DNA of 64,000 nucleotides from contig NZ_CP123897.1 in NCBI RefSeq assembly GCF_029910655.1, positions 2,531,547 through 2,595,546 on the forward strand, given 5' to 3'. Within the stretch, counting starts at the first letter, position 1. Each line of letters begins with the position of its first letter. This DNA is from Methylomonas sp. UP202. GTDB lineage: Bacteria; Pseudomonadota; Gammaproteobacteria; Methylococcales; Methylomonadaceae. Below the pieces are notes generated by a model, which was given only the letters and a program-made list of their open reading frames with translations, was not told the origin of the DNA and did no database searches. This document shows positions 1-64,000 of this stretch, one piece after another. A program made the translations under genes and the position numbers.

Positions 1-832
1 TTTCCAGGCTGCCAACCAGGCAAATCGAAATCACGCTTTGCCAAAATGCCAAGCTGGCGATTTTGCCGAAGTCCGGCCAACTGAAGGCCCGGCTGAAATC
101 GGCCGGAATATTCACCAGAAAATCGCTGACGACATCGACATCCTCGGGCATGCGGAAGTCGAGCGGCGCCGGGTGGGCGAGACCGAACACCCGTGCCAGT
201 AAAATCCCGGAGGCGATCACGACGATGGGTGCAGGCAATTTATGCAGCCAGCCATGCTTAAGGTGCGGCCATCCGATCAGGATAGCGATGCCGGCCAGCG
301 CGATCAGTCCGATTTGCGGTACAAAAAAGATTAGTTGGCGGGGTAGTTCGCCGATTCCCGTCAAAATATCGGGCGCGTGGTTTTGCACGCCGGCCATGAC
401 CGGCAACTGCTTGGCGATGATAATGATGCCGATCGCCGCCAACATACCGTGAATGACCGACGCGGGAAACAGAGCCGCGTAACGGCCGGCCTTCAAATAA
501 CCCAGCGCGATTTGCAACAAACCGGCGCAAACGATGGCCGCCAAGGTGTAACGGTACCCGGCCGCCGGATCGCCGTCGCCCAAGCTGACCGCCGCATCGA
601 GGATCACCACGATCAACCCGGCCGCCGGCCCGGTAATCATCAGCGGGGCCCCGCCGATCCGCGATACCAGCAAGCCGCCCACGATCGCCGAAATAACCCC
701 GGACAGCGGCGGAAAACCGGAAGCCAGGGCGATGCCGAGGCAAAGCGGAAGCGCGATCAAAAACACTTGAAAGCCGGCGCTGATGTCGGCCGGCCAATGA
801 TTGCGGCTGCCTGCCGCAGTTGGTGTGGTCAT
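1..832 (-). CDS. SulP-family inorganic anion transporter, 5' part (runs off the window)
   Basis: Reading from 832 toward base 1 the frame stays open for 277 codons and leaves the window, so only the N-terminal part is present. The start begins MTTPTAAGSRNHWPADISAG and is followed by strongly hydrophobic segments (FLIALPLCLGIALASGFPP, then VISAIVGGLLVSRIGG and ITGPAAGLIVVI). That order is characteristic of the first helices of SulP (SLC26-like) anion transporters, which move sulfate, bicarbonate or other anions across the inner membrane. The ATG at 832 has GGAGAA just upstream. The missing C-terminal part would show whether a STAS domain or a carbonic anhydrase fusion follows. The substrate cannot be told from this part. 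Confidence 0.8.
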   Translation of the reverse strand, partial: MTTPTAAGSRNHWPADISAGFQVFLIALPLCLGIALASGFPPLSGVISAIVGGLLVSRIGGAPLMITGPAAGLIVVILDAAVSLGDGDPAAGYRYTLAAIVCAGLLQIALGYLKAGRYAALFPASVIHGMLAAIGIIIIAKQLPVMAGVQNHAPDILTGIGELPRQLIFFVPQIGLIALAGIAILIGWPHLKHGWLHKLPAPIVVIASGILLARVFGLAHPAPLDFRMPEDVDVVSDFLVNIPADFSRAFSWPDFGKIASLAFWQSVISICLVGSLE

Positions 833-1173
833 GAGTTCTCCATGCGATAAATGGCGGTGAGCGTGGGCGGCGCGAACCGCTGGCGCCGTTCAGTGGGGGA
901 TGATAACCACAATTGCGGTCGGGCCGCACGTTTGAATCGATTTCGGACTGGAGTCCATCTACAACGGCATTTACGCCCAACCGGTCGGCCCCCGGCAAGA
1001 CTGGGGGTATTGACTATCGAGGTGTTGCACTTTTGTTTTGAATCCGCCTCCCACAAAAAAGCCGCCGGCCCTGTCGGGAACGGAGGCTGAATGTCTAAAG
1101 TCGAGTACGATAAAATGATCGAATCGAAATACTTCGCTAGTCTACTCGTTTTTTATCGAATCACAGGGGCTTT

Positions 1174-2562
1174 ATGGGATTGCCAAACCAATCACTGCCA
1201 ACAAGGAATATCCAGCTGGACTTTTTTAGGGGCTTGGCGTTGCTGGTGATATTCATCAACCACATGCCCGATAACCCATGGTTTTGGTATACCCCATCTC
1301 GCTTTAGCCTCTGCGACGCCGCCGATGTGTTTGTATTCCTATCAGGTTTTGCTTCCGCGTTGGCTTATGGCCGCTGCTTCGAACGCGCTGGACTTTGGCT
1401 AGGGTCGATTCGCATCTTGCACCGTTGCGCACAGATTTATAGCGCGCATCTCGCGTCATTCGTTTTGCTGGCCTTGATTTGCGTGATTGGTAATCGTTGG
1501 GTGCCTGAAATGAATGACATTCAACGTCTGAATATCGTCTATTTTTTCGAGTCGACCGAACAAGCACTCTACGACTTGTTTACCTTGGCCTATGTGCCTA
1601 ACTATTTCGACATTCTGCCCATGTATCTGGTGATGATGGCGTGGCTGCCAATATTTTGGGCTTTATCGCGCTTGCACGTCGTCGTGGCCTTGGGTTGCTC
1701 GCTGGGATTGTATTGGGCAAGCTGGCAATATGGCTGGGAACTGACCGCCAACCCATCGACCGGCCGCCCCTGGTACTTCAATCCCATGAATTGGCAATTG
1801 ATGTTTTTCACCGGCTTTGCTTTCGGTGCCGGCTGGCTAAGCGTCGGCGTCAGGCATCGGTGGTTGGCGAGTTTGTGCCTTTCGTTGGTATTGCTGTCCA
1901 TTCCGTTGGGACATGAAGCCACCTACACTAAAGTCTTATTCTGGGGAGAACTGCGCGCAAAATTAGAGCCGTGGCTAAACAAAAGCCACCTCGGCTTATT
2001 GCGTTGGGTGCACTTACTCGCGCTGGCTTACCTGATGCACCGACTATGCAACTGGCGTCCGCAATGGCTGTCGACTGCATTACCTCTTGCCATCGCTACG
2101 ATGGGGCAACAATCCTTACCCATTTTTCTAACCTCGATGGTGTTGTCTTACGCCGGCGGCATCGTTCTGGACCAGTTCGGTCGAGAAACACCTATGGCCG
2201 TAGCATTGGTCAACTTGGGCGGTATGGCGTTGTTGCTCCTAATCGGGCAAGTGATGGCTTGGCTGGATACCAAGCCCTGGAAGTACTTAACGTCCGAGGG
2301 TCTGCCGCAACGCGAATTTCACGGTGACTCGGGGCCGTTCGAGGGGCGTTATCGCTGGGGCGGCCAAGTATTGGCGCTGCCTTTCCTGATTGGTCTGGCG
2401 GTACTTCCGGCATTATTGATAAATCGACAACACCTTGGGCCAGTCGGTTCTGATCTGGTCGCTCAGACAACGATTCCTAAGGACCAGTCAATACAACCCG
2501 TCGAAGTCCTCGTGCCAGAAACTGAGGCCGATAAGCTGATCGATAGTCGGCAGAAGCTTTAA
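1174..2562 (+). CDS. opgC: OpgC-like membrane acyltransferase
   Basis: A 462-residue integral membrane protein with about ten hydrophobic segments. The N-terminus carries the signature of the OpgC family: LDFFRGLALLVIFINHMP at about 15-32, then DAADVFVFLSGFASALAYGR. OpgC proteins succinylate osmoregulated periplasmic glucans at the inner membrane. The start at 1174 has an AGGGGC ribosome-binding site about 6 bases upstream. The C-terminal 60 residues are hydrophilic and variable. It stands just before a decayed antiporter and the sucrose genes, which fits a role in osmotic adaptation. The acyl group and the target glucan are inferred from the family only. No opgGH genes are visible in this window. 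Confidence 0.8.
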   Translation: MGLPNQSLPTRNIQLDFFRGLALLVIFINHMPDNPWFWYTPSRFSLCDAADVFVFLSGFASALAYGRCFERAGLWLGSIRILHRCAQIYSAHLASFVLLALICVIGNRWVPEMNDIQRLNIVYFFESTEQALYDLFTLAYVPNYFDILPMYLVMMAWLPIFWALSRLHVVVALGCSLGLYWASWQYGWELTANPSTGRPWYFNPMNWQLMFFTGFAFGAGWLSVGVRHRWLASLCLSLVLLSIPLGHEATYTKVLFWGELRAKLEPWLNKSHLGLLRWVHLLALAYLMHRLCNWRPQWLSTALPLAIATMGQQSLPIFLTSMVLSYAGGIVLDQFGRETPMAVALVNLGGMALLLLIGQVMAWLDTKPWKYLTSEGLPQREFHGDSGPFEGRYRWGGQVLALPFLIGLAVLPALLINRQHLGPVGSDLVAQTTIPKDQSIQPVEVLVPETEADKLIDSRQKL

Positions 2563-2576
2563 CGGTCTATCGACTC

Positions 2577-3041
2577 ATGGAAGCCCACACTGTCCATCAA
2601 TTTTTCCTTCAGTTGATGATTATTTTGCTGACCACTCGACTGTTGGGCGAATTGGTTACACGCCTACAAAGTCCGGCTGTAGTGGGTGAGTGACTGGCTG
2701 GGGTGATCCTAGGTCCTAGTTTATTGGCATGGCTGGAGTCGAGTCAGGTCGTCAAGTTACTGGCCGAGAGCGGCAGCATTTTACGGTCGTTCTAAGTGGG
2801 CTTGGATACCGACATCCGCCAACTGTCTGTTCGAGATCGCGATTTTCGGAAAACTTATTGATGCGTGATTTCCGAGTAGCGATGGGTCGGTGCATTTGGC
2901 GATAGCAATTATCATGATTCCGCGCGGAGAATTGGGGAGGAACTGGGGGATAATGATATATGCGCCGCATTGGTCATTGCCATAGCCATGACATTTCTGT
3001 CAGCTAACTTGTTGAAGAGTTATTACCGCTACATTAACTAA
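2577..3041 (+). pseudogene. decayed CPA2-type cation/proton antiporter
   Basis: Starting at the ATG at 2577 the translation shows the N-terminal CPA2 pattern: LGELVTRLQSPAVVGE, a TGA stop, then LAGVILGPSLLAWLE, LAESGSILRSF, a TAA stop, and VGLDTDIRQL. Further stops follow. In the next frame AIAIIMIPRGELG at about 2899-2937 matches the late-helix RGE motif, and back in the first frame CAALVIAIAMTF to the TAA at 3041 matches the last helix. About 155 codons remain of a module normally near 380 residues, so several stops, at least two frame changes and a large internal deletion are present. It lies 14 bases after opgC and was probably once its operon partner. It is not a close copy of the intact antiporter at 10576-11739. 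Confidence 0.8.
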
Positions 3042-3114
3042 GCCCATTGCTCTATTTAGGTAAGCATTAGTCTTGGGCGACGCGATAGACGCATGCCGTT
3101 CATGGAGCAAAACC

Positions 3115-5253
3115 ATGCAGGAATATGAAAAATCCGAATCCTTGTACATCGTCTTGATCAGCATACACGGCTTGATCCGCGGTCACGATCTGGAACTGGG
3201 GCGCGACGCCGATACCGGCGGACAGACCAAATACGTCGTGGAACTGGCCAAGGCGTTGGCAAAACAGCCGAATGTCGAGCAGGTGGATTTGGTGACGCGG
3301 CGGATCGTCGACGTTGAAGTCGGCGGCGATTACGCCGAATCCGTAGAGGCTTTGGCGGAAAACGCGCAAATCGTTCGTATCGATGCCGGCCCGGAAGGCT
3401 ACATCCGCAAGGAAGAGCTCTGGGATCACCTCGACAGCTTTGCCGATAATCTGTTGAGTTGGCTACATGGACAACCGCGCTGGCCGAATGTGTTGCACAG
3501 CCATTATGCCGACGCCGGCTATGTTGGCGTGCGGCTTTCGCATCTGACGGGGTTGCCGTTGATTCACACCGGCCATTCCTTGGGACGCGACAAGTGCCGC
3601 AGGTTGCTAGCGCGGGGTCTGACAATGGAGGAGATCGAGCAGCGTTACCACATTTCGCGGCGCATCAATGCCGAAGAGGAGACGCTGAGCAATGCCGATT
3701 TGATCATCACCAGTACCGGTAACGAAATCGAAGACCAATACGAACTTTACGATTGCTACACGCCGGAAAAGATGGCCGTCATACCGCCCGGTACTGATCT
3801 CGACCAATTTCACCCGCCCGCCGCCAGTAATGCTAGCTCCGCGTTTGCAGCGTCGCTCAAGAATTTCCTGTCTCAACAGGATATGCCGATGATATTGGCG
3901 TTGTCGCGACCGGACGAACGGAAAAATATCGTCACCTTATTGGAAGCCTACGGCGAATCGCCGCGTTTGCAAGCTAAAGCCAATCTGGTGATCGTCGCCG
4001 GCAACCGCGACGACATTCGGGAGATGGACGACGGAGCGCAGGGCGTGTTGACCGAATTGTTGCTGGTCGCGGATTGTTATGACCTGTACGGTCGGGTTGC
4101 CCTACCCAAGCACCACAAGGCGGACGACGTCGCGGACATTTATCGTCTGGCGGCGGTGTCCAAGGGGGTGTTTATTAATCCCGCTTTGACCGAACCCTTC
4201 GGTTTGACGCTGTTGGAAGCGGCAGCCAGCGGTCTGCCGCTGGTGGCCACTGAAAACGGCGGCCCGGTCGACATCATAGGCAACTGCCAAAACGGCGTGT
4301 TGGTGGACCCGCTGGATAAATCCGCGATCGCCGAGGCCTTGCTAAGCATACTCGACAATGACGAGTACTGGCGGACTTTATCGGCTAACGGCCTGGCGAA
4401 CGTCGTCCGTCATTACTCGTGGGAAGCGCATGCCCAAGCCTATCTCCAAAAAGTGCCGCCGTTGTTGCAGCATTTCGAACGTCTGCCAAAGACACCGCTG
4501 GTCGCCACAACCGGCCGGCTGCGGTCGCAGGCTATTTTTACCGCGCTGGATAATACGTTACTGGGGGACGACGAGGGACTGGCGCAATTCGTCAGCCTGA
4601 TTCGCAAAAAGCGAAAAAAATGCCTGTTCGGCATTGCTACCGGACGACGGCTGGATTCAGTTTTAGCCATTTTTAAGAAACATCGTATTCCAGTACCGGA
4701 TATTCTGATTACCAGCCTCGGTACCGAAGTCTATTTCACGCCGCAACTGATCGCGGACATAGCCTGGAGCTACCATATCGACCATCTGTGGACGCCCCAG
4801 GTCTTACGCCGGGTACTAGGCACGCTACCCGGCTTGACGCCGCAACCCAAGCGAGAACAGAGCCGCTTCAAGATTTCCTATTATTACGATAGCGAGCTTG
4901 CGCCGCCGATGGAAGAGATTCTGACTTTGTTGCGCCAACAGGAACTGTCGGTGAATCCCACGCTGTCGTTCGGGCAATTCTTGGACATCGTGCCGGCTCG
5001 CGCTTCCAAGGGACAGGCATTGCGTTATGTCGCGCGGCAATGGGATATTCCCCTGGAGCGCATCCTGGCGACGGGCGGTTCCGGCGGCGATTCCGATATG
5101 GTGGCGGGCAATACGCTGGGGGTCGTGGTGGCCAACCGCCACCGCGAGGAATTGTCGAATTTATCGGACATGGAACAGGTCTATTTCGCCGAACACTCCA
5201 ACGCCTGGGGCATACTGGAAGCCATCGAACATTACGATTTTTTCCATCTTTAG
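3115..5253 (+). CDS. sps: sucrose-phosphate synthase with C-terminal HAD-like domain
   Basis: Makes sucrose 6-phosphate from UDP-glucose and fructose 6-phosphate in the cytoplasm. The 712-residue protein has an N-terminal GT-B domain with ISIHGLIRG and LGRDADTGGQTKYVVEL near the start, HTGHSLGRDK in the middle and the donor-site stretch ALTEPFGLTLLEAAASGLP. A C-terminal HAD domain of the sucrose-phosphatase type runs from about residue 470. In that domain the first catalytic Asp is replaced (TALDNTLL, Ala477 where Asp is expected), so it is probably not a working phosphatase. The ATG at 3115 is preferred over an upstream TTG at 3073 because GGAG lies 8 bases before it. The phosphatase gene follows after 15 bases. 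Confidence 0.93.
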   Translation: MQEYEKSESLYIVLISIHGLIRGHDLELGRDADTGGQTKYVVELAKALAKQPNVEQVDLVTRRIVDVEVGGDYAESVEALAENAQIVRIDAGPEGYIRKEELWDHLDSFADNLLSWLHGQPRWPNVLHSHYADAGYVGVRLSHLTGLPLIHTGHSLGRDKCRRLLARGLTMEEIEQRYHISRRINAEEETLSNADLIITSTGNEIEDQYELYDCYTPEKMAVIPPGTDLDQFHPPAASNASSAFAASLKNFLSQQDMPMILALSRPDERKNIVTLLEAYGESPRLQAKANLVIVAGNRDDIREMDDGAQGVLTELLLVADCYDLYGRVALPKHHKADDVADIYRLAAVSKGVFINPALTEPFGLTLLEAAASGLPLVATENGGPVDIIGNCQNGVLVDPLDKSAIAEALLSILDNDEYWRTLSANGLANVVRHYSWEAHAQAYLQKVPPLLQHFERLPKTPLVATTGRLRSQAIFTALDNTLLGDDEGLAQFVSLIRKKRKKCLFGIATGRRLDSVLAIFKKHRIPVPDILITSLGTEVYFTPQLIADIAWSYHIDHLWTPQVLRRVLGTLPGLTPQPKREQSRFKISYYYDSELAPPMEEILTLLRQQELSVNPTLSFGQFLDIVPARASKGQALRYVARQWDIPLERILATGGSGGDSDMVAGNTLGVVVANRHREELSNLSDMEQVYFAEHSNAWGILEAIEHYDFFHL

Positions 5254-5268
5254 CGGAGCGCCAGCGCC

Positions 5269-6120
5269 ATGATGAATCGTCTTCTGATTTGTACCGATTT
5301 GGATCGCACCTTGTTACCCAATGGCAGTCAAACGGAGTCGCCAGGCGCGAGAGCGGCTTTCGCGCGTTTGGTTTCCCGCCCCGAAGTGACTTTGGCCTAT
5401 GTGAGCGGCCGGCACCGCGAATTGGTGGAAGACGCGATCCGTGAGTACGGTCTGCCATTAGCCGATTGGGTGATTGGCGACGTCGGCACCACGATCTATA
5501 AAACCAGCCCCGGAGAATGGGAAACTTGGGTCGCTTGGGAAGAGGATATCGCCGGCGACTGGCGCGGTCTGACGGCGAAGGATCTTCGACCTTTGTTTGA
5601 CGATTTGCCGAATTTGCGCTTGCAGGAAGAGGCGAAGCAAAACCGTTTCAAGCTCAGCTACTATCTGGCCACGCTCGGCGATATAGAAGCCTTGCGCCAG
5701 GAAATGGCGAACCGACTGCACGCACGAAATCTGGCGGCCAGCCTGATTTACAGCGTGGACGAAGCCGCAGCCGCCGGATTGCTGGATGTGTTGCCCGCCC
5801 ATGCCACGAAACTACATGCCGTGGAGTTTTTGATGCAGCACCAGAATTTCGATGTCGGCAATACGGTATTTGCCGGCGATAGCGGCAACGATCTGCCCGT
5901 GCTAATCAGTGGCATTAATGCGATTCTGGTTGCCAACGCGCATGGCGATGTCGTCGCGCAATCCACGGCGCTCGCCGAGCAAAATGGAACCGGTGCCAGG
6001 TTGTATTTGGCTAAGGGAAATTTTTTAGGCATGAACGGCAACTACAGTGCGGGAATTCTTGAGGGCGTTTCGCACTTTTTCCCTTGCACGCGGGGTTGGA
6101 TGGAACAAGCTAATGAGTAA
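5269..6120 (+). CDS. spp: sucrose-phosphate phosphatase
   Basis: A 283-residue HAD-superfamily phosphatase (S6PP type) that removes phosphate from sucrose 6-phosphate to give sucrose. The N-terminal motif LICTDLDRTLLPNG keeps both catalytic aspartates, and FAGDSGNDLPVL near residue 205 is the late Mg2+-binding motif. It starts 15 bases after the synthase stop, with GGAG in the gap, so the two form an operon. Its 3' end overlaps the ATG of the following GGDEF gene by 8 bases, which implies co-transcription with it. This enzyme supplies the phosphatase activity that the altered HAD domain of the synthase appears to lack. Confidence 0.93.
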   Translation: MMNRLLICTDLDRTLLPNGSQTESPGARAAFARLVSRPEVTLAYVSGRHRELVEDAIREYGLPLADWVIGDVGTTIYKTSPGEWETWVAWEEDIAGDWRGLTAKDLRPLFDDLPNLRLQEEAKQNRFKLSYYLATLGDIEALRQEMANRLHARNLAASLIYSVDEAAAAGLLDVLPAHATKLHAVEFLMQHQNFDVGNTVFAGDSGNDLPVLISGINAILVANAHGDVVAQSTALAEQNGTGARLYLAKGNFLGMNGNYSAGILEGVSHFFPCTRGWMEQANE

Positions 6121-6961
6121 TTGGCGCTTTATCCAAAACGACAACAAAACCCCCATTATTTGGTTAATTATTAGTTTTTTAATCAATATTGGTATCGGTA
6201 TTATTGATTTTAAACTAGGCAGGGAATTCAGTTTCTCAATATTCTACTTAATACCCATCGTATTGGTGACCTTGGCATTTGGTAGGCAGGTGGGTTTAGT
6301 ATTCTGTGTCTTTGCTACCGGAACCTGGTTTACTGTCGATCAACTGAACAACGCTTCATACTCGCATCCGATGATTGGCTACTGGAACGCCATCATGCGT
6401 TTTGGTTTCTTTGTAATGATCACCTGGCTTTTACCTGTATTACAAGAGCTGGAGCGCGAAAAACAAATTTCTCGCATGGACTATTTGACCGGCATTGTCA
6501 ACCGTCGCTATTTTTTCGAGTTACTGCAAGCCGAGCTTAATCGTTCTTGACGCTATAAACATGTATTCACGATTGCGTATATCGACCTCGATGGATTTAA
6601 ATGGGTAAACGATCAATATGGGCACTTGATTGGTGACAGGCTTCTATGTGCTTTCGTAAGTCGGGCAAAAAACATGTTGCGTAATACCGATATCATGGCA
6701 CGATTGGGCGGTGATGAATTTATATTGTTGTTGCCCGAAATGGGGCAAGATGCTGCAAAGTTTACCGTTGAAAAAATTCAGGCCGGATTATTGAACGAGA
6801 TGCGTAAAAATAAATGGCCAGTCACTTTTTCCATCGGTGTATTAAGCTACCAAAGCGGCGAAATTTCGGCCGATGAGTTAGTAAAACGCGCGGATAAATT
6901 AATGTATACAGTAAAAAACAATAGCAAGAACGCAATCGCATATGGGCTTTTTGACCAATAG
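6113..6961 (+). pseudogene. membrane GGDEF diguanylate cyclase gene interrupted by one in-frame TGA
   Basis: From the ATG at 6113 one frame encodes about four transmembrane helices, then MDYLTGIVNRRYFFELLQAE, and meets TGA at 6548-6550 (codon 146). The same frame continues without any shift as RYKHVFTIAYIDLDGF, the product-inhibition site RNTD, and an intact LGGDEF, ending at 6961. Without the stop it would be a normal 282-residue membrane diguanylate cyclase. A CGA arginine codon changed to TGA would explain it, since Arg is common at this position. The gene overlaps the sucrose phosphatase by 8 bases and is visibly more AT-rich than its neighbours, which suggests it was acquired. It may be a recent nonsense mutation, a sequencing error or a read-through gene. 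Confidence 0.85.
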
Positions 6962-7037
6962 AATCTTTACCGATAGCGTGGCAACCTGATTTATTAGTAG
7001 GTTTTTACATCATCCCAACCATGGATTCCGTAACGAC

Positions 7038-8993
7038 ATGTATGAACAAGTCTCCCATTCACTATTGAACGCCATTCTGGATGATCTGAAACCGGAGATT
7101 CGTCGCCAGGATCTTCGGCACTTTTACACCCGGCTGGGCGCCAATTTTTATGCGATTTATTCGCTATTTTTCACGCTGTACGGTCAGCGGGAGGATTTTA
7201 AACCGCAAATACTGCGGCTGGTGGAAACCATGGCCAAGGGCTATATCGATCGGTCCGCCGAGTTGGAGCGCATCGACATGGAGCGCGAACAGGATCACAA
7301 CTGGTTTCTGTCGCAGAAATGGGTCGGCATGGCCTTGTATACCAACGGCTTCGCGGAAAATCTGGCCGATCTGGTAAGCAAGACGCCTTATTTCCAGGAA
7401 CTCGGCATCAATTTGGTGCATATCATGCCGATTCTGATGTGTCCCGCGGGCAAGAGTGACGGTGGCTATGCGGTCAGTGATTTTAGACAGATCGACGACA
7501 GGCTGGGCGATCTGAATGATCTGCGGCGAGTGGCCAAGGAGTTCAAAAAACGCGAAATCCTGCTGGTACTGGACATCGTGATGAATCATACCTCCGACGA
7601 ACACGAATGGGCCAGAAAGGCGACTATGGGCGAACGTCGGTATCAGGATTATTACTTCGTCTTCGATAACCGGGAAATTCCCGATATGTTCGAGCAGACC
7701 ATGCCGCAAGTTTTCCCGGAGTCGGCACCGGGCAACTTCACCTGGAATGAGAACATGCAAAAATGGGTGATGACAGTCTTCAACGATTACCAATGGGATT
7801 TGAATTACAGTAACCCCGAGGTGTTCATCGAAATGTTGGATATTATCTTGTTCTGGGCTAACCAGGGAGTTGATATCTTACGCCTGGATGCCGTCGCTTT
7901 TCTGTGGAAAAAAATCGGCTCCACCTGCCAGAATGAACGCAACGCCCATCTGATATTGCAATTGATGAAGGATTGCTGTCAGGTCACCGCGCCGGGTGTG
8001 TTGTTCATCGCCGAAGCCATCGTCACGCCGCTCGAAGTCATCAAATATTTTGGCGAGGATGCAATCATCGCCAAGGAATGCGAAATTGCTTACAACGCTA
8101 CTTTGATGGCCTTGCTATGGGATGCTATAGCCACTCAAAATGCCAAACTGCTCTGTCAAGGGATAAAAAACTTGCCGGCGAAACTGGAGCGCGCCACTTG
8201 GTTGAATTATGTGCGCTGCCACGACGATATCGGCTTTGGCTTCGACGACAACGATATTCGCGCCGCAGGATACGACCCTCACGCACATCGGCAATTTCTA
8301 GTCGATTATTTCAGCGGTCAATTCGAAGGATCTCCGGCCAGAGGCATGGTGTTCATGCGTAACGAAACCACGGGCGACGCCCGTATCAGCGGTTCGCTGG
8401 CTTCCCTGGCGGGGCTGGAAGCGGGCCGGGAAAACAATGACCAGGGCTTGATCGATTCCGCAATCCAAAAGATTCTGTTATTGCAGAGCCTGATATTGTC
8501 CTTCGGCGGTATTCCATTGCTATACAACGGTGACGCGCTCGGCGTCATCAACGATTACAGTTACCGCGACGACCCCGGTAAAAGCGACGACAACCGCTGG
8601 ATACATCGACCCAAGATTAATTGGGACAGGGCCGAATTGCGCAAAAAACAAGGCACCACCGAATTTGTCCTGTTCAATGCAATGAAGAAAATGATCGCGA
8701 TCCGTAAGGAAATCTCCGCGTTCGCCGACTTCAACAACCGGGAACTGGTCGACGTCGATAACGCGCATTTATTGTGTTTCATTCGTTTCGATCACCTGCG
8801 TCCTTCCGAGCGGGTGATAGTCGTCGCCAATTTCGATGCCAATCCGCAATACCTGGATCTTTACTTGCTCAAAAGCAAGGGCATCAATCCCTACGGGCAA
8901 TTTGTCGATGTTTACAGCGGCGGCAAGCCGGAGCAATACGACAGACGGGTCGTGTTGCAGGGTTTTCAGTTCTATTGGTTGTCGGAAATATAA
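7038..8993 (+). CDS. ams: amylosucrase (GH13)
   Basis: A 651-residue GH13 enzyme that splits sucrose and passes the glucosyl unit to alpha-1,4-glucan, releasing fructose. The helical N-terminal domain typical of amylosucrases precedes the barrel, which begins near LSQKWVGMALYTNGFAENLA. The catalytic residues are visible: nucleophile Asp284 in ILRLDAVAF, acid/base Glu326 in FIAEAIV, and Asp396 in CHDDIGF. The region I motif is LDIVMNHTSDEHEWA. With the synthase and phosphatase upstream it completes a sucrose cycle that can lead carbon into glycogen. The ribosome-binding site before 7038 is weak. In described methanotroph clusters a fructokinase gene usually accompanies this set, and none is seen here. 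Confidence 0.93.
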   Translation: MYEQVSHSLLNAILDDLKPEIRRQDLRHFYTRLGANFYAIYSLFFTLYGQREDFKPQILRLVETMAKGYIDRSAELERIDMEREQDHNWFLSQKWVGMALYTNGFAENLADLVSKTPYFQELGINLVHIMPILMCPAGKSDGGYAVSDFRQIDDRLGDLNDLRRVAKEFKKREILLVLDIVMNHTSDEHEWARKATMGERRYQDYYFVFDNREIPDMFEQTMPQVFPESAPGNFTWNENMQKWVMTVFNDYQWDLNYSNPEVFIEMLDIILFWANQGVDILRLDAVAFLWKKIGSTCQNERNAHLILQLMKDCCQVTAPGVLFIAEAIVTPLEVIKYFGEDAIIAKECEIAYNATLMALLWDAIATQNAKLLCQGIKNLPAKLERATWLNYVRCHDDIGFGFDDNDIRAAGYDPHAHRQFLVDYFSGQFEGSPARGMVFMRNETTGDARISGSLASLAGLEAGRENNDQGLIDSAIQKILLLQSLILSFGGIPLLYNGDALGVINDYSYRDDPGKSDDNRWIHRPKINWDRAELRKKQGTTEFVLFNAMKKMIAIRKEISAFADFNNRELVDVDNAHLLCFIRFDHLRPSERVIVVANFDANPQYLDLYLLKSKGINPYGQFVDVYSGGKPEQYDRRVVLQGFQFYWLSEI

Positions 8994-9190
8994 GGTGCTA
9001 GTTAAGTCGGCTTCGAATATTTCACCACCATATCGAGTATATTGACCGAGCAGGCTGAAGGCGTTCTTCACAATACTGTCGACGATAGACCTGTTGTCGA
9101 CGCTTTACCGATTGTTCGACGATGGAAAATCCTAAGCTTGTTTTGTCCTGCAACCCCTGTACCGAGACCACGTTATTTAAAGTGATATTT

Positions 9191-10513
9191 ATGAAACCGA
9201 AACCTGTTAATCACCCAAGCGTACTGAGATTGTCCGCGTTACTCTGGACAATCGTGATGGGTTCTCCTTCATGCTACGCAGCTTCGGATTTTCTTAAAGT
9301 GGATGGAGCGGATATCAAAGACAACTATGGATTGGGTCGAAAGGTTCATTTATACGGCACTAATCTGGGCGGTTGGAGGGGGCATGAACCTTGGATGTCC
9401 CCGTTAGCTGGGGCATCAAATGAATGGGATGCGCGAAGTGTTTTAACCGAGCGTTTTGGCAAGGATGCCGTGTGGGAACTTTACAATTCTTACTGGGATA
9501 CTTGGATCACGGAACAGGATTTCAAGAACATCGCAGAAGCCGGTCTCAACTGTATCCGTTTGCCGGTATATGCGTTTAACCATATGGATGATGAGGGCAA
9601 TTGGAGGCGGGACGATACAGGCGCCATTGATTTATCCAGAATCGAGTGGACCGTCAACAAAGCTCGGGAATATGGGCTCTACACCGTTCTTGATCTTCAC
9701 GGAGCGCCAGGATCGCAGAACGGAGCCCATCACTCAGGCCGGCAAAACGGCGCTTTGCTGTATTCTACCCCGCTCTATCAGAATCAACTGGTTGAGCTTT
9801 GGGAAACGCTCGCCACGCGCTTTAAGGATAATGCCGCCGTGGCGGGGTATGACCTACTGAATGAACCTTCCGAGACGTTTCCCGGCCGGATGGGATCTGG
9901 GGTGGTTAGCCTTTACAACCGTCTGTATCATGCCATCCGAGCGATTGATCCAGACCATATCATTATTATGGAAGCTATTTGGTGGTGGAACACGCTGCCC
10001 AATCCCCAAGAGAAAAACTGGGAGAACGTCGTCTATTCCTTGCATTATTACCAATGGCAAAACAATAACGATTTCACGGTGATGAAAAACGCTGTGGATG
10101 GGTGGATACAAGACGCGCGGAAATGGGGCACCGAATATAAAGTGCCGCATTTTATTGGAGAATTCACACTATTCGAAAATGCCGAATCATGGGATTACGG
10201 ACTTCAGCAATTTACAGAAACCGGCAGCCATTGGACCACTTGGTCTTATAAGGTAGTAGGTCGTAATAACTGGGGCATGTACAACACAACTGAACAAAAT
10301 GGCAATGTTGCCAATATTGCCACGGATGATTTCAACACGATCAAACACAAATGGAGTCAGTGGAACACGCCGGAATATTTTTCACCCAACCCGACAGTCA
10401 TCAACGCCATGAAAAAAGCTACCTTAGGCAGAAACCTGAAGCGGCCCACGCAAACTGTCACCGCTAAATCAGAGAATCAGGCGGAACAAGACATTGTTGG
10501 CATGGCTAATTAA
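9191..10513 (+). CDS. secreted GH5 glucanase (exo-beta-1,3-glucanase-like)
   Basis: A 440-residue glycoside hydrolase family 5 protein. The chosen ATG gives a clear signal peptide: a basic start, then a hydrophobic run through LSALLWTIVMG and a probable cleavage after CYAA. Starting at 9122 would put 23 odd residues before it. The GH5 pattern is plain: LYGTNLGGW, GLNCIRLPVYAF, VLDLHGAPGSQNG, acid/base Glu225 in YDLLNEPSE and nucleophile Glu324 in FIGEFTLF. The overall form resembles the eukaryotic-type glucan 1,3-beta-glucosidase branch. It should act outside the inner membrane on beta-glucans. It faces the antiporter gene at 10576 convergently. The substrate is inferred. Confidence 0.85.
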   Translation: MKPKPVNHPSVLRLSALLWTIVMGSPSCYAASDFLKVDGADIKDNYGLGRKVHLYGTNLGGWRGHEPWMSPLAGASNEWDARSVLTERFGKDAVWELYNSYWDTWITEQDFKNIAEAGLNCIRLPVYAFNHMDDEGNWRRDDTGAIDLSRIEWTVNKAREYGLYTVLDLHGAPGSQNGAHHSGRQNGALLYSTPLYQNQLVELWETLATRFKDNAAVAGYDLLNEPSETFPGRMGSGVVSLYNRLYHAIRAIDPDHIIIMEAIWWWNTLPNPQEKNWENVVYSLHYYQWQNNNDFTVMKNAVDGWIQDARKWGTEYKVPHFIGEFTLFENAESWDYGLQQFTETGSHWTTWSYKVVGRNNWGMYNTTEQNGNVANIATDDFNTIKHKWSQWNTPEYFSPNPTVINAMKKATLGRNLKRPTQTVTAKSENQAEQDIVGMAN

Positions 10514-10575
10514 GTGTCAATGTAACGGCTGACGCTTGAAACTGGTTTGGTTGGCAATTGTACGGGCATAGGACT

Positions 10576-11739
10576 TTACGAATGCTGTCTTATTCTTTCG
10601 GCCAGTAGAGGAAACAGCAAAACGGAAATCATCCCGGCACTGACCAGAACTGCTGCTCGATCCGGGGCCATCAGGCCGGACGAGACCCCGATTTCGGAGA
10701 TAATGACGATCATGGGCAGGCCTGTCGCGGAATAGAGTGCAAAAGGCAATCTGTCGTTTGACGCTAAAACTGGGTAGTAAAGGATTACCGGCACGCCACG
10801 AATTAGAATCAACAAACCCAATAGGCAGATGATCTGGACTGGAACCAGCGGATTCGCCCACAGTGCGCTAACGTCAAATTTCATGCCGGCGACGATAAAG
10901 AAAATGGGGATTAGGAAACCATAACCGATGGCATCCAGTTTCTGCCGAAGAATCATGCCGCCTTCGCCTTTGCTGGCAAGGCCCACCACCATGCCGGCCG
11001 CGAATGCGCCGACCACCACATTCAACCCAAACTCGCCGGCTAAAACCACCAGTAGGGCCTGGAGCGCAATGCAGATTCTCACCGGCAGTTGGCCACTACT
11101 TTGCATGGTTTGGGCCAGGAGATCGATTAAAGTGGAGGAACGGGCGTTGATCGCCGTATCCGCTATCACAAAAGTAATCCCCACAAAGGCCAAGATGAAA
11201 ACGGTATGCAAAAAGGTACTATGGGTCGGGATGATCAGCATGGAGACCACCATCAGCGGGCCGAATTCACCCATTGCCGCCGCCGACAGCAGCATTTTGC
11301 CGAAGTCCGTATTCAGAATGCCTTCATCTCGCAGAATCGGGGCCAATACGCCGAGTGCGGTGGTCGATAAGGCTACCGCTGCTAAAAGCGGCGGTGCCTG
11401 AATCAGGCCGATGGCATGCACGACGGACATGCAAGCCATGGCCACCGTAAACGAAAGAAACCACCCGCCAATGGCCAGCGTCAAGGGTTTGCCTTGAATT
11501 TCGCCGAGATTGATTTCCATGCCCACCATGAACAGCAAAAACGTCAAGCCCAGCTCACCTAGCATACCGACTAAACCGTCTGGTGATACCCAGTTGAAAA
11601 TATGAGGGCCGATTATCATGCCAAGAAGCATTTCCGTCGCCACAACTGGCATGCGGAAGCGTGTTGGAATTCTGGCGAGCAAGGGAGAGAAAGCCGCCGC
11701 CAAGGCGATGACAAATAATGCGATACGGTAAGATTCCAT
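10576..11739 (-). CDS. CPA2-family cation/proton antiporter
   Basis: A 387-residue membrane protein of the monovalent cation:proton antiporter-2 (KefB/NapA-like) type with about 11-12 hydrophobic segments. Family motifs include MPVVATEMLLGMIIGPHIF, FLLFMVGMEINLGEI, and LSTTALGVLAPILRDEGIL on the fourth to fifth helices. It has no RCK/TrkA_N domain, so it is the short form. The ATG at 11739 has AGGAG 8-9 bases upstream. It follows the ClC gene on the same strand after 55 bases, so the two are probably one operon that links cation/proton exchange to chloride movement. Whether the ion is Na+ or K+ cannot be read from the sequence. Confidence 0.88.
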   Translation of the reverse strand: MESYRIALFVIALAAAFSPLLARIPTRFRMPVVATEMLLGMIIGPHIFNWVSPDGLVGMLGELGLTFLLFMVGMEINLGEIQGKPLTLAIGGWFLSFTVAMACMSVVHAIGLIQAPPLLAAVALSTTALGVLAPILRDEGILNTDFGKMLLSAAAMGEFGPLMVVSMLIIPTHSTFLHTVFILAFVGITFVIADTAINARSSTLIDLLAQTMQSSGQLPVRICIALQALLVVLAGEFGLNVVVGAFAAGMVVGLASKGEGGMILRQKLDAIGYGFLIPIFFIVAGMKFDVSALWANPLVPVQIICLLGLLILIRGVPVILYYPVLASNDRLPFALYSATGLPMIVIISEIGVSSGLMAPDRAAVLVSAGMISVLLFPLLAERIRQHS

Positions 11740-11794
11740 AACTGTGTCTCCTAAGAGGTGCTGGCTAGAATATCAGGCGGTTTCAGTGAAATTA

Positions 11795-13177
11795 TTACTG
11801 AATTCGTTTTTGTCGCAATTCGTTTTCCAGCAAGGCTTCATAAACGGGAGGACATCCTAACCAATTCACGATGAGCAAAGCGGTAAAACAGGCGATGAAT
11901 AGCGGCAAAATCAATGCGTAATCACTGGTCATCTCGATGATTAACACGATGCCCGTTAAAGGCGCTTGTACCACTCCGCTAAAATATGCAGCCATCCCGA
12001 TAACGGCAAATAGCCTAGGATCTGCATTTAATTCGGGAAAAAACAATTGTGTGGTCGCACCGACACCCCAACCCAGCAATGCGCCCAAAACCAAGATCGG
12101 CATAAAAATCCCCCCGGCCGCGCCCGAGCAGGAACTACCGATAGTCAACACGAATCGGCTGACAAAGAATAGCGCTATCGTTCCCAGTGTGAGTTCCCGG
12201 CCTACGAGAATTTCATTCACGAAATCATAGCCGCCGCCCAATAATTCGGGCGCATACCAAGCTGTGGCTGTCAGCCAGGTTGCCAAAGTCAGCCACCACA
12301 TCGTTTTCGGCCAAACACTCAGGGTAATCAATCGTTGTCCCCGCAACAAGGCATGCGTGAACAAACTACCCAATAGGGCGGATAGTAAACCCAAAGGAAC
12401 GAATGCAATAAGAAGACTCAGCGGCGGAGCGGTGAAATTAACGAAATGAAAGGCGGGTTGTTGGCCGAGCGCCACGCGGCACACCATATCCGCTGTCAGA
12501 CAGGCCATGGCGGCGGTCACGAATTCGAGCGAAGAGCATCGCCGTTCAAGTTCTTCCAATACAAAGGTCAAGCCGGAGAGAGGGGCGTTGAATGCCGCCG
12601 TGAGTCCGGCGCCGCCGCCGGCAGCAATCAATATCGTATGCTCGGGGTTACCGTTTTTAGGCCAGATATTGGCTAGCCCTTGCCCTATGGAACTTCCCAT
12701 ATGTACACAGGGACCGGCGCGACCAACGACAAGGCCGCCAATGCCGCCAATGACCATGCTGATAAACTTGGTAATCAGCACCCGAAACCAGCGGAAATGC
12801 CGGTGCCCAATCAATACGCCCTTAATGTGGGGAATGCCGCTGCCGCTTGCCTCGGGTGCAAATTGTCTGACGATTCCGGCGGAGATGATCAGGGTGATTA
12901 ACGCTAATCCCAGAATCATTCCAACGCCGAAGTCGGGGTTCTGATGTGATAAGTCTAAAAACTTTTTTCGAAATGCTTCTGCGCTATTCATTGCTAAATG
13001 GAATGCTACCGAAGTTGCGCCGGTCGTCAATCCGAGCACAAGCGCTTGGGGTATCAAATGGTTCCGCTGCCGATTAAATTCTACCTTTGAAGCGGATTGG
13101 TGTTCTGATGGATCACGTTGCAACAAATTTCCCCCGGAGGCAGGTGATTGGCCTTCACAATCGACGATTACAGCCAA
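11795..13177 (-). CDS. ClC-family chloride transport protein without the gating glutamate
   Basis: A 460-residue ClC protein. The chloride-site motifs are present: GSGIP at 112-116, VGRAGP at 151-156, GIFMP in the later part, and a tyrosine in PPVYEALL near the C-terminus. The internal glutamate pair (LEELERR) that serves proton transfer is kept. The external gating glutamate of the usual GREGP motif is alanine here (Ala154, codon GCC at 12716-12718 on the minus strand), which in studied antiporters uncouples chloride from proton movement. There are no C-terminal CBS domains. The start is uncertain: a TTG at 13177 gives the longest frame, while TTG codons at 13126 and 13123 sit just after a GGGGGA ribosome-binding site. 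Confidence 0.88.
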   Translation of the reverse strand: MAVIVDCEGQSPASGGNLLQRDPSEHQSASKVEFNRQRNHLIPQALVLGLTTGATSVAFHLAMNSAEAFRKKFLDLSHQNPDFGVGMILGLALITLIISAGIVRQFAPEASGSGIPHIKGVLIGHRHFRWFRVLITKFISMVIGGIGGLVVGRAGPCVHMGSSIGQGLANIWPKNGNPEHTILIAAGGGAGLTAAFNAPLSGLTFVLEELERRCSSLEFVTAAMACLTADMVCRVALGQQPAFHFVNFTAPPLSLLIAFVPLGLLSALLGSLFTHALLRGQRLITLSVWPKTMWWLTLATWLTATAWYAPELLGGGYDFVNEILVGRELTLGTIALFFVSRFVLTIGSSCSGAAGGIFMPILVLGALLGWGVGATTQLFFPELNADPRLFAVIGMAAYFSGVVQAPLTGIVLIIEMTSDYALILPLFIACFTALLIVNWLGCPPVYEALLENELRQKRIQ

Positions 13178-13355
13178 GTTACGTTTCCCGACAAAGTTAG
13201 CGATTTGAAATCGCCAGCCATATATTCGGTTGCAGCCTTACCAAACGAACCGACAATGGCTAGAGCTTCACCGAATACCTTTCTTTCTTAACGCATTCAG
13301 TCGTTTTAATCTATTGGGTCATTTGCGTTACTGACCGCATTCTAGTGATGAGGTA

Positions 13356-13380
13356 ATGTTGAAGCAAACAATGTTTGTAG
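13356..13380. promoter_or_regulatory. operator-like palindrome upstream of the ClC gene
   Basis: The half ATGTTGAAGCAAACA at 13356-13370 matches the left arm of the palindrome before marR (15877-15891) at 14 of 15 bases. With TGTTTG at 13372-13377 it forms a perfect 6-bp inverted repeat around a central A. It lies about 180 bases before the likely ClC start. A MarR-type repressor site is the simplest reading. Binding is inferred, not shown. Confidence 0.55.
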
Positions 13381-13428
13381 AAACGCATTGTTGCAAAGAG
13401 GGGCAGGTTCTAACGGGTTGATTTCTCG

Positions 13429-13446
13429 ATAACATTGTTTGCGACA
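13429..13446. promoter_or_regulatory. second half-site related to the marR palindrome
   Basis: ACATTGTTTGCGAC within this stretch matches 12 of 14 bases of the right arm of the marR palindrome (15890-15903). The opposite arm is degenerate. It is about 50 bases from the centre of the site at 13356-13380, so the two could form a double site. The remainder of 13178-13526 has no gene I can support; the minus strand holds a short open stretch before the ClC start but no convincing start codon. Confidence 0.4.
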
Positions 13447-13526
13447 GGAGGCCGCTAAGCGCGAATCGTTGCAGTTAGACGATTCGCGATTTGTGAAGGT
13501 ATCCTTACAAGAGGATATTTTGCCGC

Positions 13527-13826
13527 CTATTTGGGAGTATTGGGATGTCGACCCAAGCGACCTTGGTTGTAATAATAAATGTCTGAGCAAGACACTCTAT
13601 TCGGATCCGTTTGGAAATCGTGTCCGCGGATACTTCTGGTTGAATTTTCAGAGCTTACAATGTATGAGCGGGACTTAAGGCACTGTATAACCGCTTGCCT
13701 TGTACTTTCAGCAAACCGCTTCGATTGGCTCGATTGAGCGCCTGGCTCCGGATTGTGTTGCTCGCAACCGAAGATACATAGCAAACTGACAATAAATATC
13801 ACAGATGTGCAACGCGTGAAGCTCAT
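13527..13826 (-). CDS. possible small lipoprotein, unknown function
   Basis: An open frame of 99 residues starting MSFTRCTSVIFIVSLLCIFG with Cys at residue 21, which looks like a lipoprotein signal peptide with a lipobox (CIFGC). The rest is hydrophilic and has two further cysteines. I do not recognise a family. A GGGG run lies about 6 bases before the ATG. A plus-strand frame of 79 codons overlaps it, so the coding status is uncertain. It lies between the ClC promoter region and the glycosyltransferase gene. Confidence 0.4.
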   Translation of the reverse strand: MSFTRCTSVIFIVSLLCIFGCEQHNPEPGAQSSQSKRFAESTRQAVIQCLKSRSYIVSSENSTRSIRGHDFQTDPNRVSCSDIYYYNQGRLGRHPNTPK

Positions 13827-13915
13827 AAAAACCCCAATGGCCCTGACGATGTTTGTATTAGTCGAGTAATCACGACACGGAGTGCGCGATTAAAAATGAC
13901 TAAACCCGGATGCCG

Positions 13916-15406
13916 TTACGCTTCGATACTTTCCGACGCCTCATGCGTTAACAACTCCATTAAGTCGCTGAATTCACTGATAAGCGTGATGCCCGGTTCC
14001 TCAAGCAGTTTAGGCGACTTAGGATCGATGACGAAGGCGTTATCTGCTAGCCGCAACATTTCCAAATCATTAAGGTTATCGCCGACAGCCCAAATCAGTT
14101 CGATCGGAGGTTGTGATTTATCTGTCAAGAAGCATCGCATCGCGTTGCTTTTACAAATCGGGGTAACTGAATTGACGTCGTCGGGCGAGAAAGCCGGATT
14201 GATTTGTAACTGGCCGTTGCAGACCTCCCCATCGAAAGTCAGGGTATGAGCCAGCGCGAAATCAGCAAATATGCGACGTCTTATAATATCGGCAGCAACA
14301 AAATAGCTGTCGCTGACGACACCGACCATGAAACCGGCTCGTCTTGCCTGCTTGACGAATTCGATGACGCCTGGACGGATTTCCAGCGTACGAGCCACCT
14401 GTTCGAATTGCTGCTTGTGAATGAAGCGAAACAACTCGGCAATCCGCTCGCTGCGGGTTATAGCATCGTCGTGAGGCGTATCCAGTAGTTGCACCAAAGC
14501 CGCTTCGTTTCCGGTGTTGCGCGCCAGTTCCAGCGCAAATCGCGATGGGGTTACCGTGCCGTCCATGTCCAGCAAAAGTAAGCATCGGCGTCCCCTGCGA
14601 AGAGACAGCACATAATCGATACCGGCAGCCACTTGGCGTTGGTTCTCGTACATGGCAGTGACCTGTTCCACATGCAGGCGTCCAGCTTTTTTGGCGCGGT
14701 CGAAAATGGCGCGGCTGACCTCGTTGGCCATCAGCGATAAATCTTGCAGCGGCTGGCTATCATGTTCCAACAAGCCAATGTCAACTTCCGCCAGCTTGGC
14801 GCCGGCCAAATGAGCGTCAAGCAACAGACCGGCATCGACACCATAATCATCTTCGAATCTAATGGTTTGCAACAGGCGTTTGCGTGCGGCAATGATTCCG
14901 CCCAACGGCTGAGCCAGATGCGACAGTTCGGGGAAGAACACTTTCAGCATCGGTTTGGCGGTGAGTTCGGTAACCCGGCCGCCACCGCGTCCGAAGCGGG
15001 CTTTGACGAAGTCCGCCCCCTCGTTAAGCAGCGGCAAGCAAAGGCTGGTGACGATGCCGGGACGTAAATTGGTCAGATCGCCGTCCAGATAAACGACCAA
15101 ATCATGAGTAGCCGCCGCCGCGCCGTCGCGCATCGAAACGCCTTTGCCCAACATGCTACTGGTCATGACCTTGGCACCGGCATCTCTCGCCAGCATCGCT
15201 GTATCGTCGATGGAGCTATCGTCGACGACAATCACTTCGGCGGTAGCCGAATCTGCCAAGGCGTAAGCAACCACTTCCTGGATGCGTTTGGCTTCGTTCA
15301 AAGCCGGTATCACGACGGTCGCACAGGCGTTCGAATCGCGTTGTTGATGAGTCCGTCTGTTTTTCTTTCTCTTGACGAATACCCAGTGTCGATATTTCGA
15401 TTTCAT
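13916..15406 (-). CDS. GT2 glycosyltransferase fused to a HAD phosphatase (glucosylglycerate-type synthase/phosphatase candidate)
   Basis: A 496-residue two-domain protein. Residues about 28-255 form a family 2 glycosyltransferase: TVVIPALNEAKRI, VVDDSSIDDT, GKGVSMRDG and the DXD-type VYLDGD at 105-110, closely resembling glucosyl-3-phosphoglycerate synthases (QPLGGIIAARK and DYGVDAGLLLDAHL are typical). Residues about 275-480 form a HAD phosphatase with LLLDMDGTVT (Asp280, Asp282), VVSDSYF and WAVGDNLNDLEML, near phosphoserine phosphatase in form. The fusion would make a phosphorylated glycoside and dephosphorylate it in one polypeptide, as in bifunctional mannosyl-phosphoglycerate enzymes. 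AGGA lies 7-8 bases before the ATG at 15406. The product is inferred; its place among sucrose and ion genes supports a compatible solute. Confidence 0.75.
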   Translation of the reverse strand: MKSKYRHWVFVKRKKNRRTHQQRDSNACATVVIPALNEAKRIQEVVAYALADSATAEVIVVDDSSIDDTAMLARDAGAKVMTSSMLGKGVSMRDGAAAATHDLVVYLDGDLTNLRPGIVTSLCLPLLNEGADFVKARFGRGGGRVTELTAKPMLKVFFPELSHLAQPLGGIIAARKRLLQTIRFEDDYGVDAGLLLDAHLAGAKLAEVDIGLLEHDSQPLQDLSLMANEVSRAIFDRAKKAGRLHVEQVTAMYENQRQVAAGIDYVLSLRRGRRCLLLLDMDGTVTPSRFALELARNTGNEAALVQLLDTPHDDAITRSERIAELFRFIHKQQFEQVARTLEIRPGVIEFVKQARRAGFMVGVVSDSYFVAADIIRRRIFADFALAHTLTFDGEVCNGQLQINPAFSPDDVNSVTPICKSNAMRCFLTDKSQPPIELIWAVGDNLNDLEMLRLADNAFVIDPKSPKLLEEPGITLISEFSDLMELLTHEASESIEA

Positions 15407-15763
15407 GCGCTATTCCTAGTCATTTGCAGTCCCGAAGTCGGTCCCACAGTTTCAAGTGGGCCCAATTCTGCGAGTTTCGGCTGCTAAGGTGACATCCCGG
15501 ATAGTTGGAATGTTTGTCGGCTTACGCCGTTGTCGACGAAGATTGATCGATAGGGACTGGGGTGTTTTGACCGCAACACGATGCCAGCAATATGACAGAG
15601 GAGAGCCAAACCAGGCAAATCAACAATCTAACGTAAATATTTGAAAACATTTTAATTTCGTCATTTTGGCGCTTTGTTTGGGTATCGCTGTTGGACAGAG
15701 AGCGTCTAGCGGTCGTGAAAGCGTCTTTGGTAATTCCGTTACTTGTAAGCAGTATGCGTCGGA

Positions 15764-15853
15764 GGCAAGTTAAGGAGCGGATTTCGTTGCGCTGTCAATT
15801 TTTGAAACCACATCAAACCATTCCAAGGCAGGTAATCCGCTCTTAGACTTGCC
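15764..15853. repeat. 90-bp element with 20-bp imperfect terminal inverted repeats
   Basis: The arms are 15764-15783 and 15834-15853. Each begins GGCAAGT from its outer end and finishes with GAGCGGATT; only the four bases between differ, giving 17 of 20 matches. The 50 bases between the arms contain no frame. It could be a small non-autonomous element or the stem of a transcribed hairpin. It sits in the 660-base gap between the glycosyltransferase start and marR. I see nothing else in that gap apart from the palindrome and promoter listed separately. Confidence 0.65.
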
Positions 15854-15876
15854 GAGAGCATTATAATGACCCAATA

Positions 15877-15907
15877 ATGTTGACGCAAACATTGTTTGTG
15901 TCAACAT
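15877..15907. promoter_or_regulatory. 31-bp near-perfect palindrome, probable MarR operator
   Basis: Two 15-base arms (15877-15891 and 15893-15907) are reverse complements at 14 of 15 positions around a central T at 15892. The left arm is ATGTTGACGCAAACA. Such long AT-rich palindromes upstream of marR genes are common autoregulatory sites. It lies about 120 bases before the promoter at 16030 and 190 bases before the marR ATG, so it could serve another promoter or looping as well. Partial copies occur upstream of the ClC gene. Confidence 0.65.
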
Positions 15908-15959
15908 ATATATCGAGACGCCGATCTGCCAGATCTTCCGCATACTGTACGGAGCCAGC

Positions 15960-16067
15960 GGAAAAATTCTGAGTTCGTTATGCCCGAATCAAGCGGGCCA
16001 CATTGGCTGTCAGGTGGGTAATAATGTTTTTGACACCTTAATTTTGCCGACTATAAACCGTAACCCC
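15960..16067 (+). other. marR leader region with an alternative GTG start
   Basis: The marR frame is open upstream to a GTG at 16014. A strong promoter at 16030-16057 lies inside that extension, so use of the GTG would need another, upstream transcript. The ATG at 16068 is therefore favoured. Confidence 0.4.
16030..16057 (+). promoter_or_regulatory. sigma-70 type promoter for marR
   Basis: TTGACA at 16030-16035 and TATAAA at 16052-16057 are separated by 16 bases. Transcription would begin near 16063-16065, only a few bases before the ATG at 16068, giving a nearly leaderless message. Confidence 0.6.
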
Positions 16068-16604
16068 ATGAACAAATCAGCACTGCCAACCACCAACACC
16101 GACGGCTCCAAACAATGGCCACATGAAGTCTTGAAACAATTTCGAATGATTTTTAAGGCCGTTCAGCAACACTCCCAATGGGTAGAAACGCATTGCGGCG
16201 TTACCAGCGCTCAACTGTGGGCACTCTGGGAGTTATCAAAAAATCCGGGATTGAAAGTCACCGAACTAGCTAAAGCGATGTCGATCCATCATTCCACCGC
16301 CAGCAATATGCTCGACAAACTGGCCAAGAAGGGATTAATCATGCGGGAGCGCGTTAGTCAGGACCAACGGGTTGTTACCGTGATGTTGACTCAGGACGGT
16401 ATTGAACTGTTAAACCAAGTAAGCTCGCCGCCGCAGGGCATTTTGCAACATGCACTATTTGCCTTGCCGGAAAATGTTCTGAAGTCTCTGGCCAAGAATC
16501 TCGATGTGCTTGTTAAAGAAATGCAAATTAAGGACGACGAAGCCGCGATGCAGCCTATTAATCCGCTGCCTAAAAAATCGCCTTCAGCCAAAAATCAAGG
16601 GTGA
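16068..16604 (+). CDS. MarR-family transcriptional regulator
   Basis: A 178-residue winged-helix regulator. The core runs from HEVLKQFRMIFKAVQQHSQW through GVTSAQLWALWELSKNPGL, the recognition helix region AMSIHHSTASNMLDKLAKKG and the wing MRERVSQDQRVVTVMLT, all typical of MarR. Such proteins are dimers that bind palindromes and often respond to small ligands. The C-terminal 30 residues are a charged tail without a known domain. No ribosome-binding site precedes the ATG, consistent with a near-leaderless message from the promoter at 16030. It precedes nhaD by 95 bases on the same strand, and copies of its probable operator precede the ClC gene, so it may control ion transport genes. Confidence 0.85.
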   Translation: MNKSALPTTNTDGSKQWPHEVLKQFRMIFKAVQQHSQWVETHCGVTSAQLWALWELSKNPGLKVTELAKAMSIHHSTASNMLDKLAKKGLIMRERVSQDQRVVTVMLTQDGIELLNQVSSPPQGILQHALFALPENVLKSLAKNLDVLVKEMQIKDDEAAMQPINPLPKKSPSAKNQG

Positions 16605-16653
16605 ACGTTTAGGCCAACCCAAGCATGTTGCGGGTATGGACAATGAGAACGTA

Positions 16654-16672
16654 ATCGACTCAAAAAGTCGAT
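16654..16672 (+). other. small hairpin between marR and nhaD
   Basis: ATCGACT at 16654-16660 pairs perfectly with AGTCGAT at 16666-16672 around a CAAAA loop, 27 bases before the nhaD ATG. No T-run follows, so it is not a simple terminator. It may shield or stabilise the intercistronic message. Confidence 0.4.
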
Positions 16673-16699
16673 CGTTGAACGACAGAAATGGAAGAATGT

Positions 16700-18142
16700 A
16701 TGAACGAACTAAACAAGTTTTTGCTTGGCTTATTAGCAGCTGCCGGACTAATGTTATTTTCAACCAACGTGCTTGCTGAAACTTTTTCTCAAGCCCTGGA
16801 TTTGAGCGGACATTGGGTCGGATACCTCTGTGTAGGCCTGTTTGCGATCGCGTACCTCTTTGTGGTCCTTGAAGAAGTATTGGAATTACGAAAATCCAAG
16901 CCGATGATGTTGGCGGCGGCGCTGATATGGGTGGCGATTGCCCTGGTTTATAAGAACCAAGGCTTATCGTCGGTCGCCGAGACGGCGATTCGGCACGATG
17001 TTTTGGACTACGGCGAGTTATTACTATTCCTGATTGTTTCCATCGCTTACATCAATGCGATGGAAGAGAGACGCGTCTTCGACAGCCTGCGGGCTTGGTT
17101 GGTTAATCGGGGTTCGAGTTATCGTCAGTTGTTTTGGGTTACAGGGGGCTTGGCTTTTTTCATTTCCTCGGTGTCCAATAACATGACTACCGCGATGTTG
17201 ATGTGCGCGGTGGTCATGGCGGTAGGCAAGGACAACCCCAAATTCGTCGGCGTATCCTGTGTCAATACCGTGGTGGCTGCCAATGCAGGTGGGGCGTTTT
17301 GCCCGTTCGGCGACATCACCACCTTGATGGTCTGGCAAAAGGGCATCATCGAATTCTGGACCTTCTTCAAATTGTTTGTGCCCTCGGTGGTTAACTTCCT
17401 GATCCCCGCCGCGATCATGCATTTCGCGATTCCCAAAACCCAACCAGCGCCTATTCATGCCAAGGTCATGACTCGCCGTGGCGCTAAACGTATCGTAGTG
17501 TTATTTCTGCTCACCGTACTCACGGCGGTGACTTTCCAAAACAGCCTGCAACTGCCGGCGGCGGTCGGCATGATGGCCGGTCTGACTTATCTGCAATTGT
17601 TCGGCTATTTCCTGCACGTCACCCATCGCGACGAGCCGGAACTAGGGCTCGATCCAATGTCCGGCGAGGAAGTCAAGGGTAGCGCCGATGCAGATAGTTT
17701 GCGCTTTGACGTCTTTCATCATCTGGCGCGCATGGAATGGGATACCTTGCTGTTTTTCTATGGTGTCGTGCTGTGTGTGGGCGGTATGAACTTCCTCGGC
17801 TACCTACACCATTTGTCCGGTTTTCTCTATGGTGAACTGGGTGCTACCCCAGCCAACATACTGGTTGGCGTTATTTCCGCGCTGATCGACAATATCCCGG
17901 TTATGTTTGCCATTCTGGCCATGCATCCCGAAATGTCGGAAGGCCAATGGTTGTTGGTAACGCTGACCGCCGGTGTTGGTGGCAGTCTGCTCTCGGTTGG
18001 CTCTGCCGCGGGCGTGGCCTTGATGGGCCAAGCCAAGGGCGCGTACACATTCCTAACTCATCTGAAATGGGCGCCGGTGATTGCGCTAGGTTATTTTGGC
18101 GGTATCGGTGCGCACTTTTTAATGAATGCCGAGCTGTTTTGA
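16700..18142 (+). CDS. nhaD: NhaD-type Na+/H+ antiporter
   Basis: A 480-residue inner-membrane protein of the NhaD branch of the ion transporter superfamily, exchanging Na+ (or Li+) for H+. A cleavable signal-like N-terminus ends near NVLAETFS. Family motifs are visible: FISSVSNNMTTAMLMCAVV, NAGGAFCPFGDITTLMVWQ, and the mirrored half with ISALIDNIPVMFAILAMHPE and GVGGSLLSVGSAAGVALMG. The ATG at 16700 is chosen over 16688 because GGAAG lies 5 bases before it. It follows marR and a small hairpin, so co-regulation by that protein is likely. It fits sodium tolerance of the cell together with the neighbouring osmolyte genes. Confidence 0.92.
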   Translation: MNELNKFLLGLLAAAGLMLFSTNVLAETFSQALDLSGHWVGYLCVGLFAIAYLFVVLEEVLELRKSKPMMLAAALIWVAIALVYKNQGLSSVAETAIRHDVLDYGELLLFLIVSIAYINAMEERRVFDSLRAWLVNRGSSYRQLFWVTGGLAFFISSVSNNMTTAMLMCAVVMAVGKDNPKFVGVSCVNTVVAANAGGAFCPFGDITTLMVWQKGIIEFWTFFKLFVPSVVNFLIPAAIMHFAIPKTQPAPIHAKVMTRRGAKRIVVLFLLTVLTAVTFQNSLQLPAAVGMMAGLTYLQLFGYFLHVTHRDEPELGLDPMSGEEVKGSADADSLRFDVFHHLARMEWDTLLFFYGVVLCVGGMNFLGYLHHLSGFLYGELGATPANILVGVISALIDNIPVMFAILAMHPEMSEGQWLLVTLTAGVGGSLLSVGSAAGVALMGQAKGAYTFLTHLKWAPVIALGYFGGIGAHFLMNAELF

Positions 18143-18635
18143 TCGCATAGAGTGCTTTAACTAGTCGCAACATCATTAGGCAATAAAAGTGAAATAAACT
18201 GTTCGAAAATTTTTGGATTATTTCTTGGTGGGGGTGCGAAGTCTGGCGATCGTTCAAATCGTCTTTTCCATTGAGCGTGAGTTTCCCAAGCTGTTCTCGG
18301 AAACGACGACTTCTCCTGCCCGGTTGCGAAGATCGGCGGACGCGGAAGAGAGCGCCGCTTCGGCTCCCTCCGAAATGGCGGTAAAGCCCCGAGATCGGCA
18401 ACATTCGCGCAAGGCGTTTCTGATTCGACTTGCGAAAGCGAGGGTCGATTCTCCCGAGCGATTAAGCTTTTTCAGATATCACGCAGTTGCCGGCTTTCCA
18501 GGCCGTATTCGGCTCGATCCATTCGGCGCTGCGTGCCGGGTTGGTCTAAACCTTCCCGCTGGTATAAAATCACGTCCTTTGCCGATTCGGTCGTTATGAT
18601 CGGTTTTGGTGCTTCATCGAGAATTCCCCCGTTTA
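18143..18635. other. 493-base gap without a recognisable gene
   Basis: An open plus-strand frame at 18213-18599 has no family resemblance, no ribosome-binding site and an arginine-rich composition typical of chance frames in GC-rich DNA. No terminator with a T-run is visible after nhaD. The pabB promoter must lie here, but I could not pick a convincing one. Confidence 0.4.
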
Positions 18636-20009
18636 ATGCCCCCAATTCAGCCCGTTAAAATACGCCTGCCGTATGTTTCGGATAGTGCAGCGCTATTTGC
18701 GCCATGGGCCGACCGGCCCTGGGCGATTTTTCTGGATAGCGGCCGGCCCGCCGATTCGCAAGGTCGCTTCGATATCCTCGCCGCCGAGCCGGAAGCCACC
18801 CTGCAGACGTTCGGAGAACTTACCCGGATCAGCCGTGGCGGCGAAATTCGCTACAGTGCCGACGATCCATTCGATCTGTTGAAGGTGGAGCTGGGTGAGC
18901 ATCAGCCTGGAATCGAGGGCTTGCCATTCTGCGGCGGGGCTATCGGGTATTTAGGTTACGATCTGGCCCGTCGTATCGAGCGCTTGCCGGCCGCGGCCCG
19001 AGATTGCGAAAACCTGCCGGAATTGGCGGTTGGGATTTATCGGTGGGCTGTCGTCGTCGACCATGAATCGCAAGCCAGTTGGTTGACCGGATACGGTTTG
19101 AGCGATGCGGAAATTCTTGACTTGACGGTTCGGTTCAGCCGGATGCCGGAACCGGAACCGGAGACCGGCTTTGAAATCTTAAGTGAGCCACGCTCCAATA
19201 TGACCGCGTCTGACTATGCTCAGGCCCTCGCGAAAATCAAACACTACCTGAAGGAAGGCGATTGCTACCAAATCAATCTGGCGCAACGTTTCGAGAGCAA
19301 GTGCCGAGGTCGGCCTTGGACCGCTTATCGGGCCTTGCGGCAAATCAATCCGGCACCGTTTAGCGCGTATTTAAATACGCCGGACGCGCAAGTGCTTAGT
19401 TCTTCTCCCGAGCGTTTCTTGCGGGTCAACGGCGGCGGCGTCGAAACCAAGCCGATCAAAGGGACCCGGCCGCGCGGCCACGATGCCGATGAAGATCGGG
19501 CTCGGATGGCCGAGTTGCTCAATAGTCCGAAAGACCGCGCCGAGAATGTGATGATTGTCGATCTGTTGCGCAACGACTTGGGCAAAAGCTGCCAAAAAGG
19601 TTCGGTCAGCGTGCCGACGTTGTTCGAGATCGAGAGCTATGCCACCGTGCATCATTTGGTCAGTACCGTGACCGGCCGGTTGGCCGAAGATCAGCAGGCG
19701 ATCGATCTGTTGCGGAGTTGCTTTCCCGGCGGATCGATTACCGGCGCGCCCAAGGTGCGTGCTATGGAAATCATTGAAGAGCTGGAGCCGCATCGGCGTG
19801 GCGTGTATTGCGGCGCGATCGGTTATATCGGTTTTAACGGCGACATGGATACCAATATCGCGATTCGCACGCTGGTCCACAATCGCGACACGATACGCTT
19901 CTGGGCGGGCGGCGGCATTGTTAACGACTCGCGCATGGAAGAAGAATATCAGGAGTGCTTCGATAAGGCGGCGGCCTTGCTAAAAGTGTTGGAGAAATTT
20001 CGGCGATGA
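18636..20009 (+). CDS. pabB: aminodeoxychorismate synthase component I
   Basis: A 457-residue chorismate-binding enzyme that makes 4-amino-4-deoxychorismate for p-aminobenzoate. The C-terminal catalytic part shows EGDCYQINLAQRFE, SSSPERFLRV, KPIKGTRPRG (the lysine that separates this enzyme from anthranilate synthase), RAENVMIVDLLRNDLG, and CFPGGSITGAPKVRAMEIIE. The N-terminal 150 residues form the usual small domain. The ATG at 18636 is preferred to a TTG at 18606. It overlaps the next gene by 4 bases. In methylotrophs p-aminobenzoate feeds both folate and tetrahydromethanopterin, and the kinase that follows suggests the C1-cofactor role. Confidence 0.92.
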   Translation: MPPIQPVKIRLPYVSDSAALFAPWADRPWAIFLDSGRPADSQGRFDILAAEPEATLQTFGELTRISRGGEIRYSADDPFDLLKVELGEHQPGIEGLPFCGGAIGYLGYDLARRIERLPAAARDCENLPELAVGIYRWAVVVDHESQASWLTGYGLSDAEILDLTVRFSRMPEPEPETGFEILSEPRSNMTASDYAQALAKIKHYLKEGDCYQINLAQRFESKCRGRPWTAYRALRQINPAPFSAYLNTPDAQVLSSSPERFLRVNGGGVETKPIKGTRPRGHDADEDRARMAELLNSPKDRAENVMIVDLLRNDLGKSCQKGSVSVPTLFEIESYATVHHLVSTVTGRLAEDQQAIDLLRSCFPGGSITGAPKVRAMEIIEELEPHRRGVYCGAIGYIGFNGDMDTNIAIRTLVHNRDTIRFWAGGGIVNDSRMEEEYQECFDKAAALLKVLEKFRR

Positions 20010-20566
20010 CACGGGTCGTCAAGCTGGGCGGCAGTTTGCTGAGCGCCGGCGCATTGCCGGCTTGCTTGGATGCGCTCGGCGAATGGTGCGAATTGCTGGT
20101 CATCGTACCGGGCGGCGGCGAGTTTGCCGATCAAGTGCGCCGGTCCCAAGCAATCTGGAACTTCGACGATGTTACCGCGCATCGCATGGCACTCTTGGCG
20201 ATGCGGCAAATGGGTTGGTTGATGCACGCTCGCCGTCCGCAATTTCAGCCCGCCGATTCGGTCGCGGCCCTCGCGGAAGTTTTGTCCGCAAAACGGTCGG
20301 CCATCTGGATGCCTGATCACGCCGAGTTGGATGCCGCCGGCGTCGAAGCCAGTTGGGAAGTGACCTCGGACAGTTTGGCCGCTTGGTTGGCCGGCCGCGT
20401 GGGCGCCGACGAATTGATCTTGGTCAAGTCGGCCGAAGTCGCCGACGACACGGACATCGGCCGATTGATCGGCCAGGGTATAGTGGATTCGGCGTTCGGC
20501 CGCTACAGTCGCGACGCCGGGTATCGAATCCGCGTCATTCACCAAGCGTCATTTATCAACGCATGA
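20006..20566 (+). CDS. amino-acid-kinase-family protein, MfnE-like (methanofuran pathway candidate)
   Basis: A 186-residue protein with the amino acid kinase fold: VVKLGGSLL at the start, VIVPGGGEFADQVR at about 32-45, and SWEVTSDSLAAWLAGRVGADELILVK at about 112-137. Its short length and lack of a regulatory domain match the small kinases that phosphorylate 5-(aminomethyl)-3-furanmethanol phosphate in methanofuran synthesis (MfnE) and their methylotroph relatives, rather than aspartate or uridylate kinases. It overlaps pabB and the next gene by 4 bases each, so three genes are translated together. The substrate is inferred from family and context. Confidence 0.7.
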   Translation: MTRVVKLGGSLLSAGALPACLDALGEWCELLVIVPGGGEFADQVRRSQAIWNFDDVTAHRMALLAMRQMGWLMHARRPQFQPADSVAALAEVLSAKRSAIWMPDHAELDAAGVEASWEVTSDSLAAWLAGRVGADELILVKSAEVADDTDIGRLIGQGIVDSAFGRYSRDAGYRIRVIHQASFINA

Positions 20567-21231
20567 TTCATTTCATCCGATCTCTACTGAACAAGCGCTT
20601 GCGCAAGGCCTATTACCAAAGCAGGGAATCGCTGTTGGGTCATCAAAAGCGCGATATCGTCGTGACCCAAGTCGAACAGGCGTGCGTGGGCTTAAAAGAG
20701 AGCCGCGATCAATTTGTCGATGCTCTGGACAAATTCAAAAGCATCGTCAATCTGCCGGAACATTCGCTGGAACAGCGCTACCAGCAACTCAAACGCCGTT
20801 ACGATTTGTGTCGGAGCAAGGCCGACCAAGTCAGTCAGCGAATTCAAGCGGTGGAGGAAATCAGCGAAGCCTTGTTCGCGGAATGGGAGTCGGAATTGCT
20901 GCTATATAGCAATCGGGTTTTGCGTTCCCGCAGTCAGCAGCAATTGAAAAAATCCCGGCAGCAATATGCGCGGCTGCTGAAATCGCTACAAAATGCGGAA
21001 AGCCGGATGCAACCGGTGTTGGCGGCGTTTCAGGATCAAGTGTTGTTCCTGAAACACAATCTGAATGCCCATGCCATTGCCGCGCTGCGTCACGAGTTTG
21101 TCGAAATGGGTCTGGATATTTCCCGGTTGATCGACGTGATGGAAAAGACGATAGGCGAGGCCAGCCAGTTCGTTGCGGTGCTCGTCGAGCAAAAACAACT
21201 GCCGGCGCCGGCCTCGATATCCAAACGATAA
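20563..21231 (+). CDS. DUF2959-like coiled-coil protein
   Basis: A 222-residue, almost wholly helical protein without a clear signal peptide. The region LRKAYYQSRESLLGHQKRDIV followed by repeated heptad-rich segments (ESRDQFVDALDKFKSIV) matches the pattern of the DUF2959 family, whose function is unknown. The ATG overlaps the stop of the kinase gene (ATGA), so it is coupled to pabB and the kinase. Its stop touches the stop of the convergent lipoprotein gene with no bases between. A part in C1-cofactor synthesis is possible by context alone. Confidence 0.7.
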   Translation: MIHFIRSLLNKRLRKAYYQSRESLLGHQKRDIVVTQVEQACVGLKESRDQFVDALDKFKSIVNLPEHSLEQRYQQLKRRYDLCRSKADQVSQRIQAVEEISEALFAEWESELLLYSNRVLRSRSQQQLKKSRQQYARLLKSLQNAESRMQPVLAAFQDQVLFLKHNLNAHAIAALRHEFVEMGLDISRLIDVMEKTIGEASQFVAVLVEQKQLPAPASISKR

Positions 21232-21666
21232 TTACATCGAGTGCATTTTGTAATCCACGCGGTGAGGGTACTGCTTATCACGCGGATCGGGGGCTTTTTT
21301 CCGGTTTTGATCGATACGTTCTTGCGAATATTGGGCAATCATCTGATCCCAGTTGGCGTATTCTTCGTAATCCTTGCTGCCGGCTGCCTTGCGTTTGGCA
21401 AATAGCTCCTTACCCTTTTCGATCAACTGCTCCGGCGTTTTGCCGTCGATCTCGTTCAAAAACTCGCCGTTATCGCGGATTTCGTCGCGCAAGGTCCAAA
21501 AAGACACTTCGAATTCGATGCGTTGGTCGAGCGGCAGTTTTTCCTTGATATGGCTGATCGAACGGTTGACGGTTTTCATGCTGCTACCGTTGATCTGGTT
21601 GCTTTTGTTGCAACCGCTCGCCACGGCGCCCAGCAATAAAACGAAAAGAATCGACGCGATTTTCAT
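21232..21666 (-). CDS. small lipoprotein of unknown function
   Basis: A 144-residue lipoprotein starting MKIASILFVLLLGAVASGC, with Cys19 in a good lipobox. The mature part is charged and helical: HIKEKLPLDQRIEFEVSFWTLRDEI then KTPEQLIEKGKELFAKRKAAG. I do not assign a family with certainty, although similar small proteobacterial lipoproteins exist. The start at 21666 is preferred to 21681 because it begins the signal peptide and has a G-run about 9 bases upstream. It is convergent with the DUF2959-like gene and divergent from the GTPase pair. Confidence 0.75.
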   Translation of the reverse strand: MKIASILFVLLLGAVASGCNKSNQINGSSMKTVNRSISHIKEKLPLDQRIEFEVSFWTLRDEIRDNGEFLNEIDGKTPEQLIEKGKELFAKRKAAGSKDYEEYANWDQMIAQYSQERIDQNRKKAPDPRDKQYPHRVDYKMHSM

Positions 21667-21777
21667 GATGTAGCCCCCCAACGGCTAAATGAACAAACCC
21701 GGATTTTGTATTTATAATGGTTCCGGTTACCCAACAAACTTATTTACTCGGAAATTTTAACGGCACAAGCTTACCAC

Positions 21778-23514
21778 ATGCTGGAATTTATCCAACACCT
21801 CAAACAGCGCTATCAGATCGTGCTAGGTCGGATGGATAAACGAAGTCCTCGTTATCTGGATTACCAGCAACGCGCCGACCAGCTGCTGTTCGCCGAGGCT
21901 TTTATCCGGAAGGGACGCCTGATTGCGGAGCATCCGGATTTGCCGATGCAGATCGCGGTGATCGGGCCGACCCAGTCCGGTAAAAGCTCCACCGTGAACT
22001 TGTTGCTGAACAGTCATCAAGCCGGCGTCAGCCCTTTAGCGGGTTACACCGTGCAGGCCCAGGGCTTCTGTCATGCGGTGTCCGCCGAGGCCATGCCGGG
22101 TTTGCAAACCTACTTCGGTCGTTTCGAGCGGGTGGCGGTCGGCGAATTGGCGCCGGGCCGCTTGGATTGTTACGCGATCGGCACCAGTCCGTTACGTTCG
22201 CCGTTATTACCGCCCTGTGTATGCTGGGACACGCCCGACTTCGACTCCATCGATGCCGCCGACTACCGCGAGGGGCTGGTGCGAGCCATCGCACTGGCGG
22301 ACGCGGTGATTTTGTTGGTCAGCAAGGAAAAATACGCGGATCAGTCGGTCTGGGACATCATGAGCATTTTGGAGTCGCTGCGGCAGCCGACTTTGATCGT
22401 CGTCAACAAGTTGGGCGAAGGTCAGGAAGCCGTCATTATCGACTCGCTGGCCGAAAAATGGCGCGCCGCGCGCCGCGACCCGGTACCGAATGTCGTGCCA
22501 CTGCATTTTCGAAGATTGCCGGACCAGCCGAGTTGGCCGAAAGCTGCGGAGCAGGCGGTATTGGAACTGGTTAAATCGGTCTCGCGCCGTAAATACAATC
22601 AATACCAACAACAGCTTTTGACGCGTTTCTGGCCGCACTGGCTGGAGCCGGTGTATGCCGAGCATCAATCGCAACGTCACTGGCGGACGTTGGTCGATCA
22701 GTGTCTGGCGCGGGCACTCAAGGACTATCAACGCGATTATCTGAACCATCCGCATCATTACGAAACCTTTCAACAGGCCGTATTGAACCTGTTGACCTTG
22801 CTGGAAATCCCCGGTTTGGCGGGATTGTTGGCCAAAACCCGCCGGGCGATGACTTGGCCGATGCGTAAATTGTTCGGTTCAAAATCCGCTGCCGTCAGCG
22901 CCAGCCAGGAGATCGCTGTGTTAACGCAGATCGGCGATCACGTGATGATCCAATTGGCGGACCGCCTGCTGGAAATCGCCGAAACCGAAGCGGACGATGC
23001 CCGCTGGTGGAAGGAAACCAGCGGCGCGTTGCGGCAACAGCGCGGCGACATTTCCAGCGCTTATCAACGGGCGGTGCTGAATTACCACGGCAATTTTCAG
23101 CAAGACGTCGAAGCCGCCGCCCAGCGCCTGTATCGCAAATTGCAAGAACAGCCGCTGATTCTCAACAGTTTGCGCGCCACGCGGGCGACCACCGACGCCG
23201 GTGCGGTGCTATTGACTATCCAGGCCGGCGGCATTGGTCTGCATGATTTGGTGCTGATGCCGTTGATGCTGACCGCGACCTCGCTGCTGGCGGAAAGTAC
23301 GCTGGGCGGTTATATGGCGCGCGTCGAGGCGGATTTAAAGCAACATCAACTCCATACCGTCAACGCCGCGCTGTTCGAGCACTGTTTGCAACGGCGTCTT
23401 TATGCGCTGCCTGGGCAAATTGCCAGCAACAGTCGGTTCGATATCGACGAAACCGAATGTCGGCAAGCCGAACAAGCCTTGCAAGATAAAAAGCATGGAT
23501 TACGAATACTCTGA
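21778..23514 (+). CDS. membrane-associated P-loop GTPase, first of a tandem pair
   Basis: A 578-residue protein with a GTPase domain in the N-terminal 260 residues: QIAVIGPTQSGKSSTVNLLL (P-loop), CWDTPDFDSID (G3, DTPD where DTPG is usual) and LIVVNKLGEG (G4, NKLG in place of NKxD). A long helical region follows, with a hydrophobic hairpin near residues 490-530 (VLLTIQAGGIGLHDLVLMPLMLTATSLLA) and a helical tail. This layout resembles dynamin-like and IRG-like GTPases that act on membranes. The next gene encodes a second GTPase and overlaps by 20 bases. I cannot name a function. Confidence 0.75.
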   Translation: MLEFIQHLKQRYQIVLGRMDKRSPRYLDYQQRADQLLFAEAFIRKGRLIAEHPDLPMQIAVIGPTQSGKSSTVNLLLNSHQAGVSPLAGYTVQAQGFCHAVSAEAMPGLQTYFGRFERVAVGELAPGRLDCYAIGTSPLRSPLLPPCVCWDTPDFDSIDAADYREGLVRAIALADAVILLVSKEKYADQSVWDIMSILESLRQPTLIVVNKLGEGQEAVIIDSLAEKWRAARRDPVPNVVPLHFRRLPDQPSWPKAAEQAVLELVKSVSRRKYNQYQQQLLTRFWPHWLEPVYAEHQSQRHWRTLVDQCLARALKDYQRDYLNHPHHYETFQQAVLNLLTLLEIPGLAGLLAKTRRAMTWPMRKLFGSKSAAVSASQEIAVLTQIGDHVMIQLADRLLEIAETEADDARWWKETSGALRQQRGDISSAYQRAVLNYHGNFQQDVEAAAQRLYRKLQEQPLILNSLRATRATTDAGAVLLTIQAGGIGLHDLVLMPLMLTATSLLAESTLGGYMARVEADLKQHQLHTVNAALFEHCLQRRLYALPGQIASNSRFDIDETECRQAEQALQDKKHGLRIL

Positions 23515-25084
23515 ATTACTTGGTCGCGCTCGCCGGTGGAGCGAAGCGGCCGTCGCGGCGCAGCGCCTGCCGCTCGAACAGGCGGACTGGTTGGCGCAAC
23601 TGGATAGCCCAATCGCGTCCAGCTTGTTCCCGCAAGCCCAAGGCGACGCAGGCCGGCCGATGATCGTTGCCTTCATGGGGGGGACCGGTGTCGGCAAAAG
23701 CAGTTTGCTGAATCGATTGGCGGGCCGGGCGATCGCCAAGGCCGGCATCGAAAGGCCGACCTCGCGCGAGGTCACGCTGTATCATCACCGCGGCCTGACA
23801 TTGAATGAACTGCCCGACGGGTTGCCGTTGGACCGGATTAAGATCGATCACCACGACGACGACGCGCGGCGCCATATTGCTTGGATAGACATGCCCGATT
23901 TCGACAGTGTCGAAGCCGCCAACCAAAAACTGGTGCTGAATTGGCTGCCGCATATCGATGTGCTGCTTTACGTAGTCAGTCCCGAGCGCTATCGCGACGG
24001 CAAGGCCTGGCGCCTGTTATTGGCCGAGAGCGCCAAGCATGCCTGGTTGTTCGTGATGAATCAGTGGGATCGCGGCCAAGCGGCGCAATACGAGGACTTG
24101 CGGCGCCAACTGGCGTTGGCGGGTTTTGCCGATCCCTTGCTGTTTCGCACTAGTTGCGTGCAACCGGACGGTGACGAATTTCCGGCGTTGCTGGTCAAAC
24201 TGGCGGAACTGGCGGGTGGTCATGCGATGCAGCAAATGCAGCGTCGCGGCGAACGCCAGCGAAAACAAGCGTTGTCGACGACCTTGCGTCGCTTGGAAAC
24301 GCTGTTGGCCGAACGCGATTACCCGGCTCTGCAACGGCAATTGGAAACGCGCTGGCAGCGCGCGGAAACCGACCTCTCTGCCGGACTGGCCTGGCCGCTG
24401 ACGCAACTGGCCAAGGCACGGGCCGAACCGGGCGGTCAAACCGCCGATATTAAGCTTTGGGACGATTGGGCGCAGACGCTGTTCGGCGATTTGTTGGACG
24501 ACGTGGCGCTGCAAGCGTCGCAAGGTGGCATTCCACCCCGGCCGTTGCGCGCGGCACTACAAGATTTGCGCGACACGGCAGGCGCCAAGGTGGTCGCGCA
24601 AACCGAACTGGCCGGCCGGATGGCGCTGCTGAATCCCGGCAGTCGCCCGCGGCGGATAGTTTTGCGGATCGCCACGGTCGCCGCGACCGCGTTACCGCTG
24701 GCGGCGATGGCCGCCGTGGGATACCAGGTCTACTTCGGTTACTACCGAGGCGCGACTGGTCTCGGCGCGTATTTAGGTAGCGACTTCGCGATACATAGCG
24801 GCTTGCTAATCGGTTTAAGCTGGTTGATCCCCTATTTTTTGCAGCGACAATTGCAACCATCGCTGCAAAAAGCCGCCCAACGCGGCCTACAAAAAGGCTT
24901 GCAACAAGCCTTGGCCGGCGTGTGGGCGGAAATCGCCGCCAGCTTGCGGCGCGAACAACAGGAAAATCAGCGGCTTTTGGAACAGCTTGGCGAAATCGCC
25001 CAGGATTGCGCACCGGGCGAGGAAGAACATATCGCCAAACAGAGCCTGCTGGGCAGGGCCTTGCCGGACCGCGAACCGGCGTGA
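23495..25084 (+). CDS. membrane-associated P-loop GTPase, second of a tandem pair
   Basis: A 529-residue protein with MIVAFMGGTGVGKSSLLNRLAG (P-loop), IDMPDFDSVEA (G3, the same DMPD/DTPD style as its neighbour) and WLFVMNQWDRG (G4, NQWD). After a helical middle there are two hydrophobic segments (IATVAATALPLAAMAAVGY and LLIGLSWLIPYFLQ) and an amphipathic helical tail. The start at 23495 (MDYEYSELLGRARRW) lies inside the last codons of the first GTPase, a 20-base overlap. The pair probably works as a heteromer at the inner membrane, as paired bacterial dynamin-like proteins do, but this is inference. Confidence 0.75.
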   Translation: MDYEYSELLGRARRWSEAAVAAQRLPLEQADWLAQLDSPIASSLFPQAQGDAGRPMIVAFMGGTGVGKSSLLNRLAGRAIAKAGIERPTSREVTLYHHRGLTLNELPDGLPLDRIKIDHHDDDARRHIAWIDMPDFDSVEAANQKLVLNWLPHIDVLLYVVSPERYRDGKAWRLLLAESAKHAWLFVMNQWDRGQAAQYEDLRRQLALAGFADPLLFRTSCVQPDGDEFPALLVKLAELAGGHAMQQMQRRGERQRKQALSTTLRRLETLLAERDYPALQRQLETRWQRAETDLSAGLAWPLTQLAKARAEPGGQTADIKLWDDWAQTLFGDLLDDVALQASQGGIPPRPLRAALQDLRDTAGAKVVAQTELAGRMALLNPGSRPRRIVLRIATVAATALPLAAMAAVGYQVYFGYYRGATGLGAYLGSDFAIHSGLLIGLSWLIPYFLQRQLQPSLQKAAQRGLQKGLQQALAGVWAEIAASLRREQQENQRLLEQLGEIAQDCAPGEEEHIAKQSLLGRALPDREPA

Positions 25085-25098
25085 TAGAACGCGGTTTC

Positions 25099-25116
25099 GA
25101 CGACTCAGGAGTCGTC
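25099..25116. other. 18-bp palindrome at the convergent gene ends
   Basis: GACGACTC at 25099-25106 and GAGTCGTC at 25109-25116 are exact reverse complements around AG. It spans the purK stop codon and lies 15 bases after the GTPase stop, so it can form a hairpin in both transcripts. No T-run follows on either strand, so a factor-independent terminator is not supported. Confidence 0.5.
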
Positions 25117-26199
25117 TGTGGCCAGCGCCAAATCGGCCAATTGTTGTAAGGCCTCACGATAGCGGTCGGCGGAGTCCGCTCTGACCGTCGCGTGCGCGAC
25201 CTTGCGGCCCTTGCGCGGTGCTTTGTCGTAGAGGTGCAGATGAGCGTCGGCGATGCCGAGCACTTGCGCGTCGCCGGCGACGCCACCGATAAAATTCACC
25301 ATGCCGGCGTAACCTCTGGCGCTGGTCGAACCCAGCGGCAAATCCAGAATCGCCCGCAAATGATTTTCGAATTGGCTGGTTTCCGCGCCTTCGATGGTCC
25401 AGTGGCCGGAGTTGTGTACCCGAGGAGCGAATTCGTTCGCCAGCAATTCGTTGCCGACCGCAAACAACTCCAAGGCCACCACGCCGACGTAATCGAGTTT
25501 TTCCAATAAGCGGGTCACGTAATCTTCAGCCAAGGTCTGCAATGGATCGTCGGTACGGCATTCGGCGATACGCAGGATGCCGCCGCGATGCCGGTTTTCG
25601 GACAGCGGGTAAAACGCGATGTCGCCCGTCGGGCGGCGGGCGGCGATGATCGACACTTCGCGCTCGAAACCGACGAAGCCTTCGACGATGGAGGGTGCCT
25701 CTTGCATCGCCAACCAAGCAGTTTCGAGTTGTTCGGCCGAATGGATCAAGACTTGGCCCTTGCCGTCGTAACCCATGCGCCGACTCTTCAAAATCGCCGG
25801 GTAACCGATGTCGGCCACGGCCCTAACCAAATCGTCCAGGCAGTCCACGGGCGCGAACGGCGCTGTGCGCATGCCCAAATCCCGGAAAAAATTCTTTTCC
25901 AGCAGCCTGTCCTGGGCGACGGCCAGCGCGCCGGCCGGCGGATAAACCGTGGTGTGACTGGATAGATATTCGGCGACGTGAGCCGGCACGTTCTCGAACT
26001 CGTAAGTGACGATGTCGGCTTTTTCGGCCAGTTGCGCCAGCAAGGCGGGGTCGTCGTAGGCGCCCAGCAAATGTTCGCTCAAGCCGCCGGCACCGGCGTT
26101 GGTGTCGGGGTCGAGCACGACGAATTGCAAACCGAGCGGATAACCGGCCAGCGCGATCATCCGGGCGAGTTGGCCGCCACCCAAGATACCGATTTTCAT
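25105..26199 (-). CDS. purK: 5-(carboxyamino)imidazole ribonucleotide synthase
   Basis: A 364-residue ATP-grasp enzyme of purine synthesis that carboxylates AIR using ATP and bicarbonate. [21 protein letters not shown] is the classic start. [15 protein letters not shown] and [20 protein letters not shown] mark the ATP-grasp core, and [18 protein letters not shown] is the late signature. Its ATG overlaps the purE stop by 4 bases, so the two are one operon, in the order purE-purK. It is convergent with the GTPase pair, with a palindrome at the junction. Confidence 0.96.
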
Positions 26200-26693
26200 C
26201 CGGCCACCTGTCTCGGGTCGGGCGTGGCGATCACGCTGTCGGTTTGTTGGCGGCGATAGGCGTCTAGCGCCGGCCGATACTGCGAGTGTTTGTTGCTGAT
26301 AATCGCCGCAGCCAACAGTGCGGCATTAATTGCGCCGGCCTTGCCGATCGCCAAAGTGCCGACCGGAATGCCAGCCGGCATTTGTACGATGGACAATAGG
26401 GAGTCCATGCCGTTGAGTGCTTTGGATTGCACCGGTACCCCGAGTACCGGCAACGCGGTCTTCGCGGCTGTCATGCCCGGCAGGTGGGCGGCGCCGCCGG
26501 CGCCGGCGATGATGACTTCCAGGCCCTTGGCCTCGGCGGATTCGGCATACTGAAACAATTTGTCGGGCGTGCGATGGGCGGATACCACTTCGACCTCGTG
26601 TGGAATGTCCAGATGTTCCAGGGTTTGCGCGGCATGTTGCATGGTTTCCCAATCCGACGTGGAACCCATGATGATGCCTATCAATGCAGTCAT
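26196..26693 (-). CDS. purE: N5-carboxyaminoimidazole ribonucleotide mutase
   Basis: A 165-residue class I PurE that converts N5-CAIR to CAIR. Motifs are complete: [54 protein letters not shown] and [18 protein letters not shown]. The start at 26693 ([11 protein letters not shown]) is chosen because GGAG lies 8 bases upstream; a longer frame to 26723 adds residues foreign to the family. It is transcribed divergently from ccmA with about 140 bases between, which must hold both promoters. Confidence 0.96.
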
Positions 26694-26834
26694 GCAAAAT
26701 CTCCGGTGCTTGCAATCAATCAAGGCGGGCGATTATCGCACAAACGGGCGTTTTTCCGTGTCGGCGAATTGCGGATTCCGGCGGCCTTAATGTTAAGATA
26801 GCGCCCCTCGTAAACCTGGAGCCTTGCGCCGAAC

Positions 26835-27467
26835 ATGGAAAATTCGCAAACCGTCATGCTGGAAGCCCGGGGATTAGCGTGTTCGCGCGACGATCGCCTA
26901 CTGTTTTCCGGTTTGAGTTTCGAATTGGCGACCGGGCAGGCCTTGCTGTTGGAGGGCGCCAACGGTTGCGGCAAGACTTCGCTATTGCGGATTCTTTGCG
27001 GTTTTCGCGAACCTGATGCCGGCGATATTTTTTGGACCGGCGAGCGTCTGGAAGAGGGCGCCTACCATCGCGACATGGCCTACGTCGGCCACGCCGACGG
27101 TACCAAGAAGGAATTGACCGTGTTGGAAAACCTGCGTTTTGCGTTGGCGATGAAGGCCGATGGTGCCTATCGGATAGACGACGCCCTGGCAAAAGTCCAA
27201 CTGGCCGGTTTCGACGATAACCCGGTGCACACTTTGTCGGCGGGGCAAAAACGCCGTTTGTCGCTGGCGCGCTTGTTGATCACCGCCAATCGGTTGTGGA
27301 TACTCGACGAGCCTTTTACGTCGCTAGATCGTCAGGGCATACGCTTGATCGAATCGCTGATCGCGGAACACGTCGCCGGCGGCGGCTTGGCGGTATTGAC
27401 CTCGCACCACGATCTCAGGCTGCCCGACATCGAATTGAAAACCATCCATCTGCAAGCATGCCATTGA
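26835..27467 (+). CDS. ccmA: heme exporter ATP-binding protein CcmA
   Basis: A 210-residue ABC ATPase of cytochrome c maturation system I. Walker A is EGANGCGKTSLLRIL, the signature is LSAGQKRRLSLARLL and Walker B is LWILDEPFTSLD, with the switch histidine in LTSHHDL. CcmA with CcmB powers release of heme-loaded CcmE from CcmC. It heads an operon of nine ccm genes and hemN in which nearly all junctions overlap. The next gene starts 10 bases before its stop. Confidence 0.95.
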   Translation: MENSQTVMLEARGLACSRDDRLLFSGLSFELATGQALLLEGANGCGKTSLLRILCGFREPDAGDIFWTGERLEEGAYHRDMAYVGHADGTKKELTVLENLRFALAMKADGAYRIDDALAKVQLAGFDDNPVHTLSAGQKRRLSLARLLITANRLWILDEPFTSLDRQGIRLIESLIAEHVAGGGLAVLTSHHDLRLPDIELKTIHLQACH

Positions 27468-28132
27468 TTCAAGCTTTCTGGGCCATCGTCCGCCGGGATT
27501 TGATGCTGGCCTTTCGACGCCGCGCCGAAATGGCCAATCCGTTAATGTTCTTTGTGTTGGTGGTGACCTTGTTTCCTTTGGCGATCGGCGCCCAGCCGAA
27601 TTTATTGCAAGCGGTGGCGCCTGGCGTGATTTGGGTCTCGGCGCTATTGGCAACCCTGCTGTCGCTGGACGGCTTGTTTCGCAGCGACTTCGAGGACGGC
27701 TCGCTGGAGCAAATGCTGATCAGTCCGCAACCGCTCTCGGTATTGGTGCTGGGCAAAATCGCCGCGCACTGGCTGGTTACCGGTTTGCCGTTGTTGCTGG
27801 TGGCGCCGTTGCTGGCGGTGTTTTTGGGCCTGCCGGAACGGGCGATGGGAACTTTGTGGCTGAGCTTGATCATAGCTACTCCATTATTGAGTCTAATCGG
27901 CGCGGTTGGCGTGGCTCTGACTGTCGGTTTGCGGCGCGGCGGCATGCTGTTGTCGTTGTTGGTGTTGCCGTTGTACGTGCCGGTGCTGATTTTTGCCAGC
28001 GGCGCGGTAGACCGGGCCGCCGGCGGTTTGCCGGTTTCGGCGCAATTGAATATTTTGTTGGCGATGTTGTTGGCGGCGCTCGTGTTAGTCCCGCTGCCGA
28101 CCGCCGCCGCGTTAAAAATGAGTGTGAATTGA
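27458..28132 (+). CDS. ccmB: heme exporter permease CcmB
   Basis: A 224-residue membrane protein with six hydrophobic segments, starting MPLIQAFWAIVRRDLMLAFR. The stretch SLDGLFRSDFEDGSLEQMLISPQP and the C-terminal LPLYVPVLIFASGAV are typical of CcmB, the membrane partner of CcmA. The ATG overlaps ccmA by 10 bases; starting earlier in the same frame would add residues from the ccmA antisense-like frame, so this start is firm. Confidence 0.95.
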   Translation: MPLIQAFWAIVRRDLMLAFRRRAEMANPLMFFVLVVTLFPLAIGAQPNLLQAVAPGVIWVSALLATLLSLDGLFRSDFEDGSLEQMLISPQPLSVLVLGKIAAHWLVTGLPLLLVAPLLAVFLGLPERAMGTLWLSLIIATPLLSLIGAVGVALTVGLRRGGMLLSLLVLPLYVPVLIFASGAVDRAAGGLPVSAQLNILLAMLLAALVLVPLPTAAALKMSVN

Positions 28133-28135
28133 GTA

Positions 28136-28897
28136 ATGTCCGTGATTCCAGCGCCGGTTAGCCGGTTTTTTCATCGAACCTCGTCGCCGCCGCATTTTTA
28201 TGCGTTGGCCGACCGATTCATTCCGTGGCTGACCGCGATCTTTCTGGTGTTGTTGGGTGCCGGCCTTTACGGCGGCTTGATACTGGCGCCCACCGATTAC
28301 CAACAAGGCGAGAGTTACCGCATCATGTATATCCACGTGCCGGCCGCTTGGATGTCCTTATTCATCTATGTGCTGATGGCGGTCATGGGTGCCATTGCGC
28401 TGGTTTGGCGCATGAAATTGGCGGAAGTGATGTTGATCGGCAGCGCGCCAATTGGCGCCGGTTTTACCTTCGTGGCGTTGGTCACCGGCTCGTTGTGGGG
28501 CAAACCGATGTGGGGCACCTGGTGGGTTTGGGATGCGCGATTGACGTCGGAGTTGATCCTGCTGTTTCTTTATTTGGGCTTGATCGGCTTGTACGGCGCG
28601 ATCGAAGACAAACGCAGCGCGGCCCGCGCCGTTTCGATCCTAGCCTTGGTCGGCGTCGTCAATATTCCGATCATTCATTATTCGGTGGAATGGTGGAATA
28701 CCTTGCACCAACCGGCGACGGTCGGCAAGATGGGTAAACCGTCCATCCATATTTCGATGTTGATTCCGCTGTTACTGATGGCGGTGGCTTTCAAGTTTTA
28801 TTATCTGATTGCGGTGTTGCAAGCCGCCAAACTCGAATTGCTAAAGCGCGAGCCCAATTCGCAATGGGTTAGGGCCTTGATGGAGAAGCAATCATGA
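28136..28897 (+). CDS. ccmC: heme lyase component CcmC
   Basis: A 253-residue membrane protein with six helices that presents heme to CcmE. The heme-handling WWD motif is complete: GKPMWGTWWVWDARLTSEL. Periplasmic histidines for heme ligation are seen in MYIHVPAAW and IIHYSVEWWNTLH. It starts 3 bases after the ccmB stop and its own stop overlaps the ccmD ATG. Confidence 0.96.
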   Translation: MSVIPAPVSRFFHRTSSPPHFYALADRFIPWLTAIFLVLLGAGLYGGLILAPTDYQQGESYRIMYIHVPAAWMSLFIYVLMAVMGAIALVWRMKLAEVMLIGSAPIGAGFTFVALVTGSLWGKPMWGTWWVWDARLTSELILLFLYLGLIGLYGAIEDKRSAARAVSILALVGVVNIPIIHYSVEWWNTLHQPATVGKMGKPSIHISMLIPLLLMAVAFKFYYLIAVLQAAKLELLKREPNSQWVRALMEKQS

Positions 28898-29061
28898 CGT
28901 TGCAAAGCTTTTTGGAGATGGGCGGTTATGCCTGGTATGTCTGGCCGTCCTACGGCATCACCTTCGTGGTGTTGCTGATCAATGTGTTGTGGCCGATCGT
29001 GCAGCGCAAACAGTTTTTCCGCCAATTGTGGCTCAAGCAAAAACGCGGTCAACAACGATGA
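28894..29061 (+). CDS. ccmD: heme exporter small membrane protein CcmD
   Basis: A 55-residue single-helix protein: SFLEMGGYAWYVWPSYGIT followed by a hydrophobic stretch and a basic tail with KQFFRQLWLKQKRG. This is the usual CcmD form, which stabilises the CcmABC-CcmE complex. It overlaps ccmC and ccmE by 4 bases (ATGA) at each end. Confidence 0.9.
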   Translation: MTLQSFLEMGGYAWYVWPSYGITFVVLLINVLWPIVQRKQFFRQLWLKQKRGQQR

Positions 29062-29492
29062 AACCGATTCGAAAACAACGCTTGCTGCTGATCGGTTTGA
29101 TGTTGGCGGGACTGGGTTTGGCCGCCACTTTCGCGCTGAAAGCCTTCAACGAAAATCTGATGTATTTTTTCTCGACCTCGGACGTCAAGGCCGGCAAGGC
29201 GCCGGATAATGCCGCATTCCGCTTGGGTGGCATGGTGGTCAAGGGCAGCGTCGAACGACCGGGCAAGGATTTGCTGGTGCGCTTCAAACTCAGCGATTTT
29301 AGCCAGGAAGTCGTCGTCGAATACAGCGGCATCTTGCCCGACCTGTTTCGGGAAGGGCAGGGCATCGTCGCCAAGGGCCGACTGGACCCGAATGGCGTAT
29401 TCGTCGCCGAGGAAGTGTTGGCTAAGCACGACGAAAACTATATGCCGCCGGAAGTGGCCGGTAGCTTGAAAAAACCGGCGGGGCAACGATGA
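29058..29492 (+). CDS. ccmE: heme chaperone CcmE
   Basis: A 144-residue periplasmic heme chaperone anchored by one N-terminal helix (LLLIGLMLAGLGLAATFAL). The beta-barrel part includes FRLGGMVVKGSV and the heme-binding histidine lies in LAKHDENYMPPEV, the conserved HxxxY signature. It receives heme from CcmC and hands it to CcmF. Both junctions are ATGA overlaps. Confidence 0.96.
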   Translation: MKPIRKQRLLLIGLMLAGLGLAATFALKAFNENLMYFFSTSDVKAGKAPDNAAFRLGGMVVKGSVERPGKDLLVRFKLSDFSQEVVVEYSGILPDLFREGQGIVAKGRLDPNGVFVAEEVLAKHDENYMPPEVAGSLKKPAGQR

Positions 29493-31435
29493 TTCCGGAA
29501 ATCGGCCATTTTTCATTGATACTGGCGCTGGGCATGGCGATCGTGCTGGGCCTGCTGCCGATTGTCGGCGCCGGCCGTAACATCGCCGGTTGGGTGCATG
29601 TCGCCAAACCGGCGGCCTTCGGACAACTGCTGTTCATGGCGTTGGCCTACGCTTGTCTGACTTATAGCTTTGTTGTGCACGATTTTAGCGTCGCCTACGT
29701 TGCGCAAAACTCCAATACCGCATTGCCGTTTTTGTACTTGATCTCCGGGGTGTGGGGCGCTCACGAAGGCTCGTTGTTGCTTTGGGCCTTGACCTTGGCG
29801 ATTTGGACCGGCTTGGTCGCGGCTTTTAGCGCCAAGATTCCCGATACCACGCGCGCCAGGGTGTTGGGCGTGATGGGCTTGGTCAGCATCGGTTTTCTGT
29901 TGTTTCTATTGTTGACCTCCAATCCGTTCGACCGGTTGTTCCCGGCCCCGGCCGAAGGCCGCGACCTAAATCCGCTATTGCAGGACCCCGGCTTGGCGGT
30001 GCATCCGCCGATGTTGTACATGGGCTATGTCGGTTTCTCGGTGGCGTTCGCGTTTTCGATCGCCGCGTTGTTGGAGGGGCGATTGGACGCCGCCTGGGCG
30101 CGTTGGTCGAGGCCGTGGACTAACGTTGCCTGGATGTTTCTGACGCTGGGCATCACCTTGGGCAGTTGGTGGGCCTATTACGAGCTGGGGTGGGGCGGCT
30201 GGTGGTTTTGGGACCCGGTCGAGAATGCCTCCTTCATGCCCTGGCTGGTCGGTACCGCGCTGATTCACTCTTTGGCCGCCACCGAAAAACGCGGTGTGTT
30301 CAAAACCTGGACTGTGTTGTTGGCGATTTTCGCGTTTTCGTTGAGCTTGCTCGGTACCTTTTTGGTTCGGTCCGGAGTGTTGACCTCGGTGCATGCCTTT
30401 GCCAGCGATCCGGCGCGCGGGGTATTCATTTTGGTGTTTTTGGCGACCGTGGTGGGCGGTTCCTTACTGTTGTATGCGATCAAGGCCCCCAACGTGAACA
30501 GCTCGGCGAGCTTCGATTGGGTGTCCCGGGAAACCGTGTTGTTGGTCAATAACGTGCTGTTGGTGGTGACCGCCGCCAGCATTCTGCTCGGCACCTTGTA
30601 TCCGTTGGTGATAGACGCGCTCGGCTTGGGTAAGCTGTCGGTTGGTCCGCCGTATTTCAACGCGGTGTTCATTCCGCTGATGGCGCCGCTAGCATTGGTG
30701 GTCGGCTTGGGGGTTTTGCTGCGCTGGAAATCCGACGACTTCAAGCGCTTGACCGTTAAGCTGCGCGGCTTGGCGGCGGCATGTCTGCTATTGGCCGTTG
30801 CCGCCCCGCTGGCGATGCCATTCTATTCCTGGGCGGCGGCAGTGGGCAGCGCCCTGGCGCTGTGGACCTTAGCGGTGTCGGGTGCCGCTTTCCAACACCG
30901 CATCCAAACCTGGTCCTGGGAGCGTTTGAAACAAATTCCGGCCGGTTTTTACGGCATGACGGTGGCCCATTTGGGTATCGCCGTATTCGCGATCGGCATC
31001 ACCTATACCTCGGTGTACAGCATCGAACGCGACGTGCGTTTGGCGCCGGAAGAAACCCTGGATTTGTTCGGCTACGTGTTTCAGTTCCATGGGGTCAAAC
31101 AGACTCAGGGTCCAAATTATCAAGCCGAGCAAGGCTTTCTGACCGTCAGCCACGAAGGCCAAATCGTCGCCGAATTGGCGCCGCAAAAGCGGGTTTATCG
31201 TGTCCAAAAAATGCCGATGACCGAAGCCGCAATCGATGCCGGCGTGTTTCGCGATCTGTTCGTCGCGTTGGGCGAGCCCTTGGACCAGCAGGGAGCCTGG
31301 AGTTTGCGGGTTTATTATAAGGCCTTCATCCGTTGGATTTGGATGGGCGGCGTGTTAATGGCAGTGGGCGGCTTATTGGCGGCCTGCGACCGTCGCTATC
31401 GCATGGCGGGTATCAAGAGTCAGGAGAGCCGATGA
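29489..31435 (+). CDS. ccmF: cytochrome c heme lyase CcmF
   Basis: A 648-residue membrane protein with about 14-15 helices that ligates heme to apocytochrome c. The WWD motif reads LGWGGWWFWDPVENASFMPW, and histidines needed for heme contact lie in WGAHEGSLLLW and TALIHSLAATEKRG. FLVRSGVLTSVHAFASDP is another family mark. Length is normal. Stop and ATG of ccmG overlap. Confidence 0.96.
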   Translation: MIPEIGHFSLILALGMAIVLGLLPIVGAGRNIAGWVHVAKPAAFGQLLFMALAYACLTYSFVVHDFSVAYVAQNSNTALPFLYLISGVWGAHEGSLLLWALTLAIWTGLVAAFSAKIPDTTRARVLGVMGLVSIGFLLFLLLTSNPFDRLFPAPAEGRDLNPLLQDPGLAVHPPMLYMGYVGFSVAFAFSIAALLEGRLDAAWARWSRPWTNVAWMFLTLGITLGSWWAYYELGWGGWWFWDPVENASFMPWLVGTALIHSLAATEKRGVFKTWTVLLAIFAFSLSLLGTFLVRSGVLTSVHAFASDPARGVFILVFLATVVGGSLLLYAIKAPNVNSSASFDWVSRETVLLVNNVLLVVTAASILLGTLYPLVIDALGLGKLSVGPPYFNAVFIPLMAPLALVVGLGVLLRWKSDDFKRLTVKLRGLAAACLLLAVAAPLAMPFYSWAAAVGSALALWTLAVSGAAFQHRIQTWSWERLKQIPAGFYGMTVAHLGIAVFAIGITYTSVYSIERDVRLAPEETLDLFGYVFQFHGVKQTQGPNYQAEQGFLTVSHEGQIVAELAPQKRVYRVQKMPMTEAAIDAGVFRDLFVALGEPLDQQGAWSLRVYYKAFIRWIWMGGVLMAVGGLLAACDRRYRMAGIKSQESR

Positions 31436-31962
31436 AATACGTTTTACCGCTATTGCTGTTCATTGGCTTATCGGTATTTTTGGCGATCGGTTTGAAACTG
31501 AATCCTCGGGAAATTCCGTCGCCGCTGATCGACAAACCGGCACCGGCATTCAACTTGCCGGTATTGGCCGAGCCAAGTAAGACCCTGACTCCCAATGATT
31601 TGAAAGGCAAGGTTTGGTTGCTGAACGTTTGGGCGTCGTGGTGCATTTCCTGCCGCGAAGAACATCCGCTGCTGGTCGAGCTGGCCAAGCAAAACCGAGT
31701 CACGCTGATTGGATTAAATTACAAGGACGAAGCTCAGGCCGCCGAACTTTGGCTGGGCAAACACGGTAACCCTTATAACGCCAGCGTCATGGACAGCGAC
31801 GGCCGCATCGGCATCGACTACGGCGTTTACGGTGTGCCGGAAACCTTCGTAATCGACAAGCGCGGCGTCGTGAGGCATAAACACACCGGACCGATTCAAC
31901 CGGCCGATCTCGAACAAGTGTTATTGCCGATGATAGAACGTCTGGAAGGGGAGCCTTCATGA
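31432..31962 (+). CDS. ccmG: thiol:disulfide interchange protein CcmG (DsbE)
   Basis: A 176-residue thioredoxin-fold protein anchored by an N-terminal helix (LPLLLFIGLSVFLAIGL). The active site is NVWASWCISCREEHP, a WCxxC motif, and the cis-Pro region is GVYGVPETFVIDKRG. It keeps the haem-binding cysteines of apocytochrome reduced in the periplasm. The ATG at 31432 overlaps the ccmF stop. Confidence 0.95.
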   Translation: MKYVLPLLLFIGLSVFLAIGLKLNPREIPSPLIDKPAPAFNLPVLAEPSKTLTPNDLKGKVWLLNVWASWCISCREEHPLLVELAKQNRVTLIGLNYKDEAQAAELWLGKHGNPYNASVMDSDGRIGIDYGVYGVPETFVIDKRGVVRHKHTGPIQPADLEQVLLPMIERLEGEPS

Positions 31963-32417
31963 AACGCGCGGCCCTGCTGAGTCTGATGCTGATGGCCTCA
32001 ACGGCCTTCGCCGCCGTGGAGTATCGGGATTTTTCCCAACCCGAGCAAGAACAGGTCTATCAGACCTTGATTTCGGAATTACGCTGCCTGGTTTGCCAAA
32101 ATCAAACTATCGCCGATTCCAACGCCGATTTGGCCAAGGATTTGCGCGAACAGGTTTATCAAATGCTGCGCCAGGGTAAATCCCGCGCCGATGTGGTCAA
32201 TTTTATGACCGAGCGTTACGGCGATTTCGTGATGTACAAACCCGCTTTCAATCTTAAAACCGTATTACTTTGGCTAGGGCCTGCGTTATTCTTGGGTGGT
32301 GGTTTGATCACGGTAATACTGGTGGCGCGCCGCAAGCGGACCGGGCGAGCAACCGAGCTTGACGCCGCGCAAAAAGCCCGGCTGCAAAAACTATTGGGCG
32401 AGGGCGAAGACGCGTGA
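31959..32417 (+). CDS. ccmH: cytochrome c maturation protein CcmH
   Basis: A 152-residue periplasmic thiol-oxidoreductase with a signal peptide ending near STAFAAVEYR, the active site SELRCLVCQNQTIADSNADLA and a C-terminal helix (LLWLGPALFLGGGLITVIL). It is the short CcmH; the TPR part that is fused in Escherichia coli is here a separate gene, ccmI, overlapping by 4 bases. Confidence 0.95.
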   Translation: MKRAALLSLMLMASTAFAAVEYRDFSQPEQEQVYQTLISELRCLVCQNQTIADSNADLAKDLREQVYQMLRQGKSRADVVNFMTERYGDFVMYKPAFNLKTVLLWLGPALFLGGGLITVILVARRKRTGRATELDAAQKARLQKLLGEGEDA

Positions 32418-33619
32418 CGACTGAATTCTGGCTTTGGATAGCCGCGCTTTGCGCCGTGGCACTAGCGATTTTGCTGCCACCGTTGTTTCGAAGAGCGCCG
32501 ATTTCATCGGCCGACGGCGCGCAACGCAACACCGACATCGCTCGCCAACAACTGGCCGAACTCAAGCAACAATTGCAAAGCGGCGCGTTGTCGCCGACGC
32601 AGTACGAAGCCCAATACAATGATTTGCAGTTGTCCGTGCTCGACACCTTGGACGACCAAGGCCGGGGGACCACGATTGGCTCTGCCGGTCGCTGGGTTGC
32701 CGTGCCGATTGCAATATTGCTGCCGGTGGGCGGCTTGTTGCTGTACGGCATGCTCGGCGAACCCGAGGCGATGAAGAAGGCCGAATGGCAAGCAACCAAT
32801 CAAAAGCTGGCCGACAACGTCCAAACCATGGTGCAGCGTCTGGTCGATCGCTTGCAACAACAGCCGGACGATCTGGAAGGCTGGATGATGCTGGGCCGAT
32901 CCTTCGTATACATGCAGGAGTATCAAAAAGCGGCCGAGGCCTTCGGCGAGCTTAATCGGCGCAAGCCGGGCGATCCGGCGGTGATGCTGCGCTACGCCGA
33001 CGCCTTGTCGATGGCGCGCAACGGCCGGATGAGCGGCGAACCGGCCGACTTGGTCTTCAGGGCCCTGGAGCAAGTCCCGGAAGACCACACCGCACTGTGG
33101 CTGGCCGGGATGGCCAAGGCGGAGGCCGGCGATTTTCGGCAGGCCATCGCTTATTGGCAAAAGCTTTCTAAATTATTGCCGGCCGATGACGAGGCTCAAC
33201 AACAGTTGGCCAATATGATGCGGATGGCCGAAGCGGAAATGGTCAAAGCGCCGCCTTCTAACGCAGCATCCGCGCCGAACGTCGAAATTTCGGTGCGCGC
33301 GTCATTGGCGAACGGCCGGACCGCGCCGGCGGATAACACGGTATTTATCTACGCCCAAGCGGCCAACGGCCCAAAAATGCCGTTGGCCATCGTCCGCAAG
33401 CAGGTCGCCGACTTGCCGATTGACGTGGTGTTAAACGACAGCATGGCGATGCAACCGCAGTTGCATTTAGCCGACTTTCCGAAATTGCGCATCGTTGCCA
33501 GAGTCTCCAAGTCCGGCAATGCGATGCCGGCCGCCGGCGACTTGATCGGCAGCGCCGAACTGAACTTGGCCGATGCCAACCGGCGGGTCAATGTCACCAT
33601 CGACCAAGAAGTGAAGTAA
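32414..33619 (+). CDS. ccmI: cytochrome c maturation TPR protein CcmI
   Basis: A 401-residue protein starting with GTG that overlaps the ccmH stop (GTGA). Two N-terminal helices (LWIAALCAVALAILLPPLF and GRWVAVPIAILLPVGGLLLYG) flank a charged loop containing REs of the CcmI type (NTDIARQQLAELKQQL). TPR repeats follow (LEGWMMLGRSFVYMQEYQKAAEAF), then a C-terminal domain of about 110 residues beginning VEISVRASLANG. It delivers apocytochrome to the ligation complex. Confidence 0.92.
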   Translation: MTTEFWLWIAALCAVALAILLPPLFRRAPISSADGAQRNTDIARQQLAELKQQLQSGALSPTQYEAQYNDLQLSVLDTLDDQGRGTTIGSAGRWVAVPIAILLPVGGLLLYGMLGEPEAMKKAEWQATNQKLADNVQTMVQRLVDRLQQQPDDLEGWMMLGRSFVYMQEYQKAAEAFGELNRRKPGDPAVMLRYADALSMARNGRMSGEPADLVFRALEQVPEDHTALWLAGMAKAEAGDFRQAIAYWQKLSKLLPADDEAQQQLANMMRMAEAEMVKAPPSNAASAPNVEISVRASLANGRTAPADNTVFIYAQAANGPKMPLAIVRKQVADLPIDVVLNDSMAMQPQLHLADFPKLRIVARVSKSGNAMPAAGDLIGSAELNLADANRRVNVTIDQEVK

Positions 33620-34998
33620 TGGATCAATCCATCCAATTCGACCTGGACCTGATTCACCGCTACGACAAATCCGGTCCGCGCTATACCTCGTATCCGACCG
33701 CGTTGGAATTGCACGAGGGTTTTGGCGAGGCGGAATATCGCAAACATATCGAAAAATCCAATGCGGCCGGCGGGCCGTTGTCCTTGTATTTCCATATCCC
33801 GTTTTGCGATACGGTATGTTTTTATTGCGCCTGTAACAAGATTGTGACCAAAAACCGGGCGCATTCGGTACCGTATCTGGACAATCTGGTCCGGGAAATC
33901 GAAATGCAGGGCGACTTATTCGACGGGTCCCGTCCGGTCAACCAATTGCACTGGGGCGGCGGCACGCCGACCTTTTTGAATTTCGAACAAATGCAACGGT
34001 TGATGGACGCCACCCGCCAGCATTTTAATCTGCGTAGCGACGACGGCGGCGAATACTCGATCGAAGTCGATCCGCGCGAAACCAACGATAGAACCATCGC
34101 GCAGTTGCGAGAATTGGGTTTTAACCGCATTAGCCTGGGATTGCAGGATTTCGACCCTGCGGTCCAAGTCGCGGTCAACCGTTTGCAGAGCAAGGAACAG
34201 ACCTTTGCGGTGCTGGAAGCGGCCAGGGCGGAAGGGTTTCGTTCCACCAACATCGATTTGATCTACGGTTTGCCGTTGCAAACCGAGGCCAGCTTCGCGG
34301 ATACCTTGGATCAAGTACTGGCTTACGCGCCGGACCGCTTCTCGATCTTCAATTACGCTCACATGCCCAGCCGCTTTAAAACCCAGCGGCAGATCGACGA
34401 AGCCGATTTACCGCCGCCATCGGTCAAGCTGGATATTTTGCAAATGATCGGCAGGAAACTAACCGACGCCGGTTACGTATACATCGGCATGGATCATTTC
34501 GCCAAGCCAGACGATTTGCTGGCGGTAGCACAACGCGAAGGCAAGTTGTATCGAAACTTTCAAGGTTACTCGACCCACTCGGACTGCGATCTGATCGGAT
34601 TCGGTATTACGTCAATCGGCCGGGTCGGCGATGCGTATATCCAGAACGTTAAGGAACTGGACCCATACGCCGGGCGGATTTCCCAAGGCCGGCTAGCGGT
34701 GTTTCGCGGCGTCGAATTGGATGACGACGACAAGTTGCGGCGCGCCGTGATCACTCAGTTAATCTGCCACTTCGAATTGTCTTTTGCGGTTATCGAACGG
34801 GAATTCTCGATCCGCTTCGCCCATTATTTCGCGCCGGAATTGGAACATTTGCGGGTCATGCAAGGTGACGGGCTGTTGAGTCTCGACGACGCTGGCGTCC
34901 AGGTCTTGCCCGCCGGCCGCTTGTTGATTCGGAACATTTGCATGGTATTCGATAAGTACCTTGCCCAAAAACAACAGCAATTTTCCAGGGTAATTTAA
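33619..34998 (+). CDS. hemN: oxygen-independent coproporphyrinogen III dehydrogenase
   Basis: A 459-residue radical SAM enzyme that makes protoporphyrinogen IX precursors without oxygen. The N-terminal SGPRYTSYPTALE is diagnostic of true HemN, the cluster motif is PFCDTVCFYCACN (CxxxCxxC), and LHWGGGTPTFL and RISLGLQDFDPAVQ follow. Its ATG overlaps the ccmI stop by one base (TAATG), so heme supply and heme attachment are translated from one message. Confidence 0.95.
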   Translation: MDQSIQFDLDLIHRYDKSGPRYTSYPTALELHEGFGEAEYRKHIEKSNAAGGPLSLYFHIPFCDTVCFYCACNKIVTKNRAHSVPYLDNLVREIEMQGDLFDGSRPVNQLHWGGGTPTFLNFEQMQRLMDATRQHFNLRSDDGGEYSIEVDPRETNDRTIAQLRELGFNRISLGLQDFDPAVQVAVNRLQSKEQTFAVLEAARAEGFRSTNIDLIYGLPLQTEASFADTLDQVLAYAPDRFSIFNYAHMPSRFKTQRQIDEADLPPPSVKLDILQMIGRKLTDAGYVYIGMDHFAKPDDLLAVAQREGKLYRNFQGYSTHSDCDLIGFGITSIGRVGDAYIQNVKELDPYAGRISQGRLAVFRGVELDDDDKLRRAVITQLICHFELSFAVIEREFSIRFAHYFAPELEHLRVMQGDGLLSLDDAGVQVLPAGRLLIRNICMVFDKYLAQKQQQFSRVI

Positions 34999-35232
34999 GC
35001 GCCGCGTCGGGTTGAATCTCGGACTCCACGGCTTGTTTGTGTATGGGGATTTCCGCCGGTCTCGCCTTACCGACAGGGATAGGTGCAATGCAAAAGTTAT
35101 CCCCGGCTACCCGACCCGTTACTAACTGCGGCAGGTGCCCGCTGACTGAGTTCGCCGCTAATTTTGCCAGCTAGACTTGGGTTTTCGGCTACGCTTGTAG
35201 GCCACATACCATTGTAAAAGGAGCTGGAGCGT

Positions 35233-36267
35233 ATGTCGGCACAACCTCTATCGCTGCGTTTCACCGGAAACGGGAGCGAATATTTTCGAATCTGGATCGT
35301 CAATCTGTTGCTCAGTATCGTGACCTTGGGTATTTATTCGCCGTGGGCCAAGGTCAGGCGCAACCAGTATTTTTACCGGCATACCTTACTCGCCGACAGC
35401 GGCTTCGATTATCACGGCGACCCGAAGTCGATATTGAAGGGTCGAGTAATGGCGGTGCTGCTGTTTGGTTCCTATTCTTTTTTCAGCCGTTTCGACCCGA
35501 CCATCGCGGCCGTGATTTTTCTGGCGATTTTAGCGGTGCTGCCGTGGTTGCTGGTGCGGTCGTTGCGGTTTCGCTTGCATAACACCAGCTATCGCGGCTT
35601 GCGATTCGGTTTTCACGGCCAGACCGGCCCCGCCTATTGGTATTTATTGGGCGCGCCGTTTTTGGGCGGCGCCACACTGGGTTTGCTGTGGCCGTGGGCG
35701 CAACAGCGCATGACGGTTTACACCCGTGATCACAGCAGTTTCGGCTCTGCGCGCTTCAAGTTCGAAGCCACCGCCGGAGCGTTTTACAAAATCTATTTCT
35801 GGGTATTCTTGTTGGCGGTGCTGATGTTTGCCGGCGCGGCCGCGGCCATGACACTGATTTTATCGTCCGGCGCGTTTCCGCTGGAAGGCCGGAGCCAAGC
35901 CGGCGTGATTGGCGGCGCGGCGGCAGTGTTGACGTATTTTGGCCTAGTGGTGATTGTCTATCCCTTCGTGTCGGCGCGAATGCAAAATCTGATGTGGGGA
36001 CATACCCGGCTCGGCGCGCACCGCTTCACCGCGCGGGCCAGAGCGCGCGACTTGTTGTGGATCATGATCAGCAATGTGTTACTGATCGGCTTGTCGCTGG
36101 GGCTTTTCAAACCGTTTGCCGATATCCGGCTGGCTCGTTATCGCCTGGAAAGTACGGCTTTGTTGCCGGGCGGCAGCCTTGCCGATTTTGTCGCCGGTCT
36201 GCAAAGCCAGGCCGGCGCGGCCGGCGAGGAAATCGCCGATATTTTCGATTTCGATATCGCGTTGTGA
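35233..36267 (+). CDS. DUF898 (YjgN-like) membrane protein
   Basis: A 344-residue protein with about eight hydrophobic segments. The start LRFTGNGSEYFRIWIVN and the repeated elements LSIVTLGIYSPWAKVRRNQYF and LGLLWPWAQQRM show the internal repeat of the DUF898/YjgN family. The function is unknown. Its stop overlaps the GTG start of a membrane M48 protease by 4 bases, a pairing seen for this family and suggesting joint work in the envelope. The region 34999-35232 before it holds no gene I can support. Confidence 0.85.
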   Translation: MSAQPLSLRFTGNGSEYFRIWIVNLLLSIVTLGIYSPWAKVRRNQYFYRHTLLADSGFDYHGDPKSILKGRVMAVLLFGSYSFFSRFDPTIAAVIFLAILAVLPWLLVRSLRFRLHNTSYRGLRFGFHGQTGPAYWYLLGAPFLGGATLGLLWPWAQQRMTVYTRDHSSFGSARFKFEATAGAFYKIYFWVFLLAVLMFAGAAAAMTLILSSGAFPLEGRSQAGVIGGAAAVLTYFGLVVIVYPFVSARMQNLMWGHTRLGAHRFTARARARDLLWIMISNVLLIGLSLGLFKPFADIRLARYRLESTALLPGGSLADFVAGLQSQAGAAGEEIADIFDFDIAL

Positions 36268-37274
36268 AGTCGGTTGCCGGCATTTATTTCGACGGCCGGC
36301 AGGCGATAGCCCATCGGGTCGTTCTCAGCGTCGAAGCCGGCCGCTTGCATTTGCGAGGCGAAACCGTAAATCGCGACGAGCTGCTCAGCGCGCTAACGAT
36401 ACCGGCACCGCTCGGCCGTTCGCCGCGTTTGATTCTATTCTCCGACGGAGCCCGCTGCGAAGTGGCGGATTCGGTCGGTTTCGCCGACTTGCTGCCGGAG
36501 CGGGCCGACGGTTGGTTATCAACCTTGGAAAGTCATATCGTCGCGGCGATAACCGCAGTATTGTTATTGCTGGGATTGACGATTGCCGGCTATCGTTGGG
36601 GCTTGCCTTATGCGGCCGAGACAGTCGCGGAAAGGCTGCCGGCCGAGATGTTGACGGAAATGGACCATCAGTTGTTCGCCAACCTCGATCAATATTGGTT
36701 GCAGCCCACCAGTGTGGATGAATCGCGTCGCGCGGCCATACAGGCCAAGGCGCTGAGCTTGGCGCCCGATGTCAAGTTCCAGCTGGTGTTTCGCGCCAGC
36801 CGCCAGCTCGGTGCCAATGCCTTTGCGCTGCCTGGCGGCACGGTGTTGGTGCTGGACGATTTGATCGGCCTTACAGCCAACGACGACGAGATCGTCGCAG
36901 TGCTGGCGCACGAATTCGGCCATGTTCGCGAGAAGCACGCCTTGCGGCAGATGTTACAAGCCACTGTGGTTGGCTTGGCATTGGCGGCCTATCTGGGCGA
37001 CATCAGTACTCTATTGGCGGCGGCTCCCGCGGTATTGCTGGAGACCGGATATTCGCGCGATTTCGAGCGTTCCGCCGACCGCTATGCGGCCGATTTGCTG
37101 ATTAGCCATCACCAATCGCCGACCTTGTTGGCCGATATGCTAGACAAGTTGGACGCTTACTGGCGAGAAAGAGACCGCCTGCAACTTGGTGATCGAAAGG
37201 GGGAGTTCGGCGAATATTGGTCCACGCATCCTGACAATGCCGAGCGCATCGCTTTTTTGCGGGGGCAGCGCTAG
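36264..37274 (+). CDS. membrane-anchored M48-family zinc metalloprotease
   Basis: A 336-residue protein starting at a GTG that overlaps the DUF898 stop. One membrane helix lies near residues 92-110 (IVAAITAVLLLLGLTIAGY). The zinc site is VLAHEFGHVREKHAL, with the third ligand in SRDFERSADRYAADLL. NAFALPGGTVLVLDDLI is the conserved strand before it. The family includes envelope quality-control proteases such as BepA and YcaL. The first 80 residues form a soluble region that is unlike HtpX. Confidence 0.88.
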   Translation: MKSVAGIYFDGRQAIAHRVVLSVEAGRLHLRGETVNRDELLSALTIPAPLGRSPRLILFSDGARCEVADSVGFADLLPERADGWLSTLESHIVAAITAVLLLLGLTIAGYRWGLPYAAETVAERLPAEMLTEMDHQLFANLDQYWLQPTSVDESRRAAIQAKALSLAPDVKFQLVFRASRQLGANAFALPGGTVLVLDDLIGLTANDDEIVAVLAHEFGHVREKHALRQMLQATVVGLALAAYLGDISTLLAAAPAVLLETGYSRDFERSADRYAADLLISHHQSPTLLADMLDKLDAYWRERDRLQLGDRKGEFGEYWSTHPDNAERIAFLRGQR

Positions 37275-37686
37275 CGAAGCGAATTGGGTTAAAGCCGCTA
37301 AGCACGTGATCGCTTGATTTGCATCGGCAAGCGCCCGGTTAGTGTTTAGTCTGGTAAAAGCATGTCGTCGCTCGTGTTCAGCGAAATCGTCGTTCGTTTG
37401 ACGTCGAAGGCGTTCTATCCGGACTTTGTGCATCGGTGCTGAAGCACGGTGTCTCAATCGGAATTTATATGGTCGTCGGGCCGCTATCTCGTGATCGGTT
37501 GTTTGTAGGTCGACTAACCACTCGATCAAGCCCATGCACCAAAATGCAGCGCGATCTCGATTAGCTTGGTGCGGCCGCTCGCTTTAGAGAGCGGCATTCT
37601 GCCGGTATCGGCTAACGATCGGTTCACCGACGATGTCGGCTTAGTACGCCGAAACATGAAGATACTATTTTCAAAGGTCGGGTGAC

Positions 37687-37718
37687 GCCGAGATCGGCCA
37701 TGATTTGGCCGTCTCGGC
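37687..37718. other. strong hairpin with 13-bp stem
   Basis: GCCGAGA at 37687-37693, a bulged T, and CGGCCA to 37700 pair fully with TGGCCG and TCTCGGC at 37706-37718 around a five-base loop. No T-run follows on either strand, so it is not a standard terminator. Confidence 0.5.
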
Positions 37719-37993
37719 TCCGGTAGTCGCGCGATGGCTACAAGCCGGCTGAAGCCCCGCCAGTTTGTGCCACCGGCGCGTATGCCGCGGGCCGTCGTAG
37801 CCCCCTAGGAGTCTGCCAGGACTGCGGTTTCCAATCTATAGGCACGCAGTACCCTCAGTCGTCGCCTCGGCTAAAGGCCCCTTAGGCTGCAATTGGTGCG
37901 AGTTTTGCTTTCTGATCTGCAGGACGCTAAGATCGGCCTTGGGTTTCAGCGGGTTTGTTGCCCGGTCTGTGCTGACTGCCCGATGTTTGAAAT

Positions 37994-38002
37994 TGATATG
38001 AT
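37994..38002 (+). promoter_or_regulatory. extended -10 promoter element for the EAL gene
   Basis: TGA followed by TATGAT forms an extended -10 element; transcription would start near 38009, about 20 bases before the ATG at 38029. The -35 region is poor, as often with extended -10 promoters. Confidence 0.35.
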
Positions 38003-38028
38003 AAACCACGGATTATGCCAAACATGCA

Positions 38029-39321
38029 ATGCTCGACCAGATCCTAAGCAAAATCCGCCTGGAAGGCGATCATGCGCTCGGTCATCACCAGAATGTCGAG
38101 TTAAGTAGTGCTTTTCAGGCGATTGTCAGTTTGCCGCACCAGCGCGCGGTAGGTTACGAGGCGTTAATCCGGGGCAGGGCGCTCGACGGAAGTGTCGTGG
38201 CGCCTCCGCAATTGTTCGAGAGTGCAAAGTCCTTGCAGGATTTGGTTTATCTGGACCGTTTATGTAGAGCCCTGCATTTGCAGAATTTTAAGCGGGCGGA
38301 TTCCCGCGACAACTGGTTGTTTCTGAATATTGCGCCCGAAGTCATCGTACACGGCTGGCGTTTCGGTATTTTCTTCGCGGAGTTGCTGAAACTGCTAGAA
38401 ATTCGGCCCGAGCGGGTCGTGATCGAAATCATGGAAAGTCCGTTGTTGGAAGAGCGGCAATTGAATCGGTCGGTCGATTTTTACCGCGAGTTGGGCTGTT
38501 TGATTGCGATTGACGATTTCGGCGCGGGACATTCCAATTTTCAGCGGATCTGGCGCATAAAACCACATATCGTTAAGTTGGACCAGTCGATCGTCCGCCA
38601 TGCGGTAAATAACCCGGTCGCGCGGCGCATGCTGCCCAATATCGTCGCCACGCTGCACGAAGCCGGAAGTCTGGTGTTGATCGAAGGCGTCGAAACGCAT
38701 GAGGAAGCGATGATCGCGATGCATGCGAATATCGATTTGGTACAAGGCTATTATTTCGGCACCCCGCGCATGGGGGTGCAAGACGCCGAAGAAGCGCGCC
38801 CGGTGGTTGCTGAATTATTCGGCCAGTACGCGCTCGATATTGCCAAGCGGAGCGGTCGTTCGCGTTATCCGCATCATATTCAAGCGATGCTGGTGGCTAA
38901 ACAGGCTCTACAAACCGGTGCCGAAGATCTCGAGAGTCTTGATTGCATTCGCCAATTGTTGGCGCTACCGGGCGCCGATCGCTGTTATTTATTGGGCAGC
39001 GACGGCGTGCAGATCGGCGGTAGCGTGCTTGCCGATCACCGCTACGGGACCGCCTCAGGCCGGTTCGCACCGTTGGCGGCCGGAAATCGGGCGAGTTGGC
39101 TACGCCGACCGTATCTTTTACGAGCCTTGCAAGGTTCCGAGGATGTGCATTTGACCCGGCCCTATTTGTCGGTGGCAACCGGACGCTTGTGCGTGACCTT
39201 GTCGGTGGCCTATCCGTTCGGCGGATCGCCGCGAATTCTTTGTTACGATCTCGATCACGAAACCCTGGAAGCTACACCGATCGACGATGCCATGGTTATC
39301 GAATCGGCCGCGGCACTTTGA
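38029..39321 (+). CDS. EAL-domain c-di-GMP phosphodiesterase with C-terminal sensory domain
   Basis: A 430-residue soluble protein. The EAL domain spans about 25-260: VGYEALIRG, LNIAPEVIV, VVIEIMES, IAIDDFGAGHSNFQ, IVKLDQS, VLIEGVETHEEA and VQGYYFG. Metal-binding and catalytic positions appear intact, so it is probably an active c-di-GMP phosphodiesterase. The C-terminal 150 residues (LLALPGADRCYLLGSDGVQIGG through LSVAYPFGGSPRILCYDLDHET) look like a Cache/PAS-type domain, similar in arrangement to YkuI. There is no GGDEF partner and no membrane segment. An extended -10 element lies just upstream. Confidence 0.85.
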   Translation: MLDQILSKIRLEGDHALGHHQNVELSSAFQAIVSLPHQRAVGYEALIRGRALDGSVVAPPQLFESAKSLQDLVYLDRLCRALHLQNFKRADSRDNWLFLNIAPEVIVHGWRFGIFFAELLKLLEIRPERVVIEIMESPLLEERQLNRSVDFYRELGCLIAIDDFGAGHSNFQRIWRIKPHIVKLDQSIVRHAVNNPVARRMLPNIVATLHEAGSLVLIEGVETHEEAMIAMHANIDLVQGYYFGTPRMGVQDAEEARPVVAELFGQYALDIAKRSGRSRYPHHIQAMLVAKQALQTGAEDLESLDCIRQLLALPGADRCYLLGSDGVQIGGSVLADHRYGTASGRFAPLAAGNRASWLRRPYLLRALQGSEDVHLTRPYLSVATGRLCVTLSVAYPFGGSPRILCYDLDHETLEATPIDDAMVIESAAAL

Positions 39322-39398
39322 GTCTCGGCGGTTTCGCGTCGTTAATCGAAACTGTGTATGATTGTTTATCCCTTAAATATTGAGTCAGGAGAGTTTGA

Positions 39399-40409
39399 AT
39401 GCATAACGTCACGTTGATCAAAGGCGATGGTATCGGTCCCTCGATCATGGAAGCGGCCGTCGCGGTGATTAACGCCGCCGGCGCGAAAATCCATTGGCAC
39501 GAGGCCGATGCCGGCATGTCGGCCTACGAACGTACCGGTACGCCCCTGCCCGACGCAACGATGGAATCCATAGCGCAAACCAGGGTGGCCTTCAAAGGTC
39601 CGTTGACGACGATGGTCGGCGAGGGCTTTCGCAGCATTAACGTCGAATTGCGCAAGCAATATGATCTTTACGCCAACGTGCGACCGGCCAAAAGCTGGCA
39701 TGGCGTTAAAACCCGCTACGATGATGTCGATATTGTCATCGTGCGGGAAAATACCGAAGGCTTGTACGTGGGCCTGGAGCATTATCTGACACCGGCCAAG
39801 GATATTGCCGAAAGCTTGGCCGTCGTGACCAAAGCGGGGTCCGAGCGCATTGTCGAATATGCCTTCAAATACGCGATCGACAACCATCGTAAGAAGGTCA
39901 CGGTTTGTCATAAGGCCAATATTTTGAAATTCACCCAAGGCTTATTCTTGAAAACCGCTCGCGAAGTGGCGGCCAAATATCCCAATATAGAGTTCGACGA
40001 GAAGATCGTCGATGCGGCCTGCATGCACATGGTCATGAAACCCGAACAGTTCGATGTGGTGGTGACCACCAATATGTTCGGCGACATCCTGTCCGATTTA
40101 ACCGCCGGTTTGGTGGGTGGTTTGGGGCTCATTCCCGGCGCCAATATCGGCGAGGACGCAGCCCTGTTCGAAGCCGTGCATGGTAGCGCGCCGGACATCG
40201 CCGGCAAAAATATCGCCAATCCGACTGCCGTGATGATGGGCGGCGTGATGATGCTGAATCACTTGGGGGAACATGATGCAGCGATCCGCATGCAAAACGC
40301 CATTGAAACAGTCGTGAACGGTGGCGTCTATGTAACTCCGGATTTGAACCCGGGCAGCAAATACGGCACCAAGGAAATGGGGCAGGCCATTGTCGATGCG
40401 ATGGAGTGA
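39399..40409 (+). CDS. icd: NAD-type isocitrate dehydrogenase
   Basis: A 336-residue decarboxylating dehydrogenase of the isopropylmalate/isocitrate family that forms 2-oxoglutarate in the TCA cycle. Motifs: TLIKGDGIGPSIMEAAV, YDLYANVRPAKSW, VDIVIVRENTEGLYVG, the signature NMFGDILSDLTAGLVGGLGL and FEAVHGSAPDIAGKNIANPT. The short length and the nearby aconitase gene favour isocitrate over isopropylmalate dehydrogenase. NAD preference is inferred from the subgroup. A strong CAGGAGAG ribosome-binding site precedes the ATG. Confidence 0.9.
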   Translation: MHNVTLIKGDGIGPSIMEAAVAVINAAGAKIHWHEADAGMSAYERTGTPLPDATMESIAQTRVAFKGPLTTMVGEGFRSINVELRKQYDLYANVRPAKSWHGVKTRYDDVDIVIVRENTEGLYVGLEHYLTPAKDIAESLAVVTKAGSERIVEYAFKYAIDNHRKKVTVCHKANILKFTQGLFLKTAREVAAKYPNIEFDEKIVDAACMHMVMKPEQFDVVVTTNMFGDILSDLTAGLVGGLGLIPGANIGEDAALFEAVHGSAPDIAGKNIANPTAVMMGGVMMLNHLGEHDAAIRMQNAIETVVNGGVYVTPDLNPGSKYGTKEMGQAIVDAME

Positions 40410-40431
40410 TTAATCGGCGACGGAGGCGGAT

Positions 40432-41058
40432 ATGAGCGCGCGACCTGAATTTGATAAACCGTGGATGTCCGTTGAGGACTATCTTGCGGCGGAATTGCTC
40501 AGCGACACCAAGCATGAGTATGACGACGGGGAAGTCGTGGCAATGTCGTGCGTCAGCAAGAATCACGACAGGATTAAGATGAACTTGTCGCGTATCTTCG
40601 GCAACCATTTGCAGGACCAACCCTGCGAGCCGTTTAGCTCCGATGTCAAAGTCAAGATCGGCCAGTATTTGTTCTACCCCGATGCGATGATGGTTTGCGA
40701 GGATACCTCGACCCACGACTATTACGCCGAGACTCCGGTATTGGTCGTCGAGGTGTTATCCAAATCCACCCGCCGCCGCGACGAAACCATCAAACGCCGC
40801 CTATATCAAACCATTGCGACTGTGCAGGAATACGTGCTGATCGAGCAAGACATCGTCGATGTCGAAGTTTGTCGGCGTAGCGAAGGTTGGGTCTTCAATC
40901 ACTATTTTCTCGGCGACGACGTGCCTTTCGAATCGATTGGCTTGGACCTCGGCGTCGCCGAAATCTATGCCCGAGTCGACAACGACGACATGCGGACCTT
41001 CATCGCCGAGCAAACGCTGGCTCAAGAAAATGCCAACGCCAACGCATCCCAAGCCTAA
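40432..41058 (+). CDS. Uma2-family (DUF820) putative endonuclease
   Basis: A 208-residue protein of the Uma2 family, which has a PD-(D/E)xK nuclease fold. The start [20 protein letters not shown], the region [13 protein letters not shown] and the core [20 protein letters not shown] carry the family's Asp, Glu and Lys. These proteins are abundant in cyanobacteria and some proteobacteria, their cellular job is unknown, and they often move between genomes. It lies between icd and acnB with 22 and 20 bases on each side, as if inserted into a TCA-cycle operon. Composition matches its neighbours. Confidence 0.85.
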
Positions 41059-41078
41059 TTTTTTTACCGGAAATCATC

Positions 41079-43637
41079 ATGCTAGAACAATACCGAAAAC
41101 ACGTAGCCGAACGTGCCGCTGAGGGCATCGTTCCCAAACCCTTGGATGCCGAGCAAGTCGCGGCCTTGGTCGAATTATTGAAGCAGCCGCCGGCTGGCGA
41201 AGAAGCGTTTTTGCTGGATTTGCTCGCGAATCGGGTCCCTGCCGGCGTGGATGAAGCCGCCTACGTCAAAGCCGGCTTTTTGACCGCCGTTGCCAAAGGC
41301 GAAGCGTCGTCCGCGCTGATTACGCAGGAAAAAGCCACCGAGTTGCTCGGTACCATGCTCGGCGGCTACAACGTCGCGCCGTTGATCGAACTGCTCGATC
41401 ATGTGACGTTGGCGCCGATTGCCGCGAAAGCCTTGTCGCAAATCCTGCTGATTTTCGATGCCTTCCACGATGTGCAGGAAAAAGCCGAAGCCGGCAACGC
41501 TTACGCGAAACAAGTGCTGCAATCCTGGGCTGAGGCCGAATGGTTTACCGCCAAGCCGGAAGTGCCCGAAAAACTCACGGTTACTGTGTTCAAGGTTACC
41601 GGCGAAACCAATACCGACGATCTGTCGCCGGCGCCGGACGCCTGGTCGCGGCCGGATATTCCCTTGCACGCCAAAGCCATGCTGAAAATGCCGCGCGATG
41701 GCATCACCAACGCCGAACAGCAAATTACCGAGCTAAAAGCCAAGGGCTTTCCGGTAGCCTACGTCGGCGACGTGGTTGGCACCGGATCGTCGCGCAAATC
41801 CGCCACTAACTCGGTGTTGTGGTTCATGGGCGACGACATTCCGTTTATCCCCAATAAACGCGGCGGCGGCGTCTGTATTGGCGGCAAGATTGCGCCGATT
41901 TTTTTCAATACCATGGAGGATTCCGGGGCATTGCCGATCGAATGCGATGTGACCGGCATGGCGATGGGCGATGTGATCGATATTTTTCCTTATCAAGGTG
42001 TCGTCAAACGCCACGGCAGCGAAGAAATCATCTGCGAATTTGCGTTAAAAACCGAAGTGATTTTCGACGAAGTCCGTGCCGGCGGTCGTATTCCGTTAAT
42101 CATCGGTCGCGGCTTGACCGACAAGGCCCGACTAGCCTTGGGCTTGCCGGCATCAACCGTGTTCCGCCGCTTAGGAGAAGCCGCGGATACCGGCAAAGGC
42201 TACACGCTGGCGCAAAAAATAGTGGGCAAGGCTTGCGGTGTGGTCGGTGTCAGACCCGGCAGTTACTGCGAACCGAAAATGACCACCGTCGGTTCGCAAG
42301 ACACCACCGGACCAATGACCCGCGACGAATTGAAAGACCTGGCGTGTTTAGGTTTTTCGGCGGACTTGGTGATGCAGTCCTTCTGCCACACCGCCGCTTA
42401 TCCAAAGCCGGTCGATGTGCAAATGCAGCATACCTTGCCGGACTTTATCATGACCCGTGGTGGGGTATCGCTGCGTCCAGGCGATGGCGTGATTCACTCC
42501 TGGCTGAACCGGATGCTGTTGCCCGATACCGTCGGTACTGGTGGCGACTCGCATACCCGTTTCCCGATTGGTATCTCGTTTCCCGCGGGTTCCGGTTTAG
42601 TCGCATTTGCGGCTGCGACCGGCGTCATGCCGCTGGATATGCCGGAATCGGTATTAGTGCGTTTCAAAGGCCAAATGCAACCCGGCATTACCTTGCGGGA
42701 TTTGGTCAACGCGATTCCCTATGCGGCGCTGAAAAGCGGCTCGTTGACCGTGGCCAAACAGGGCAAGAAAAACGTATTTTCCGGCCGAATTCTGGAAATC
42801 GAAGGCTTGCCGGATTTGAAAGTCGAGCAAGCATTCGAGCTTTCGGATGCGTCAGCCGAACGTTCTGCCGGCGGTTGCACCATCAAACTCAATGAAGCGC
42901 CAATCCGTGAGTATCTGAATTCCAACATCACCTTGCTGAAATGGATGATTGCCGAAGGCTACGGCGATGTCAGAACCATTCAACGCCGGATTAAAGCTAT
43001 GCAAGATTGGCTGGCAAATCCGGTATTGATGGAAGCGGATCAGGACGCCAAATACGCGGAAATTATCGAAATCGATTTGAACGAAATCACCGAGCCGCTA
43101 TTAGCGTGCCCGAACGATCCGGACGACATCAAACCCTTGTCGGAAGTGGCTGGGACCAAAATCGATGAAGTCTTCATTGGCTCCTGCATGACCAACATCG
43201 GTCATTTCCGCGCTGCCGGTAAATTGCTGGAAAAAGCCGGGGCCTTGCCGACGCGTTTGTGGGTCGCTCCGCCAACCAAAATGGATCAAAACCAGCTGAT
43301 AGAAGAAGGTTACTACGGCACCTTCGGTAAAGTTGGCGCTCGCACCGAAATGCCGGGCTGTTCCTTGTGCATGGGCAATCAGGCGCGAGTGGCTGAAGGT
43401 TCGACCGTGGTATCGACCTCGACGCGTAATTTCCCCAATCGTTTGGGGAATGGCGCCAATGTCTATTTGTCTTCGGCGGAATTGGCGGCGGTGTGTTCTT
43501 TATTGGGGAAAATCCCGACGCCGGAGGAATACATGCAATATGCGGCGTTGATCGACCAAAGCAGCGCCGATACTTATCGGTATCTGAACTTCAATCAAAT
43601 CGACAGCTATCAAACGAAGGCGGATCAAGTCGCCTAA
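41079..43637 (+). CDS. acnB: bifunctional aconitate hydratase 2 / 2-methylisocitrate dehydratase
   Basis: An 852-residue AcnB that interconverts citrate and isocitrate with a [4Fe-4S] cluster. It begins [20 protein letters not shown], the typical HEAT-like N-terminal domain, followed by the swivel domain ([36 protein letters not shown]). Cluster cysteines are in [13 protein letters not shown] and [14 protein letters not shown]. The ATG at 41079 is clear; the frame is open further upstream into uma2 but the family starts here. It stands in line with icd. Confidence 0.96.
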
Positions 43638-43830
43638 TGGCATTTTCTAAGCGGCGGGGTTATGCCTCATCGCGCCGGTTGTTCGCCGCGAAACCGAGCG
43701 GGTAACCGGCCTCAAACACGTCGGGTTGAGCCCGAGGCGGCCGGATGAAGCCTCGTGTGTCAGGCCCGCGCATTTTCGACAAACCCTGCTAGGATTATCG
43801 GCTGGGTCGTCGCGCGCGGTGGGGGCAAGA

Positions 43831-44955
43831 TTGGAAGAAGATATAACAGCTGAATTGTCGGTTCTGGAGAGCCATTTGGATGGCATGCTGAATCGCGTTC
43901 AACATAACAGTCTGACTCTGAAGCGCCTGCAGGCTTTCGAAATGCGTTTGTTGGCGCTGAACACCCTGGCGGAGATGATTGAATTCATCATAGACGAGAC
44001 CCGCTTGTTTTTTAATCTCGATGCGGTTTGCTTGTCCTTGATCGACGCCCAAGGCGAAATTGCCAGTTGTCTCGAGGCAGATCACTATGCGTTTCGCGAG
44101 CGGCCCGATTTGGTGCTGTTGGAGCAAGACGGGGTATTTCTACAAAGTTTCGGTACGGCCGGCCAGCCATTGGTGGGTATCCATCGTGATGAGCGCTGGA
44201 GCCGCTTCTTTCCAGGCGTCGAGAAACAGCCGGCTTCGGTTGTGATCATCCCGCTAATCCGCCGCGGCAAAATTCTGGGTTCATTAAATTTGGGCAGCCA
44301 CCAACGCGACCGTTTTATCAACGGCATGGCGACCGATTTTATCGAGCACATTGCATCCGTGATCGGGATTTGTCTCGAAAACAACTTGAATGTCGAGACA
44401 ATGCGTCGCACCAGCTTGATAGACCCGCTGACCGGCGTCAATAACCGGCGCTTTCTGGAACAGCGCATCGTCGAGGAATTGGACCGAAGTCAACGCAGCC
44501 GTGAACCCCTGTCCTGTCTGTTTCTGGATATCGACTATTTCAAACGAATTAACGACGGCTTCGGTCATCAAGCCGGCGATCAAGTACTCTCGTTGGTGGC
44601 GTGTACGATCAAACGGCAGCTACGTAGCAACGATGTATTGGTCCGATACGGCGGCGAAGAATTCGTCGCACTGTTGTCGCAGGCGGACGAAACGATGAAC
44701 GGTGAGATTGCCGAGCGGATCCGCATCGGCATTTCCGATTTGACGATCAAATACGCCGATCAAGTTATTCCGGTGACAATCTCGATCGGTGCCGCCACCT
44801 ACCACCCTAACCTCAGCCGGAAATTGGCGGTGCCTCAAATCGCGCTGGAACTCGTGCAAGCGGCGGATGTGGCCTTGTACGAGGCCAAGCGTAGCGGCAG
44901 AAACCGGGTTGAAAACGCCGGGTTGGTGCTGGAGCCGAGGGCTGTTCAGTCGTAA
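43831..44955 (+). CDS. DUF484/GAF-like diguanylate cyclase
   Basis: A soluble protein of about 374 residues with an N-terminal DUF484-type helical plus GAF-like sensor (LRLLALNTLAEMIEFIIDE-like helices, then RRGKILGSLNLGSH) and a C-terminal GGDEF domain: DPLTGVNNRRFLEQRI, LFLDIDYFKRINDGFGHQAGD, the inhibition site RSND, and intact RYGGEEF. It should make c-di-GMP and be subject to product inhibition. The start is uncertain: TTG at 43831 follows a G-run by 5 bases, GTG at 43819 and TTG at 43726 are in frame. Its end overlaps the end of the convergent galE by 10 bases. Confidence 0.82.
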   Translation: MEEDITAELSVLESHLDGMLNRVQHNSLTLKRLQAFEMRLLALNTLAEMIEFIIDETRLFFNLDAVCLSLIDAQGEIASCLEADHYAFRERPDLVLLEQDGVFLQSFGTAGQPLVGIHRDERWSRFFPGVEKQPASVVIIPLIRRGKILGSLNLGSHQRDRFINGMATDFIEHIASVIGICLENNLNVETMRRTSLIDPLTGVNNRRFLEQRIVEELDRSQRSREPLSCLFLDIDYFKRINDGFGHQAGDQVLSLVACTIKRQLRSNDVLVRYGGEEFVALLSQADETMNGEIAERIRIGISDLTIKYADQVIPVTISIGAATYHPNLSRKLAVPQIALELVQAADVALYEAKRSGRNRVENAGLVLEPRAVQS

Positions 44956-45992
44956 CCGTTGGGGTTTTGTGTTTGCCAATGCCAGGTATCGGCCAGCATC
45001 CGGGCCAACTCTCGCTCGGCCTTCCAGCCAATTTTTTCGGCGGCCAGGCCGGGGTCCGCGTAACAGGCCGCCACGTCGCCGGGCCGGCGCGGCGCGATAC
45101 GGTAGGGTACGGCTTGTCCGGTGACTTCAATAAAGGTTTCGATCATCTGTAAGACGCTGTAACCGTTACCGGTACCGAGATTAATGGCGTCGCACACGCT
45201 ATCCTTGGCATCCTGTTTTAGAAGGTATTCCAAGGCCTTGATGTGGCCGACCGCCAAATCGACCACGTGGATGTAGTCGCGGACGCCGGTGCCGTCCGGC
45301 GTCGAATAGTCGTTGCCGAATACCGACAGCATCGGTAATTTGCCGATCGCGACTTGCGACAGGAAGGGCATCAAATTATTGGGGATGCCGTTCGGGTCTT
45401 CGCCGATGAGCCCGCTGGCGTGCGCGCCGATCGGGTTGAAGTAGCGCAATATCGTGATTTGCCAAGGTGTGGCGCTATGGCTCAGCGGATCGGACTGGCT
45501 AAGGTCGCGCAGGATTTCCTCAATGAACAGCTTGGTGCGGCCGTAAGGGTTGGTGGCTTGCAGCGGAAAATGTTCCAGAATAGGCACGCTGTGCGGATCG
45601 CCGTAAACGGTGGCCGAAGAGCTGAACACCAGGCGTTTGATCCTGAACTCCGCCATCGTCTCCAGCAGTACCAAGGTGCCGTAAATATTGTTGTGATAGT
45701 AGTTCAGCGGCATCTGGCAGGATTCGCCGACCGCTTTCAGTCCCGCGAAATGTACGACGGCGGCAATGTTGCGCTGGGCCATGATGGCTTGCAACGCCGC
45801 CTTGTCGGTAATGTCGGCTTGATGAAAAGCTATTGTTTTGCCGGTGATACGTTCTACCCGGCGAATGGCTTCGATTTTGCTGTTGCTGAGATTGTCGACG
45901 ACGACAACATCGAATCCTGCGTTTAACAGCTCGACGCAAGTATGGCTGCCGATATATCCAGCGCCGCCGGTGACCAAAATGGTTGGGTTCAT
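44946..45992 (-). CDS. galE: UDP-glucose 4-epimerase
   Basis: A 348-residue short-chain dehydrogenase-type epimerase that interconverts UDP-glucose and UDP-galactose. ILVTGGAGYIGSHTCVELL is the NAD site, SSSATVYGDP holds the catalytic Ser, NPYGRTK the Tyr and Lys, and RYFNPIGAH and GTGVRDYIHVVDLAVGH are family signatures. It follows ttcA by 18 bases on the same strand. Its 3' end overlaps the convergent GGDEF gene. Confidence 0.95.
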   Translation of the reverse strand: MNPTILVTGGAGYIGSHTCVELLNAGFDVVVVDNLSNSKIEAIRRVERITGKTIAFHQADITDKAALQAIMAQRNIAAVVHFAGLKAVGESCQMPLNYYHNNIYGTLVLLETMAEFRIKRLVFSSSATVYGDPHSVPILEHFPLQATNPYGRTKLFIEEILRDLSQSDPLSHSATPWQITILRYFNPIGAHASGLIGEDPNGIPNNLMPFLSQVAIGKLPMLSVFGNDYSTPDGTGVRDYIHVVDLAVGHIKALEYLLKQDAKDSVCDAINLGTGNGYSVLQMIETFIEVTGQAVPYRIAPRRPGDVAACYADPGLAAEKIGWKAERELARMLADTWHWQTQNPNGYD

Positions 45993-46010
45993 GTCCGGAT
46001 TTCCGTTGGG

Positions 46011-46904
46011 TTAACGTTCGAGTATGTCCAGTCCGGCGCCGTAGGCAACGACGGCCGATTGGTCGGTGCCAACCTCGCCGCAAGCGCTAGCGGCCGGCAG
46101 CGGGTTAGTATCGCGTGTCAGGCCGGCAAAGTCGAATAGGCCGGCGTCGAGCATTTGCGATGGCGCGATATTTTGCAGCCCGGCGAAAATGGTTTCGATA
46201 CGACCCGGAAACTGCTTATCCCAACCGTTCAGCATCACCTTCATGGCTTTGCGTTGCAGGTTTTCCTGCGAGCCGCACAAATTGCACGGAATGATCGGAA
46301 ATTGCTTGAAGGCCGCGAAGCGATTGATGTCTTTTTCCCGGCAGTAGGCTAACGGCCGAATCACGATGTTCTGTTTGTCGTCGCTGAGCAATTTCGGCGG
46401 CATTGCCTTCAGTTTGCCTGCATAAAACAAATTCAGGAAGAAGGTTTCGACGATGTCGTCTCGGTGGTGACCCAGCGCGATTTTGGTGACCCGATGTTCT
46501 CTGGCAAAGCCGTACAGTGTTCCGCGCCGCAGCCTTGAACACAGACTGCAGGTGGTTTGGCCTTCCGGAATGATGCGTTTGACGATGCTGTAGGTATCGT
46601 GCTCGATGATATGAAACGGCACGCCGATAGAGCTCAGGTATTCCGGCAATACGTGCTCCGGAAACCCGGGCTGCTTTTGATCCAAATTGACGGCCAGTAT
46701 GTCGAAATCCACCGGCGCGGTCTTTTGTAAGTTCAGCAGAATGTCCAGCATCGTGTAGGAGTCCTTGCCGCCGGACAGGCAAACCATGACTTTGTCGCCA
46801 TGCTCGATCATATTGAAGTCGGCGATAGCCTCGCCGACGCTACGGCGCAAACGCTTCTGCAGTTTGTTGAATTGGGTACGGGATTTTTGGCTGGAATCGG
46901 ACAT
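46011..46904 (-). CDS. ttcA: tRNA 2-thiocytidine biosynthesis protein TtcA
   Basis: A 297-residue enzyme that thiolates cytidine 32 of certain tRNAs. The PP-loop is [16 protein letters not shown], and the cysteine pair [13 protein letters not shown] binds the iron-sulfur cluster. [20 protein letters not shown] and [14 protein letters not shown] are also typical. It starts at 46904, 46 bases after fabB on the same strand, and may share its message with galE downstream. Confidence 0.95.
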
Positions 46905-46950
46905 GGGCGCTAGGCGAGCGGCTAAAGCAAGGCTTCAGCCGCTTAAGGAT

Positions 46951-48171
46951 TTAGCCGTTGAAACGTTGGAAGATCAGCGTGGCATTGGTGCCGCCGAAGC
47001 CGAAACTATTGGACATCACGGTGTTCAAGCTGACGTCGTCCCGGTATTCGCGAACGATGGGAATGCCTGCCGCGCCAGGGTCGAGTTGGGTAATGTTGGC
47101 CGATGCGCTCAAGAAACTTCCTTGCATCATCAGCAACGAATAAATGGCTTCATTGACGCCGGCCGCGCCCAGGGCATGGCCGGTCAGTGATTTGGTGGAA
47201 CTCACCGGCGGTACCGAATCGGCGCCGAACACCGCGCGCATCGCTTCCAGTTCGCGGGTATCGCCCACCGGCGTACTGGTGCCGTGCGCATTGATGTAGT
47301 CGATATTGCCGTCAACGGTCGCCAACGCCATTTGCATGCAGCGCACCGCGCCTTCGCCGGACGGCTGCACCATGTCGTAACCGTCGGACGTGGCGCCGTA
47401 GCCGACCAGTTCCGCGTAAATTTTCGCGCCGCGCGCCTTGGCATGTTCCAGTTCCTCGACAACCAGTACGCCGCCGCCGCCGGAAATCACGAAGCCGTCG
47501 CGGGTTTCGTCGTAAGGTCTAGACGCGCTTTCCGGCGTATCGTTGTATTTGGAGGATAGCGCGCCCATCGCGTCGAACAAGACCGACATAGACCAATGCA
47601 ACTCCTCGCCGCCGCCGGCGAACACCACGTCTTGCTTGCCGAGTTGGATCAACTCCATCGCATGACCGATACAGTGGGCGCTGGTCGCGCAGGCTGAGCT
47701 GATCGTGTAATTGACGCCCTTGATTTTGAACGGCGTGGCCAGACAGGCGGTATTCGTGCTGGACATCGCGCGAGTCACCATATACGGACCGACTTTCTTG
47801 ACGCCCTTGGAGCGTAGTATGTCGGCCGCATCGACCAAGTTCGACGTAGACGGTCCGCCGGAACCCATCACCAGACCGGTGCGGACATTGGACACTTCGT
47901 CGTCGGCCAGACCGGAGTCGGCAATGGCTTGTTCCATCGCCAAGTAATTGTAAGCCGCACCATCGCCCATGAAGCGTTTGACTTTGCGGTCTATCGCTTC
48001 GTCGAGGTTGATCTTGATCGGACCGTGGATTTGGCTACGAAAGCCCAGTTCACGATAATCTTCGCAAAAACCAATGCCGGAACGCCCCTGGCGGAGCGAC
48101 TCGACCACTTCGTCGCGATTATTGCCAATGCTGGAAACGATGCCCAGACCGGTTACTACTGCTCGTCTCAT
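46951..48171 (-). CDS. fabB: 3-oxoacyl-ACP synthase I
   Basis: A 406-residue ketoacyl-ACP synthase of the FabB group for fatty acid elongation and unsaturated fatty acids. The start is [18 protein letters not shown]. Catalytic residues: Cys in [14 protein letters not shown], His in [12 protein letters not shown] and His in [15 protein letters not shown]. It follows fabA by 13 bases, the usual fabAB pair. Confidence 0.96.
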
Positions 48172-48184
48172 GGCTAGACCTTCT

Positions 48185-48700
48185 TCAGAAATCCTGGGTG
48201 GAGGTAAACAGACCGACTCTCAGGTCGGTGGCTTCATAAATTTGCTTGCCGTCGACTTCCATCACCGCGTCGGCAATGCCCATGACCAGTTTGCGCAAGA
48301 TCACCCGTTTCAAATCGATTTTATAAGTGACTTTTTTCGCGCTAGGCAAGACTTGGCCGGTGAACTTGACTTCGCCGCAGCCTAACGCCCGACCTTTACC
48401 TGGTCCGCCCATCCAACACAAATAAAAGCCAACCAATTGCCACATCGCATCTAAACCCAGGCAGCCGGGCATCACCGGGTCACCTTGAAAATGACAGGCA
48501 AAAAACCAAAGATCGGGGGTAATGTCCAATTCGGCAATGATTTCGCCCTTGCCATATTTACCGCCTTCGTCGGAGATGTGGACAATTCGATCCATCATCA
48601 GCATATTGGGAAGCGGTAGCTGCGCGTTTTCCGGGCCGTAGAGCTCGCCCCGACCGGACATCAACAATTCTTCGCGCGTAAAACTGTGCGGCTTCTCCAT
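48185..48700 (-). CDS. fabA: 3-hydroxydecanoyl-ACP dehydratase/isomerase
   Basis: A 171-residue hot-dog-fold enzyme that dehydrates and isomerises the C10 intermediate and so begins unsaturated fatty acid synthesis. The catalytic histidine is in [16 protein letters not shown] and the aspartate in [19 protein letters not shown] lies just before the ATG at 48700. It pairs with fabB downstream. Confidence 0.96.
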
Positions 48701-48777
48701 TCAATACTTACCTGATAAATTGGGTTCAAAACACCCGACATTATCCAATAATTAGCCTAAAAAATCAGCCCTAAATT

Positions 48778-50769
48778 TCATCCAGGTCTCACGTCACGCA
48801 TCAAATCCTCCGAACGTGGTGTCTCGGCGTTCAGGCGTTCCCGATAGATCAGACTATACATCAACACCGATGCCACGTAGCCGCGGGTCTCCTTGTAGGG
48901 GATGGTCTCCACCCAAATATCGGCCGGCAGCGGTTTATCGCTCGGCAGCCAGCGCTTCACTCGATTAGCGCCGGCGTTGTAGGCCGCGGCGGCCAGAGCC
49001 GGGTGGCGATCAAAGCGGTCCAGCAACTGCTTGAAGTGCCAGGCGCCGAATTGGATGTTAGTATCCGGTTTAAGCAGGTCGTTTCCGCCGTTCCAGGGTT
49101 CCCCCAGGTTTTTCGCGATTTCCTGGCCGGTGTTCGGCATGATTTGCATCAAACCCTTCGCCCCGGCCGGCGAGTCGGCCTGCGGGTCGAAGGCGCTTTC
49201 CTGGCGGATCAGCCCGAAGATCAGCGCCGGCGCCAATTGGCGGGCGCCGGCGGCTTGCCTCACACTGTCGGCGTAAGCGATGGGGAAGCGCAGTCCAATG
49301 TCGTCCCATTCGTTAGCCTTGGCAACCGTGGCGATCGCTTGCGCCGACCAGCCCCAGCGCTGCGCCAACTTGGCGGCGGCCGCCAAGCGCGGTTTATCGA
49401 GTTTGGCGATGGCGAAGCCCCATTGCCGCTTAGCTTCCAATGGGCGGTCCAAGGCTAAAAACTCGGAAACTTCCAGAAATTCCGGGCGCGATTGCAAGTC
49501 GTCCAGCTCCGACTCCGGAACGGCCAGCGGCTTGTCGACCAGCTTTACCGTCCGTCCGAGCTTGCCGGCAGCCAGAAAACCGTAGTAACTGCGATGATCG
49601 GCAATTTGCCGGTAAAGGCTCAAGGCCGGTTCGCGTTGTCCGGTTTGTTCCTGGCTGCGCGCCAACCAATATTGCCATTTGTCCTGGGATCGTTCTTGGT
49701 TGTTCAATCGAGACAATGCCAGATCGACCTCCGGCCAGGACTGGTGTTGCAACGCGGCACGCACCCGCCATTCGCGGATCGAGTCGTCGCTATCGTCTAG
49801 CGCCGCCAATCGGGCATAGGCGCGGCGGTCGCGTTGCGTAGCCAGCGCCAACCCGATTTGTTTTTCCACTCGCTGGCTGGATTCGGCCGGAATCGGCAAG
49901 CCCGCTTTTTCGCGATCCCAGAACATCAGCGCGGCGTCCAGGTCTTGTTCGAGCCAAAGCACCGTGGCGAAAACCAAGCACTCGGCGCGGGTTTCGGCCG
50001 GATATTCGCGCCAGGCCACTGTATTGGCGAGGCGCTCGGGGTGGCGTTGCAAGTCTAGCCATAGATTCGCCAGCCTGAGTTCGTCTTCCGCGAATGCCGG
50101 TAGCAAGCGCTGAGCCAGCCCGGTATTGCCTCGTTTCAGAGCCGCCTTGAAGCGCAGCCACAGCAGGTCTCGGTTGAAATAAGGCGAGGCCTGGTACGTC
50201 GAAAACAAGCTTATGCAGGGTTCCGCCGGCTCGCCGCCGCTCAGCCAAAGCGGTCTGGCTATTCCAAACGCTTCGTCGGTCCGGCCGGACTGTAAATAGG
50301 CCAGGCCGGCGTAGCATTGCAGTTCGGGGTCTTCACCGCCGCGGTATTGGCTTAATAACTCCGACCAGCGTTGCCGCTTGCCAAGTTGTATCAGCCATTT
50401 GGTGCGTAATGGCGCCGCGTAGCGGGTATTGGCATAAGTGTCGAGAAATCGACGTACGGCCTGATCGTCGTCCAGATGCGATTTAGCCCAAAGGTAGCGC
50501 AAATAAGGCAGTAACGGATAATCGGTCAATTCGGCGCTCAGCCGTTGATAATCGCCAAGCCGATTCTCGGCGACAGCGCGTTCGGCTTGCAGGAAAGCCG
50601 TGCGCTGGGACGAAGCGGGCTGAGCGGCGATGCAACAACCGGCCGCCGTCAGCCAGAGGACGGTACCCAATGTCCTTAGAAATCGCGAAAAGCCGCGCGG
50701 AAATAACAAGTGTTCAGTAAAGATCGCCACGCTATTATAATTTGCTATTAAGCCACCGGATTTAGTCAT
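48778..50769 (-). CDS. slt: soluble lytic murein transglycosylase
   Basis: A periplasmic lytic transglycosylase of about 663 residues that cleaves peptidoglycan to 1,6-anhydro products. A long superhelical region of helix pairs comes first, then the SLT domain near residues 490-630: FGLIRQESAFDPQADSPAGA with the catalytic Glu, then KGLMQIMPNTG and ALAAAAYNAGANRV. The signal peptide is RTLGTVLWLTAAGCCIAAQ. The start is uncertain: ATG at 50769 lies only 6 bases from the divergent TTG at 50776, and a TTG at 50709 nearer the signal peptide follows a TATAAT sequence. Confidence 0.9.
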   Translation of the reverse strand: MTKSGGLIANYNSVAIFTEHLLFPRGFSRFLRTLGTVLWLTAAGCCIAAQPASSQRTAFLQAERAVAENRLGDYQRLSAELTDYPLLPYLRYLWAKSHLDDDQAVRRFLDTYANTRYAAPLRTKWLIQLGKRQRWSELLSQYRGGEDPELQCYAGLAYLQSGRTDEAFGIARPLWLSGGEPAEPCISLFSTYQASPYFNRDLLWLRFKAALKRGNTGLAQRLLPAFAEDELRLANLWLDLQRHPERLANTVAWREYPAETRAECLVFATVLWLEQDLDAALMFWDREKAGLPIPAESSQRVEKQIGLALATQRDRRAYARLAALDDSDDSIREWRVRAALQHQSWPEVDLALSRLNNQERSQDKWQYWLARSQEQTGQREPALSLYRQIADHRSYYGFLAAGKLGRTVKLVDKPLAVPESELDDLQSRPEFLEVSEFLALDRPLEAKRQWGFAIAKLDKPRLAAAAKLAQRWGWSAQAIATVAKANEWDDIGLRFPIAYADSVRQAAGARQLAPALIFGLIRQESAFDPQADSPAGAKGLMQIMPNTGQEIAKNLGEPWNGGNDLLKPDTNIQFGAWHFKQLLDRFDRHPALAAAAYNAGANRVKRWLPSDKPLPADIWVETIPYKETRGYVASVLMYSLIYRERLNAETPRSEDLMRDVRPG

Positions 50770-50775
50770 ATTCCC

Positions 50776-52572
50776 TTGAACGCACCCCAAGCCGTAACAC
50801 CTCAGGAGTATTCCTGGCATTATATCTATCGCATCGCACTGCAACACAAAAAGCAATTGGTGACCGGTCATATCATCGCCTTGCTGGCGACGGTCGCCAG
50901 CGTACCGGTGCCGCTGTTGATGCCGCTGCTAGTGGATGAAGTGCTATTACATCATCCCGGTACGGTACTCAATACTCTGGACCCATTGATTCCAACAGAG
51001 TGGAGGGTGCCGATTTTCTACATCGGCGTGATCTTGCTGGTCAGCTTGTTGATGCGACTGTTCGCGTTGGTATTGAACATTATTCAAACCCGGCAATTTT
51101 CCAATATCGCCAAGGATGTGATTTTTCGGATACGCGAGGGCTTGGTCGGCCATTTGCAGCGAGTGTCGATGTCGGAATACGAGAGCCTGGGCAGCGGTAC
51201 GGTCAGCGCCCACATGGTGACCGACCTGGATACGCTGGATACTTTTATCGGCACGACCATTAGCAAGTTGTTGGTAGCGGTATTGACAGTATTCGGCACC
51301 GCGTTGATTTTACTGTGGATGCACTGGCAGTTGGGCTTGTTCATCATCTTTTTGAACCCGCTGGTGATCTACCTAGCCAAGGCTATCGGCTCGAAGGTGA
51401 AGGATCTGAAAGCGAACGAAAACAAAGCCTATGCGGTGTTTCAGCAAGCGTTGAGCGAAACCTTGGATGCGATACACCAGATACGCGCCAGCAACCGAGA
51501 GGCGCATTATTGCCGGCAGTTGGTCGCCAGTGCCGAGGCGGTTAAGAACCACTCGACGGTATTCGCCTGGAAAAGCGATGCGGCGATTCGCCTTAGCTTT
51601 CTGACATTTTTGTTCGGCTTCGATATTTTTCGCGCCACCGCGATGCTGATGGTGCTGTATTCCAACCTCAGTATTGGCGAAATGCTGGCCGTGTTTGGCT
51701 ACCTGTGGTTCATGATGGCGCCGGTGCAGGAGATTTTGAGCATACAGCAATCGTTTTACGCCGCGAAGGCGGCTTTGGCACGGGTTAACCAATTGACCCA
51801 CTTGCAGCGGGAGCCCGATTATCCGCACGCCGAGAATCCGTTTGTCGGCCGGAAAACGGTATCGGTCGGCGTGCGCGATTTACACTTCAGCTACCGCGAC
51901 GAGCCGGTTTTGAACGGCATCAACCTCGACATACCGGCCGGCGAGAAAATCGCATTGGTCGGTGCCAGCGGCGGCGGCAAATCCACGTTGGCGCAGACTT
52001 TGATCGGCTTGTATCCGCCCGGCCGAGGAATGATTTACTTTGACGGCGTTCCGCTGAATCGGATTGGTTTGGATGTGGTGCGCGAGCATGTCGCCACGGT
52101 ATTACAGCATCCGGCCTTGCTCAACGATACTATAAGGGCCAATCTGACCTTGGGCCGCGACGTCGCCGATAGCGACCTGTGGCGGGCCTTATCGATGGCG
52201 CAACTGGCGGACGCGGTGCGCGAGCAGCCGCTTGGCCTGCACACCGTGGTCGGTCGACAAGGCATGCGTTTGTCCGGCGGACAACGCCAGCGTCTGGCCA
52301 TTGCCCGGATGATCGTCAGTAATCCGGCGGTCGTCATTCTGGACGAGGCCACCTCGGCGCTGGATACCGAGACGGAATTCAAGTTGCATCAAGCTTTAGC
52401 GGAGTTTTTGGAGGGCCGCACCACACTGATTATCGCTCACCGGCTGAGTGCGGTAAAACAAGCCGACCACGTATACGTCTTTGAGCAGGGCAAAATCTGC
52501 GAGCAGGGTAAGCACGATGTCTTGATTCAGCAAAACGGGTTGTACGCCAAGCTTTACGGCGACTACCAATGA
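50776..52572 (+). CDS. ABC transporter with fused permease and ATPase (MsbA-like exporter)
   Basis: A 598-residue half-transporter. Six transmembrane helices lie in residues about 20-330, beginning LVTGHIIALLATVASVPVPL. The ATPase has VALVGASGGGKSTLAQTL (Walker A; starts near 393), RLSGGQRQRLAIARM (signature), VVILDEATSALDTE (Walker B) and IIAHRLSAVKQ. The transported substance cannot be read; lipids, drugs or peptides are possible. The start is a TTG at 50776, the only suitable codon before the first helix. It overlaps the PHP gene by 4 bases. Confidence 0.88.
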   Translation: MNAPQAVTPQEYSWHYIYRIALQHKKQLVTGHIIALLATVASVPVPLLMPLLVDEVLLHHPGTVLNTLDPLIPTEWRVPIFYIGVILLVSLLMRLFALVLNIIQTRQFSNIAKDVIFRIREGLVGHLQRVSMSEYESLGSGTVSAHMVTDLDTLDTFIGTTISKLLVAVLTVFGTALILLWMHWQLGLFIIFLNPLVIYLAKAIGSKVKDLKANENKAYAVFQQALSETLDAIHQIRASNREAHYCRQLVASAEAVKNHSTVFAWKSDAAIRLSFLTFLFGFDIFRATAMLMVLYSNLSIGEMLAVFGYLWFMMAPVQEILSIQQSFYAAKAALARVNQLTHLQREPDYPHAENPFVGRKTVSVGVRDLHFSYRDEPVLNGINLDIPAGEKIALVGASGGGKSTLAQTLIGLYPPGRGMIYFDGVPLNRIGLDVVREHVATVLQHPALLNDTIRANLTLGRDVADSDLWRALSMAQLADAVREQPLGLHTVVGRQGMRLSGGQRQRLAIARMIVSNPAVVILDEATSALDTETEFKLHQALAEFLEGRTTLIIAHRLSAVKQADHVYVFEQGKICEQGKHDVLIQQNGLYAKLYGDYQ

Positions 52573-53402
52573 GCGCCGCCATCTACGATTTGCATAGTCA
52601 CTCCAATGCTTCGGATGGCGTATTGACGCCGGGCCAGTTAGTACGCCGGGCGCATGCCCGCGGCGTTACCGCCTTGGCGTTGACCGATCACGATACGACA
52701 GCCGGTTTGGCCGAGGCGCGGGTTGTCGCGGCGGAATTGGGCCTGCGCTTGATTCCAGGTATCGAATTGTCGGCCAGTTTCGAAAGCCATTGTTTGCACG
52801 TGGTCGGATTGAATATCGATCCAAGCCACCCAGTGCTGGTCGACGGTGTTGCCAGACAGCAGGATTTGCGTGTCGAGCGGGCTAGGAAAATCGCCGACAA
52901 ATTGGCTAGAAAAGGTATAGACGGTGCTTTTCAGGCCGTCGCCCGCGCGGCGCGCGGCGGCGAAATTACCCGCTTGCATTTCGCCGATTTTTTGGTCGGG
53001 GTAGGCCGCGCCAGGACTCAACAGGACGCTTTCGACCTTTACTTGAGCAAGGGCAAACCGGCCTATGTCGCCACGCAATGGGCCGGATTAGCCGAAGTTA
53101 TCGGTTGGATAAACGCCGCCGGCGGTTTGGCGGTACTGGCGCACCCGTTGCGCTACAAATTGAGCAATAAATGGATCAATAAAGCGTTGGCGGCATTCAA
53201 AGTGGCGGGCGGGCAGGGTGTCGAAGTGGTCACCGGGCGGGCCAGCGGCGACGATATTCGCTTCAGTCAAGAATTGGCCACCAAGCATCAGTTACGCGCG
53301 TCGGTCGGTTCCGATTTTCATGCCCCCGAAAACCAATACTTGGAACTGGGCCGCTTGGCGCCGCTGCCGGTCGGCTCCCAGCCGATTTGGGAATTGTTCT
53401 AG
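52569..53402 (+). CDS. PHP-domain phosphoesterase/nuclease (TrpH/RNase AM-like)
   Basis: A 277-residue metal-dependent PHP protein. Motifs YDLHSHSNASDGVLTP, ALALTDHDTTAG and LIPGIELSA near the start and VGSDFHAPENQYLELG at the end provide the metal ligands. Enzymes of this group (YciV/TrpH) remove 5' nucleotides from RNA or hydrolyse nucleoside 3',5'-bisphosphates. It overlaps the ABC exporter stop (ATGA). It is convergent with the GGDEF-EAL gene, with 2 bases between. Confidence 0.88.
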   Translation: MSAAIYDLHSHSNASDGVLTPGQLVRRAHARGVTALALTDHDTTAGLAEARVVAAELGLRLIPGIELSASFESHCLHVVGLNIDPSHPVLVDGVARQQDLRVERARKIADKLARKGIDGAFQAVARAARGGEITRLHFADFLVGVGRARTQQDAFDLYLSKGKPAYVATQWAGLAEVIGWINAAGGLAVLAHPLRYKLSNKWINKALAAFKVAGGQGVEVVTGRASGDDIRFSQELATKHQLRASVGSDFHAPENQYLELGRLAPLPVGSQPIWELF

Positions 53403-53404
53403 GG

Positions 53405-55546
53405 TTATCGCCCGCTGTTGGACAGTGTCGTTTGGTTGAAATGGGCGACGAAATCGAAGAACTCGTCGGCCGGGGCCGGCTTGTGATACAAAAAGCCCTG
53501 GGCCATATGGCAACCGCCGGCCATCAGAAATTCGGCCTGCGCTTGATTCTCGACGCCCTCGGCAATCACATCCAGGCTTAAGGCCCGGGCTAGCGCCAAT
53601 ATCGCGGTTGTAATGGCTACGTCGTCTTCGTTATCCGGCAAGTCGCGGACGAAGCAGCGGTCGATTTTCAATTCCGATATCGGCAATTTTTTCAAATACG
53701 ACAACGACGAATAGCCGGTGCCGAAGTCATCGATGCTGGTCTTCACCCCCAACGCGCGCAATTCGCGTAACGTGACCAGCGCTTCATCGACATGGTCGAG
53801 CAACATGCTTTCGGTCAATTCCAGTTTCAAGCATTCCGGTGCGATGCCGGCCTGGGTCAAGGCGTTGCGGACATGGCCGACAAAGCCCGGTTGATGCAAT
53901 TGGTTGGCCGAGACGTTAGCGGATATCACCATGGCCGGACTGATGCCGCGATCTTGCCATTCGCGGATTTGCAGGCACACCGTTTCCAGCACCCAATTGC
54001 TGATAGGCACGATCAGCCCGGATTCTTCGGCGATGGGAATGAACTGCGACGGCGCGACCAGTGCCAGATCCGGATGGCGCCAACGGATCAAGGCTTCGCC
54101 GCCAACCACGCGCTGACGATGCATATCGACCTTGGCTTGATAAAACAGCAGCAATTCGTCCCGGTCCAGCGCCCGCCGCAAGCTGTTTTCCATGGCCAGT
54201 TTCTGGAACGCGACCGCATTCAACGATTTGCTGAAATATTGATAGGTGTTTTGGCCTTGTTCGCGGGCATGGTGCATCGCGAACTCGCCGTTTTTAATGT
54301 AAGCGTCTTCGTCGCTACCGTCGCCCGGATAAACCGCGATGCCGATGTTGATGCCCAGGAATAACTCGATCGTGTCGATTTGGAAGGCGGGTTCCAGGGT
54401 TCTGAGAATTTGGCGGGCCACGCGCACGCCGGTTTGATCGTCGTCGGCGTGTTTAAGCAATATCGTGAACTCGTTTCCGCCTAAACGCGACACGGTGGAT
54501 TCGCCGCCAAAGGCGCCTCCCGCCTTGCCGTGGCTGTCGCGGACTTCGGCGACCAAGCGGTCGGCAAACATTTTCAAGACGTGATCGCCGGCTCTTGGGC
54601 CCAATGTTTCATTGATGCGGCTGAAGCGGTCTATGCAAACGAACAAGGTCGTAATCCGGCTATTTTGATGATTGCATTGCGCCATCGCCTCGGCCAGAAT
54701 TTCCCGAAATAGTGCCCGGTTCGGCAGTCCGGTCAACGGGTCGTAGTACGATAAAAATCTGACTCTTTCCTCGATATGGCGGCGCTCGGTAATGTCTTGC
54801 AGCGTGCCTTGTATCCGGGTCGCCGATTCGCCGTCGACGATCAATTCGCCCTGGATGTGAACGATACGCTCCCCGCCGTCGCGGTGGACAACCGGGAGGT
54901 CGAGCCGAAATTGGCGGCGATTTTTCAAGCACAGGTCGATGGCCTGCCGCAAGATCCCCACTTCGCTGGGATGCACCGCCGCGTACAAGTCTTGACAACT
55001 AGCCTGAAAGTGCTCGGGAGAGACGCCAAGTAAATTGAACACTTCGCGCGACCAGATCATTTTGTCGGTATCGACCCACCATTCCCAACTACCCAGCTGG
55101 GCGATTTTCTGCGCCTTACGCAGTTCCGCCTCGCTTTTGGCGAGTTGAGCCAAAGCAGCGGAGGACCGAAGCAGATAACGCAAACGGTGCGGGAGGGTGG
55201 CCCAGCTGATGGGTTTAGCGACGAAATCGGTGGCGCCAAGCTGAAACGCGCGATTGACCGACTCCAGATCGTCGACGCCGGTCAGCATGACGATCGGCAG
55301 CAAGCGTTTTTCAGGCTGGGCGCGAATGCTTTGCAGGCAGTCGAAGCCGCTAATGCCGGGCATCATCACGTCTAACAACACCAGATCGGGTTGGTCTGCC
55401 GCCAAACGCTCCAAACCGGTTTCGCCGTCGCTGGCGCCGATCACCGCGAAGCCCTCCCGGTCCAGGATGTTCGTCAACATCAGACGTATCATGTCGTCGT
55501 CGTCGATGACCAATATCAGACTACGGGAGGATGGCGGGGGGGTCAT
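53405..55546 (-). CDS. response regulator with PAS, degenerate GGDEF and EAL domains
   Basis: A 713-residue cytoplasmic regulator. The receiver (1-130) has LVIDDDDMI, phospho-acceptor Asp59 in [10 protein letters not shown] and the Lys in FVAKPIS. A PAS domain follows ([20 protein letters not shown]). The GGDEF domain has [12 protein letters not shown] but the signature is SRLGGNEF, with Asn for Asp, and no RxxD site. The EAL domain is intact: [42 protein letters not shown] and VIAEGVENQ. The net activity is probably c-di-GMP breakdown under control of the kinase encoded just upstream, whose stop overlaps its ATG. Confidence 0.9.
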
Positions 55547-58269
55547 TCGGGATCCGGATTAGCAAGCTTTGCAAGCACTCGTTTATAGCTGTTTTGCAAG
55601 GTCAGGGCAAGCCGGTCGTCGAAATCCAGCGTATTGTCGCGGGCCGCATGCTCGATGGCTTTCGCTTGTTCGGACAAGCCTCGCGCGCCGATATTCGCGG
55701 CCGCCGACTTCAACGCGTGCGCGGCGAAACGCACGGCTTGGGGGTTTTGCTCGCGTAGTCCGGTGGCGATTAAGTCGATTTGTTCGAGCGCATTCTGACG
55801 GAACAGATCGACGACTTCCGTGACCAACTGATCGCCGCCGATCTGCCGTAAAGTATCCAGCGCGCTGTTGTCCAATTTATCCGGGTCCTTGTCGATGGGC
55901 GAACGGGGCGGCGACTCGTTGTTGCCGGAATTCGGTAGAAAGCGGCCAATTTTACTCGCCAGGGCTTGCTGTAAAAACGGCTTGCTGACGTAGTCGTCCA
56001 TGCCGGCGTCCAGACATTTTTGCTGATCGCCCTCCATGGCGTTGGCGGTCAGCGCGATGATCGGAATTCGCGTGCCGCCTTGTTGGCGTTCGCTGTCTCG
56101 AATTAGCCGGGCGGCCGAATAGCCGTCCATCTCCGGCATCATACAGTCCATCAAGATTAAGTCTATCGGTTCGGATTCGTAAATGTGCAGCGCGGACTTG
56201 CCGTTATCGGCAATTCTGACCCGATACCCCAATTGATCGAGCATGGCCTTGGCGACTTTTTGATTGACCGGATTATCCTCCGCCAACAATATTCGTCGCC
56301 GATCGCAACGGACTGCCACCAAGTCGGCGATGCTGGGTTTACCGTCTACTCCCAGCAATAATACTTCCCTGAGCGCTTGGCGCTGAATCGGCTGGTATAA
56401 AACCGGCCAGTCCGGCGGCGGTCGTTTAGGGTCGGGGCCGCTGGCGCCACTGATTTCGACGGCGCGAATCGAGGCTAGGCGCGGCAAGGTTTGAAGACGT
56501 TCGTTTAACACGCCGACGTCCAAGGTCGCCGCGTCGAACAAAATGAAATCGTAATAGATGCCGGATTTCGCACCCTCTTCCAGCCGTAGCAGGGCCGATG
56601 CTTCGTTTGCGGCGAGCTTGAAATGCACGCCGAGTTCTGAGAGTTCCAAGCACAAGCATTCGATGTCCAGCTGGCCGTTGGCAACCACTAGCGCGCGTCG
56701 TCCCCGCAAAATCGGGTCGACGTTGACCGGCGGCAGGAGAGCGCCGGCCGGGGCGAGCGGCAAATAGACCGTGAACTGCGAGCCGACGCCCAACTGGCTG
56801 CGCACTTCGATCCGCCCGTCCATCAAACTGGACAATTCCTTGCAGATGGCCAATCCCAGGCCGGTACCGCCGTATTTGCGGGTGGTCGATCCGTCGGCTT
56901 GGTTGAAGGGCTTGAACAGTTTAGGCAAGATTTCTTCGGCGATACCGATGCCGCTATCGACCACCCGAAACACCAAGGGTAGCCGCCGTTCCGGTGCGGC
57001 CGGATCGGCTTCCGCCGCCGAGACGTACAAACCCACCGAGCCGCGTTCGGTGAATTTGATGGCATTCGATAACAAGTTAGTCAGAATTTGCCGCAAACGG
57101 TGCGGATCGCCTCGGACCGCGTCGGCGACGCTGGCGTCGATTCTGCAATCCAGCTCGATATGCTTGGCGCGCGCCCGTTCCCAGAACAACGCCGACAGTT
57201 GCTCGATGAGTTCGTAGAGGCTGAAATCGATGGTTTCCAGTTGCAATTTGCCGGCTTCGATTTTCGAAAAATCGAGAATATCGTTAATAATGGTCAATAG
57301 CGATTCCGCGGAGCTGAATACGGTTTCCGCATATTGGCGTTGAGTGTCGTCCAGCCGGGTTCCCAACAATAATTCGGTCATGCCCAATACACCGTTCATC
57401 GGCGTGCGGATTTCGTGGCTCATCGTCGCTAGAAACTGTGACTTGGCGAGGTTGGCGGCCTGCGCCTCCGCGACGGCTCGGCGCAAGTCGACGGTACGCA
57501 GATCGACTTGCCTTTCTAGATTTTCGCGTTGCTTGGCCAACTCGGCGTCCCGTTGTTGCAGGCGTTCTATCATCGAATTGAAGCTGGCGACCAATTGGCC
57601 GACCTCGTCGTCTCCGCCGCCGCCGGCCCGCACCATGTAGTCGTTATCTTGCGAAACCTTGCGCGCCAACGACGACAAGGCGGTTAGCGGCGCGGCGATC
57701 GATTTGGCCAAATTACGGCCGAATAACACCGCGAGCACCACCGCGGTCAGCAACGCGCCGAACAGTTGCGCCATATTGATTAACACCGTCCGCCACATCG
57801 GCCGTAAATCGACGGCCATTCGCAGATGTCCGATGATTTCGGGACCCTCGCCGCTAACCGGGTATATCAAGACTTGTTCGGTCAGTCGCCAGCCGTTGCT
57901 CGCGATTTCCAAGCGCGCGTCGCTCAAGTCGCGCGGGACATCCGGTGTCGTATCGCTTGAGGGATATTGCGCGAACAACAAGCCTTCCCTGCTATAGAGT
58001 TGCGCCGACAAGATCTCCGGTTTACCGCGCAAGGTCGCCAGCACGCCGTTCGCGGTCTTGACGTCGTCGAACAACAGCGCGGCGCTCGCACTAAAGCCCA
58101 CCATCGTGCTCAATGAACGGGTTTCGGTTTCCAAACGGTTCCGCTCCTGATGAATTTGCGTCAGACTGGTGATCGGCAACGTAAACAGCAAGGCCAGCGC
58201 CACGGTCAGCTCCTGCAAATACAAAAGCTTTTGCTTCATCGGCAAATCGGGCAGTTTGCGTCGCGCCAT
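55543..58269 (-). CDS. hybrid sensor histidine kinase with receiver and HPt domains (BarA-like)
   Basis: A 908-residue membrane kinase. Helix 1 is near 20-38 and helix 2 near 162-186, with a periplasmic sensor of about 120 residues between. HAMP follows, then HisKA with His285 in [14 protein letters not shown], HATPase with NLLSNAIKF and [13 protein letters not shown], a receiver-like domain at about 525-640 that lacks the acidic pair (LVVANGQ), a true receiver with Asp708 in [13 protein letters not shown], and an HPt domain with His851 in [13 protein letters not shown]. It can run the whole phosphorelay. The stop overlaps the start of the REC-PAS-GGDEF-EAL protein, its likely partner. Confidence 0.92.
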
Positions 58270-59050
58270 GGTCCGCCAAGCCTCCTCGTGGAATTAAGCC
58301 GGTCAACCGTCGCCGAATAGGCGTTCGTCACATACTCTATCGTTTTGGTTAGGCTGTCCTAGGCCTTGCTCGCGACTCTTTCACGGGTCTTAGCGCGGCG
58401 TACTTTAGTCTAAAGATTACCAATATAGCTTTATTTTGTGAATCCGCCAGCAAAACGGCGGATGGTGCCCGATAGCGCGATCCGCGTAGCGTGAGGGCTA
58501 GGCATTCCAGCAACGGCCCCGCTTGCACAAGCACAAACGAATCGAGCCGTTCGCGCGATGGTATTTTGTCGGATTCTCGGTAATGCTCGCCGTTTCGGAG
58601 GGGATTTGGGTTGGCGCTGTCGCGGGTGTCGAGATCCAGACGCTAGGTATGGGGCGCAACGTGACTGCCATGGCTCTGAATGCAGAACTCGCAAAACAGC
58701 GTTGCTCAAATCGGACAAACGAGAACTAATCCTGACTTTGCGCCTAGCGGGTAATACGTTGAAAAGCCACGGCGAGCGCTGACCCTCGCTCCTGCCACGT
58801 AAAGAGTGGATATGCCGAATGGGGTAGGCGGTAAGCTAGGCGACTTAAAATAAACTACTACTTTTTGCTTGCGCAGGCGTTTGTTGAATCAATTTCCGCA
58901 GTATCGGACCGACAGATTCGCCGGTTTCCAGGATACGTGTCGGCCCGCGCTACCGCGGCCATAGTCTCGCTGGCGAGCTTGCCCGTTCGTGCTGTCGCGA
59001 GGCGTAATAACCAGGAACATAGGGTAGGACTCCGTCCGAACGCTTTGTCG
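58270..59050. other. 781-base gap with a small palindrome, no supported gene
   Basis: Frames here are short and arginine-rich and match nothing I know. CTTTAG and CTAAAG around a T at 58403-58415 form a 13-bp palindrome about 135 bases before the kinase ATG, a possible operator. No terminator is visible. Confidence 0.35.
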
Positions 59051-59569
59051 TCATGCGGGCGATCCAGCAGGTAGTGCGCTTATTTCCCTGGTGCGAGCAA
59101 ACGTTTCCTGGACGATCAGCGCATCGCTACTGGCGCGATGGCGTTGTAACGCCAGCGTCTCTATCACTTCGTGCTTGATCTCGCTCCAGATCGCCATCTG
59201 GCTTTCCTTCAAAATGTTTTCCAATGGACTTAAATAAAAACTGGGTTGAGCATGGGCGTCGTAATACAGTCTGGAAAGCCAGGGTTTGTCGACGACCCAA
59301 CCGTCGCTATACACTACGCGGTTACCGAGAAAGGCGTTTAACTCGCCAACCACCACCTGGATCGGCTTGCCGTGCGCCAGCAGCAGCTCACGGCTAAGGC
59401 CGTGAACTCGTTCGGCTTCGCCGTCCCAAAACCGCCAGCTTTGAGCCGGTTTGATTAAAGCGCAATATTTTTGACCGTCGGCCAAGACGACCCCGACTTC
59501 AATGGGATAGCTGTCGACACCAAACCCGGAGGCTTCAAAATCGATCACGTTGGGTCTGCGGTTTTCCAA
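59051..59569 (-). CDS. DEDDh-type 3'-5' exonuclease-like protein
   Basis: A 172-residue protein with the RNase T/DnaQ fold. The exonuclease motifs appear in order: NVIDFEASGFGVDSYPIEVG (Asp and Glu), VVYSDGWVVDKPWL (Asp) and LQRHRASSDALI (His and Asp). It is a stand-alone, short form. The substrate, DNA or RNA, is unknown. It is followed by an arginine- and proline-poor tail. The start at 59569 fits the family. Confidence 0.82.
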   Translation of the reverse strand: MENRRPNVIDFEASGFGVDSYPIEVGVVLADGQKYCALIKPAQSWRFWDGEAERVHGLSRELLLAHGKPIQVVVGELNAFLGNRVVYSDGWVVDKPWLSRLYYDAHAQPSFYLSPLENILKESQMAIWSEIKHEVIETLALQRHRASSDALIVQETFARTREISALPAGSPA

Positions 59570-59727
59570 CTCGATATTCCTTAGTTTTCGCCAAATGCCT
59601 AAGACTAGCCGAGTTTTTGCGTTTGGTAGGGGACCTTAGGCAAGCCGAAACACCCACCTGAATCGGTTTTCGATGCAAAAAATAAAAACCAACACCCTGG
59701 ATCTCGTCGGGCCGGTCGCCGGTGGGT

Positions 59728-60354
59728 TCAGTCCAGTCGGCGCGCGGTCAGCGCCAACCAAGGTTGCTCGTGGTGCGGCTTGCCCGGCGGTCGGTAGTAG
59801 TGATCGAGGATCTCGAATCGGGCGGCGGCCAAAAACGTTCGGCTCGCGTCAATTTCCATGAAATGGCCGTAACGTTGTCCGGACCAACCTTCACCGTTGC
59901 CGCGAGGATTGGAGATAAACAAGACCCCAGCGGATCTTAGTGCGGCATGTAACTGGTCTAGCACGCGCGGCAACTCGCGGCTAGGTATATGAAACAGCGA
60001 GGCGTTGGCGAAAATGCCATCGAAACCCTGAGTCGGCAAATCCAGACTTAGAAAATTTTGCCGCAATACCGGACAGCCGCTGTGAGCGCGCGCCATCTCG
60101 CAAAATCTCGCGCTACCGTCCAGTCCGACCGGTCTGTGGCCTAAGGTTTTAAAATAGAACAGATCCCGGCCGGGCCCACATCCAAGATCCAAAATATCCA
60201 GCGCTCGATCTCCCGGTAACGCCCGTAAAAATGCCGCATAATTCTGGCTGACGTCATGATCCTTGGTGCCTTCCCAAAAAGATTCGGCATTGAGGTCGTA
60301 ATGATTCAAAGTGGCGGCTTCGATTTCGGTCAGTTGTTCGCTGTCGGTTTCCAT
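59728..60354 (-). CDS. class I SAM-dependent methyltransferase
   Basis: A 208-residue methyltransferase. The SAM-binding motif I is LDILDLGCGPGRDLFYFKTL and the acidic residue that follows is in PVGLDGSARFC. Later GFDGIFANASLFHIP matches motif IV and VLFISNPRGNGEGW the post-motif. Such small enzymes act on many substrates; none can be inferred. The ATG at 60354 (METDSEQLTEIE) is chosen over one at 60411 because the family starts near here. Confidence 0.8.
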   Translation of the reverse strand: METDSEQLTEIEAATLNHYDLNAESFWEGTKDHDVSQNYAAFLRALPGDRALDILDLGCGPGRDLFYFKTLGHRPVGLDGSARFCEMARAHSGCPVLRQNFLSLDLPTQGFDGIFANASLFHIPSRELPRVLDQLHAALRSAGVLFISNPRGNGEGWSGQRYGHFMEIDASRTFLAAARFEILDHYYRPPGKPHHEQPWLALTARRLD

Positions 60355-60734
60355 GAAGTTTGCTCTGCAATCGAAGGTTGTCAGTATCGCGTGAAGTCGC
60401 CGGCTCGCCAAATGTAAGGTCTATCCAGCAACGTTGTTCAGCCCGACCTTGCCAGCGTAAGGATTCCCCCAAACTCTTCTGTTCCTCGAAATCCGGCTGC
60501 GGTCGTTAGCTCATCCGCCGCTTGGGTACGACGTGGCTAAAACTGATTATGCTCTAAGCGAAGACCATGGCACATAAGCCATCCGGCGGTGTGCGGACGG
60601 GCCTCGAACCTGGGCCGGCACGCAAACTAATCGAAAGCTTCGGATTGGGGAGCCGACATCTTGAAAAGGATTTAGGAATCGGCGAGCTTATCCGATGGTA
60701 AAACTAAGACAGGCTCGAACTGGAAATTCAAACA

Positions 60735-60774
60735 ATAAAAAAGGCCTTGATAAACTGGAGTTTATCAAGGCCTT
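60735..60774 (-). terminator. rho-independent terminator of tRNA-Ser
   Basis: On the minus strand a perfect 15-bp stem (arms 60760-60774 and 60741-60755) with a TCCA loop is followed by six T residues. It lies 11 bases after the tRNA 3' end. Confidence 0.9.
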
Positions 60775-60785
60775 AAAATATTCGG

Positions 60786-60873
60786 TGGCGGAGAGAAAGG
60801 GATTCGAACCCTTGATACGTTGCCGTATACACACTTTCCAGGCGTGCGCCTTCGACCGCTCGGCCATCTCTCC
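60786..60873 (-). tRNA. tRNA-Ser, anticodon GGA
   Basis: An 88-base tRNA read on the minus strand with the 3' CCA encoded. The acceptor stem GGAGAGA pairs with TCTCTCC, discriminator G. The D-arm has GCCGAGCGGTCGAAGGC, the anticodon loop is CTGGAAA with GGA at 60837-60839, a long serine variable arm (TGTATACGGCAACGTAT) and a TTCGAATCC T-loop. It decodes UCC and UCU. Confidence 0.96.
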
Positions 60874-61156
60874 AGGTGTGAATCAGTCGGAAGAAACATG
60901 CTAAGGTTGTTCAACCCCTCGGCGATAGCCGGAAGGCTTTTTTTAAAAAGCGGTGACTGATTTATCCTCGGTAGGATACTCGATACACCCAGCAAATGCA
61001 AGGTGGATCGAGGTGAGCGCGGGTTCGACAGGGCTGCGAGGCAAGCGTTGATGTTTGTCTCGAATCAAACCGCGGAACCGGCTTGTGCCGATTCGGCAAT
61101 CAGTAGGCCATTGAATTCACTAAAGACATTATTTCAGCCGTTGGGAGGCGGCGTCC

Positions 61157-61579
61157 ATGCCTGACACTTATAGCGCCGGCGACAAATCCAGGATTTTGAT
61201 CGTCGACGATGTTCACGAGAACTTGCACACCCTATTGAACATACTCCGCGGCGAGTATGCGATTCTGGCGGCAACCTCCGGCGAGAAAGCCTTGGAGATC
61301 GCCCAGCGCCAACCCGTGCCGGATTTGATTCTGCTGGACGTGGTGATGCCGGAAATGGATGGCTACCAGGTGTTGGAATGCTTGCAGGCCTCGGACGCCA
61401 CTGCCGACATCCCGGTGATCTTCGTAACCGCCGCATCGGAGTCGGGCGACGAAGCCAAGGGATTTCAGATGGGCGCGGCGGATTATTTGACCAAGCCGGT
61501 CGTGCCGGAAACCTTGCTGGCCAGAGTCCGAACCCACTTGGCCCTAGCCGCCTATCGTAAACGCTATGGCCGACTATAA
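61157..61579 (+). CDS. single-domain response regulator
   Basis: A 140-residue receiver with no output domain. [17 protein letters not shown] supplies the acidic pair, Asp61 in [13 protein letters not shown] is the phosphorylation site, FVTAASE holds the Thr and YLTKPVV the Lys. GGGAGG lies 8 bases before the ATG. It is followed after 30 bases by a larger regulator whose receiver is similar, so it probably arose by duplication or forms a relay with it. No kinase is adjacent. Confidence 0.9.
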
Positions 61580-61609
61580 TTGGCTTCACTGCCCGAGTCT
61601 TACGAATTC

Positions 61610-63640
61610 ATGAGTAAAAATGCCAATTTTGTCAGCAAGTCCCGACCAACCATTTTGGTTGTCGACGATTTACCGGAGAACATTCATGGTCTGCTGGAAG
61701 CCTTGAAGGGCGACTACGGCATACTGGTTGCCACCGATGGCCAAAAAGCTCTGGACTTGGTATTCGGCCCCACCCCGCCGGATTTATTGTTGCTGGACGT
61801 GATGATGCCGGGCATGGACGGTTATGAAGTCTGCCAGCGTATCAAGGAAAATCCAGCCACCGAAGCGATTCCGATTTTGTTCGTGTCGGTGGTTGACGCC
61901 GCGATCGAAAAAATCCGCGGCTTTTCGTTGGGGGCTGGGGACTACATCACCAAACCCTTCGATATCGACGAAGTTCGCGCCAGAGTCAAAACGCACCTGG
62001 AACTGAGTCGCCTGCGGCGCGCGCTGGAAGGTCGGTTGCACCGGCTCAACGAGTATACTCGGGCAACCGATGCGGCCAACATCGTCTCGCGTACCGATGC
62101 GGCCGGCGTGATCACCTTCGTCAACGATGCCTTTGTCGATACCTACGGTTACAGCCGGGACGAAGTCATCGGAAAAACCCATAAACTCATTGCCGATCCG
62201 GATACGCCATGCAGTTTGTTTCGGGAAATGTGGCAGACCATCGCCGGCGGTGATGTTTGGCGCGGGATTTATTGCAATCGCCGCAAGAATGGCGACACGG
62301 TTTACATCAATAATACCATCGTACCGGTAGTCGGTGCCGATGGCCGCCCCAGCGAATACATGTCTTGCAGCGTGGACGTCACTTGCTTGATACACCAAGA
62401 AGAACTGATCCGCGAACAAGCCACCGACAAATTGACCGGACTGCCCAACCGCGTCAAATTGATGCAGGACTTGGAAGCCGCCAGCCGTCCTTTGCTCGGC
62501 ATGATCAATATCGACCAATTCAAGGCCATCAATGACTTTTACGGCTTGGCCAACGGCGACAAGGTTTTATTGGAAATCGGCCGACGTTTGGACCGGATGG
62601 GCGGCGGCTGGGTCGAAGCCTACCGCATTGGCGGCGATTTGTTCGCGATGCTGGCGGTTGGCGACGATTGCACGCTGGAGCAGTTCGCGTCCTTGATAGC
62701 CCGCATCATGCGGCACTTGGAGGAAGAACCGGTCGATTGCGACGAGGACCGTATTTTCATTCAAGTCACTGCCGGGATTTGTCAGGGTACCGACAACTGT
62801 TATACCCATGCCGCGCTGGCGTTGGCCAGGGCCAGGGCCGAACAACGCGATTACCTGATCTACGATGAGGAAATGGAGGTCAAATCGCATTACCGCGACA
62901 ACATCCGCTGGAGCCAAAAGATTCGCTCGGCGTTAGCCAGCGGCCGGATCGTGCCTTACTACCAGCCCATCGTCGACAATGCCACCGGCCGGATTGTCGA
63001 ATACGAAGCCTTGATGCGGATGATAGACGAGGACGGCACGGTGATTCCACCTACCTTTCTCGGCGTGGCCAAACGCTCCCGCCAATATACGGCGCTGACC
63101 AAAACCATGGTCAACAAAGTGATCGAGGCCTTGCCCCATTGTAGCGGTTTGATGGCGCTGAATTTAACCGTCGAAGACATCATCGACGCCGATACCGCCG
63201 CGTTTCTGTACGATCGCCTGTCGCCGCCGGAGGTTGGGCCGCGCATCGTCTTGGAAATCACCGAGACCGAAGGTATCGAAAATTACGGCGAGATCGCCGA
63301 GTTTATTGAAAAGCTGAAGGCCCGAGGTTGCCGTTTCGCGATCGACGATTTCGGCAGCGGCTATTCCAATTTCGCGCATTTGTTACGGCTAAAGATCGAT
63401 TATTTAAAAATCGACGGTTCCATCATCATGAACATCATCGATAGCCGCGATTCGCAAGCGATCGCTCACGTCATCGTCGATGCGGCGCGGCGCCTGGGGA
63501 TGAAGACGATCGCTGAATTCGTCGGCAGTCCGCGTATCCAGGCCAAGGTCAAGGAACTGGGTATCGATTATTCCCAGGGCTATTACATTGGCCAGCCCTC
63601 GCCGGTGGCGGCCGCCAGCTATACCGAATCGGACGCGTGA
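61610..63640 (+). CDS. response regulator with PAS, degenerate GGDEF and EAL domains
   Basis: A 676-residue protein. The receiver has LVVDDLPENIHGLL, Asp63 in [13 protein letters not shown] and YITKPFD. A PAS domain follows (IVSRTDAAGVITFVNDAFVD). The GGDEF domain starts DKLTGLPNRVKLMQD but the active site is YRIGGDLFAML, with Leu for Glu, and there is no RxxD site, so cyclase activity is doubtful. The EAL domain has EYEALMRMID, LEITETEGIE, AIDDFGSGYSNFAHL, YLKIDGSI and IAEFVGSPR. It probably degrades or senses c-di-GMP. The start at 61610 is preferred to a TTG at 61580. Confidence 0.88.
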   Translation: MSKNANFVSKSRPTILVVDDLPENIHGLLEALKGDYGILVATDGQKALDLVFGPTPPDLLLLDVMMPGMDGYEVCQRIKENPATEAIPILFVSVVDAAIEKIRGFSLGAGDYITKPFDIDEVRARVKTHLELSRLRRALEGRLHRLNEYTRATDAANIVSRTDAAGVITFVNDAFVDTYGYSRDEVIGKTHKLIADPDTPCSLFREMWQTIAGGDVWRGIYCNRRKNGDTVYINNTIVPVVGADGRPSEYMSCSVDVTCLIHQEELIREQATDKLTGLPNRVKLMQDLEAASRPLLGMINIDQFKAINDFYGLANGDKVLLEIGRRLDRMGGGWVEAYRIGGDLFAMLAVGDDCTLEQFASLIARIMRHLEEEPVDCDEDRIFIQVTAGICQGTDNCYTHAALALARARAEQRDYLIYDEEMEVKSHYRDNIRWSQKIRSALASGRIVPYYQPIVDNATGRIVEYEALMRMIDEDGTVIPPTFLGVAKRSRQYTALTKTMVNKVIEALPHCSGLMALNLTVEDIIDADTAAFLYDRLSPPEVGPRIVLEITETEGIENYGEIAEFIEKLKARGCRFAIDDFGSGYSNFAHLLRLKIDYLKIDGSIIMNIIDSRDSQAIAHVIVDAARRLGMKTIAEFVGSPRIQAKVKELGIDYSQGYYIGQPSPVAAASYTESDA

Positions 63641-63644
63641 AGGC

Positions 63645-64000
63645 ATGCCGGACCAAAGCTCAGCTCCGTTCAAATGGCTTCGGTCGATGCCAGCGCAGGC
63701 TGGCCGGCTGGCCGGTATCGGCCTGTTGAGCGTGGCTTGGTGGCTGCCGGCTCGGGCCGACCCCAGCATGGCGACGCTACGCGGGCGGGTCGAAATGCCC
63801 GGCTTAGCCGATCAAGCGGGCGCCCAAATCATCGTCACCCATTTGGATCGCGGCTTTTCGACCCGCACCGTGTCGCGCGAGGGCGGCAGCTATGTGTTGA
63901 TGGCATTGCGGCCCGGCCGCTATTCGTTGAAAGTATTGGCGCCGGATGGCCGCAGTATCGAGCAGGCGCTGACCTTGCAAGTCGGACAGGCCATGACGCT
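63645..64000 (+). CDS. probable TonB-dependent receptor, N-terminal part (runs off the window)
   Basis: From the ATG at 63645 there are 118 codons to the window end. A signal peptide is visible (LAGIGLLSVAWWLPARAD) followed by a carboxypeptidase-regulatory-like beta domain: MATLRGRVEMPG, GAQIIVTHLDRGFSTRTV and SYVLMALRPGRYSLKVLA. This arrangement is typical of the N-terminus of Oar-like TonB-dependent receptors, but the plug and barrel lie outside the window. It starts 4 bases after the upstream regulator stop and is probably co-transcribed. Confidence 0.6.
   Translation, partial: MPDQSSAPFKWLRSMPAQAGRLAGIGLLSVAWWLPARADPSMATLRGRVEMPGLADQAGAQIIVTHLDRGFSTRTVSREGGSYVLMALRPGRYSLKVLAPDGRSIEQALTLQVGQAMT

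Follow-up and report, generated by a model that had tools for sequence, protein, structure and literature searches.

The block at 1174–18142 of the window (the whole stretch of DNA analysed, 64,000 nt), carried by a Methylomonas close to M. koyamae, is a compact gene island that looks, from its sequence, like two modules: a left one for the synthesis and breakdown of sucrose and a right one forming a small putative regulon. The best explanation, to which we give a probability of about one half, is an accessory salt-adaptation island made up of these modules, the right half being a salt regulon controlled by a MarR-family regulator. An osmotic and ionic role had been put forward in the original prediction, and the parts of the block do point that way; all of the genes named there were recovered by profile or similarity matches. 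The block is indeed AT-rich, with a GC content of 51.1 % against 56.7 % in the rest of the window, and among 48 sliding 17 kb windows the only one as low in GC is the block itself. Both genes described as broken, a relic of a CPA2 antiporter gene and a GGDEF gene with an in-frame stop, are so. The supposed accessory nature is borne out by the distribution, as the block or its pieces, with gene order kept, are present in 8 of 37 Methylomonas genomes. The laboratory strain LW13 is one carrier of the block.

Common control of the genes had also been suggested, and for the right half this now has support, at sequence level, from a pair of palindromes. The first, op1 (15878–15906), is located in the divergent region between a gene for a GpgS-like GT81 glycosyltransferase fused to a HAD-IB phosphatase (GT81-HAD; 13916–15406, minus strand; recognized by profile, structure and alignment matches) and the plus-strand genes for MarR (16068–16604) and the sodium/proton antiporter NhaD (16688–18142, 83 nt after MarR). 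The second, op2 (13357–13385), is located before a ClC gene (11795–13177, minus strand) and a CPA2 cation/proton antiporter gene that follows it after 55 nt (10576–11739, minus strand). With up to three mismatches allowed, the 29 bp palindrome has two sites in the 5.68 Mb genome, namely op1 and op2, and the reversed control has none. A matrix built from the sites of the locus scores 45.1 and 37.7 for the pair, and the best other stretch in the window scores 4.0; thus no site was found before the OpgC, sucrose or GH5 genes, and the left half shows no sign of the common control proposed for it. The core with two mismatches occurs five times in the window against 2.78 expected, a number reached in 13 of 100 shuffles and not significant. 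The DNA to the right of op1 is likewise conserved (0.785 vs 0.865), and op1 is equalled by 15 of the 616 windows that have its length.

Two small lipoprotein-like ORFs with no Pfam match are found on the minus strand on either side of GT81-HAD. One of 42 aa (15522–15650) lies between op1 and GT81-HAD and has a homologue in 7 of 7 loci compared; the other, of 99 aa (13527–13826), lies after GT81-HAD and has a homologue in 6 of 6 loci read. These ORFs, the palindrome pair and the absence of the gating glutamate from ClC were missed at first reading.

The GT81 part of the fusion has the GT81 fold (Foldseek E 2.6e-19 to 7pdo, GpgS) and the conserved residues, D108 and D110 of the DxD type being invariant in 34 aligned rows; with 191.4 bits of 262 it falls short of the cut-off of the GpgS equivalog NF010496. 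The HAD part belongs to HAD-IB (TIGR01488, 50.7 bits, cut-off 45); D280 and D282 are invariant, and S365, K419, D443 and D447 are present in at least 90 % of the rows. GpgS of Mycobacterium has the same fold and DxD-type aspartates but works with a separate phosphatase, whereas the block enzyme is fused to a SerB-like phosphatase of HAD-IB type. MgsD of Dehalococcoides is a bifunctional mannosylglycerate synthase, and the phosphatase of such enzymes is of a different family, HAD-IIB. In PMC8490865, Corynebacterium glutamicum was made to express a bifunctional mannosylglycerate synthase, likewise a single protein with both synthase and phosphatase activity. The block enzyme would join a hexose to 3-phosphoglycerate and then dephosphorylate the conjugate, yielding a compatible solute that is glucosylglycerate or closely related to it. 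That its product is mannosylglycerate or a primer of intracellular polysaccharide, rather than free glucosylglycerate, seems the less probable outcome by some distance, and would itself be compatible with the regulon. The mannosyl-3-phosphoglycerate synthase 3f1y is among the nearest solved structures (E 7.4e-28, with GpgS at 1.8e-31), and mycobacterial GpgS is placed in methylglucose lipopolysaccharide synthesis by PMC2581804; however, a free solute would be the better fit for an enzyme that carries its own phosphatase and is linked to genes of ion and solute transport.

The fusion is present in 1 of 111 genomes of the family sample (E 1e-20) and in at least 1 of 369 genomes in a class-wide search (E 1e-60; up to four candidates scored per genome), and in the tree it nests among Burkholderiales. 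There, GT81-HAD often adjoins genes for MarR, ClC and a sodium:solute symporter. In 30 Burkholderiales loci with full flanks, searched by tblastn, the near to far counts were 10:1 for MarR, 10:1 for ClC and 15:2 for the symporter. A shared operator was sought in the Burkholderiales loci and no similar site was found.

The ClC protein belongs to the ClcA equivalog (NF003640, 386.3 bits, cut-off 350), its true start being probably downstream of 13177; the adjoining CPA2 protein matches PF00999 and has 5bz3 as its nearest PDB entry (E 1e-15). In all eight carriers of the block the outer, gating glutamate of ClC is replaced by Ala (GRAGP) and the inner proton glutamate is kept (EE). As the gating glutamate is missing, chloride should pass without protons. 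The protein reads like the E148A mutant of CLC-ec1 (ClcA), in which, according to PMC3519907, H+ transport is eliminated and Cl- transport persists. Conversely, 13 of 14 Burkholderiales ClCs beside the fusion have lost the inner proton glutamate instead, and read like the E203Q mutant (PDB 2fec; PMC7253180). Unlike the CLC-ec1 mutants, these are natural proteins that lack the respective proton glutamate, known here from sequence. Since the Burkholderiales with the same enzyme have lost the other proton glutamate, uncoupled chloride exit could be a repeated requirement of this salt response, in which a proton-uncoupled ClC and NhaD jointly expel NaCl; we hold this tentatively, as a possibility clearly below even odds. 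If true, loss of the inner proton glutamate brought the Burkholderiales to an almost uncoupled chloride flux. The apparent salt-response setting holds natural counterparts of both classic CLC uncoupling mutants, so that it could be tested directly what use bacteria make of uncoupled chloride flux.

The regulator is, as EctR and CosR are, a MarR-family winged-helix protein (PF01047, E 5.3e-16). MarR repressors of compatible-solute genes are described in PMC7876524, namely EctR1, which represses ectABC-ask in response to salinity, and CosR. The block resembles the systems of EctR1 (Methylomicrobium alcaliphilum) and CosR (Vibrio) in that a MarR-family gene lies beside solute-synthesis genes; it differs in the apparent targets, which would be a glycosylglycerate-type enzyme and ion transporters. 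An identity of the block regulator with EctR was considered and rejected: no match to ectA was found in its own genome (G000), and the MarRs linked to ectA form a separate group. Ten MarR rows from beside ectA make up one side of a branch with 100/100 support (unrooted tree, midpoint drawing), and the block MarR, which shares 28–35 % identity with the ectA-linked MarRs of its family, falls outside their group. Its identity to the Burkholderiales MarRs is 35–42 %, and the unrooted tree does not settle their nearness. NhaD is assigned by NF038006 (593.7 bits, cut-off 80); under the older TIGR00775 it scores 426.7 of the 577.1 needed. All 37 genomes of the genus have an NhaD (E 1e-20), and its presence as such says little.

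A local MarR might also read the palindromes in answer to a signal other than salt, such as pH, an organic acid or a phenolic, with the transporters serving pH or anion balance. Small ligands are the signal for many MarR proteins, and pH balance is a further role of both sodium/proton antiporters and ClC proteins. Additionally, two MarR homologues at the 60–65 % level (G132, G138) are found among other genes. However, an enzyme of compatible-solute type shares the putative operator, and a sodium:solute symporter is part of the Burkholderiales cluster; a non-salt signal is judged unlikely.

The palindrome sites recur in related species. Outside the set on which the matrix was trained, sites were found before marR in G014 and G082 (second genus) and before a ClC homologue in G079 and G011. 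In the latter two genomes the palindrome is perfect (14 of 14 positions paired) and no match to the block MarR was found at E 1e-15; thus another protein may bind there. The palindrome could then be the site of a regulator encoded elsewhere, with MarR a mere neighbour or target. This too is improbable, given that one of the only two sites in the genome lies before marR itself and that marR-linked sites appear in a second genus on which the matrix was not trained. Upstream of the MarR homologues of G132 and G138, no comparable palindrome was found within 400 nt, which counts against the regulon reading. Gene order in the second genus is rearranged.

Under the preferred reading of a MarR-controlled salt regulon, MarR would act as a repressor at low salt. 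Bound to op1, it would cover the two promoters that diverge towards GT81-HAD and towards the operon of MarR itself and NhaD; bound to op2, it would cover the ClC-CPA2 promoter. A rise in salt would lift this repression; the solute would be made, NhaD would carry sodium out, chloride would exit passively through ClC down the membrane potential and CPA2 would move another monovalent cation. The left module would make sucrose and break it down. This provides a testable putative operator pair and gene set for a possible response to rising salinity in methanotrophs without detected ectoine genes.

The left module also occurs in other genomes of the genus that lack the block; no shared control of it was detected by sequence. 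It contains, all on the plus strand, a sucrose-phosphate synthase fused to a sucrose-phosphatase domain (SPS-SPP; about 3115–5253; TIGR02472 676.5 bits, cut-off 576; TIGR02471 298.2, cut-off 209.75), a second sucrose-phosphatase-like HAD protein (5269–6120; PF05116, E 6.2e-47), the GGDEF gene (6047–6961; PF00990 in its second part) and an amylosucrase (7038–8993). Next on the same strand comes a GH5 glycosidase (9122–10513; PF00150; PDB matches include exo-1,3-beta-glucanases). The amylosucrase is similar over its full length to solved amylosucrases (best PDB match 3ucq, E 1.7e-156, residues 27–649). The GGDEF gene has one in-frame stop (6548–6550), which is absent from the copies of G115 and G118. 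A methanotroph sucrose gene cluster of sps, spp and ams has been published; it shares with the block the synthase with a phosphatase domain and the amylosucrase, whereas the block has an extra phosphatase-like gene and, as in G115 and G118, an interposed GGDEF gene.

Scattering of the genes in relatives, named beforehand as evidence against the block, was found in part: SPS is present in 15 of the 37 genomes, 8 of them without a MarR of block type. A loose neighbourhood of accessory genes collected at one site with no joint function would agree with this, with the two orientations and broken genes, with GT81-HAD being absent, a remnant or decayed in three of the eight carriers and with the reordering in the second genus, but is very unlikely in view of the order conserved in eight genomes, the palindrome pair and the renewed association of MarR, ClC and GT81-HAD in Burkholderiales.

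A mobile island bordered by a tRNA is unsupported, the sole tRNA of the window lying at 60.8 kb; no integrase was noticed by eye among the listed ORFs. No Rfam family exceeded threshold in 1–30000 of the window, and a sigma-70 and terminator scan yielded no more than chance. The left border is formed by an OpgC-like acyltransferase gene (1174–2562, plus strand; PF10129, E 4.9e-92). Between it and SPS lies the CPA2 relic (about 2515–3176, plus strand), which has internal stops and aligns in two segments with the L124 CPA2 region (blastn, 70–73 %); a CPA2 gene occupies its place in L111, L124 and L126. At four of the five other loci examined, OpgC is a neighbour of NhaD and the block is absent.

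Every gene that the original prediction named was found in the block (1174..18142) of the window (G000:C1:2531547-2595546 of a 5.68-Mb genome), and both genes described as broken were verified. The dead antiporter is a CPA2 relic sitting between OpgC and SPS, a place at which three fetched loci (L111, L124 and L126) hold a CPA2 gene. The other is a GGDEF gene with one stop codon, which the copies in genomes G115 and G118 lack. GC content is 51.1 % in the block versus 56.7 % in the remainder of the window. Of the named relatives found in the scan, Methylomonas koyamae R-45383 is the nearest, with 98 % identity of the fusion protein. The interpretation as an accessory salt-adaptation region under possible common control appears half right: an accessory block of salt type is supported, whereas common control is supported for the right half only (GT81-HAD, MarR-NhaD and ClC-CPA2), with no evidence for it in the remainder. 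New in this region are a putative operator pair, a predicted solute enzyme contained in one protein, which probably came from Burkholderiales, and a ClC without its gate.

A repeat search revealed that a stretch of 51 nt upstream of MarR recurs, at 75 % identity, upstream of ClC. The candidate operators are palindromes at 15878..15906 (op1, between GT81-HAD and MarR-NhaD) and 13357..13385 (op2, before ClC-CPA2). Searched genome-wide, the exact core CAAACAnTGTTTG has two hits, both within the block, and its reversed control has one; allowing the 29-bp pattern as many as 3 mismatches returns the same two genome sites, and none for its reversed control. When 2 mismatches are allowed, the core alone does not reach significance in the window (5 hits versus 2.78 expected). 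By our count 37 Methylomonas genomes hold 34 exact cores; the 8 MarR carriers have 16 of them, and the 29 non-carriers have 18. Fourteen of the 16 are at the locus, and 9–14 of their positions are paired. G038 and G107 have a doubled, one-mismatch form of the site ahead of ClC, with 9 and 5 positions paired, respectively. Two of the 18 cores in non-carriers sit directly before a GRGGP ClC homologue as perfect 29-bp palindromes with the same core, 14/14 paired (L195:10816-10844 in G079, L197:10960-10988 in G011). Across all 37 genomes 18 further off-locus cores remain, and the 8 of these that were fetched have 6–10 of 14 positions paired.

A site matrix trained on 12 sites of the locus gives the pair scores of 45.1 and 37.7, versus 4.0 at best elsewhere in the window. 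Outside the training set, the matrix picks up sites ahead of ClC in G079 and G011 (34.2) and, in a second genus of the family, ahead of the marR genes of G014 (32.2, 24.5) and G082 (31.6). Lower matches are found in L052 (15.4) and L134 (15.1). G122, which does not have the block, also shows a weaker match (19.1, L122:11873-11901) a short distance upstream of SPS. By eye in the alignment, a TATAAT-like hexamer follows op1 after 17–18 nt, and TAAAAT or TAGAAT, likewise picked by eye, comes 18 nt after op2 in the window and in L014; a consensus scan reported none of these hexamers. Identity is 0.865 over op1, compared with 0.54 for the 100 columns on its left side and 0.785 on the right. As the conservation of op1 is reached by 15 of 616 windows of the same length, conservation by itself is not decisive.

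MarR may be the reader of these sites, since palindromes precede marR in two genera. Counting against MarR, the site is present in G011 and G079, yet no match to the block MarR was obtained there at E 1e-15. Also against it, MarR homologues of 60–65 % identity in G132 and G138 adjoin other genes, and no comparable palindrome was seen within 400 nt ahead of them. By our reading of the ORFs, the neighbours of these two homologues (L134:9910-10443 and L135:9739-10272) are polysaccharide-export-like and LysM-type genes, with no salt block. The MarR tree comprises three groups: Methylomonas, Burkholderiales and ect-linked rows. Of 111 family genomes sampled, 12 have ectA; the sample includes 7 Methylomonas, our own genome among them, and ectA was found in none of these. 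MarR genes occur in 10 of the 13 ectA loci fetched, at 28–35 % identity to the block MarR.

MarR at a minimum of 83 % identity is carried by 8/37 Methylomonas genomes, all of which have the block or its pieces in unchanged order. GT81-HAD is intact in 5/37 and decayed in G113; none was found in G038. The block of G107 is split over two contigs, from which SPS and amylosucrase are absent, and its GT81-HAD is a remnant. SPS is found in 15/37 genomes, 7 being block carriers with SPS inside the block and 8 lacking MarR of the block type; in 7 of these 8, as read, neither block ClC nor MarR was found near SPS, some contigs ending nearby. NhaD of the block type (at least 78 %) is present in 14/37 genomes by our count. 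At NhaD loci outside the block, OpgC adjoins NhaD in 4 of 5 fetched, 2 of the 4 having a CPA2 gene between. The block thus lies between two genes that are otherwise neighbours, and was presumably inserted between OpgC and NhaD. G014 and G082 hold a rearranged version with MarR (71–75 %), ClC (55 %), SPS, phosphatase, amylosucrase and CPA2 (67 %), G014 additionally having NhaD (91 %), GH5 and a GT81-HAD remnant. In NCIMB 11130, op2 and ClC are separated by an additional ORF of ~240 aa (L003:7280-8258).

GT81-HAD (13916..15406, minus strand) matches GpgS (phmmer 1.8e-31) and SerB-like phosphatases. Its predicted structure has a mean pLDDT of 86.9, and Foldseek with this model returned GpgS at 2.6e-19 and SerB at 7.2e-13 at best. 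Short lipoprotein-like ORFs flank the gene on both sides, also on the minus strand: one of 42 aa (15522-15650; homologue in 7/7 loci compared) and one of 99 aa (13527-13826; homologue in 6/6 loci read). Both are retained in G038, the genome that yielded no GT81-HAD. Titles and abstract openings of the open-access literature searched describe no GT81-HAD-IB fusion, block regulon or glucosylglycerate in Methylomonas. When 59 fusions are placed in a tree, the five Methylomonas rows group together (100/100) within a 50-row group (100/100), the other rows of which are betaproteobacterial save one Silanimonas MAG. The group closest to the Methylomonas rows is a pair of Burkholderiales MAGs (98/98), one on a long branch. 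Transfer of GT81-HAD into Methylomonas would be the simplest reading of this tree. MarR was not seen nested like the fusion, so the module may have been assembled piecewise instead of transferred whole. The HAD half reads DMDE or DMDEI, not DMDGT, in L038, L042 and L043 (Zwartia and a related MAG), and the phosphatase may therefore be lost there. Distant fusions of the same two domains are seen in L050-L055 and L061, from MAGs labelled Schekmanbacteria, Zixibacteria, Ignavibacteriales, Magasanikbacteria, Peregrinibacteria, Uhrbacteria and Glassbacteria.

The fusion neighbourhood was scored at 47 of 76 loci, those of betaproteobacterial type, among which one Silanimonas MAG was counted; the other 29 comprise 3 Methylomonas, 13 of other lineages and 13 with short matches only. 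Up to 3 kb from the fusion (tblastn, 1e-8), MarR is found at 16 loci, ClC at 14 and a sodium:solute symporter (PF00474) at 18, and by our count of rows at least one of the three at 31/47. Among the 30 full-flank loci, occurrences within 3 kb versus 3–9 kb, a far zone twice the size of the near one, are 10:1 for MarR, 10:1 for ClC and 15:2 for the symporter. CPA2 and NhaD were found near the fusion at 0/47 loci; L013 has, 145 nt downstream, an ORF that clusters with CPA2.

One ClC was found with PF00654 in our own genome. At the gating glutamate the 8 block ClCs read GRAGP, versus GREGP in CLC-ec1, and the inner EE is kept. The second-best PDB match of the block ClC, 1ott, likewise has 'gragp' in its alignment, and is taken by us to be the E148A mutant. 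The next relatives have GRGGP (G011, G079, G014 and G082) or keep GREGP (G095). According to one study, E148A in CLC-ec1 eliminates H+ transport while Cl- transport persists (PMC3519907). The ClCs adjoining the fusion in Burkholderiales are of a different type, 25–31 % identical to the block ClC, and 13/14 have EQ at the inner pair with GREGP kept. For the one searched, from L009, the best PDB match is 2fec, the E203Q mutant, in which only weak coupling of about 75 Cl- per H+ remains (PMC7253180). Some antiporters also break the pattern at the inner residue, according to PMC3519907; the Burkholderiales half of the putative convergence is weaker for both reasons. The Leeia ClC keeps both glutamates.
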